This document shows positions 1 through 27,137 of a stretch of 27,137 bases of DNA, piece by piece. The position numbers and the translations under genes are program-made. Numbering within the stretch: position 1 is the first letter of the stretch; every line of letters begins with the position of its first letter. The notes under the pieces were generated by a model. The model did no database searches, was not told the DNA's origin, and saw only the letters and a list, made by a program, of their open reading frames with translations. Origin of the DNA: a virus; the IMG/VR virus record IMGVR_UViG_3300045051_001502, positions 1 to 27,137 of that record; one strand, written 5' to 3'.

Positions 1-390
1 TCACAGGCCAACCACCAACTCACCTTCGTTGTAGTCCACCAGTTCGCAATCCGTGGCTTCGGCGCGGTCTTCCAAAAGACCCTGCACACGAACCGCAAGG
101 GCCTCGCCACGCGGGGCACCGCCAACCTTCAACAAGCCCGCTTCGTCCTTCTGCACACGGATGTATGCGCGGCCCTTCATCGTGGCATTGAACACCTTCA
201 CCGCATCGCCCTTGCTCAACCCCGCCTTGCTGGCAATCGCAGCCGGAATGGTAATCTGGGTGATGATCCCCTCTTCACCTTCCTTCTTACCCTTCCACTC
301 ATAGGCGCACACCCGCACCTGAGTAGCCGCAACGCTCCGCTTCTTAGTAACCGGAACAACCTCATTCCACTTGATGTTCAGCATAGCCAT
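1..390 (-). CDS. Small protein with an AbrB/SpoVT-like segment
   Basis: This gene encodes about 129 aa. The ATG at 390 is preferred over the ATG at 396 because GGAG (400-403) lies 9 nt upstream of 390 but only 3 nt upstream of 396. Residues about 42-67 contain ITIPAAIASKAGLSKGDAV, which resembles the swapped-hairpin AbrB/MazE/SpoVT DNA-binding pattern (IxIPxxIxxxxGLxxGDxV). The rest, ending in an acidic tail, is not recognised. It follows the acidic gene at 410-808 by about 20 nt and would be transcribed with it from the sigma70-like promoter near 861-888, which suggests an early, possibly regulatory role. The domain match is by eye only. It could equally be an unrelated phage protein. The stop codon lies at the window edge, so the gene is complete. 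Confidence 0.6.
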   Translation of the reverse strand: MAMLNIKWNEVVPVTKKRSVAATQVRVCAYEWKGKKEGEEGIITQITIPAAIASKAGLSKGDAVKVFNATMKGRAYIRVQKDEAGLLKVGGAPRGEALAVRVQGLLEDRAEATDCELVDYNEGELVVGL

Positions 391-409
391 TTTCATTCAC
401 TCCAAGTTG

Positions 410-808
410 TTACTCATCACCATCGTTCTCGTATGCTTCATAAGCCGCATCCGAGTCCACACGCACTTCTCGGCAGTAATCCGCACATTCCTCAATCAAG
501 CGAATTGCCGTATCCTCATCAAAGGCTTCAACCTCATACCTGTGTACGTTGACAACCTCTTTAATCACCACAAATCCCCTCAACCTGTCACGATTGCCAT
601 TGTCACTTACGCGATAGATTGAACAGTCGTCAATCAGCCAACCTTGCTCATCCGACACAGCATTGATGATCGCTTCGCTAAAGCAGCCATCATCCATATC
701 ATCCCTGATCGCCTCGTCATCTTCATACTCAATCTCAACAGCCGAAGGGAGGTCCACATTCTCCCCATCTGTGTTCCACACGATTTCCTCAACAACAATC
801 TTTGCCAT
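410..808 (-). CDS. Highly acidic early protein of unknown function
   Basis: This gene encodes 132 aa. The ATG at 808 is chosen because GAGG lies 6 nt upstream. An in-frame GTG at 820 would put the start upstream of its own ribosome site. I count 39 Asp/Glu against 11 Lys/Arg, a net charge near -28. The first half has a VDLPSAVEIEYEDD stretch of the kind seen in small phage/bacterial proteins of unknown function, followed by SDEQGWLIDDCSI. The second half has YEVEAFDEDTAIRLIEE, a pattern common in small beta-alpha domains. It is the first gene after a sigma70-like promoter and lies beyond the terminator of the late operon, so early expression is likely. The charge suggests a DNA mimic or inhibitor, but that is inference, as no family was recognised. 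Confidence 0.7.
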   Translation of the reverse strand: MAKIVVEEIVWNTDGENVDLPSAVEIEYEDDEAIRDDMDDGCFSEAIINAVSDEQGWLIDDCSIYRVSDNGNRDRLRGFVVIKEVVNVHRYEVEAFDEDTAIRLIEECADYCREVRVDSDAAYEAYENDGDE

Positions 809-860
809 CACCAGCCTCACTTCTACGTGGATTGCTCTCCAATCCGGTTGCGATGAGATA

Positions 861-888
861 TTGATAACACGAAACCTTAACCCGTCAA
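861..888 (-). promoter_or_regulatory. Sigma70-type promoter for the left-end early genes, with palindromic operator candidate
   Basis: Read on the minus strand, a -35 box TTGACG (883-888) is followed after 16 nt by a -10 box TATCAA (861-866), about 50 nt before the start codon at 808. The perfect 10-bp palindrome GTCAATTGAC (884-893) overlaps the -35 box and a further GTCAA half-site lies at about 907-911, so a repressor could act here. No ATAAATA box is present, in contrast to the late genes. The surrounding 809-1020 stretch shows no credible gene. Confidence 0.55.
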
Positions 889-1020
889 TTGACTATTTTT
901 GCTTTTGTCAACATCTTTGAAGTTACCAAACCGCTATTTTCAACAATGTTTGTAATGAATGGCTTACCCTCTGACTTACAAGCACATTTCCCGACCCGGA
1001 TATACTGACGTATAGGTAAT

Positions 1021-1054
1021 GAAAAAGCCCCTGTGGAATGCACACCACAGGGGC
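1021..1054 (-). terminator. Rho-independent terminator of the late operon
   Basis: A perfect 10-bp stem (1027-1036 with 1045-1054, GCCCCTGTGG arm, 8-nt loop) is followed on the minus strand by CTTTTTC. It lies 45 nt past the holin stop codon and separates the late lysis/tail genes from the early pair at 1-808. The opposite strand carries only CTTTG after the stem, so it acts mainly on minus-strand transcripts. Confidence 0.85.
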
Positions 1055-1098
1055 CTTTGTGGGCCATTAACCCACGCGCGTTCATATTTCCGGGCTTG

Positions 1099-1515
1099 TT
1101 ATCGGGAAACGCCCTTCACCTTCTCAAAGGTGCGGAATCCACCGAGGCCAAGCATACCCAACATCACCGTCATTAGCAGTTCAGTGGGAAGGGTCACCAT
1201 TGCCACGGTAACCCCACAAAGGGCCGAAATCTGGACCAGCAGGGGAATGAAGATGAAAATTGCGAACCCGATCCCACAAACCCACCCGATGAAGGGACGC
1301 CAGCCCGCAACAAACAGGTTGCCGCTCTTGGCCTCTTCCGTGTTCACGTTTGCCTGAGCAAGCGCAATCTGCACGTCTGCATTCAGGCAAGCCATCACCT
1401 CTTCGTGGTTCATTTCCATAAGACGGGCTTTAGCCTTAGCGGCTTCGTTGGCATCTGGAAAAATCTTATCCAGCACGTTACCAACAACACCAATCAAACT
1501 ATCAATACCAAACAC
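1099..1515 (-). CDS. Holin, three-TM family (Holin_3TMs)
   Basis: This gene encodes 138 aa. The start is GTG at 1515, supported by AAGG 7 nt upstream. The protein begins with an amphipathic N-terminal half rich in Ala/Glu (NEAAKAKARLME), followed by the family signature FVAGWRPFIGWVCG at about residues 74-87. Hydrophobic segments follow at about 83-103 and 108-125, and the end is LGLGGFRTFEKVKG. This layout is characteristic of the phage 3TM holin family, which forms holes in the inner membrane to release or activate the endolysin. It sits last in the late operon, just before the terminator, next to a second small membrane protein. No endolysin gene is present in the window. Confidence 0.88.
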   Translation of the reverse strand: MFGIDSLIGVVGNVLDKIFPDANEAAKAKARLMEMNHEEVMACLNADVQIALAQANVNTEEAKSGNLFVAGWRPFIGWVCGIGFAIFIFIPLLVQISALCGVTVAMVTLPTELLMTVMLGMLGLGGFRTFEKVKGVSR

Positions 1516-1524
1516 ATCAACACC

Positions 1525-1860
1525 TTAAGCAATAATGCCAACAATCTTCAACAGCGGGATCAACAAGCCAGCCTGACCCAAAGCACCAAGCAACGCCCAA
1601 AGGGTGAGGCCAATGGCGATAACCACGGGCCAAGATTCCTTCAGGAACTCAATGATTGTCTTGGTCTTTTTGACCGCATCCAACGCCTCTTCGTGACGAT
1701 CAACCTTTTCACTAAGGGCATCCATTTTTTCAGACAGATTCGTTACTTCGTTCTTGACGTTAACAACCTCAATCTTAACATCAACAACGTCATCCTGTAG
1801 CGTTTCCATCTTTGCCAGCAAACGATCCATCATATCCCTTAGAAATAGGTTATCCGCCAC
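1525..1860 (-). CDS. Coiled-coil plus C-terminal membrane protein, putative lysis accessory (XhlA-like layout)
   Basis: This gene encodes 111 aa. It starts with GTG at 1860, with AGGA 7-8 nt upstream. Residues about 10-65 are a strongly heptad-like, charged coiled coil (DVVDVKIEVVNVKNEVTNL and following). Residues about 73-110 are hydrophobic and could form one or two membrane segments. The N-terminal coil plus C-terminal anchor resembles the hemolysin XhlA/small holin-associated proteins of phages, and it lies directly upstream of the 3TM holin. It may be a holin regulator or second holin. An ATAAATA box lies 12 nt ahead of the start codon. Family assignment is by architecture only. Confidence 0.65.
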   Translation of the reverse strand: MADNLFLRDMMDRLLAKMETLQDDVVDVKIEVVNVKNEVTNLSEKMDALSEKVDRHEEALDAVKKTKTIIEFLKESWPVVIAIGLTLWALLGALGQAGLLIPLLKIVGIIA

Positions 1861-1872
1861 TTTATGTTCCTG

Positions 1873-1879
1873 TATTTAT
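1873..1879 (-). promoter_or_regulatory. ATAAATA box ahead of the coiled-coil/TM lysis gene
   Basis: The minus strand reads TTAATAAATACAGG. The box overlaps the stop codon of the 70-aa gene and lies 12 nt upstream of the GTG at 1860, so it could start a lysis-gene transcript. If transcription began 6 nt downstream, the AGGA ribosome site would be lost, which is a point against a promoter role at this copy. Confidence 0.4.
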
Positions 1880-2091
1880 TAATTGTTTACACTTTTTGGA
1901 ACAGCAGACTTAATAACCGCCACTTCCAAATCATATTGCTCCAACGCGCTTGGATTTCCCAAGCGCGCATCCTGTTCCGCCGCACGCACTGCCGCATCAG
2001 GCCAACGAGATAGGATCAACCATCTACGCTTTGCCTCCCAACCAATGTCTTTCGGACACAAAGCCATCAAATCAACCAACCACTCTTCCAT
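1879..2091 (-). CDS. Small hypothetical protein
   Basis: This gene encodes 70 aa, begins 3 nt after the stop codon of the glycine-rich tail gene and ends at an ATAAATA box. The sequence is soluble and helical with two Trp-rich segments (EEWLVDLMALCP, RRWLILSRWPDAAVRAAEQD). No family is recognised. Its position between adhesin and lysis genes recalls small tail-fibre assembly factors, but nothing in the sequence proves this. Confidence 0.65.
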   Translation of the reverse strand: MEEWLVDLMALCPKDIGWEAKRRWLILSRWPDAAVRAAEQDARLGNPSALEQYDLEVAVIKSAVPKSVNN

Positions 2092-2094
2092 AAC

Positions 2095-3444
2095 TTACTC
2101 CTTATACAACGCAACCGCTGCAACACGTTGAGCCTTAGCGTTCATCGCCTTGATACGAGCCTTCATCTGTGTACCACTTGGCTGCGTAGATACATCGGCA
2201 CGCGCTTTGATAATGCTGTAATTGCCATCATAGGAACTCACAACGGTTAGCGTTGCAGTGGTCCACGTTGCGCCATTGTCACGCGACAACTCCACAATCA
2301 AATCAGTTCCAATAACCGCCGAACCGCTATCATCTTTCCAAAGGAAATATGCAACCATCGCAGACGGTGCGGATGTAGCCGAAACCGTTGGCGATTGGAG
2401 CGTCATTGTAGACGAAACATAGGAAATCACGATGCGGCCATTACCGCCCGTAAGATCGCCACCCATCTGACCATTACCGATGCCCGATACATAATCGGCA
2501 TCACCAGTACCAGCAGCAGTTTGGTTAGGGGCTTGAGTGTTAACTACAGTGCCAGTGAGATTAGCAACATAGGACGAACCACCGCCGCCACCGCCGCCAT
2601 ATGAACCACCACCACCATAGTAACCACCACCGCCACCACCAGAGGTGCCGGAAGATGTCGCGCTTCCTGAAGTATCACCGGCACCACCCGCATACTGTGA
2701 ACCTGCGTAAGCGTTACCGCCCGAGCCAGTACCAGCAGCACCACCAGCCGATTGCGTACCGCCCTTACCTGTGTAAGCAGTGCTGTACTGCGAATAACCA
2801 TCACCACCAGTAAGGCCACCGCCAACACCGCCACTGAGTGCTGCATTGCCGGAGTTACCAGCACCACCACCTGCACCTGCCGTTACAATATCGGCAGTAC
2901 CACGGCGAATGGCTGATCTACCACCACCAGAACCACCGCCATTGCTACCAGCAGCACCGCCGCCGCCATAACGTGTTCCGGCATTAGCCGCACCCGCTTG
3001 ACCAACTACAAACGTAAGCGTTTCACCGGGGGTAACAGCCAACGTACCAGAAACAAAACCACCACCACCGCCGTAGTCTGCATTACCAGAACCCGATGTC
3101 TGAATGGATGATCCACCACCAGCACCCCACAACTTCACATTCAACGATGTGACACCAGCAGGGACAACAAACGTCTGATCGGAACCCGTGTAGGAGTAAG
3201 CCGACTTTATCGGACCTGGGCCGTAATAATAATTTGGCGCTGAAGATGTCAGTGAGTAGTTACTTGAACCAGTGGCCCACTCATCGGAACCGAGTTCCCA
3301 CTGATAACCTTGCATCAACGCACCGCTTGAAACAGCGGTGTTCAACATCATACGCAAATTCGTAACAATGATATCTTCTTTTGATGGCAACGTTGATGTG
3401 AATGACGCATCAACCAACCCACTCTTAACCTTTGTCAAAGCCAT
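2095..3444 (-). CDS. Glycine-rich tail adhesin / fibre-tip protein
   Basis: This gene encodes about 449 aa from ATG 3444, giving MALTKVKSG, a start typical of phage tail proteins. The frame can extend to a TTG at 3465 without a better ribosome site. Residues about 95-125 (FVVPAGVTSLNVKLWGAG) open a glycine-rich domain. About 200 residues dominated by GGGG, GGAG and GSGG runs follow, then SSYVANLTGT and NGRIVISYVSS. This matches the phage glycine-rich domain seen in receptor-binding tips, in which glycine-rich runs can pack as polyglycine helices. The C-terminal ~100 residues form a separate beta-rich domain. It directly follows the tail fibre gene, so it probably decorates or tips the fibre and contributes to host recognition. 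Its glycine runs are a likely site of rapid variation. Confidence 0.8.
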   Translation of the reverse strand: MALTKVKSGLVDASFTSTLPSKEDIIVTNLRMMLNTAVSSGALMQGYQWELGSDEWATGSSNYSLTSSAPNYYYGPGPIKSAYSYTGSDQTFVVPAGVTSLNVKLWGAGGGSSIQTSGSGNADYGGGGGFVSGTLAVTPGETLTFVVGQAGAANAGTRYGGGGAAGSNGGGSGGGRSAIRRGTADIVTAGAGGGAGNSGNAALSGGVGGGLTGGDGYSQYSTAYTGKGGTQSAGGAAGTGSGGNAYAGSQYAGGAGDTSGSATSSGTSGGGGGGYYGGGGSYGGGGGGGSSYVANLTGTVVNTQAPNQTAAGTGDADYVSGIGNGQMGGDLTGGNGRIVISYVSSTMTLQSPTVSATSAPSAMVAYFLWKDDSGSAVIGTDLIVELSRDNGATWTTATLTVVSSYDGNYSIIKARADVSTQPSGTQMKARIKAMNAKAQRVAAVALYKE

Positions 3445-3465
3445 ACTTAAACCCAAACCTTTCAA

Positions 3466-5643
3466 TCATACCTTAATAATGAAATTCACCACATACGAAG
3501 GCTGCATATTGTTGTGGGCCGCACCGCCACCAGCGGAGGAAGTGGTTGTTGTGGTGAAGACAGGACCGATGCCTTGCACAAAAGGAGTAGTTCCGCTGCC
3601 GCCAAGACCTGTGTAATCGTGGGTGTGGGCTGGCATTTCACTAACTGACAAAGAGTGAGTTTCCGCACCAACCTTGCCACCCAATGTGCGCGCCGATAGA
3701 CCGGAACCATTTCCGGCACCGATTGGGGCACGACCACGCATATCCGGGAGGTTAAAGGTGGTGGAACCATCACCGGCACCGTGTGCCGTGCTAATCGCAG
3801 TGAACAACGCCGCATAGGTAGTGCGGCTTACTGCCGAACCATCACACAGCAACCAACCACTTGGGGCGGTTGTACCGCCAAACATCGTGATTGATCCCGA
3901 GGGGATTCCGCTGATCGTTTGCCAGGAAGGCGATGTGGTTGCACCGGTGCTTGTTAGCACCTGACCACTCGTTGATCCTGTTGCATCCAACTTGGCAGTA
4001 GTTACAGCCTTATCAGCAATCTTCTGAGTTGTAATGCCTTGGTCTGCAACCTTGCTCGTAGAAACAGCACCATCAACAATCTTACTTGACGTTACGTTGC
4101 CATCAACCAACTTGCTGGTGGATACCGTACCATCTGCCGGAACACCAATTGACAGCACACTTCCATACTTAACCTCAATAACAGAACCGTTTGGCGGTGC
4201 CTCGCTAAACGTCAATGAAGTTCCTACAACCGTGTATGTGTTCTTATTCTGGTAAACACCATCAATATGAACTTCAGTTGCATTCAACGTGCCTGGGTCA
4301 GCAGCAAGCGTGAACAGCGTTTGAGAACCATTGCCGGTATAACGGTCAACGTTGATCGCACCAGCACCAGCGCCAGTGCCAATTGCAAACCAACTGTTGG
4401 TCTGAGCATCAGCAACAATCGTTGCCGCACTCCATTGGGAACCAATCTGGTATGAGGTTGTGCCGTTGATGCTATCCGCACCAGTAACAGCCACATTCAC
4501 CGGGTTTGAATCACCAGTCTTCTTTGCAACGGCAACACGCCATCCCTCGCCCACCAAAGCGATGCTTGGTAGCGTAATGGTGCGCGCACCAGCAGACGTA
4601 TCAACACGAACAAGGTTGCCAATGTGGCTATTGTTCAATGTGGCGTTTGCTGAAACATCAATAACAGCATTATACATCTGCCCGGTTGCAGCATTGCTTG
4701 CGATAAGGGCACTTGCAGCAGCGTTAGTCTCACTTACCAGGGCATTGGCTGCACTGGTGGCCGCATCATTGGCCTTGGTTGAAGCGATCCCCGCCTGAGT
4801 GGTGGCAATGGTTGCCTGAGCGGTTGCCGTTGCAGCCGCGTTAGAAGCGGTTGTGGAGGCATTGGTTGCCGTGGCGGTATCAGCCGCCACCGTGGCCTTA
4901 TCAGCCGCCACAATGGCCTTATCCGCCGCAACGGTTGCCTTGTCGCTGGCAACGGTGGCCTTGTCACCGGCAACAGTAACCTTGTCAGCCGCTACCGCGA
5001 TGCGGTCGGCTGCCGTAGCGGCTGCGTCTGCATCTGCCTGGGTACGGGCGGCAATGGCAATGTTGGCCTGGGTGGTTGCGATGGTGGCCTGAGTGGTGGC
5101 GATTTCCGCCTGAGCGGTGGCGATAACCGCCTGTGCGGTCGCATCCTGCACAATGGTATCAAAGTCATTGCTGGACATTTCCAAGCCAGTGCCAGCCGCA
5201 TTTACCTTGAGGGCCTTATTGGCAACCAGTGGCGGGAAAATCACATTCTTGAAAGCGGAACTCTCTGCAAACGTAGGCGCTCTATCAACCTGTTCCTGCA
5301 ACTGCACCGCAATATCGGTCAACTTATCAACTGCATTCTCAAATGACTTCTGGCTAACCTTACCGCCATCTTCCCACTTGGTATCCTGCGTAATAGAAAC
5401 AACCTTCTTGATGGTAACCTTATAACCAGCAGGAGGAGCGGTTACGAACGTAACTGCGCCACCATCACCGTTAACCGTAATGCTGTAATTGAGTCCGATG
5501 GCCTGAACAGTCTCAACACCAACAGCATCCGTCAGGATCACAACAGCATAATCACTCTTCACCATAGGGAAGTCGTATGGGAAAACCTTAGTTACACCGT
5601 TACCGTTATGGTTGGCCTTATTCCTTGTTACACTTCTTGACAT
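3466..5643 (-). CDS. Tail fibre with T7-gp17-type N-terminus and C-terminal tail collar domain
   Basis: This gene encodes 725 aa. Residues 1-160 match the T7 tail fibre N-terminal attachment domain ([48 protein letters not shown]), which docks to the tail tube. Residues about 168-320 are an Ala/Thr/Asp-rich stalk with 7-residue repeats, predicted as a trimeric coiled coil. Residues about 505-555 carry a second repeat ([19 protein letters not shown]). Residues about 578-645 are a phage tail collar domain (PF07484 type: [32 protein letters not shown]), followed by EMPAHTHDY and a terminal [15 protein letters not shown] typical of such fibres. It is the likely main receptor-binding fibre. An ATAAATA box lies 37 nt upstream. 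Confidence 0.92.
4879..5004 (-). repeat. Six 21-bp tandem repeats coding for heptads in the fibre stalk
   Basis: Six successive 7-residue units ([42 protein letters not shown]; residues 214-255) are encoded in register. They give one coiled-coil heptad per 21 bp. Slipped-strand changes in copy number would lengthen or shorten the fibre stalk without breaking the frame. Confidence 0.85.
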
Positions 5644-5680
5644 TCCAAATCACCTTTACCAACAGAATGGCATTCCTCCA

Positions 5681-5687
5681 TATTTAT
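5681..5687 (-). promoter_or_regulatory. ATAAATA box ahead of the tail fibre gene
   Basis: The minus strand reads GGATAAATATGGAGG. The box overlaps the stop codon of the 830-aa ejection protein and lies 37 nt before the fibre ATG. A GGAGGAATG immediately downstream would open only a five-codon ORF (MPFCW), whose ribosome-site spacing is too short to be convincing. Confidence 0.5.
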
Positions 5688-8176
5688 CCATTGCTTCCGA
5701 AATCCGGTCCCCTATCGGGGGCATTTCTACCCGGACGCCACCAAAACTTTTGCCCGTAATACTTCTTACGGTTCTCAATCTGCCTTGAGAAAATTTCATT
5801 AGCGTTTGGCGTGATTGCCTTCGTAACAGCATCTTCAACAAGCCTGTCAAACGCCAAGCGGCCATACCAAATATTGTTGCCAGGGATGTATTTCAGCAGG
5901 TTCCTATTTTCGGAAAATGCAGACTTCCACATCTTGTCATATGGCTTTCCATTAGCCATCGCATTGAAGAAGGACCAAGACGGACGCAAAACGTCATTCG
6001 TCAACTGAACCATTGGACCAATGGTGGCGTTGAGGAACGGCGTCACTGCATCGCTTGAACGCTTCTGGCGAACGCTATCAATGGAGGTCTTCAGGTAGTC
6101 ACCGATGATGCCACCAGCGCCACCCTGGAAAAACGCATCCATCCAAAAGCCTGGGGTATCCCAACTACGTGGATCGCGGCCCGCTGAAATATCCTTCAAC
6201 GTGAGCGCAATTCCGCCAAGCAATGTCATACTCAGCGTGAAGCCAGCCGCGTATCCAGCACCTTGGGAGAATGAATTCTCAACACTTAGCATTCTGCCAA
6301 GGTGAGAATAGATTAGGAGGATTGGATACCTCTTATACATAGATACGGTTCGGCCAATCTGACCTTTCAAATGTGCGTCGGCAAAGGTGCGCTCAAACTT
6401 CCAACCAGCCGTAATGATTGCCTTATCGGTTTCTGCGTTGATGTATTGCCCCACCTTAACCGCCGCCTCTGCTGCGCCTGGTAGCGTGGCCTCCATACGC
6501 TCCAATGCGGCAAGGTTGATGTGCGGGATACCGTTCCTGTTGAGGGTTGGTGACTGGCGGATGATGTCCCACTCAGCCGCGCTAACGCCGTTGATCTTCA
6601 GGCCGCGTTGCAACCCGTTATCCAGTTGGTCAAAGGTCTTGTTGAAGGACTTAGCAAGCGTCTGAGCCATCGTGACGCTAAAGGCCACGCGACCGGCGTC
6701 CGTGTGACGGGTGAGGCCCGACCAGCGAAGCACCTTATCAGCCATCACCGTTCCAAGGCCCTTGGCCTCGGCAACTCCATAGGTGGCCTCTGCAAGAATG
6801 TTGGCCTGTAGGTGTTCCACCTGTAGGCCCAACCCCGCCGCAAACACCTTGATTTCATCGGCGCTCTTGCCCGAGAACAAACCATCCAGATAGTTCTTCA
6901 TCACTTGAACGATGGGCATATCATTAAAGCCAGCCGTCCAAGCCAACGTGCCAAAGTCACCCGTTGCGCTCAGTAGGGCACTACCCAACTGCGCAGATGC
7001 GATAATACCGCGTGCGTTATCCCAATACTTTGCATTCGTCTGATTGATGGCACCGAACGCCCTACCGTTTGCGATGTCCACCCATTCGTCAATGTGTTGA
7101 GCAATGTTATTCTCAACCTTGATAAGTCCCTTCACATCGCTGATTGGCTTACCAACTCTCTCGTTCTGAATGGTCCTGATAGCCGTAGCCTTAAGATGCT
7201 CAATCCCTTGAGCAACGTTAGGCCCAAATGTTTCCATCTGAGCAATCTCACGGCTCATATTCGTAATCTGCTTAATGGCAGTGCTTACAATGTCACGCTC
7301 ACCAAACCGCTCATTGTATGAAAACCAACCATCACCAGCGAAGTGAAGGACACGCTCATTATCATACTTGTTCGCAGTGGAAGCCTTGCCCTGGAACGTT
7401 GTTGACTTCTTATTGTATCCGTTCGTGGCAATCGTCTCATACATCGCATCCAAAACAGCGTTCAACTTCGGATCGCTCATTGGAAGACCCGTGTAATCGT
7501 CAATCATCTTAGAGCGGTCAAGCAATGGCTTAACGAAGGCCACCCATTCCGCCTTGGGCACCTCACCAACCTTCACCGAAGAGTGAATGTGCTGAAGATC
7601 GTAATTGCCACGCTTCCCGATGGCACCACCAGCCAACGCAAACCTATCGCTTACATAATCAAGAGACTGCCTCACACCATCGGCAAATGCCTTGGCCCAC
7701 TTGTCGCCTGTGCTGATACCAACCATTTCGGAATAAATGTTCTTCTGCGTGCTTTCCAGAACTTCGCCCTTGAACTTCCTTGGCAGGTTGGCGATTGCCT
7801 CTGAATAGAACTTCTTCGCCTGTGCTTCAATGTAGCGTGAGCGATATTCAAGGCTGTTGAACGTGTAGCGGTCGCGCCAATCCGGGGTGAAAATGGCATT
7901 TACGGCCTTCATTACATCATCAGCGTTTGCAATATGCGCGGCCAAGTTCGCGTGCGCCTTCATCTGTAGGGCTGCACGGAACGCCTTGATGGATGCATTG
8001 TTGCGCAACTGTCCAACAAGTGTGCGCTGGGCCAGGGAGGCGGCGGCTTGTGGGTTCATCGCACCACCAGCCATATGGGCTTGTGACGCAGCCCGGAAAT
8101 CATTGATTAGTTTCTGACCATCAGCAGCATCAATGAAATTCTGTCTAACCGCATTGTTAATACACTTCTCAACCAT
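5684..8176 (-). CDS. Large internal virion / DNA ejection protein
   Basis: This gene encodes 830 aa from ATG 8176 (a GTG at 8179 directly precedes it). Mostly helical, it has one clear hydrophobic stretch at about residue 645 (AAGFTLSMTLLGGIALTL) and a C-terminal block NRNLLKYIPGNNIWYGRLAFDRLV. That block and WSGLTRHTDAGRVAFS resemble a family of large podovirus structural proteins encoded just upstream of the tail fibre. By position it corresponds to part of T7 gp16. No transglycosylase-like motif was seen. It is probably carried inside the capsid and ejected to form a conduit across the envelope. Functional details are inferred from position. Confidence 0.8.
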   Translation of the reverse strand: MVEKCINNAVRQNFIDAADGQKLINDFRAASQAHMAGGAMNPQAAASLAQRTLVGQLRNNASIKAFRAALQMKAHANLAAHIANADDVMKAVNAIFTPDWRDRYTFNSLEYRSRYIEAQAKKFYSEAIANLPRKFKGEVLESTQKNIYSEMVGISTGDKWAKAFADGVRQSLDYVSDRFALAGGAIGKRGNYDLQHIHSSVKVGEVPKAEWVAFVKPLLDRSKMIDDYTGLPMSDPKLNAVLDAMYETIATNGYNKKSTTFQGKASTANKYDNERVLHFAGDGWFSYNERFGERDIVSTAIKQITNMSREIAQMETFGPNVAQGIEHLKATAIRTIQNERVGKPISDVKGLIKVENNIAQHIDEWVDIANGRAFGAINQTNAKYWDNARGIIASAQLGSALLSATGDFGTLAWTAGFNDMPIVQVMKNYLDGLFSGKSADEIKVFAAGLGLQVEHLQANILAEATYGVAEAKGLGTVMADKVLRWSGLTRHTDAGRVAFSVTMAQTLAKSFNKTFDQLDNGLQRGLKINGVSAAEWDIIRQSPTLNRNGIPHINLAALERMEATLPGAAEAAVKVGQYINAETDKAIITAGWKFERTFADAHLKGQIGRTVSMYKRYPILLIYSHLGRMLSVENSFSQGAGYAAGFTLSMTLLGGIALTLKDISAGRDPRSWDTPGFWMDAFFQGGAGGIIGDYLKTSIDSVRQKRSSDAVTPFLNATIGPMVQLTNDVLRPSWSFFNAMANGKPYDKMWKSAFSENRNLLKYIPGNNIWYGRLAFDRLVEDAVTKAITPNANEIFSRQIENRKKYYGQKFWWRPGRNAPDRGPDFGSNG

Positions 8177-8192
8177 CACTCACCATCTTCCA

Positions 8193-10610
8193 TTAAATCT
8201 TACAAGCCTCCAACAAATCCGCCAGAGTGTGAGCCTTCTCAATCTCTGCCTTTAGGTCAGCAACCGAAACCTCCAAACCCGTATCTGGATCAATAACACG
8301 CCCATCAAGGTTATCGTTTAGATACGCCATCGCATCGTTAAATGCTTTGTCTGTTACCGCACCATCACCAATCAACTCCTTTGCTGACTGCTGGACCGAC
8401 GCAATAACATTGTCCACGTTGGCAACAGATACCTTCAACTCATCCGCCGCCCTCTGTAGATGCTCACCCATCACCTCAAGGTTAAGGCGCTCATCAAAGG
8501 AATTGCTGATTTCGTGGATGTTCGCTGCAACCCTGTCAAGGAACGCCTTCGTTTCCTTGTCCATAAAGGAAGACTTCTTTGAAATCATCTTGTCCAAGGC
8601 ATCTTCAAGAGAAGAACCCTTATCAAGCATATCCTCAAATAGCGCACCCTCTTTGTTGGTGAGGTTCCCAACGATGTCTTGAACAGAAAGCGTCTCGCCA
8701 TCCCGCATCCTGTTACGGATTTCGTGGAGGCCAACCAGTTCACGGATTTTGGATGGGTTCACAGTTGGATGCATTGCATACAATTCGGCAAAGGCAACCT
8801 TGTTGCCCTCTACCAACTTGGCTTCGTCCAGCACCTCAAGGGCGGCGGTAATCTCCGCTTCTTCCCTCGGAGCATTGGCTTCCATCTTCTGAAGGCGGCG
8901 CTCACCGGCTGCGGCAATCTTGCCAACTCGGGAAACCTCATCCCCCGCCTGCCTCAACTGCTTTTCAGCAATGCCAATCTCACGGGCGAAATCCTGGGCT
9001 GCGCCTTCCTTGATGGACGCGCTATCCAGTAGGCGGGCCTTGGCTGCATCAATGTCTGCCTTGGCGCTGGCAACGATGGTTGCATATTCACCCTCAAGGG
9101 CCTTGCGTTCCTTTTTGGGAATGTTCTCCGCAAGGCGCTCATTGATTTCCTTGAGGCGGGTTGCCGTGGGTTCGTCCAGTCCGTGCTTTGCCAATAGAGC
9201 GGGGTCCGGCAGATCACGGGCGGCTTCCGCACGCAGCCGGGCAACCTCGCTATCAATCGCGGTCTTCTGAGCCTGCAAATCCGCCAAGCGGCCCTCAACG
9301 TCCCCCTTGGCTTTCTCTGCCTGGGTCAACATCCCCTCGCCCATACGGCGCTGAAGGCGTGCGTTGATTTCCGCCTTCTGATCCATCAGCACCTTGGGGT
9401 TTTCCGTGTAGTGGTCCACCAACTCACGGAAGCGGGCATACTGGTTCTCTGTCAGGTAGGAGGAAAGAACATCATCAACCTCCCTGCCCGTCAGTGACCC
9501 ACTGGCAACATCCCGAGACAGCCCTTCCAAATCACTGGCGCGGGCCTTCAGCACATCAACGGTTTCAGCCGTAATCTTAAGGTCCGGGCTGTAATCCATA
9601 TCCGCGATAGCGCGGGAAACCTCTTGGTAGTTTCGGAGATTGGTTGCCAGGGTTTCAGCATCAACATTGCTCAGTTTGGTGTTGAGCGTGCCAAAGGAAG
9701 CCACGTCTTCAATTGCGTGGGCATCGCTAATAACCTTCAACTGGTCTTGAACCTCGGGAGGCAACTTGCTTTGGTGAGCCTGTAGGGTCTGAGTTGCAGC
9801 CCTGGCTTCCATCGGATTCCCGCTGGCAATCTTACCAACCAGATACTTCACACCCTTAGCCGTGCCACCAATCACACCAGTGAGGGCCGCGCCACCAACA
9901 GCCGCACCCGCAAGGGCCATACCCGTTTCCGCGTTAACCTGTTCGTTGGTCAAACCTTGCTCACGGGCAAAATCACGGACACCACCAGGCGCGAACTGGA
10001 TCGCAGTTTCGGCAACCGTATTGGCACCCGCATTGACCAGCATAGAGAGGCCCAATGCCTCAACGGCAATGGGGGCTGTTGCAACCGTGATACCGATGTT
10101 GATGGGGTCAGCCATTGAGCCTGCGGCCTGACCAATGAACCCACCAACCGCGCCACCGAATGAGGCGCGTTCGCTCACATCTTGGAAGACGTTGCGGGCT
10201 TCCTTGGCCTCATCCAACACACGCTGATTAGCGCGCTGGCTCACTTCCTCATAGGTCAACCATTCTTGGCCGGGGCGCTCGGCGCGCAACTTCTCAATTG
10301 CCTTGTTGTATGAGGCAACGTGCCCACCATTGAAATCTGAGGCTGGATCATCCTTGGCTGACCATTCGCGGTTAAGGTCACCGCTTGAAGGCACGTTGTG
10401 CCCCTGTGCCCTCGCCGCCTCAATCTGGTCATTCAACAATTCATCGTGGTACTTGTTGTAGTACCACGAACGCGAAATGGACATTTTGCTATGCAGGGAA
10501 TCCTCAATACCTGCATCAAAGTTCTCATTGAAGTTGGTTAGCACCTGACCTTGCGTTAGGTTGTTTGCAACCCAATCCTTCGCATCGTCAGTAATATTAA
10601 GAAACGCCAT
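8193..10610 (-). CDS. Internal virion / ejection protein with membrane-active segments
   Basis: This gene encodes 805 aa. Its start overlaps the upstream stop by one base (TAATG). Residues about 150-275 contain several Gly/Ala-rich hydrophobic stretches (GGAVGGFIGQAAGS, ITVATAPIAVEALGLSMLV, GMALAGAAVGGAALTGVIGG) that could insert into a membrane. Residues about 400-800 are long charged helices rich in Glu, Lys and Ala, typical of coiled coils. The combination fits an ejected internal core protein, comparable in position to T7 gp15/gp16. No enzymatic motif is seen. Its exact family is not recognised. Confidence 0.8.
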   Translation of the reverse strand: MAFLNITDDAKDWVANNLTQGQVLTNFNENFDAGIEDSLHSKMSISRSWYYNKYHDELLNDQIEAARAQGHNVPSSGDLNREWSAKDDPASDFNGGHVASYNKAIEKLRAERPGQEWLTYEEVSQRANQRVLDEAKEARNVFQDVSERASFGGAVGGFIGQAAGSMADPINIGITVATAPIAVEALGLSMLVNAGANTVAETAIQFAPGGVRDFAREQGLTNEQVNAETGMALAGAAVGGAALTGVIGGTAKGVKYLVGKIASGNPMEARAATQTLQAHQSKLPPEVQDQLKVISDAHAIEDVASFGTLNTKLSNVDAETLATNLRNYQEVSRAIADMDYSPDLKITAETVDVLKARASDLEGLSRDVASGSLTGREVDDVLSSYLTENQYARFRELVDHYTENPKVLMDQKAEINARLQRRMGEGMLTQAEKAKGDVEGRLADLQAQKTAIDSEVARLRAEAARDLPDPALLAKHGLDEPTATRLKEINERLAENIPKKERKALEGEYATIVASAKADIDAAKARLLDSASIKEGAAQDFAREIGIAEKQLRQAGDEVSRVGKIAAAGERRLQKMEANAPREEAEITAALEVLDEAKLVEGNKVAFAELYAMHPTVNPSKIRELVGLHEIRNRMRDGETLSVQDIVGNLTNKEGALFEDMLDKGSSLEDALDKMISKKSSFMDKETKAFLDRVAANIHEISNSFDERLNLEVMGEHLQRAADELKVSVANVDNVIASVQQSAKELIGDGAVTDKAFNDAMAYLNDNLDGRVIDPDTGLEVSVADLKAEIEKAHTLADLLEACKI

Positions 10611-12736
10611 TACTTAATCCCCAAATCTTGGTCAAGGCTATCAAGCATCCTCTTCTGAGAAGCAACCATATTAGCCTTAATGGTGGGAACAACCTTACCC
10701 ATATCAAGGGTGTACGGCTGTCCGTTTCTATCAGTGGCAATCACAACCTCTTCCTTGTTCCAGACAGATGGCTTGTTGCGGAAGCCAAGAATATAGGTGC
10801 CATTGTCATACGGGATGAGAGTTCCCTTCTTCTTCACTTCATCAACCGTCAACTCCCTGGCCTGCGTACCGAGGCGAACCATTGGCATTTCGCCATTACC
10901 AGCCGTCTTCAAATCCGTTGGCTGCATCCAGTTCCAAAGGGCTTGATGGCCCATTGAATCCTCACCCTTTGCGAAGGGAACGGTTTTCTTTCCATTCACC
11001 TCAACGATACGACCACCAAAATACTTATCAGCGGCCTTCGTGATTAGGTCATCATCAACGCCCTTGATTGTCTCGCTCGCCATTCCGAAATACATATTGC
11101 GCAAACCCTGCACAATCTGACGGCGCATAGTGTGGTTTGGATCAATGATATTTAGACCAAGTTCGTCAACCACCCCATTAATCTTCGCATCCAGCGTCTT
11201 ATCCGTATCGCCCAAGAAAGCGGGATTGGTTTCAAATCGCTTGCGACCTTTAGCCATCGTATCCGCTGCATCCTTGTCGCCAGTCAGAAGGAAGTTCACC
11301 TCATCGGCAATGGAAGAGTCCTTCTCGTGCAACTGCTTAAGAACACGCTGCATCTTGTCAGGGCTATTGCCAGTGAGTTTCTGCAAGACCTGCGTATAAG
11401 CACGCTGTTCATTTGCACCACCACTCTTGAACACGCGGGTAAATGCCTTTGCTTCATCGGGAAGAAGGATGTTTGGCTCAACCCCGTACATAGTGCGGGC
11501 GCTTTCCACTGCCTGGGCACGGGCTGCGATGCTGTCCTCATTGGTCAAATCCAGAGGGGCAACCTTCGCAATGTTGTAGGTTCTCATATAAGAGAGAACA
11601 TCACCGGATGAGCGAGCGGTTGAAAGATCGTTGAACATCTTAATCTTTCGCTCAAACACATCCTTATCCCTGGCATCCAATTCACCGGCCTGATACTTAG
11701 CCAAGCCATTGGTAATCTCGGCTTCCTGAGTTTTGTAATCCTGCCCCTTGAAATCAATGAGTTGGGAAACAGAGGAATGGGCATCCTCAAGGCGCTTCAT
11801 CAAACGCCCGCCGTCCAAGTCGCTGTAACGGGATACAACACCCATAATCTGCTGGTAGTCCTTCGGAACACCGCCCTTCTCTTCCAACTCCTTAATTGCA
11901 AACATTGCATCCTGACGAACCAAGCCATACTGAGCCATTCGCAAGGTGCGGGCCTCGCGTTCTTCCTGCTTACGAAGGGCATCCTGTCGCTTAATCTCAG
12001 CCTGTGCGGCATTGATGAGGGTTGCACGCGCGTTGGTCTGTAGGTGCGGAAACTGGTTGCCGTCCTTCAGTTGTTCCAGCGCAGCCCTTGGGTTGTTCTC
12101 AACCACAGTCAAGCCAAGGCTGTAATCAACCTGATTACCCAAGGCTTCTTTCTTGCGCTGCGCAACTTCCGGCGCAACGTGGCCTGCATTGACCAACTGA
12201 TCCCAAGCGGAAAACCTCTTATCAAGTTCCTGATAGATCAACTGCGGGGTATCAGCCCACTTATACATATTGGTTGTTAGAACGTTGTCGCCGTCTTCAA
12301 CCTTGGCAATACCCTCACCGGCAACCTTCTTACGGTAATCTTCCCTAACCTTGAACATATGGGAACGCGCGGAACCCATAATGGAGTTCTCCAAGTGAGA
12401 CAGCGCCTTGATGTCACTAACTCGCTCACGCAGCCCAAGGCGATATTCATTGGACTTAACCTTGAAGTGTTCCATCTGCTGTTCATATGGAAGGTTCTTG
12501 GTTTCATCCTCCAACTTAAAGAAGAAGTCCATCATCTTGGTTTCTTCGTCGGCAACCGTGTTCACACGTTCAGCCGCCGCAAACTGTTCGGAAATCACAT
12601 TGCCAAACTGCTTTGCAGAATTTGACAACTCCGATACTGCGGCCTGCTGATCGGCAAGGATAGACGGACTGATATATGCACCAGTGCCTTGCGGAGAAAT
12701 ACTTTCCTGGTTTTCATAACTCTGAATGCGCGGCAT
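10610..12736 (-). CDS. Internal core / ejection protein, gp15-like by position and size
   Basis: This gene encodes 708 aa (T7 gp15 has 747). It is predominantly helical and highly charged with no membrane segment. Residues about 28-60 (ADQQAAVSELSNSAKQFG) resemble the N-terminal region of podoviral internal proteins encoded after the gp14 homologue. It lies 16 nt after the gp14-like gene and overlaps the next ejection gene by one base. It is inferred to be one ring of the internal core that leaves the particle with the DNA. Sequence similarity to T7 gp15 is not obvious. Confidence 0.75.
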   Translation of the reverse strand: MPRIQSYENQESISPQGTGAYISPSILADQQAAVSELSNSAKQFGNVISEQFAAAERVNTVADEETKMMDFFFKLEDETKNLPYEQQMEHFKVKSNEYRLGLRERVSDIKALSHLENSIMGSARSHMFKVREDYRKKVAGEGIAKVEDGDNVLTTNMYKWADTPQLIYQELDKRFSAWDQLVNAGHVAPEVAQRKKEALGNQVDYSLGLTVVENNPRAALEQLKDGNQFPHLQTNARATLINAAQAEIKRQDALRKQEEREARTLRMAQYGLVRQDAMFAIKELEEKGGVPKDYQQIMGVVSRYSDLDGGRLMKRLEDAHSSVSQLIDFKGQDYKTQEAEITNGLAKYQAGELDARDKDVFERKIKMFNDLSTARSSGDVLSYMRTYNIAKVAPLDLTNEDSIAARAQAVESARTMYGVEPNILLPDEAKAFTRVFKSGGANEQRAYTQVLQKLTGNSPDKMQRVLKQLHEKDSSIADEVNFLLTGDKDAADTMAKGRKRFETNPAFLGDTDKTLDAKINGVVDELGLNIIDPNHTMRRQIVQGLRNMYFGMASETIKGVDDDLITKAADKYFGGRIVEVNGKKTVPFAKGEDSMGHQALWNWMQPTDLKTAGNGEMPMVRLGTQARELTVDEVKKKGTLIPYDNGTYILGFRNKPSVWNKEEVVIATDRNGQPYTLDMGKVVPTIKANMVASQKRMLDSLDQDLGIK

Positions 12737-12752
12737 TCTTCACCTCAAATCA

Positions 12753-13361
12753 TTACGGATCAAAATACAATTCACCATTGGGGCCGGATGGAACCGTTGT
12801 GTCTTGCACGAATGGTTCAATGGTTGATCCTTGATTGAACCAACCCGGATTCATATTCGCCACCATAGAAGCGCCTTGGAGAAGGGAAGCACCCGCGCGC
12901 ATATAACCGGATTGAACCGCCATATCTGCGCCCCAGCGCATACCTGCGGCCTCGTTCTGGCCCCGGATCGCCGCCACCTCGCCCTTATGGATGATCGCCA
13001 GCCGGTCAAGTTCGGCGCTGGCTGCGGTATCAGCCATCATCAACAGCGGGCTTCCCTCAGTGCCCACAACGCCATTAGACGCGAAGGCGGCTTCCTGACG
13101 GGCCAGGAAGGCGCGGGACTTCTCCTGCTGTCGCTTGGCTTCGTATTGCGCCCAATCGCGGGCGCTTTGGGCGTTCATTTCCGCCACCTGGGCGTTGTAC
13201 CGCATCAACGCGGCTTGCTGCATACCGGACTGAACCGCACCGATTGCAGAGAACGCGGTTGCGCCAAGGGCCAAAGAGGTTGCCACCGTGGCACCAGCGG
13301 CAAAGCCAATGCCACCCGTTGCAACACCTGCAATCAATGGAACTGCTACAGAACCACCCAT
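12753..13361 (-). CDS. Internal virion core protein, T7 gp14-like
   Basis: This gene encodes 202 aa, close to the 196 aa of T7 gp14. Residues 6-45 are a long Gly/Ala hydrophobic region (PLIAGVATGGIGFAAGATVA and following). A helical segment follows with MRYNAQVAEMNAQSARDW and RAFLARQEAAFASNGV, a pattern shared by phage core proteins of this family. Gp14-type proteins are ejected first and help form the outer-membrane part of the channel. Its position between the gp13-like gene and the larger core proteins reproduces the T7 order. Confidence 0.85.
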   Translation of the reverse strand: MGGSVAVPLIAGVATGGIGFAAGATVATSLALGATAFSAIGAVQSGMQQAALMRYNAQVAEMNAQSARDWAQYEAKRQQEKSRAFLARQEAAFASNGVVGTEGSPLLMMADTAASAELDRLAIIHKGEVAAIRGQNEAAGMRWGADMAVQSGYMRAGASLLQGASMVANMNPGWFNQGSTIEPFVQDTTVPSGPNGELYFDP

Positions 13362-13365
13362 AAAA

Positions 13366-13788
13366 TCACTCCTTAATCAACGCATACCGGAAATAATCTC
13401 TTCCGTTCGCATACATTCTATCCAATCCGACTTTCTCAAACCCAAGCCACTCAACAAACCTTTGCCCTTGTGGGAAATCAGCCCTCACTTGCGCTTGAAG
13501 CCTTACATATTCAGTCATCATATTTTCAATGTGCCACTTAACTTCCTTGATGATGCTCTTTCGGTATCTTGGCAGTTTGTCAGAGAACAACGCCCATAGT
13601 TCGCCATTACCCGGTTGAACCGTCACAACACCACCCATTGCAATCACCTCACCGTCATACATTGCAGTGAACGCATATGTGTTTGCATATGCTGGCAGAT
13701 ATTGAAGATGGTTAAGAAACTCCTCTCGTTGCTCCTCACGCACATTCAAACCACTTAGTTGCAACTCATTGAATGGAACAAAGATCAT
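13366..13788 (-). CDS. Internal virion protein gp13-like, GNAT fold
   Basis: This gene encodes 140 aa. Its ATG overlaps the stop of the tail tubular B gene (ATGA). The layout AFTAMYDGEVIAMGGVV, then GELWALFSD, then a helix and AQVRADFPQGQRFVEWLGFEKVG is that of the degenerate GNAT fold in T7 gp13-type proteins (virion assembly factor for the internal core). The usual acetyl-CoA loop (R/QxxGxG/A) is missing, so catalysis is doubtful. Position between gp12-like and gp14-like genes supports the call. Confidence 0.78.
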   Translation of the reverse strand: MIFVPFNELQLSGLNVREEQREEFLNHLQYLPAYANTYAFTAMYDGEVIAMGGVVTVQPGNGELWALFSDKLPRYRKSIIKEVKWHIENMMTEYVRLQAQVRADFPQGQRFVEWLGFEKVGLDRMYANGRDYFRYALIKE

Positions 13789-15767
13789 CGCTCAAGGCTC
13801 ATATGCATAATCACCGCCAAGATATTTAGCGGCAACGGCTTGTCCTGCTGAACGTAAATCTGCCCATCAATATTCCAGCCACCACCCAAATCAAGCGCCT
13901 TGTGTTCGGTAGTAGCCTGCGGTCCTTCGTGATATGGAATTGAGAAAATCTCACGCATATCATCCAATGACTGTCCCGCCATTCCACCAACTGACTTATA
14001 ACAGTCAAGAGAGATAGAATGGATTACCTTCTGCTTTCCTTGTGCAGTGCTGGCAGGGTTCACCTCGGCGCGAAGCGTTTGGAGAGTAGACGTGTAGCCA
14101 AGCCCAACGTGGACCTTGCTTGCTGCCTCATCCAGCGTGATGGCACCACCCACAACCGTAGCCTCTGATTCGTTGGCCCCATCCGCGAATACCTGCACGG
14201 TTTGCCCTTCCAAGTGGGAAAGGCCGGTGATGGTGGTTGCTGGGGCGCCGTTGTAGGTCAGCCCGCTATCCACATAGAACCAATCACCGTTATCCGTGGC
14301 ATCAACCGTGCTTCTGGTCAGAACCTCCACATAACGCTTGGTGGTTCCGTTGATGGTGCGCCTAACCACCATCCAAAGATCATCCTGCGTGCCGTCCGGG
14401 CTGGGGATCACGCACACGCTCTCCACCTTTCCGCCGCCGCCCAAGATGTGGCGATGCCAGCCGGTAACCTTCTGGTCCCTCATATACGTGAAGCCCAAAA
14501 GGGTTCCATCTGCCCGAGGTGCCCACAGGATGCGATTTGGCCGGGTCTGATAGGCAAACTCGCTCACACCACCTCTTGTGATGTGCTGCGCAAGCAACGT
14601 CATCTCAGGGCAACCATACGAATCGCTATCAAACTGGTAAGCCAGTTCGTGAACCACTTCCTTACCGCTACCAACAAACATAATTGCAGAACCAATCTGC
14701 CTTCCCTGAATGTTGGCACAACCCAACACCTGGACACGTTCCGTCTTAATGGTGGCCGTTGCAATTGCCTTCGTTGCATCGTTGGAGAATAGACGCCACA
14801 CGCTATCAGACGTGCCAATCATAAGGTCGTTCTTGTTATTCACATCAAACCAATAGATGGCATTCACCTCACCGCTATCAAGCGTCCAACTAATGGCGTC
14901 CGTATCAACCAACTTATCCGAGGTTGAGAAGTCATCATAAACGTTGGTACGGGATGCATAGAGGGTTTGGGGCTTCTCAGAGGTGCCACCGAACCACAGG
15001 CGCGCGCCATAGATCGCCACAGCACGCGGCTGGTTGGTGCCCCAAAACGCACCAAACTTGAATTTTGAGGTGGCGTTGACGTTCTCAAAATCTCGCGCCG
15101 TGGCTACCTGCACAGAGGATGGCGAGTTGTATGCAGTGATGCGCCCATAACCCCACTTAGCGCCCCCGTGGAGGGCAACCAGGCGGCCAACGTCTGCACT
15201 GGTGAAGGGGGAGAAACCCGAGGCGTTAACCGTAACTGTGCCCGTGGTGCCGGAAGCGGTGAGTTTCTTGCTATCGCTCACGTTCTCAGGGAGGTACGGG
15301 CCATCAAGGAACAACTGTTCCTGAATGGTCCAACTGGCGTGGCCTGTGCGGCTCAACACCTGGGGAGGGTGAACGCCATCGGACAACCACATCTTATCAT
15401 ATGACTGAGAGAACTTAAGGTTCCAAAGGTCACTTTCGCTGAATGGCGTTGCAATCTCATATACGGCATTTGAACCGTTTAGAACCTGCCCATAATCCTT
15501 ATAGACCCTCATATAAAGGTGCCCAAACTCCAACACGTAAGCCTGAGTTGTTCCGAACTTGAACGGAATGAGGCGCGTTTGCTTATTGCAATCCTTCACC
15601 TGAGAGACAAAGCGAGTGCCAGAACGGCGCTCCAAACCACCATATGTCTTAATAATGAAATTCTCCACCTTGGCCGCACTGTTGCGGTATTGCTCAAGGT
15701 TGGAACGCGCATAAATCCAGGGAGTAACCTCACCGCCTGTAAACGTATTTTGACTAATTTGCACCAT
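13785..15767 (-). CDS. Tail tubular protein B (nozzle), T7 gp12-like
   Basis: This gene encodes 660 aa. The N-terminus (NTFTGGEVTPWIYARSNLEQY, then FIIKTYGGLERRSGTRFV) and LIPFKFGTTQAYVLEFG are hallmarks of the podoviral tail nozzle/stabilisation protein family. Further beta-propeller-like repeats include GTNQPRAVAIYGARLWFGG. It forms the lower tail tube and the attachment point for the fibres. It is 9 nt downstream of the tail tubular A gene and overlaps the gp13-like gene. Confidence 0.92.
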   Translation of the reverse strand: MVQISQNTFTGGEVTPWIYARSNLEQYRNSAAKVENFIIKTYGGLERRSGTRFVSQVKDCNKQTRLIPFKFGTTQAYVLEFGHLYMRVYKDYGQVLNGSNAVYEIATPFSESDLWNLKFSQSYDKMWLSDGVHPPQVLSRTGHASWTIQEQLFLDGPYLPENVSDSKKLTASGTTGTVTVNASGFSPFTSADVGRLVALHGGAKWGYGRITAYNSPSSVQVATARDFENVNATSKFKFGAFWGTNQPRAVAIYGARLWFGGTSEKPQTLYASRTNVYDDFSTSDKLVDTDAISWTLDSGEVNAIYWFDVNNKNDLMIGTSDSVWRLFSNDATKAIATATIKTERVQVLGCANIQGRQIGSAIMFVGSGKEVVHELAYQFDSDSYGCPEMTLLAQHITRGGVSEFAYQTRPNRILWAPRADGTLLGFTYMRDQKVTGWHRHILGGGGKVESVCVIPSPDGTQDDLWMVVRRTINGTTKRYVEVLTRSTVDATDNGDWFYVDSGLTYNGAPATTITGLSHLEGQTVQVFADGANESEATVVGGAITLDEAASKVHVGLGYTSTLQTLRAEVNPASTAQGKQKVIHSISLDCYKSVGGMAGQSLDDMREIFSIPYHEGPQATTEHKALDLGGGWNIDGQIYVQQDKPLPLNILAVIMHMSLER

Positions 15768-15776
15768 ACAGCCACC

Positions 15777-16370
15777 TTAAAAGAACACGGTGTGAATAAC
15801 GTTATCATCAATGTAAGTGTCACCCTGCCCGCCTTCTGCGGAATCAAGGAAGCGCGCCTCAGCAAGCGTTCGCTCATAACGTTCTTCCATCAACTGGACC
15901 AGCGAACCCTGGCCCGAACGAGAGAACACGATATCCGCCGCAAGCCTACGGGCGATGCATTCACGCAGCATTGGGGTGTACTGGCTGGCATCGGTAATAC
16001 GAGCCACATAAACGACGTTCAACGTTGGAACATCAGCAAGGATCGCACGACCTTCAGGCTTAACCTGTTCGTCAATTGAATTACCGTTGGCATCGTAAAC
16101 CTCAAGCACTCGCAAACAGTATGGATCGGTTGGGAGCATAAACTTGTATTCATAACCGAATGCAGGCTTCTCCACCAACGGGGCCAAGGTTGCCCTCGTT
16201 AGACACACATTCCAATTGTGCTGTTGAAACACCTTATCCCTTGCGTGCGCGTAATATCTCTCACACAAGATTGCCGCTTCGCTCTTTCCATCAAACGCCG
16301 TAATACGACCATCCTTGATATAACCAAGCGCAAGGTTGCAAATGCTGATTTCGTTATCCTGTTCAATCAT
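15777..16370 (-). CDS. Tail tubular protein A (adaptor), T7 gp11-like
   Basis: This gene encodes 197 aa, matching the usual ~195 aa. It contains EISICNLALGYIKDGRI, ILCERYYAHARDKVFQQHNWN and FAYEYKFMLP-like YEYKFMLPTDPYCLRV, characteristic of the adaptor between portal and nozzle. The GAGG ribosome site is 7 nt from the ATG. The gene is the first of the tail operon, directly after a hairpin terminator and an ATAAATA box, so its expression can be set apart from that of the capsid gene. Confidence 0.92.
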   Translation of the reverse strand: MIEQDNEISICNLALGYIKDGRITAFDGKSEAAILCERYYAHARDKVFQQHNWNVCLTRATLAPLVEKPAFGYEYKFMLPTDPYCLRVLEVYDANGNSIDEQVKPEGRAILADVPTLNVVYVARITDASQYTPMLRECIARRLAADIVFSRSGQGSLVQLMEERYERTLAEARFLDSAEGGQGDTYIDDNVIHTVFF

Positions 16371-16383
16371 ACGAACACCTCAA

Positions 16384-16416
16384 AACAATATGGGGAGGCT
16401 TTCACCTCCCCATATT
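16384..16416 (-). terminator. Hairpin terminator/attenuator between capsid and tail genes
   Basis: A perfect 12-bp stem (16387-16398 with 16405-16416, arm AATATGGGGAGG, 6-nt loop) is followed on the minus strand by GTTTTG. It lies 27 nt past the capsid stop codon, where strong expression of the capsid must be cut down for the tail genes. The first arm overlaps the ATAAATA box at 16413-16419. Confidence 0.7.
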
Positions 16417-16419
16417 TAT
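16413..16419 (-). promoter_or_regulatory. ATAAATA box ahead of tail tubular A
   Basis: The minus strand reads GTTGATAAATATGGGG, 42 nt before the ATG at 16370. Four bases are shared with the 5' arm of the 12-bp terminator hairpin. Transcription starting about 6 nt downstream would begin inside that arm and could not form the full hairpin. Confidence 0.5.
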
Positions 16420-16442
16420 CAACTACCTATCAAATCAGATTG

Positions 16443-17333
16443 TTAGGCAATCTTGGCCTTAACCTTAACAACAGCCTCTTCTTCCATACGAACGGCACCG
16501 ATGAAGGTAGCAGTCTGGATAGCGAAGTTATTGTTGTGGGTCGGCAGGCGATCAATCGTAGTAGACGGCATATCGTTGTAACCAATCTTCACCGCGTCAG
16601 CGTCAGCAAAGATAAAGTCAGCAATGTTAGAGCCATCAACCGGGCACAGATTGGAAACAACCCAAGTGAAGCCATACCAACGTGCGATGGTGCCTTCAAC
16701 CAACGGCTTAACAGCGTTGTAGTCAGCGGAACCAACCTGAGCAATTGCAAGCAACTGGTCCAGGGCTTCGGAGTTCACGATAGCAATACGGTTCTTGGTG
16801 GAAACACCCTTCTTATCCAACAGTACCTTAGCGCGACGAACCTTGGAGAGCGTCAGGCCGGTATCAACGCCGCTATTGTCATAGTTAGCAGCAACAGTCT
16901 GACCAGCAGGCAGAGCAACAGCAGCACCGCCCTTGACAGTAGCGGAACCAAGGAACGCATTGATGATAACTTCATCGCGCTTGATGCCAACGGCTTCAGC
17001 GTGACGCTGAACCAACTGGCCGGTTGGGTCTTCGCCGCCCATCTTGATGATTTCATCATAGGAAAGAAGATCGGCGCGGCCATACTGAGCGAGGTGGATA
17101 CCGCGCTGGTCAATGGAGAGCGCGGAGAACTGCGTTTCAGTACCCTTGGCACCAATGCTATTCAGCGTGGCAGTACCAAGACGCTTGTAATAAAACGTGT
17201 CGGCATTCTGGACAACCTTGTTAGAAATCAGGTTCCAGAGTTGAGACTGTTCCTGAGACTTGAGATACCAGCCCTGGTTAAACGTATCCTTGAAGGCCGG
17301 CGAAAAATCACTAAATCCGGTAATAGTAGACAT
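16443..17333 (-). CDS. Major capsid protein
   Basis: This gene encodes 296 aa with a GAGG ribosome site 7 nt from the ATG. Conserved-looking blocks include LYLKSQEQSQLW-like WYLKSQEQSQLWNLIS near residue 22, GRADLLSYDEIIKMGGEDPTG around 86-106, AVGIKRDEVIINAFLGSA and FIFADADAVKIGYNDMP. These resemble podoviral major capsid proteins of the HK97 fold. It stands alone between the scaffold gene and the tail operon with its own ATAAATA box, a structured ~200-nt leader and a downstream terminator, consistent with the highest expression level of the region. No frameshifted extension is apparent. Confidence 0.9.
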   Translation of the reverse strand: MSTITGFSDFSPAFKDTFNQGWYLKSQEQSQLWNLISNKVVQNADTFYYKRLGTATLNSIGAKGTETQFSALSIDQRGIHLAQYGRADLLSYDEIIKMGGEDPTGQLVQRHAEAVGIKRDEVIINAFLGSATVKGGAAVALPAGQTVAANYDNSGVDTGLTLSKVRRAKVLLDKKGVSTKNRIAIVNSEALDQLLAIAQVGSADYNAVKPLVEGTIARWYGFTWVVSNLCPVDGSNIADFIFADADAVKIGYNDMPSTTIDRLPTHNNNFAIQTATFIGAVRMEEEAVVKVKAKIA

Positions 17334-17536
17334 ATCAATACCTCATTCAAAATGAATGGTTGAAAATTTATTGTTTGAAAGTCGCTCGCGTTATCCGGCG
17401 AAATAACCGGGCGCTAAACTTGGTATGATTTGCCAGCCCATACCCACGGCTTCGCGGTCCTTCGGAACGCTTGGTGAGTGCTATCGGGGCACATTCAAAA
17501 TGGAATGCGTTATCCCTGCACTCACCCAATCAATCT
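17334..17536 (-). promoter_or_regulatory. Structured 200-nt 5' leader of the capsid mRNA
   Basis: There is no credible gene here. Read on the minus strand, a 9-bp outer stem GGTGAGTGC/GCACTCACC (17518-17526 with 17473-17481) encloses GGG/CCC and GCATTC/GAATGT helices, giving a ~54-nt irregular hairpin. The inner helix contains a G-U pair only in the minus-strand RNA. Further hairpins are GGTATG/CATACC (17422-17444) and GTTAT/ATAAC (17390-17407). The first hairpin would begin about 5 nt from the predicted transcript start, a position that in phage mRNAs protects against decay. Confidence 0.5.
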
Positions 17537-17544
17537 TATTTATA
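17537..17544 (-). promoter_or_regulatory. TATAAATA box, candidate capsid promoter
   Basis: The minus strand reads GATTATAAATAAG, an exact match to the T4 late promoter core TATAAATA. It sits 2 nt before the end of the scaffold gene and 203 nt upstream of the capsid ATG. No -35-like element is conserved among the copies in this window. Confidence 0.55.
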
Positions 17545-17545
17545 A

Positions 17546-18454
17546 TCAAAAGCCCGTATTTTGGGCCTTAGCCTTATAAATCTCTTCCTGCAACCTACGA
17601 ACCTCTGACATCACATCCTTGTGACGCGGATCGTTTCCATTATAGAAAGCAACAAAGTCCTTAGAGGTCTTGTCATACATAATCTCTTTGATACGCGCCT
17701 CCGCATTCACAACATTGAATGCACTTCCGGCGCTATCACGGATCGTATCTTCTGCAAACTGGCGGGTGAAATTGTGAATGGCTTTAATGAAGCCAGCATC
17801 AATACCAGCCTGAGAGTTAGCAAAACGGTCTGCCGTTTCCTTTCCACCAAACTGCACAAGAGCGTTGTAAACACCCCTAATATTCTTGTCGTAACTGGTT
17901 CCCCATTCCTTGCGCAGTTCGGTTTCCGTCTGCTGGGCAATCTCATTGAAGCCCTGCACCAGAGTGGTTGCGTATTCCTTCGCAATCACGTTTGCGGCCT
18001 CGTTGCTGATACCGGCCTTGTGGGAAATGCCCTTGAGCCAATCCACCTGCCGGGGATCGGCCTTGATGCCCTCGGGCAAGATGATTTCGTATTTGTCCGG
18101 GGCATCCGGTACGCCCATCTTGGCGCGAAACTCCGCAACCTCTTCCGGGGTCGCATTGGCACCAGGGAGGCGCACAACATCCTTTGCACCGCCCTTGAGG
18201 GATTCCAGGTTGGAATAGGACTTGAACACGTCTTCAAGTCGCACCTCGCCGGTATCCGCGTTCCAAAACTTATCGGGCACGTATTCCGGGCGGGATGTGG
18301 CGGCTTTGGATTCTGCCTGGGGCTTGGTGGCCTCTTCCGCCTTCGGGGCCTCTACGGCGCTGGCAAGCGGGCTGGCGACCATCGTAAGGGCTGGGGTATT
18401 GCTTGGTTCGGCGCTGGCATCAGCAGCCGGGGTAACGTTATTCGCTTCTTCCAT
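17546..18454 (-). CDS. Capsid assembly scaffolding protein
   Basis: This gene encodes 302 aa from ATG 18454, with GGAG 7 nt upstream. The longer frame to a TTG at 18490 overlaps the preceding gene and lacks a ribosome site. Residues 1-65 are a disordered Ala/Pro/Glu-rich tail. The segment RPEYVPDKFWNADTGEVRLEDVFKSY-type block (about 62-85), then GVPDAPDKYEI and NEIAQQTETELRKEWGTSYD are typical of podoviral scaffolds. It is expected to drive procapsid assembly and be absent from mature virions. It lies directly upstream of the capsid gene. Confidence 0.9.
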   Translation of the reverse strand: MEEANNVTPAADASAEPSNTPALTMVASPLASAVEAPKAEEATKPQAESKAATSRPEYVPDKFWNADTGEVRLEDVFKSYSNLESLKGGAKDVVRLPGANATPEEVAEFRAKMGVPDAPDKYEIILPEGIKADPRQVDWLKGISHKAGISNEAANVIAKEYATTLVQGFNEIAQQTETELRKEWGTSYDKNIRGVYNALVQFGGKETADRFANSQAGIDAGFIKAIHNFTRQFAEDTIRDSAGSAFNVVNAEARIKEIMYDKTSKDFVAFYNGNDPRHKDVMSEVRRLQEEIYKAKAQNTGF

Positions 18455-18458
18455 TAAA

Positions 18459-18719
18459 TCACTCCAAATCAGTTTCTTGGGTAATTGCAATCAACTTCTC
18501 ATATGGCATCTTCAACGCATTGATGAGTTCCAACCCAACCGCACGCTTTCCCTCAAGGAAATACGTCTCGTTAGCATCAGCCCCAACACTGCTATCAAAT
18601 GCACCAGTGTTGCGCATAAACCACTTAAGCGCCTTCTCGCCATCAGGCGTATCAAAAAGGCGCTGTAGGGCCATAATCTCTTCAGCCCTACGCATCCTCA
18701 AATTCATAAAATCAAACAT
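18459..18719 (-). CDS. Bbp19-like small phage protein
   Basis: This gene encodes 86 aa. Its ATG overlaps the portal stop codon (TAATG), and 4 nt separate it from the scaffold start. The block LFDTPDGEKALKWFMRNTGAF followed by YFLEGKRAVGLELINALKMP resembles the small conserved protein between portal and scaffold in BPP-1-like podoviruses (Bbp19). Its function is unknown. The constant position suggests a part in head assembly. Confidence 0.75.
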   Translation of the reverse strand: MFDFMNLRMRRAEEIMALQRLFDTPDGEKALKWFMRNTGAFDSSVGADANETYFLEGKRAVGLELINALKMPYEKLIAITQETDLE

Positions 18720-20365
18720 TAACCACCATTACCAAGTGAGTTCATAAGCGTATTTACCGGACCTGACGTGTTGGCAGTCACACTTTCAGCATTAGCCAAC
18801 TTCTGGATTCCATCCATCATCTGCTGTTGCTGCATCATCTGGTCCTGTGCCTGCTGCGCCGCTTCCTTGTTCGTCTTAACCGTATAATCGGAAAGCACGA
18901 TGGAACGCGGCAGGCCGTACACTTCCGCCACTTCCTTAGCCAAAGCGTCACCATCAAAGCGACCAGCCAACGGGTTTTGCGGGTTGAAGAACGGGGCCAG
19001 GTTGCCCAACAGGCCAAAGGTGCGGGCAATCGCATCCGCCTTGCGTTCCTGTTGCTTGCGGGCAAGCGGAGAGGTCCACACTGGACGCCACACCTTGCCT
19101 ACCAACTGCTGGGGAACAGGCGGATACACACCCTTGCGGGAAAGAATGCCGTAAACGCGGGTGATGATCGGCTCAAGCAACTCAGATTGCAGACGCCCCA
19201 ACACACTGGTTAGGATTCGCTCACGTTCTTCCGTGCCCTGCTGGACACCCTGAGCGGTCACATACTGCAAATCCCTGAATGACTGGATGTTGATGATATC
19301 CGCAAAGAAGGTGCGGCGGATTTGCTCGCGCCTATCCTTCGCCGCGCTATCCACCAACTGCGGCTGAACGCCAAGGTTCAACACCTCGGGCTTTGCCCCA
19401 CCCTTCTTTTTGTAAACCTTGCTGAATGGCTGCCACTTAAATTCACTCAAGAGCGAATCATCATCAATGACAACAGGTGGCGCAGCCGCAATCTGCTTTG
19501 CCTTAAGGGAGATATCCTCAATCTTGTTAAGAACCAGAATATCATTCAAACACTGCATTGCCGGGCTGTAACCATACACGTCACCAGATAGACGCGCCCA
19601 ACGAGCAACAATCATTGCATCCTCTTGGAAGCCACCTTCCTCAAGTTCAACGCCGTTATCCATATCAATCCAAATGGAGGCAATCGGCATACTCTTCTTG
19701 TCACGCTTGGAATAGTCAGCATCACGGCGCGGCATAATGCAGTGAAGAAGTGTAACCTCTTTATCTGGGTCATCCTTATACAGACGCTTCCAGTTGGTAT
19801 GAAGTTTCTCAGCCCCATACTCTTCCACCACTTCACGAATTGGCTTCTTCACCTCGCGGAAGATCGTATCAATGCGACCACTGCTTTCAGCAACCACAAA
19901 CTCCGCAACGTTACGAGCCTCAAACCTAATGAGGTCCAAATCATTCGGCTGAATAAGCAGGCCACCAGTTCCATAAATCAAGAGGTCGGTATAAACCTCA
20001 ATCATCGCTTCACCGAAATTGGTCTGCTGAAGATAGTGATTGGTGATGCGTCCAACCTTCTCCAACCAATCAGATACTTCCGGCTGATTGGCAAGGTTGG
20101 CATCACTGATCGTTGCCAAGAACCAATCCGTGGTCGGATTGGTCAAAGCACCGTTGAGGGAGTGCGCCAACTGAATAGCGGCTTCCGTAGCAGTGGTATC
20201 AAGCACAGTAACGTTGCGCTTACCACCGCTCACACTCTGATTATTCATATTACGAGGAACCGGAGAAACGTAATCGGCTACCTGCTGGTAAATGGACAAC
20301 CAACCCTGCTTATTCGCCTTTAGTTTATTATACCGGGCCTTGATCTTGTTAACGTCAACAGCCAT
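18719..20365 (-). CDS. Portal (head-tail connector) protein
   Basis: This gene encodes 548 aa, the usual size for podoviral portals (T7 gp8 has 536). Diagnostic blocks are ARYNKLKANKQGWLSIYQQV at the N-terminus, LAHSLNGALTNPTTDWF, the crown/wing region with ARWARLSGDVYGYSPAM at about 252-268, and LSRKGVYPPVPQQL near 407. The C-terminal tail is Gln/Met-rich (QDQMMQQQQMMDG). It forms the dodecameric vertex for DNA packaging and tail attachment (head-tail connector family, PF12236 type). Confidence 0.94.
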   Translation of the reverse strand: MAVDVNKIKARYNKLKANKQGWLSIYQQVADYVSPVPRNMNNQSVSGGKRNVTVLDTTATEAAIQLAHSLNGALTNPTTDWFLATISDANLANQPEVSDWLEKVGRITNHYLQQTNFGEAMIEVYTDLLIYGTGGLLIQPNDLDLIRFEARNVAEFVVAESSGRIDTIFREVKKPIREVVEEYGAEKLHTNWKRLYKDDPDKEVTLLHCIMPRRDADYSKRDKKSMPIASIWIDMDNGVELEEGGFQEDAMIVARWARLSGDVYGYSPAMQCLNDILVLNKIEDISLKAKQIAAAPPVVIDDDSLLSEFKWQPFSKVYKKKGGAKPEVLNLGVQPQLVDSAAKDRREQIRRTFFADIINIQSFRDLQYVTAQGVQQGTEERERILTSVLGRLQSELLEPIITRVYGILSRKGVYPPVPQQLVGKVWRPVWTSPLARKQQERKADAIARTFGLLGNLAPFFNPQNPLAGRFDGDALAKEVAEVYGLPRSIVLSDYTVKTNKEAAQQAQDQMMQQQQMMDGIQKLANAESVTANTSGPVNTLMNSLGNGG

Positions 20366-20379
20366 TCAAACACCACCCT

Positions 20380-20661
20380 TCAGCGGATTACGCCTGACCC
20401 AACAGGGTCTTCTTCTGCAAATTCGCTTTCCGCACTGGTGAGGATCGTGCTTTCACGACCAGCAGCCGCCGCAAGGCGCTTGCGCTCATCATCAGCCGCA
20501 CGCTTCACAGACGGGTCTTCCGTGGTCGGGGGCGGCGGCGGCGGTGCAGGCGGGGGAGCGGACTTGCCACCACCACCACCAAAGGACCAGCGGCGGGGAT
20601 CACCCATTTCCGTGAAATCCTCACCAGGGAAATCACTCCACATCTTATTAACTTCAATCAT
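20380..20661 (-). CDS. Small proline-rich protein conserved upstream of podoviral portals
   Basis: This gene encodes 93 aa. Its start overlaps the GNAT stop by one base (TGATG). The N-terminal half has a GGGGGK tract followed by a run of prolines. The C-terminal half (KRLAAAAGRESTILTSAE) resembles the small Pro-rich proteins with a GRxSTIL signature found just ahead of portal genes in many podoviruses and prophages. Its function is not established. Proline and arginine/serine-threonine content suggests a flexible virion or assembly accessory. Confidence 0.7.
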   Translation of the reverse strand: MIEVNKMWSDFPGEDFTEMGDPRRWSFGGGGGKSAPPPAPPPPPPTTEDPSVKRAADDERKRLAAAAGRESTILTSAESEFAEEDPVGSGVIR

Positions 20662-21113
20662 CAGTTCACCTTTCTATAAAATGATCCTGTTGGCTCAAAT
20701 CCCATATTGGCAAAGAACTTCTCAGCCCTGTTCGTTGAAAGCCCGTGGTTCACACCGACAAAAATCTCTTTAGCGTTTATTGTCTTTGTCGCCCATTCCT
20801 CATATGCACGAATGAGCATCATCGCAGCCCTGCCGCCGCGACACTCACGCCTTACAAATATTGCCTCCATACCAGCCGATACTTCACGGCAATACATATA
20901 CGGCGCAGCGTGAGCCACAATATAACCAATCAACACACCATCACGCTCACAAACCCACACACCAAAGCGCGCTTCAGGTTCCGTTGACAGTTTCGCATAA
21001 TATGAAACAACATCTTCTTCAAACGGCATATGCGGAGAAGTCTCACTAACGTGCAACCCCACCAATTCAATCAATGCATCAATGTCACTTACAAGACACG
21101 GCCTTACAATCAT
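20661..21113 (-). CDS. GNAT-family N-acetyltransferase
   Basis: This gene encodes 150 aa from ATG 21113 (a GTG at 21116 directly precedes it). It begins IVRPCLVSDIDALIELV, the usual first beta-alpha unit. It then has ARFGVWVCERDGVLIGYIVAH and the acetyl-CoA loop in MEAIFVRRECRGGRAAMMLI (R-x-x-G-G-A-type, around residues 82-100), and ends NMGFEPTGSFYRK. Such acetyltransferases occur between terminase and portal in BPP-1-like phages. The substrate is unknown. Unlike the gp13-like protein, it keeps the cofactor loop and is probably active. Confidence 0.85.
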   Translation of the reverse strand: MIVRPCLVSDIDALIELVGLHVSETSPHMPFEEDVVSYYAKLSTEPEARFGVWVCERDGVLIGYIVAHAAPYMYCREVSAGMEAIFVRRECRGGRAAMMLIRAYEEWATKTINAKEIFVGVNHGLSTNRAEKFFANMGFEPTGSFYRKVN

Positions 21114-21121
21114 CACTCACC

Positions 21122-21129
21122 TATTTATA
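21122..21129 (-). promoter_or_regulatory. TATAAATA box ahead of the acetyltransferase
   Basis: The minus strand reads TTTTATAAATAGGTGAG between the terminase stop (21136) and the ATG at 21113. The box is an exact T4-late-type core. It sits only 8 nt from the start codon, so a transcript from it would be nearly leaderless. Read-through RNA retains AGGTGA as ribosome site. Confidence 0.5.
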
Positions 21130-21135
21130 AAAGAA

Positions 21136-22431
21136 TCAGATTTCCAATGGGTTCCATCCGCTATCTGGCTTGTCATACCTACGCCAATCATACGTTTTGC
21201 CCGCATAAGCGCGCACCTCTTCAACGCCAAGAGCCAGATACCTAAATGCATCCGAACCGTGGCTATATTCATCGTGAACAGGCTTGGGAGATAGAACGCC
21301 GTGCTTATCAATGATCGGGCGGCACTGCTTCAAACAAGAAATGCCACGCTCAGTCTTTTCCTCATTGAAGCGGCAACGATCCAACATAACACGCGCCGCA
21401 TTAATGCCCTCAATGACGCTCATACGAGGAATGACAATATCAAAATCAATCCCGTAGTTACGTGCAATCTCACGTCTGGTTGGCGCACCAAACAAATCAT
21501 TAGAACGCACCTCAATATCGTGAGGCGCAATATGGGAACCAAAGTTGTATGGCTTGGAGTTTACAAGCGAACACCAGTCTGGAATGGAAAGGCCGGAACC
21601 TTCCTCATAATCAATCAGGTGAATTTCATTACCGATGATCTGGAAGAACCAGATAGCGGTTGCATCCGCCATACCCAAATCCCACGCGGTATGAACGGGA
21701 TGAGCCTTGTTCCAGCCGTAAGACCCGATGTGACCGGCGGCGGCAAGGCGGGACAATTCCTTGACGTAAAACGCCCCAGGAATGGCACCCTCAAAGGAAC
21801 ACATAAACTCCTGTTCAAACGCCTCTTCCGTCTGCCCCTCTCGGATTTCGGCAATCTCTTCCTCATTGAAGACACCCGACCGAGTGATGGGAATAACAGC
21901 AGAGAACCACTTGGCTGGGTTGGCATTGGCCTCTTTGAGTTTCAGCCAAAGAAGGTTGTTTCCCTTGCCCTTCGGAGTGCCAACGAAAATCACCCATCCC
22001 TTCTTATCCTGAAGGGCGGGGAAGATAACGAGGGAATACACTTGCTCGGGGATGTCTTGGCACTCATCCAAAACCGCCCCATCCCAACCCTTGCCACGAA
22101 GGGCCTCCGGGTTCTCACACCCGTATAGGGTGATGCGGGCACCGTTGGGGAAGTCGCACCTCAGTTCCGATTCATTGAAGGAAATGCCTTGAAGGCCCTT
22201 CGTGTAGGTCTTGAAGAAATCCCACACGATATCCTTAGCCTGCATACGCTGGGGGGCGATATAGGCAAACCTACCGTTGGGCTTTTGAAGCGCCTTGAGG
22301 ATCAATTCATTAACGCAAAACACAGTCTTGCCAGCACGACGATGAATAACGATTGCGTTCCTTCGCGTCAGACTTTGATGCAATACCCGCTGATAGAGAC
22401 GCGGAGAGTATGGGTGAACCCATTCTGCCAT
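21136..22431 (-). CDS. terL: Terminase large subunit
   Basis: This gene encodes 431 aa. The ATPase part has Walker A RRAGKT at residues 31-36, Walker B with catalytic acid VLDECQD at about 120-126, and the coupling motif FVGTPKG near 149-155. The nuclease part has HTAWDLGMADATAIW (Asp about 251) and the C-terminal SHGSDAFRYLALG, where family members carry the last metal-binding Asp. It docks on the portal and cuts and pumps DNA. The ribosome site AGGTGG is 6 nt from the ATG and is masked in read-through RNA by a hairpin. Unusually, the small-terminase-like gene is 3 kb away beyond an oppositely oriented block. Confidence 0.95.
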   Translation of the reverse strand: MAEWVHPYSPRLYQRVLHQSLTRRNAIVIHRRAGKTVFCVNELILKALQKPNGRFAYIAPQRMQAKDIVWDFFKTYTKGLQGISFNESELRCDFPNGARITLYGCENPEALRGKGWDGAVLDECQDIPEQVYSLVIFPALQDKKGWVIFVGTPKGKGNNLLWLKLKEANANPAKWFSAVIPITRSGVFNEEEIAEIREGQTEEAFEQEFMCSFEGAIPGAFYVKELSRLAAAGHIGSYGWNKAHPVHTAWDLGMADATAIWFFQIIGNEIHLIDYEEGSGLSIPDWCSLVNSKPYNFGSHIAPHDIEVRSNDLFGAPTRREIARNYGIDFDIVIPRMSVIEGINAARVMLDRCRFNEEKTERGISCLKQCRPIIDKHGVLSPKPVHDEYSHGSDAFRYLALGVEEVRAYAGKTYDWRRYDKPDSGWNPLEI

Positions 22432-22436
22432 TGATA

Positions 22437-22468
22437 ACCACCTAACTGTTCTTGTTGGTGGTATTTAT
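22437..22468 (-). promoter_or_regulatory. ATAAATA box fused to a ribosome-site-masking hairpin at terL
   Basis: The minus strand reads GATAAATACCACC. The arm ACCACC (22457-22462) begins on the last base of the box and pairs perfectly with GGTGGT (22437-22442), which contains the terL ribosome site AGGTGG. The loop is 14 nt. A transcript starting 6 nt after the box (about 22456) would lack the masking arm. Confidence 0.55.
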
Positions 22469-22733
22469 CTTTGCGTCCCGAAAACTCTGCGCCTTGAAAG
22501 GAGGCATTTCAAAAACTTGAAAAATTATGTGTGACCCTTGGGACAAGGAAACGGCGCGGGTATTCATTTTTGGGGTATGGGGTGCAATCAACCCACCCCC
22601 ATACATCATCAATCTTCGTCCCGCCTAACGTCGCCCATCTTCACACTTATCCTCTTCCTGTTCCTCTCATCAATCTTCTCATCAATCATTTTTCCCCTTG
22701 CCTATGCCTATCACCTGTGCCATATGTCCACTC
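22469..22733. promoter_or_regulatory. Divergent intergenic region between terL and the plus-strand block
   Basis: No gene is supported here. The plus strand carries TTGAAA (22494-22499), TTTCAA (22507-22512) and TTGAAA (22517-22522), alternating half-sites that look like a regulator-binding cluster. Further right, GTATGGGG (22575-22582) and CCCCATAC (22597-22604) form a stem extendable by two pairs around one bulge. From about 22605 to 22720 the plus strand is strongly pyrimidine-rich with repeated ATCAATC. I found no convincing sigma70 promoter for the plus-strand genes. Confidence 0.4.
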
Positions 22734-22753
22734 GCAACGTCGCTCAACGTTGC
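22734..22753. promoter_or_regulatory. Inverted repeat with CGCTCA loop ahead of the 58-aa gene
   Basis: GCAACGT (22734-22740) and ACGTTGC (22747-22753) are a perfect 7-bp inverted repeat around CGCTCA. The same six-base loop with a different but still fully paired stem occurs at 26162-26179. It lies 34 nt before the ATG at 22788 and may be an operator or an RNA hairpin. Confidence 0.5.
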
Positions 22754-22787
22754 TTGTTTGTAACCTGCAAGTGAAAGGCAAACCCTA

Positions 22788-22964
22788 ATGGCTGGTATCA
22801 CTACCACCCGCTTCATTGGCTCAGTTGCCCGTGATTTGGTTCTCATTCAGAACATTGTGACTGGCTACTATGTCACGGTGGCTAATGATAACGAGATGAA
22901 CGAGGTGATTGAGACGAACAAGGTTGCGGAGATTGGTGATAAGATTACTCATTCGTTTGAGTGA
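22788..22964 (+). CDS. 58-aa hypothetical protein
   Basis: This gene encodes 58 aa, from ATG 22788 to TGA 22962-22964. The sequence begins MAGITTTRFIGSVARDLV, continues with a beta-like segment VTGYYVTVAND and ends in charged residues. No domain is recognised. A weak AAAGG lies 10 nt upstream. A 9-bp intercistronic hairpin follows, then the 63-aa gene and a strong terminator, so the two appear to form a small operon on the strand opposite to the virion genes. Coding status rests on the clean arrangement. The gene is too short for certainty. Confidence 0.55.
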   Translation: MAGITTTRFIGSVARDLVLIQNIVTGYYVTVANDNEMNEVIETNKVAEIGDKITHSFE

Positions 22965-22972
22965 CCTTATCA

Positions 22973-22996
22973 GAGAGGGGGAGCAATCCCCCTCTC
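22973..22996 (+). other. Intercistronic hairpin
   Basis: GAGAGGGGG (22973-22981) and CCCCCTCTC (22988-22996) form a perfect 9-bp stem with a 6-nt loop, starting 8 nt after the stop codon of the 58-aa gene. There is no T-run, so it is more likely an mRNA-processing or stability element than a terminator. Confidence 0.6.
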
Positions 22997-23022
22997 AACC
23001 AGCCAAGTGTTTGAATGGTGAT

Positions 23023-23214
23023 ATGATGGAGTTTGTTGCAGACGTTCAAAGCGGAACGGTGCATATGGTTTCCCCATCCGTTGGCAAGGCCATTATGGAC
23101 TTGGACACATACGAGAGCGGGCAGATAGTGGCACTCACGCCATATCACGCTTTGGTGAGGTGGGGGAACGGCAGGAGCAAGGTATATCGGTGGCTACAAC
23201 GCCAACCAGATTGA
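23023..23214 (+). CDS. 63-aa hypothetical protein
   Basis: This gene encodes 63 aa starting at the double ATG 23023/23026. The open frame extends further left but would run into the preceding gene and its hairpin. The sequence MMEFVADVQSGTVHMVSP...YESGQIVALTPYHALVRWGNG looks like a small SH3-like beta barrel, the type found in short phage nucleic-acid or protein-binding modules. This is a structural impression only. No strong ribosome site is visible. A rho-independent terminator follows 5 nt after the stop codon. Confidence 0.5.
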   Translation: MMEFVADVQSGTVHMVSPSVGKAIMDLDTYESGQIVALTPYHALVRWGNGRSKVYRWLQRQPD

Positions 23215-23219
23215 GTGAG

Positions 23220-23242
23220 AGGGGCGGGAAACCGCCCCTTTT
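23220..23242 (+). terminator. Rho-independent terminator
   Basis: AGGGGCGG and CCGCCCCT (23220-23227, 23232-23239) pair around a GAAA tetraloop, followed by TTTT. It begins 6 nt after the stop of the 63-aa gene and closes the first plus-strand operon. Confidence 0.88.
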
Positions 23243-23285
23243 CACGTCTGAAGATGATAAGATGATTTGGGATTGAAATTGGGTG

Positions 23286-23315
23286 TTGACACGGTTTGGA
23301 GAGAGGGTTTAGAAA
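23286..23315 (+). promoter_or_regulatory. Sigma70-type promoter for the 142-aa gene
   Basis: A consensus -35 box TTGACA (23286-23291) is followed after 18 nt by TAGAAA (23310-23315, four of six consensus bases). It comes after the preceding terminator and about 105 nt before the ATG at 23420. It implies host-polymerase transcription of this gene, independent of the ATAAATA class. Confidence 0.5.
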
Positions 23316-23325
23316 CTGAGTATGG

Positions 23326-23404
23326 TTGGTGGGTTGCTCACCTACCAATCGGGTTTCCGAGGAAGCCCACGCTCTTTGAAAGGCAATCGTGCCTGCATCG
23401 TGCA
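23326..23404 (+). promoter_or_regulatory. Structured leader with consecutive hairpins before the 142-aa gene
   Basis: Three hairpins follow each other. TTGGTGGG/CCTACCAA (23326-23348) has one G-U pair. GGGTTTC/GAAGCCC (23351-23368) has a CGAG tetraloop and one G-U pair. AGGCA/TGCCT (23381-23394) has an ATCG loop, with a mutually exclusive TGCA/TGCA pairing up to 23404. The GGAGG ribosome site (23409-23413) comes next. It could be a regulatory leader. No known riboswitch family is recognised. Confidence 0.45.
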
Positions 23405-23419
23405 TAGTGGAGGTTTACA

Positions 23420-23848
23420 ATGGCTAAGGCTGCTACTGGTTCGCTGCTGTCGCTTCTGAACATCGTTGATGAGAAGAAGCCCGCTCCCCAGCAGATGGGG
23501 AAGGACCCGGTGAAGAACTACATTGCTGGTCTTGAGGAACAGATTGGTTTCGTGAAGCGTGAGATTGCGGGTGAACCGCTCCCGCTCACGAAGTCGGGTA
23601 AGAAGCCTCGTCTGGTCTATTGGAAGAAGGGTTTGGAGTTCTTCGTTTCCGTCCAGTACGGTTCGGTTCCGATGGACTTGGGCGGTGGTTCCACCATCAA
23701 GGCCGGTAAGACCCTGGCTGAAGTTGAGAAGGTGTTGAACACCCTCAAGGAAGCCGCTCAGAAGGGTGAACTGGACGAACCCATTCACGCAGCCGCCGCC
23801 GCGATTTCCAAGCGGCTGGCGGGCAAGGGTGGGCGCCGTCGGGCCTAA
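23420..23848 (+). CDS. Basic 142-aa protein of unknown function
   Basis: This gene encodes 142 aa with an excellent ribosome site (GGAGG, 6 nt). It is Lys/Arg-rich at the start and end (C-terminus SKRLAGKGGRRRA), with a central beta-like region RLVYWKKGLEFFVSVQYGSVPMD and a helical C-terminal third (AEVEKVLNTLKEAAQKGEL). Its charge and size suggest a nucleic-acid-binding protein. The family is not recognised. It is monocistronic: its own sigma70-like promoter, structured leader and one of the strongest terminators of the window frame it. It therefore may be expressed early or continuously. Confidence 0.8.
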   Translation: MAKAATGSLLSLLNIVDEKKPAPQQMGKDPVKNYIAGLEEQIGFVKREIAGEPLPLTKSGKKPRLVYWKKGLEFFVSVQYGSVPMDLGGGSTIKAGKTLAEVEKVLNTLKEAAQKGELDEPIHAAAAAISKRLAGKGGRRRA

Positions 23849-23866
23849 CCCACACCACGTCAAACA

Positions 23867-23899
23867 GGGGCACCCCTCACCGGGTGCCCCTTTTCTTTT
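23867..23899 (+). terminator. Strong rho-independent terminator
   Basis: GGGGCACCC (23867-23875) and GGGTGCCCC (23882-23890) form a perfect 9-bp GC-rich stem with a 6-nt loop. TTTTCTTTT follows. It isolates the 142-aa gene from the recombinase. Confidence 0.92.
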
Positions 23900-23924
23900 G
23901 CCCTCTTGCCCCTTCCCCATCGCC

Positions 23925-23961
23925 CTTGTAAACTTGCAACGCTGGTCCACAGATTTACAAG
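23925..23961. repeat. Inverted repeat upstream of the serine recombinase (candidate recombinase site)
   Basis: CTTGTAAA (23925-23932) and TTTACAAG (23954-23961) are perfect inverted copies separated by 21 nt. A further partial copy, CTTGCAA (23933-23939), follows the left arm. The right arm touches the GGGGGCGG ribosome region of the recombinase gene. Small serine recombinases bind inverted half-sites next to their own gene and often repress themselves there. Confidence 0.55.
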
Positions 23962-23970
23962 GGGGCGGAA

Positions 23971-24621
23971 ATGCGCCGCTTCGTCGCCTACTACCGCGTA
24001 TCCACCACCAAACAGGGTCAATCCGGCCTTGGCTTGGAAGCCCAACAATCAGCCGTTGCCGCATACCTGAATGGTGGGCGGTGGGAGTTGGTTGGTGAGT
24101 TTGTGGAGATTGAGAGCGGTAAGAAGAATGACCGCCCACAATTGGCTCAGGCGTTGAAGGTAGCCAAGGCCAACAAGGCAACGTTGGTGATTGCCAAACT
24201 GGATAGGCTGGCCCGTAACGTCCACTTCATATCCGGGTTGATGGAAAGCGATGTTGATTTCGTGGCGTGTGATATGCCCGATGCCAACAGGCTCACCATT
24301 CACATCCTTGCTGCTGTTGCCGAACACGAACGAGAAATGATTAGCCAACGCACCAAAGCCGCTCTTGCAGCCGCTAAGGCGCGAGGAACGAAGTTGGGCG
24401 GCAGTGACAAAGGCAGGGACATTGGCAAGGCCCGTGAGAAGATGGTTGAGAAGGCGGATGCCTTCGCGGCTTCCCTCTCCCCCGTGTTGAGGGAGATACA
24501 GGAAGCAGGCATCACCTCCCTATCGGGGATCGCCAGGGCCCTCACCGCCCGAGGCGTCCAGACGGCGCGCGGTGGGTCTTGGACGGCTAAGGCTGTTTCC
24601 AACCTCCTGGAACGGCTGTAG
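23971..24621 (+). CDS. Serine recombinase / resolvase-invertase family
   Basis: This gene encodes 216 aa. The catalytic domain shows YYRVST with the nucleophile Ser11 and Arg9, the conserved KLDRLARN at residues 76-83, and a long dimerisation helix HEREMISQRTKAALAAAK (about 119-136). Residues about 178-214 (GITSLSGIARALTARGV and following) form a helix-turn-helix of the resolvase type. The size fits small resolvases and invertases rather than large phage integrases, so inversion or resolution is more likely than prophage integration. It is oriented against the virion genes and has an inverted repeat immediately upstream. No partner crossover site was identified. Confidence 0.92.
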   Translation: MRRFVAYYRVSTTKQGQSGLGLEAQQSAVAAYLNGGRWELVGEFVEIESGKKNDRPQLAQALKVAKANKATLVIAKLDRLARNVHFISGLMESDVDFVACDMPDANRLTIHILAAVAEHEREMISQRTKAALAAAKARGTKLGGSDKGRDIGKAREKMVEKADAFAASLSPVLREIQEAGITSLSGIARALTARGVQTARGGSWTAKAVSNLLERL

Positions 24622-24628
24622 GGTCCTC

Positions 24629-24652
24629 GCCTGGTCGCGCGCCTGGTCGTGT
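24629..24652. repeat. Tandem 12-bp repeat after the recombinase gene
   Basis: GCCTGGTCGCGC and GCCTGGTCGTGT lie head to tail in the 52-nt gap between the convergent recombinase and methyltransferase genes. No hairpin terminator is evident there. The repeat might bind a protein or be a trace of a junction. Confidence 0.5.
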
Positions 24653-24673
24653 GGATCGGCACCCAGCCGGGGC

Positions 24674-25213
24674 TTATGGGTTCGCGTTGAAGAAGGCTTG
24701 TGCGAAGCCTGGGGGCGTAACTGAGCGCAACGCGGCGCGGGCCTTGCTCTCACCCATCAACCACATCTTACTGCCCTCAGTGGCCTCTACAGGCGTCTTC
24801 ACGGGGATGGTGAAATCACCCCACAGACAGGTTCGCTTGGTATAGGGGTCACCGTAATCACAGGGCTGGAACACCAGCCTTGGCTTCCCCAGATACCGGG
24901 TTAGCCGCCCAACCGGATTCTCCAATGCCCACCACTTGGGCTTATGGATGGCGATAATCCGCATACAGGCGTCAACAACCGCCAAACCCTCCAACAAGGC
25001 ACTCTCCCCCTTCTCCTCCCACCAGCGGGCACCGGAGCGGGCAAAGTGTGTGCAGGGTGGTCCCGCCAAGATGCCCTGAATGGGCTCATTAATGTGCTGG
25101 ATCAAACGAACATCATCACCGTTCTTCAACTCGTAACGGCGAACATCGTAACCTGCTTTTAGGTAAGGCTCACTCCAAGTGCCCCCACCACTACATAGTT
25201 CCAAGATAATCAT
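24674..25213 (-). CDS. Small DNA cytosine-C5 methyltransferase
   Basis: This gene encodes 179 aa from ATG 25213. A GTG at 25249 would add 12 residues but would place the ATAAATA box and hairpin inside the gene. Motif I is LELCSGGGTWSEPYLKAGY (S-adenosylmethionine site), motif IV is AGPPCTHFARSGARWW with the catalytic Cys, and motif VI is WWALENPVGRL. The C-terminus RSVTPPGFAQAFFNAN matches short phage members of the family. The target-recognition region is very small. It probably methylates phage DNA against host restriction. It lies between the small-terminase-like gene and the reverse-oriented block. Confidence 0.88.
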   Translation of the reverse strand: MIILELCSGGGTWSEPYLKAGYDVRRYELKNGDDVRLIQHINEPIQGILAGPPCTHFARSGARWWEEKGESALLEGLAVVDACMRIIAIHKPKWWALENPVGRLTRYLGKPRLVFQPCDYGDPYTKRTCLWGDFTIPVKTPVEATEGSKMWLMGESKARAALRSVTPPGFAQAFFNANP

Positions 25214-25239
25214 ACCGATATTTATTTTTCGGTATGATT
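25208..25239 (-). promoter_or_regulatory. ATAAATA box in the loop of a start-codon-masking hairpin
   Basis: AATCATACCGA (25208-25218) and TCGGTATGATT (25229-25239) form a perfect 11-bp stem. The 10-nt loop holds the box (25219-25225). The methyltransferase ATG (25211-25213) lies inside the 3' arm of the minus-strand RNA and would be hidden in read-through transcripts. A start 6 nt after the box would fall at about the A of the ATG, giving a leaderless message. Confidence 0.55.
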
Positions 25240-25264
25240 TGACACTCACAAATCAAACGTCAAT

Positions 25265-25366
25265 ACAAAGGCGATTTAAAGCCCATACAGGCCAGTTTCT
25301 TCTTAGTGGCTACCTACCTGCCCAAAAACATTTCATTGGCCTGTACGGGGCTTAAATCGCGCTTGT
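25265..25366. repeat. Long imperfect inverted repeat, candidate structured RNA or DNA site
   Basis: The arms at 25271-25294 and 25337-25360 pair at 22 of 24 positions, plus one G-T wobble, around a 42-nt loop. CAAA/TTG-type pairing can be extended a few bases on the outside to about 25265 and 25366. The arm begins GCGATTTAAAGCCC. The element fills the gap between the small-terminase-like gene and the methyltransferase. There is no T-run, so it is not an ordinary terminator. Confidence 0.75.
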
Positions 25367-25373
25367 GAGATAC

Positions 25374-25955
25374 TTACATTCCTTCTTCTCTATCGGCAGA
25401 CTGAACGTTATCAACCTCAATGCAATCCGCATCAATAATCCCAAGCCTACGCTTCTCTTCCAAAAACTCTTCCGGTGGCATCAACCCAAACTGGTGAACA
25501 ACGGTTAGCGTGTTGTCGCTGGTGTTGTGGTTCTCGTTGATCTTCTCTCTTGGGGAGGATGCATCAATCAGGTTCCAAAGCAACTTCGCTTTAGTCTCAT
25601 CCTGTTTGTTGATATATTCCTTCTTAACAATCTTCACATATTGCAGCAATGGATTGAAACCCATTTCCTCCAACTTCTCACGCAACAATACCGCCTTGTT
25701 GCGGGTGCCCTTCGGCTTGCCAGCCGGGTTAAGGGATGGAGCCCCCTTCACCATATTGGGATTGCCACGCTTCTTCTTAGGCTTTGGCTCATCATCATCC
25801 ATCGGCAGACTGTCATTCTTCTCTATCGGCAGACTATCAATCGGCTGATTTTCAAAAATGTTGAAAGGCGCGTTGGGTTCTCCCAACAATACACCCCTCT
25901 CGTTCGCCAAAGCACCATCTACATCAACGGATTTCTCACACTTTTTCACACTCAT
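25374..25955 (-). CDS. DUF5681-like protein, putative small terminase subunit
   Basis: This gene encodes 193 aa, with GGGGAG 5 nt from the ATG. The central block NMVKGAPSLNPAGKPKGTRNK is characteristic of DUF5681-type phage proteins encoded beside terminases. A helical region LREKLEEMGFNPLLQYVKIV follows, then LLWNLIDASSPREK, as in small terminase subunits of this kind. Residues about 38-60 hold a short repeat (DSLPIEKN, DSLPMDDD), and the C-terminus is acidic. It would recognise the packaging start on phage DNA. Oddly, the large subunit is 3 kb downstream behind an inverted gene block. The call rests on motif resemblance. Confidence 0.65.
   Translation of the reverse strand: MSVKKCEKSVDVDGALANERGVLLGEPNAPFNIFENQPIDSLPIEKNDSLPMDDDEPKPKKKRGNPNMVKGAPSLNPAGKPKGTRNKAVLLREKLEEMGFNPLLQYVKIVKKEYINKQDETKAKLLWNLIDASSPREKINENHNTSDNTLTVVHQFGLMPPEEFLEEKRRLGIIDADCIEVDNVQSADREEGM
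25383..25835. repeat. 20-bp exact direct repeat inside the small-terminase-like gene
   Basis: AGTCTGCCGATAGAGAAGAA (minus strand) occurs at 25816-25835 and again at 25383-25402, with an 11-bp partial copy at 25801-25811. The first copy is read as SLPIEK and the second in another frame as SADREE, so the identity is at DNA rather than protein level. Confidence 0.85.
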
Positions 25956-25963
25956 ATGCGCTC

Positions 25964-26030
25964 CCCTATAGGGAAATGCCTGTTCGTAATGGCATTTTTC
26001 CCCAATAAATCATTGGCTACGCATATTTAT
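25964..26030 (-). promoter_or_regulatory. Leader of the small-terminase-like gene with ATAAATA box
   Basis: The minus strand reads TTCAATAAATATGCG at the box (26024-26030). CAATAAAT (26025-26032) can pair with ATTTATTG (26003-26010), so this copy too lies in a hairpin arm. Further down are an AATGCC/GGCATT hairpin (25975-25996) and the 10-bp palindrome CCCTATAGGG (25964-25973) just ahead of the ribosome site. Confidence 0.45.
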
Positions 26031-26060
26031 TGAATAGGGTTGGAAATGGCGTGCTGTTGC

Positions 26061-26098
26061 AAAAGGAAAGCCCCCTTGCCTGGAGGGAGCAAGGGGGC
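26061..26098 (-). terminator. Rho-independent terminator between the 298-aa gene and the small-terminase-like gene
   Basis: GCCCCCTTGC (26070-26079) and GCAAGGGGGC (26089-26098) form a perfect 10-bp stem with a 9-nt loop, followed on the minus strand by TTTCCTTTTG. It ends the 298-aa gene's transcript and the candidate small RNA. The opposite strand has CAGTTTTA after the stem, so weak plus-strand activity is possible. Confidence 0.85.
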
Positions 26099-26179
26099 CA
26101 GTTTTACCGCTATGTTTGGAACGGATGTTCCACTTTAAGGAGGAGTATATAAGATTAACCAGTAAGTCGCTCAACTTAC
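26061..26179 (-). ncRNA. Candidate ~119-nt small RNA with anti-Shine-Dalgarno-like segment
   Basis: A TATAAATA box (26185-26192) predicts a start near 26179. There a hairpin begins at once: GTAAGT/ACTTAC (26174-26179 with 26162-26167). Then comes an unpaired AT-rich stretch containing CTCCTCCTTA (26136-26145), which includes CCTCCTTA, the 3' end of 16S rRNA. A GGAAC/GTTCC hairpin (26118-26131) with a four-base loop follows, and then the 10-bp terminator. No start codon and ribosome site combination exists in the interval on this strand. The open frame through the terminator looks spurious. Confidence 0.5.
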
Positions 26180-26184
26180 GAATA

Positions 26185-26192
26185 TATTTATA
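26185..26192 (-). promoter_or_regulatory. TATAAATA box heading the candidate small RNA
   Basis: The minus strand reads GTGTATAAATATATT in the gap after the 298-aa gene. It is an exact match to the T4 late core and has no protein gene before the next terminator. Confidence 0.5.
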
Positions 26193-26240
26193 CACCATCG
26201 CTCATTTGGTTGTCAAAATACCGCTCAACATTATTCCTCA

Positions 26241-27137
26241 TTACCAATCATCTTCACTCATACGCGGGCCGTTGTTATGCTGCGTCTTCCCTGACCCATC
26301 AAACCAATATGCCTTCCAATAGAACTGCTTGGCGTGGAAATCTCCCTTGCGGAATGGCAAGCGCCAATAATCATCACCAAGCCACATAAACACTTCACCC
26401 TCATTCATAAAGTTTGGTTCTTTGAGGGATGGATTGCCGTAGAACCTAAACCCACAGAACCCCCACATTGCCCTTGGGTTCTTTGGTCGGCCTCCGGTCA
26501 CTGGTTGAAGCAATCCATATGCCTGCCATTCTTTCGCATCCAACGTATCAAGGATGCGCTCACCCCAACGTTTCAAGTCCGCTTTCTCTTCCTGGGTCAA
26601 TGAACGCTTGGCGTAATCGGCCATCACCTCATCCAAGTAACCAAGGAACTTAGGGTTCTCGCTCTTGTTGGTTGCCGTCTTGGCGCTCATTCGGTGTTGC
26701 CACTCACTTCCTTGTGTTCCGTCCTTCCAGTTGATTTGCGCCTTCATAATCCACATCCGGTCACGGTTGTTCCTCACACTCGGCGGGTTATGAACCAGTT
26801 GGAGGGATAGTTCCTTGACCGGCTGGTTGATGATCGGGTTCGGGCTGGGTTGCGGGGTTGGCGGGGTTGCATTCCGCCAGTCATATTCAAAAAAACCCGT
26901 ATGGATGGGAGCCGAATGGACAACATCCGTATGGATGGCATCTGGGATAGATTCCTCATTGGATGAACCCGGATGGGGGAAGTCCGTATGGACCAAACCC
27001 GAATGGATTTCTTCAGACGAAGGAGAAAAAAAGTCTAATCTCTTAATCTTCTTAATCTCCTTAATCTCCTTAATCATTAGGCTTTCATCATTTGAAGAAA
27101 TAATAGGTTCATATGAACCCGCGTTATAAATATCCAT
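26241..27137 (-). CDS. Unrecognised 298-aa protein with iteron-bearing N-terminal region
   Basis: This gene encodes 298 aa from an ATG at the window edge. The true start could lie outside. Residues about 22-34 are an IKE/IKK repeat. Residues about 43-83 hold histidine-containing five-residue repeats (IHSGL, VHTDF, PHPGS and later IHTDV, VHSAP, IHTGF). Residues 90-120 are Pro-rich. Residues 125-298 look like a folded domain rich in Trp and Phe (MWIMKAQINWKDG, MWGFCGFRFYGNPSL, YWRLPFRKGDFHAKQFYWKAYW). No family is recognised. The repeated DNA and the gene's lone position suggest a replication protein carrying its own origin, as in lambda O, but this is inference. A terminator lies about 140 nt downstream. 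Confidence 0.7.
   Translation of the reverse strand: MDIYNAGSYEPIISSNDESLMIKEIKEIKKIKRLDFFSPSSEEIHSGLVHTDFPHPGSSNEESIPDAIHTDVVHSAPIHTGFFEYDWRNATPPTPQPSPNPIINQPVKELSLQLVHNPPSVRNNRDRMWIMKAQINWKDGTQGSEWQHRMSAKTATNKSENPKFLGYLDEVMADYAKRSLTQEEKADLKRWGERILDTLDAKEWQAYGLLQPVTGGRPKNPRAMWGFCGFRFYGNPSLKEPNFMNEGEVFMWLGDDYWRLPFRKGDFHAKQFYWKAYWFDGSGKTQHNNGPRMSEDDW
26896..27007. repeat. Two triplets of 15-bp-spaced iterons
   Basis: The 10-mers CCCGTATGGA (26896), GCCGAATGGA (26911), TCCGTATGGA (26926), CCCGGATGGG (26968), TCCGTATGGA (26983) and CCCGAATGGA (26998) are spaced exactly 15 bp within each triplet. A degraded copy (CCTCATTGGA) may lie at 26953. Being 15 bp apart, they also encode five-residue protein repeats, so either DNA binding or protein structure could be the selected property. 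Confidence 0.85.
27033..27077. repeat. Five tandem 9-bp AT-rich repeats
   Basis: Units beginning at 27033, 27042, 27051, 27060 and 27069 follow CTTAATCTC with few changes (the first is GTCTAATCT). They lie 25 bp from the last iteron and encode the IKE/IKK run. Position and AT-richness fit a DNA-unwinding element, though a purely protein-level repeat is possible. Confidence 0.85.
27106..27132. promoter_or_regulatory. 14-bp palindrome and plus-strand TATAAATA at the right edge
   Basis: GGTTCATATGAACC (27106-27119) is a perfect palindrome. Five bases later the plus strand reads TATAAATA (27125-27132), the only copy of the 7-mer on that strand. It would direct transcription out of the window to the right. 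The same bases form the first codons of the minus-strand gene, so the match may be coincidental. Confidence 0.4.

Follow-up and report, generated by a model that had tools for sequence, protein, structure and literature searches.

How virion genes are switched on in podoviruses that lack their own RNA polymerase (the HTVC010P, epsilon15 and BPP-1 groups) is little described in the literature searched. One locus of an uncultured short-tailed phage raises the question of whether a short repeated word, ATAAATA, serves there as the promoter of the virion genes. The window analysed is IMG/VR record IMGVR_UViG_3300045051_001502, positions 1 to 27,137. Manual curation of the genes, based on listed ORFs and on family matches, left 7.4% of the window as gaps. 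Nearly all curated genes lie on the minus strand, referred to here as the sense strand.

The sense strand carries ATAAATA in nine places, at 1873, 5681, 16413, 17537, 21122, 22462, 25219, 26024 and 26185, exactly where the first-pass annotation of this DNA had placed it. The expectation from 100 dinucleotide shuffles of the window was 1.93 copies on both strands (maximum 6), or approximately 0.8 per strand, so that the earlier estimate of about 1.7 per strand was too high. The proposed count in coding and non-coding DNA placed all nine copies in gaps of the curated genes and none inside a gene on that strand (binomial 0.074^9, approximately 7e-11; approximately 1e-6 corrected for 16384 heptamers), and ATAAATA is the commonest heptamer of the window gaps. 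The earlier claim that every copy is non-coding therefore stands with curated genes and depends, at 25219, on the methyltransferase start ATG 25213: a longer GTG start at 25249 would place this box in coding sequence, and the family match of the methyltransferase starts slightly upstream of ATG 25213. Among the 21 kinds of one-mismatch variants, 16 copies were found on the minus strand, five of them in gaps. The ATAAATA set is real, and it is restricted to gaps, oriented with the genes and exact. The window's only plus-strand copy, at 27126, lies at the contig edge, where it runs antisense to the beginning of ORF 26241-27137. One further copy beyond the window has the opposite orientation and lies in a convergent gap adjoining the integrase gene. 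At positions 4703-4740 of L019, a convergent gap between late genes and integrase holds a GGCCCCATAACCGGGGCC hairpin and an ATAAATA aimed against the late genes.

Nearly all of the nine boxes precede virion-side genes. The distances from box to next start are 5, 8, 12, 30, 37, 42, 68, 203 and 229 nt; the variation noted earlier was confirmed, with an upper limit of 229 rather than 203 nt. Five boxes lie within approximately 23 nt of an upstream stop codon. From right to left on the minus strand, box 1 (TATAAATA; 26185-26191, predicted +1 at 26179) is followed within approximately 110 nt by an intrinsic terminator in the interval between boxes 1 and 2 (26069-26099; 12-bp stem, T-rich tail), and no long gene has its start codon between box and terminator. 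The stretch from 26185 to 26069, comprising box 1, two small hairpins and the terminator but no long ORF, is a candidate small RNA. Box 2 (26024-26030, predicted +1 at 26018) lies 68 nt ahead of a 193-aa ORF (25374-25955) that is perhaps the terminase small subunit, judging from a weak DUF5681 match (E 0.058, below cut-off). Box 3 (25219-25225) occupies the loop formed by an 11-bp inverted repeat (25208-25239), and its predicted +1 coincides with the A of ATG 25213, where the DNA methyltransferase gene identified by family match begins (24674-25213). Between this gene and the terminase large subunit (TerL) gene, a reverse-oriented island on the plus strand (22788-24621) carries a resolvase of the serine recombinase type (23971-24621, plus strand) and no box on its strand; a terminator lies within the island at 23866-23891.

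Box 4 (22462-22468, predicted +1 at 22456) is located 30 nt ahead of TerL (21136-22431, family match), and box 5 (TATAAATA; 21122-21128, predicted +1 at 21116) 8 nt ahead of ATG 21113. The portal (head-tail adaptor) gene, recognised by family match and relatives, occupies 18719-20365. Box 6 (TATAAATA; 17537-17543) starts 2 nt past the stop of ORF 17546-18457 and 203 nt ahead of the major capsid protein gene (16443-17333, family match), and its leader opens with a strong hairpin, GGTGAGTGC...GCACTCACC. Box 7 (16413-16419) overlaps the 5' arm of a 13-bp post-capsid hairpin with a GAAA loop followed by GTTTTG (16387-16416), a likely terminator at the boundary of capsid and tail genes; the predicted +1 at 16407 falls inside the arm. 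The gene for tail tubular protein B follows at 13785-15767. Box 8 (5681-5687) contains the stop codon of ORF 5684-8176 and precedes the tail fibre gene by 37 nt, and box 9 (1873-1879) overlaps the stop codon of ORF 1879-2091, 12 nt ahead of GTG 1860. No tRNA or Rfam family was found in the window, and structure models of two upstream proteins were too poor for use.

The geometry of the boxes was compared with that of phage T4, whose late promoter is an 8-bp box that begins at -13 and is followed by an AT-rich segment, with no conservation at -35 (PMC2988020). Cyanophages carry the box as NATAAATA (PMC2984593). The base preceding the nine boxes is T, A or G, three times each, and neither a conserved -35 hexamer nor a shared upstream pentamer was detected across them, in agreement with the earlier remark that the upstream bases are not conserved. 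The sixth base after the box, which is the +1 of T4, is a purine at all nine boxes (P 0.003 for a position fixed beforehand by T4). The same procedure applied to the T4 late region gave a purine peak at the same sixth base (0.82) and placed 17 of 29 box copies in gaps forming 2.5% of that region. An AT-rich segment after the box was not found in the window, the five following bases being 44% AT.

Folding showed that the predicted starts at 25219, 22462 and 16413 would detach the 5' arm of a hairpin. At 25219, the 3' arm of the inverted repeat holds the ATG, which the repeat would cover in read-through RNA; at 22462, the stretch from box to predicted start includes the 5' arm CCACC, which pairs with AGGTGG, the ribosome site of TerL. 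The computed opening energy of the start region decreases from 11.3 kcal/mol in read-through RNA to 0.1 kcal/mol in box-initiated RNA at 25219, and from 15.6 to 5.4 kcal/mol at 22462. Both sites follow the hairpin logic of T4 genes e, soc, 49 and I-TevI, for which the same arrangement of late start and hairpin is documented (PMC3014915). Hairpin crossing over all nine boxes was not significant (P 0.14-0.19); it was therefore rejected as a property of the whole set, and hairpin cutting is offered for three sites only. The objection raised earlier, that a start 6 nt downstream would remove the ribosome site at two boxes, holds: the site AGGA is lost at 1873, and the start at 21122 likewise removes its ribosome site.

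The affiliation of the phage bears on which late system would be expected. The portal and tail tube B proteins are closest to those of HTVC010P-type pelagiphages (approximately 30-41%), followed by phiV10 and BPP-1, and an alphaproteobacterial prophage scores equally well on tail tube B. The phage is probably related to the HTVC010P, epsilon15/phiV10 and BPP-1 types rather than to T7 proper. TerL precedes the portal gene, as in HTVC010P and phiV10, and the Autographiviridae order with TerL after the tail genes was not found. Family scans, which covered the ORFs of the window and not the early region, named no RNA polymerase; the HTVC010P-type phage Skadi is reported to have no viral RNA polymerase (PMC10504331), and the phiV10 annotation contains none. 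With such relatives, the T7-like gene order described by the first-pass annotation applies to the virion module only, and a late system other than that of T7 is less odd than it had supposed. A second contig, IMGVR_UViG_3300044673_000060, overlaps the window with no mismatch and a single gap over the compared stretches and reaches 2.1 kb further left, where it carries a 120-aa ORF, a strong hairpin with a T-run and then a tyrosine integrase, and the phage is therefore probably temperate. No contig extending past the right end of the window was found. The unseen part of the genome, the early region, is perhaps about 5-13 kb long, given that relatives measure 34-42 kb.

An automated sense-strand gap scan was performed on the window and 153 related loci, each of at least 9 kb. 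The first gap scans, based on six-frame ORFs, lost much signal because of spurious antisense ORFs, and the sense-strand version recovered it: the window ranked first, and its corrected P was 1.2e-3 although the gene calls were rough. The pelagiphage relatives show no enrichment of ATAAATA, and no ATAAATA set was found in 40 alphaproteobacterial prophage loci or in 79 further viral loci; within this sample, the set is therefore peculiar to the present phage. Beyond simple AT-rich words, only ctQRb9 (MW202722) also stood out clearly, a related podovirus with a parallel, phage-specific box, GGTACCCG, present in four copies in virion-module gaps. On the minus strand of ctQRb9 (MW202722.1, L117), which is the sense strand of its virion module, GGTACCCGTA occurs at 34714, 30485, 24494 and 11942. 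Three marine viral contigs (L205, L208 and L210) were rejected as carriers, since most of their sense-strand excess of ATAAATA falls within genes; a single conserved copy precedes the capsid gene. This copy adjoins a TATATAAT, and the conserved capsid leader (L205 approximately 7806, L208 approximately 7816, L210 approximately 2860) reads ATAAATA then TATATAATCC(A/G)AATTACGGGTAGCTCA. The word TGCACAAT in L160 was rejected as a dispersed box, being a tandem iteron: six copies stand in tandem at 17204-17266 of this alphaproteobacterial prophage region, a possible origin or operator. Lack of conservation at the same gaps in related phages, which the first-pass annotation had named as evidence against promoters, was what we observed, the nearest relatives being only approximately 35-42% identical in protein, with no closer ones found.

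On this evidence, the nine boxes are probably phage-specific late promoters, read by the host core RNA polymerase together with a sigma-like phage factor that recognises only a -10 element. Each box would be a -10-type element without a -35, with transcription starting six bases after it, and a small phage factor, like T4 gp55 in function, would bring the host core enzyme. The boxes would then divide the virion region into units for terminase, portal side, capsid, tail, fibre and lysis side. At three sites, RNA begun at the box would lack one arm of a hairpin, the 5' one, so that a start codon, a ribosome site or passage through a terminator would be freed. Transcription from the boxes, the factor and the timing are what we infer; what the analysis shows is the box set with its gap restriction, orientation and exactness, the purine at the sixth base and, by folding, the hairpins. 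Points against this reading are that no factor was found, that the boxes are not conserved, that the AT-rich segment is absent, that two ribosome sites would be lost, that hairpin crossing is not significant over the nine boxes and that no long gene separates box 1 from the terminator after it. The T4-late-like reading of the first-pass annotation thus survives in gap restriction, sense orientation, exactness, lack of a -35 and the purine at T4's +1 position. It is not supported by the AT-rich segment or by conservation, and no gp55, gp45 or sigma-70 region 2 protein was found in the window or the overlapping contig, which do not reach the early region. In function the set most likely resembles the late promoters of T4; that it belongs to the T4 system is not established, the AT-rich segment being absent and the factor search having covered the 29 kb without the early region. 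We tentatively entertain the more specific possibility that a small temperate podovirus outside the T4 superfamily uses T4-type NATAAATA promoters with its own -10-only factor, some of them hairpin-gated, such that only late transcripts from the hairpin-embedded promoters would be translated or escape termination.

A narrower form of the late-promoter explanation is a true T4-type system, in which a gp55 homologue (with gp33 and gp45 or substitutes) would be encoded in the unseen early region. The exact T4 and cyanophage core, the same +1 geometry and the lack of a -35 speak for it, whereas the profile searches do not. Neither the gp55 profiles (phrog_234 and phrog_12791), nor the sigma-70 region 2 profile, nor the gp45 clamp profile gave a match in the window and overlapping contig (29 kb without the early region), while phrog_234 recovered gp55 in T4 as a positive control; the homologue search suggested earlier therefore returned nothing in these 29 kb. 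Nearly all gp55-bearing phage records in a sample of 60 exceed 150 kb; two records, of 48 and 57 kb, have the look of T4-type fragments. As the unseen part is perhaps only 5-13 kb and T4's AT-rich segment is absent, we regard a true T4-type system as doubtful.

Host promoters, in which the main host sigma factor or an alternative one would read the boxes as -10 elements, perhaps helped by a phage activator, are an unlikely source of the set. Box 1 is preceded by TTGACA, 18 nt before TATAAA, and it is the only box with this hexamer at about the 16-18 nt spacing of a sigma-70 -35/-10 pair. A vegetative -10 would not stay invariant over seven bases, no -35 or other column is shared, and sigma-70-like promoters show no excess in the window, with fewer matches than in shuffles. 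An RNA processing or translation signal, such as an AU-rich RNase E site between genes, would suit the five boxes close to an upstream stop codon and the several that adjoin hairpins; RNase E sites are degenerate, whereas the near-variants of the box are not concentrated in gaps, and the distances to starts range from 5 to 229 nt, which makes such a signal improbable. That the boxes serve a single-subunit RNA polymerase of the phage, with its gene in the unseen part, appears very improbable, since T7-type promoters are longer than the ATAAATA box. In favour of such an enzyme are the T7-type virion module and the AT-rich promoters of N4 RNAPII (PMC4496689), and against it the relatives that have none (HTVC010P type, PMC10504331; phiV10 annotation). 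Chance or the composition of AT-rich gaps is already largely refuted and barely credible: the gaps are slightly AT-richer (54%), but nine copies of one kind among the 98 all-A/T heptamers of the minus strand have a Poisson P of 6e-8, a Markov model trained on the window gaps gave a mean of 0.4 copies and the strand bias in gaps is 9 to 0.

Phage-specific late promoters thus remain the probable explanation, and the clean set of boxes, with its start base predicted, provides a directly testable late-promoter model for a podovirus without its own RNA polymerase. A box reader related to gp55 would extend the T4 late system past T4-like phages and other large ones; an unrelated reader would mean that two separate factors arrived at these seven bases by convergence. 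Among known systems, the HTVC010P-type and epsilon15/phiV10/BPP-1 phages have homologous virion proteins (portal and tail tube B, and partly also capsid and others) in similar order, and phiV10 also shares an integrase with this phage; unlike it, those examined have no ATAAATA set. The podoviruses phiEco32 and 7-11 have their virion genes read by the host core RNA polymerase with their own phage sigma factor; their late box is tAATGTAtA or tgtgatgttata (PMC4331800), and the phiEco32-type core tAATGTAtA is replaced here by ATAAATA. The late promoters of the cyanomyoviruses S-PM2 and Syn9 (NATAAATA) consist of the same seven bases with a free preceding base, and their carriers, unlike this phage, are large T4-like myoviruses with T4 late-transcription genes. 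From the T4 late promoters of the Straboviridae (TATAAATA, gp55/gp33/gp45), the present set differs in belonging to a temperate podovirus module, with no gp55 or gp45 seen, no AT-rich segment and position -13 free; common to both are the core box, its exactness, the location in gaps, the lack of a -35, the purine at the sixth base and, at some genes, hairpins cut by the late start.

Follow-up and report, generated by a model that had tools for sequence, protein, structure and literature searches.

How is translation of a phage DNA methyltransferase gene controlled when its ATG lies in one arm of a perfect inverted repeat and a promoter-like box lies in the loop? The gene is on the minus strand of a 27,137-nucleotide stretch of DNA from an uncultured bacterial virus (the window), a 27-kb fragment; the early region is in neither the window nor a sister contig. 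We identified its product as a probable small C5-cytosine DNA methyltransferase from its matches to PF00145 (23.7 bits; cut-off, 22) and phrog_757 (2.2e-48), from the PPC and ENP motifs, which are conserved across 30 sequences, and from Foldseek matches to DNMT3A, M.HaeIII and M.HhaI (E values of 5e-7 to 1e-6). The features at its start are as follows.

24674–25213, minus strand: predicted gene for a small C5-cytosine DNA methyltransferase of 179 amino acids (PF00145, phrog_757)
25247–25249, minus strand: alternative GTG start, 12 codons upstream of the ATG; disfavoured
25239–25229, minus strand: 5′ arm of the inverted repeat, AATCATACCGA
25228–25219, minus strand: loop, AAAATAAATA
25219–25225, minus strand: ATAAATA box, putative T4-late-like promoter element
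25218–25208, minus strand: 3′ arm, TCGGTATGATT, which contains the ATG (25213–25211)
25213, minus strand: predicted +1, which is the first base of the ATG and lies 6 nt beyond the final A of the box; putative leaderless start

The initial annotation had described a perfect 11-bp stem with the ATG in its 3′ arm and ATAAATA in its loop, and we confirmed this arrangement to the base: positions 25239–25208 of the minus strand read AATCATACCGA-AAAATAAATA-TCGGTATGATT, with a 10-nt loop of which the box fills the last seven bases. The stem has an energy of −12.5 kcal/mol (z −5.35), and none of 200 shuffles was equally good, a comparison that is biased because the stretch was picked for its pairing. 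For that reason, a count of perfect stems across the whole window is the fairer test. Only two perfect stems of at least 11 bp with loops of 3–12 nt occur in the 27-kb window (16387–16416 and 25208–25239), against an average of 0.03 in 30 dinucleotide shuffles of the window, and both overlap an ATAAATA box. The stem at 25208–25239 is not due to chance. With a long flank, its minimum free energy was unexceptional (z −1.22); a generic test of the energy of pairs crossing +1 gave p ~0.1, and the hairpin energy across +1 was only modestly unusual over the nine boxes described below. The case for this hairpin rests on the perfection of the stem and on the register in which box and ATG fall within it. 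A search of Rfam gave no match. We rejected an intrinsic terminator at 25208–25239, where a terminator scan lists nothing on either strand.

The box belongs to a family. The window has nine copies of ATAAATA on its minus strand and one on its plus strand, against 1.9 expected in total, and among 7-mers it ranks first in the intergenic gaps (8 of 20). Every minus-strand copy lies between genes or overlaps the preceding stop codon; the probability that at least 9 of 10 copies would fall in sense-intergenic space, which makes up 3.4%, is ~6e-13. The initial annotation had placed the transcript start six nucleotides after the box, at the A of the ATG. With the offset thus set beforehand, we found a purine at this position in 9/9 boxes, the sole offset among the 1–15 tested for which this holds, which supports the placement. 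The boxes resemble the T4 late promoter TATAAATA; a T precedes ATAAATA at only three of the nine, and a good −35 hexamer is absent at eight, the exception being the box at 26191, which has a perfect TTGACA at 18 bp. Because there are nine copies on the late-gene strand, always intergenic and with a purine six nucleotides on in each case, we regard ATAAATA as very probably a phage promoter. The other eight minus-strand copies are listed here.

26185–26191, minus strand: box, also with TTGACA 18 bp upstream of TATAAA
26024–26030, minus strand: box upstream of gene 25374–25955; the putative nearest upstream source of read-through RNA
22462–22468, minus strand: terL box, whose 5′ end is paired within a leader hairpin hiding GGTGG
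21122–21128, minus strand: box that ends 6 nt ahead of the acetyltransferase GTG (21116)
17537–17543, minus strand: box upstream of the major capsid gene
16413–16419, minus strand: box behind the capsid gene, overlapping hairpin 16387–16416 (perfect, 12 bp) in its 5′ arm
5681–5687, minus strand: box upstream of the tail-fibre gene
1873–1879, minus strand: box upstream of gene 1525–1860

Additionally, we considered and rejected a sigma70 promoter at 25263–25234 (TTGACG-18-AATCAT), which matches at 9 of 12 positions and is of a kind no commoner in the window than in shuffles; RNA from this site would likewise be without most of the 5′ arm of the hairpin.

A transcript beginning at A25213 would give a leaderless methyltransferase message. 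The Shine–Dalgarno pairing of this gene, −2.6 kcal/mol at both ATG 25213 and GTG 25249, is the weakest among the genes checked, the others ranging from −3.2 to −13.6. RNA from the predicted +1 loses all 11 pairs of the stem, and the predicted probability that the AUG is unpaired is 0.0007 in read-through RNA versus 0.98 in the leaderless RNA. In the longer RNA, the AUG is thus predicted to be locked in a stable stem, as in switches of the T4 type.

The stem, the box family, the purine at the predicted +1, the register of the ATG and the weak Shine–Dalgarno sequence are seen in the sequence, and on them we build the following reading. The ATAAATA at 25225–25219 would be a phage-specific, single-element promoter, presumably served by a sigma factor, that fires at A25213 and yields a leaderless methyltransferase mRNA. 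RNA begun further upstream would fold the 11-bp stem, and such read-through RNA would be silent because the stem buries the AUG and a Shine–Dalgarno sequence is absent. In RNA begun at the box, all 11 pairs would be gone and the AUG free, so that the methyltransferase would be made only while the phage's own promoter class is active. We put the probability of this reading as a whole, with promoter, AUG-hiding hairpin and leaderless mRNA, at about 0.5.

The inverted repeat could instead be a DNA operator, in which a dimeric regulator on two half-sites would occlude or position the polymerase on the ATAAATA box. We consider this a serious rival, if on balance a doubtful one. The symmetry around the box is perfect, and the half-site centres are 21 bp apart, or two helical turns. 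The phage also appears to be temperate, as suggested by a tyrosine-integrase-like gene on the sister contig, and the window carries a serine recombinase gene. The binder could be the methyltransferase itself or a phage protein, either an activator or a repressor; a repressor could come from the early region, which is absent from the window. Against an operator, the half-site has no further exact copy in the window, the exact palindrome is absent from IMG/VR, and 57 methyltransferase homologues have no comparable palindrome or hairpin at their starts (stems of 8 bp at most; a single box, there by chance). Binding by the methyltransferase itself is unlikely, because profile searches detected no helix-turn-helix or added DNA-binding domain in its 179 amino acids. 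A hairpin and an operator may also coexist, since I-TevI, which autoregulates through an operator over its late promoter, has both controls (PMC2988022).

Two further explanations would deprive the hairpin of a role, and we judge both to be improbable. If translation began at GTG 25249, as the initial annotation had raised, the box and hairpin would lie inside the coding sequence and have no part in the gene start. The frame is open from 25249, and a few of the 57 homologues have possible starts 11–14 codons upstream; none of the 57 starts at the residue corresponding to M25213, all beginning at least one residue upstream and the nearest exactly one. This start is nevertheless disfavoured by its equally weak Shine–Dalgarno sequence, by the codons between GTG 25249 and ATG 25213, which are non-coding-like (log-likelihood −4.4) and include the rare codon ATA, used four times elsewhere, and by the predicted fold. 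In an AlphaFold model of the long form, residues 1–6 have pLDDT below 50 and strand 1 begins at residue 14; this disorder of the extension is weak evidence, because the homologues in the underlying alignment were clipped by a residue or two at the N terminus. A start at GTG 25249 would also leave the perfect stem around the box unexplained. Alternatively, the box could be a promoter and the hairpin a chance structure, a relic or an RNA stabilizer only. Stems adjoin boxes in many intergenic regions of this phage, and the tests of crossing energy were modest, as this explanation would have it; against it, so perfect a stem is expected only 0.03 times in the window, and the only gene that lacks a Shine–Dalgarno sequence has its start codon within it.

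If the AUG-hiding hairpin does act as a switch, the source of the longer RNA bears on what it would separate. Two structures lie upstream of the methyltransferase.

26069–26099, minus strand: strong intrinsic-terminator-like hairpin between boxes 26191 and 26030
25265–25366, minus strand: large stem with 30-nt arms, 83% complementary, and a 42-nt loop, between gene 25374–25955 and the methyltransferase gene

Going upstream, the first promoter candidate is box 26030, which shares the class of the methyltransferase box and directly follows the strong terminator-like hairpin. Read-through RNA therefore need not be early, and rather than marking an early–late divide, the hairpin at the ATG may keep the methyltransferase from being expressed off the transcript of the neighbouring gene. 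That the methyltransferase itself would be a late gene is suggested by the boxes before the terL, capsid and tail genes. The large stem at 25265–25366 is followed by a smaller stem, with no clear U-tract, and for want of this tract it is possibly an RNase III site or a barrier or insulating structure. The sister contig shares short words with this large stem, at no higher level than in shuffles, and we rejected a second copy there. A stem of 10 pairs, TTCAATAAAT / ATTTATTGGG (26005–26035, minus strand), has box 26030 within its 5′ arm. We also observed a candidate small RNA of ~115 nt at 26179–26060 (minus strand); it would start from a TTGACA-18-TATAAATA promoter, fold a stem-loop at its 5′ end and stop at a strong terminator of the intrinsic type (z −3.2).

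The methyltransferase hairpin had been described as a second case of a design seen at terL. The resemblance is real: at terL, the first bases of the box pair with bases adjoining the ATG, and the Shine–Dalgarno sequence GGTGG pairs with ACCACC, most of which would be removed by the predicted start at 22456. The terL version is weaker: its hairpin is imperfect, and one arm carries the box, the other the Shine–Dalgarno sequence. Behind the capsid gene, the perfect 12-bp hairpin at 16387–16416 (minus strand) is terminator-like, and the predicted start at 16407 would delete most of its 5′ arm. The interlock thus seems to recur, at both of these places, but of all the cases just two stand out when each is taken by itself. 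It is conceivable, and we hold it as a tentative view, that this podovirus, which is not related to T4, possesses an ATAAATA promoter class of its own and has placed the methyltransferase start codon such that promoter, hairpin and leaderless AUG interlock, one set of bases both silencing read-through RNA and launching the leaderless mRNA, with the weaker cases making this a genome-wide design. The acetyltransferase gene, whose GTG 21116 and ATG 21113 (minus strand) begin 6 and 9 nt after a box, is a second leaderless candidate.

We found no close relative beyond one contig of the same species, 99.9–100% identical, and it stops short of the methyltransferase region. This phage's portal and terminase have relatives in Pelagibacter phage HTVC010P; relatives identified by terL or portal have at most 46% identity and do not share the box, and a portal search of genome contigs gave one relative, at 21%. 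Sense-strand enrichment of ATAAATA was found in neither HTVC010P-type genomes nor 160 distant relatives. A blastn search of the region against phages and plasmids gave no match, and no relative was found for the protein encoded at 26241–27137. In HTVC010P, an ATAAATA lies directly before a similar hairpin, at position 7260 of that genome. On the sister contig (L265), the tyrosine-integrase-like gene occupies 5240–6388 (minus strand), with an ATAAATA nearby on the opposite strand. The product of gene 1–396 of the window (minus strand) has a weak MazE/AbrB-like DNA-binding match and is a possible regulator.

Single-element promoters and ATAAATA motifs are known from other phages. The gp36 promoters of phiEco32 have a single element, are not of the sigma70 type, lack a −35 element, start 6–8 bp downstream and have a known sigma factor (PMC8948821); phiEco32, like this phage, is a podovirus with single-element promoters, and its start offset matches the 6 nt seen here, whereas its motif is tAATGTAtA rather than ATAAATA (PMC8948821). 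In the jumbo phages CBB and GAP32, the same 7-mer as here precedes structural genes and has been proposed, by motif prediction only, as the CBB late promoter; CBB is without some T4 late factors, and the passage on the motif describes no hairpin or leaderless case (PMC5259590). The promoters reported for Skadi-1, a phage of the HTVC010P type that encodes no RNA polymerase, are all of the sigma70 type (PMC10504331). The present boxes would provide a concrete promoter motif for a phage with an HTVC010P-related portal and terminase.

The closest precedent is in T4, where the early RNA of genes e, soc, 49 and I-TevI keeps the translation start hidden by pairing it in a stem, and a TATAAATA promoter in the 5′ strand of that stem gives RNA that is unable to fold it (PMC3014915, PMC2988022). 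The logic here would be the same, in that long RNA hides the start and RNA from the internal promoter lacks the 5′ arm. Unlike in the T4 genes, the hidden element here is a start codon without a Shine–Dalgarno sequence, the gene encodes a DNA methyltransferase in a podovirus, the box lies in the loop and the message is predicted to be leaderless. If this reading is correct, the start-hiding trick of T4 also came about in a podovirus lineage with no relation to it, where it is leaderless and restricts a DNA methyltransferase. By analogy, the locus resembles the known T4 combination of hairpin and late promoter, as a variant in which the start codon itself would be hidden and the message would have no leader.

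Follow-up and report, generated by a model that had tools for sequence, protein, structure and literature searches.

The window analyzed here is the whole 27,137-base virus record, in which the late module of a podovirus is encoded on the minus strand, including the terminase large subunit gene (terL), a capsid gene and further structural genes. The best matches of terL among cultured phages were pelagiphages, with 40-43% identity. A second contig, 99.9% identical to the window, ends before the intergenic gap described below and reaches past the left end of the window to a tyrosine integrase gene, which is located just beyond that end (L005, 7240-8388) on the strand opposite to the structural genes. 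The presence of this integrase beside the structural genes suggests that the phage is temperate. A cassette on the plus strand (22788-24621), opposite in orientation to every late gene, is located between a methyltransferase gene and terL; it encodes a serine recombinase (23971-24621), and a small gene that it also carries (23420-23848) is equipped with a terminator of its own. The gene preceding the methyltransferase and terL is, by this position, probably the small terminase (TerS); its DUF5681-like match is sub-threshold, and it is not of the same family as the Sf6-type TerS of the relatives. Between this gene and the next one upstream lies a gap of 285 bases, in which the RNA element examined here is found (Table 1).

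Within this gap, all the elements that the first-pass annotation had read as a compact RNA gene of about 119 nt were recovered on the minus strand, where the late genes are also encoded: a hairpin at the predicted 5' end, an unpaired stretch carrying the anti-Shine-Dalgarno sequence of the 16S rRNA 3' end (CCTCCTTA), a second hairpin and a strong intrinsic terminator. The -10 box TATAAATA named in that annotation is present as well, whereas its -35 element TTGACA had been overlooked; together they form a sigma70-type promoter (TTGACA-18-TATAAA) with 11 of 12 matches, and no other pair in the window scores as high. The start inferred from the -10 box, at about 26180, and the end given by the terminator predict an RNA of about 118 nt. 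In shuffles, 0.58 promoter pairs of this strength are expected per window, and for the RNA-bearing gap the corresponding probability was P=0.01. No other strong intrinsic terminator with a T tail occurs on the minus strand of the window, and both promoter and terminator exceed chance. The whole predicted RNA folds beyond shuffles (z=-3.6); the RNA body taken without the terminator does not fold beyond chance (z=-1.1). A discrete short RNA gene is the likely reading of these positions.

Table 1. Coordinates of the genes and sequence features discussed in the text (positions of the window)
Feature	Position	Strand	Remarks
Capsid gene	16443-17333	-	Minus-strand late module
terL (terminase large subunit)	21136-22431	-	Late operon
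Hairpin upstream of terL	22734-22753	-	Same TGAGCG loop as the 5' hairpin, different stem
First gene past the terminator, probable small terminase	25374-25955	-	Weak DUF5681-like match
Ribosome site of the gene after the terminator	25961-25966	-	GGGGAG
Intrinsic terminator	26059-26099	-	12-bp stem 26069-26099; tail TTCCTTTT
Predicted short transcript	26061-26180	-	About 118 nt; start from -10 box, end from terminator
Second hairpin of the RNA	26117-26132	-	TGGAAC-ATCC-GTTCCA
Anti-Shine-Dalgarno sequence	26136-26143	-	CCTCCTTA
5' hairpin	26162-26179	-	GTAAGT-TGAGCG-ACTTAC
-10 region	26185-26192	-	TATAAATA (TATAAA scored); 18-nt spacer to -35
-35 element	26211-26216	-	TTGACA
Upstream gene	26241-27137	-	Without family match

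The region had also been described as free of open reading frames. This holds as far as coding character is concerned; a 62-codon frame on the minus strand (26010-26198) does span the entire element, including the terminator. Its codon usage (-0.36) is that of noncoding sequence when compared with the true frames (0.34 +/- 0.16) and the wrong frames (-0.40 +/- 0.23) and its product has no family match, and a coding explanation was dismissed on the grounds of codon usage. A reading of the reverse strand with TAAGGAGG as ribosome site was likewise discarded, as no usual start codon is suitably placed. No Rfam family matched the window RNA at the gathering score, and neither the intergenic region nor the genes on either side of it gave relatives in other records, in exact or in distant searches.

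A terL profile search retrieved 80 viral and 32 genome loci with up to 46% identity; the closest relatives found have terL about 45% identical, and many of the nearest carry the Sf6-type TerS. The comparison covered the regions upstream of TerS in 91 distinct versions, among them those of 80 loci retrieved with a TerS search. A sense-strand terminator was located within -130 to +30 of the TerS start in 59 of them, which are not independent (many are close relatives, falling into about 15 clusters), and an antisense terminator in none of the 91. These terminators end 4-64 nt before TerS, with one exception overlapping the annotated start; such proximity hardly allows for a further promoter and means that late transcripts must usually come through the terminator. 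In most relatives, the RNA preceding the terminator consists of one hairpin with a large loop. In one subgroup, for which 14 distinct sequences were compared, seven pairs of the stem were changed on both sides, a level of covariation matched by none of 500 shuffles, and the covariance model of this subgroup recognized six more RNAs at E < 1e-6 (L012, L015, L149, L184, L192 and L194) and other RNAs more weakly. Covariation-supported RNAs of this hairpin-plus-terminator type, lying directly before TerS, were observed in the podovirus contigs L013, L010, L131, L196 and others, and the relatives' hairpin RNA belongs to no Rfam family.

The base of the terminator carries AACT in 16 of 19 relatives' RNAs compared with five of 55 other terminators, one of these five being itself located upstream of TerS; in the window, AAAACT precedes the terminator in the same manner. 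Among the 70 relatives with a GC content of at least 40%, only three had, upstream of terL, a terminator as well as a promoter scoring 10/12 or better. The upstream regions of the cultured pelagiphages do not have such a layout. The noncoding stretch of up to about 500 nt that precedes the terminase genes of these phages (L120-L123 and L004) contains C-rich blocks as well as a motif resembling TATATATATACATGG, and could be a packaging site or an origin. A covariance-model search had been proposed along with the first-pass annotation; the relatives' model failed to recognize the window RNA, with a nonsignificant score of 5.9 bits (E 0.14 in 401 bases). Given this result and the different family of the TerS candidate in the window, the layout shared by the window and its relatives may be an analogy.

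Promoter, terminator, noncoding character, position and strand, together with the recurrence of the layout in relatives, can all be read from the sequence. The interpretation that we prefer, and to which we would give an even chance, is that the RNA is the promoter-proximal, terminated leader of the late operon (terminase and structural genes) and that it gates late transcription. This reading is drawn from the 113 nt that follow the terminator up to the next gene, where the best promoter reached 7/12 and none was stronger, and from the relatives, in which late transcripts must usually cross the terminator. All late genes of the window follow the terminator on its strand, and they must be kept off if the phage is, as is probable, temperate. 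According to the proposed mechanism, host RNA polymerase would start at TTGACA/TATAAA and make an RNA of about 118 nt, and in the default state, lysogenic or early, transcription would halt at the intrinsic terminator. The late genes would then be reached on read-through only, probably by means of phage antitermination. Once terminated, the RNA may pile up as a by-product, or it may have a secondary function as an sRNA. That the RNA is transcribed, that antitermination operates and that the RNA has any activity is here what we infer from the layout. No antiterminator gene was identifiable in the incomplete genome, the upstream gene being without a family match.

A dedicated trans-acting sRNA, in which CCUCCUUA would pair with ribosome sites on mRNAs of the host or the phage in the manner of the AbcR or cuckoo RNAs, appears unlikely to us. 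Its size of about 118 nt and the CU-rich stretch between stem-loops correspond to the description of AbcR1/2 (PMC7143759). The exact 8-mer CCTCCTTA, of which the window has one copy only, is mostly unpaired in the predicted fold, as had been claimed (unpaired probability 0.39-0.91), and it arises in the dinucleotide-shuffled RNA body with P=0.003, a value to be read with the motif having been picked after the fact; the pyrimidine stretch as such was not above shuffles. CCTCC was found in the corresponding RNA of the relatives L012, L023 and L038, but its frequency among the relatives' RNAs (four of 17 against 1.5 expected, P=0.07) was not significantly enriched, and no anti-Shine-Dalgarno motif recurs among these relatives beyond chance. 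Interaction prediction, another of the checks proposed at the outset, also argued against this explanation, the best pairing with phage start regions (-15.5 kcal/mol) being no better than the mean best of shuffled seeds (-16.2 kcal/mol). No second complementary site over 17 nt with at most three mismatches was found in the window, and in four phage records the relatives' loop matched essentially its own site alone. The lack of an Rfam match points in the same direction.

The phage start site that pairs best with the CU segment is the GGGGAG of the gene following the terminator (P=0.067). A pairing in cis of CUCC with this terS ribosome site, also at P=0.067, was promising in one fold, but dropped to 0.3 or was lost altogether when the transcript ends were changed, and was rejected. 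Thus, of the earlier interpretation, in which a late-operon leader had not been considered, the discrete short RNA gene is retained on sequence grounds, whereas the regulation of translation through the anti-Shine-Dalgarno segment gained no support from the phage pairing, second-site or relatives' CCTCC tests. A dedicated regulator of this kind, tested against phage sites, is possible but unsupported, and the RNA does resemble the anti-Shine-Dalgarno tail of the ribosome, though this may be due to chance.

Rather unlikely, in our assessment, is that the locus represents a plain boundary, at which the terminator ends transcription of the upstream gene while the promoter-like sequence and CCTCCTTA are incidental. 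Terminators commonly end operons, the upstream gene is encoded on the same strand, and promoter-like matches of at least 10/12 do occur by chance, with six seen in the window against 8.6 expected. However, the promoter in question reaches 11/12, is suitably spaced from the terminator and is improbable for the gap alone, and the order of promoter, hairpin and terminator recurs before TerS in relatives.

We regard as improbable that the element acts in cis, with the UGAGCG hairpin binding a phage protein for read-through, as in sites of the nut or put type, and with the CU segment serving as no seed. The 5' hairpin and the one upstream of terL, both on the minus strand, have in common the TGAGCG loop and two closing pairs, their stems being different. 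None of 4000 shuffles of the noncoding regions gave two hairpins with a common loop of at least 6, although this overstates the surprise of the loop sharing, since the shuffles hold fewer hairpins (mean 1.5 vs 10). Out of 39 copies of TGAGCG, only three have strong arms, and all three are intergenic. Against this explanation, the clear hairpin copies amount to two in one genome, a search for the 18-nt hairpin elsewhere gave a single match inside a tail gene, which was read as chance, no boxA was recognized by eye, and the UGAGCG loop is not common to the relatives' RNAs. A protein-binding role of the UGAGCG hairpin in read-through may nevertheless hold, and would be compatible with the leader explanation. 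Around these sites, we also observed a weaker TGAGCG-loop hairpin at 26217-26232, a further TGAGCG inside the promoter spacer (26199-26204), and, upstream of terL on the minus strand, a hairpin at 22494-22512 with CCTCC in its loop.

A combined reading, which we find improbable taken as a whole, is that podoviruses with an HTVC010P-like terL share an undescribed class of short hairpin-plus-terminator RNAs directly before TerS, and that the window has a divergent form of it. This RNA, set free while the late genes are kept from being transcribed, would in addition prevent host or early mRNAs from being translated, through mimicry of the 16S anti-Shine-Dalgarno tail.

Among known systems, the proposed late-operon leader recalls the pR'-tR' region of phage lambda, the source of 6S RNA, in which a promoter, a short untranslated RNA and an intrinsic terminator are likewise followed by late genes on the same strand; the window phage is probably temperate too. 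In contrast to lambda, no Q-like gene or qut site was identified in the window, the RNA measures about 118 nt rather than the 194 nt of 6S RNA, and it lies directly before a probable small-terminase gene and not before lysis genes. The TerS-upstream RNA of the relatives (model R1) agrees with that of the window in position, sense, size class and the presence of AACT and a terminator. It differs in folding into a single long hairpin whose apical loop carries the CU-rich sequence, where the window RNA forms two short hairpins, in giving no significant match to the window, and in preceding another type of TerS.

AbcR1 and AbcR2 have a similar length, stem-loops and an unpaired CU-rich anti-Shine-Dalgarno motif (PMC7143759), and the window RNA, with its exposed motif of this kind, resembles these AbcR/cuckoo RNAs of Alphaproteobacteria; however, the AbcR RNAs are chromosomal, bind Hfq and have two anti-Shine-Dalgarno stretches, whereas the window RNA is located in a phage, matches no Rfam family and has one such stretch. 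In Stx phages, the region bounded by pR' and tR' yields the sRNA StxS, which binds a ribosome site (PMC7873438). The window RNA, as predicted, would similarly be a terminated late-promoter transcript that could act on a ribosome site, although in its case Hfq binding, processing, stability and targets are hypothetical. Since StxS is a working sRNA, a secondary regulatory role for the terminated RNA of the window is plausible by analogy. The leader reading would extend the lambda scheme of a late promoter, a terminated leader and a possible sRNA to podoviruses that are far from lambda and common in metagenomes, and should the leader act on ribosome sites as well, StxS would have a parallel outside the enterobacteria.
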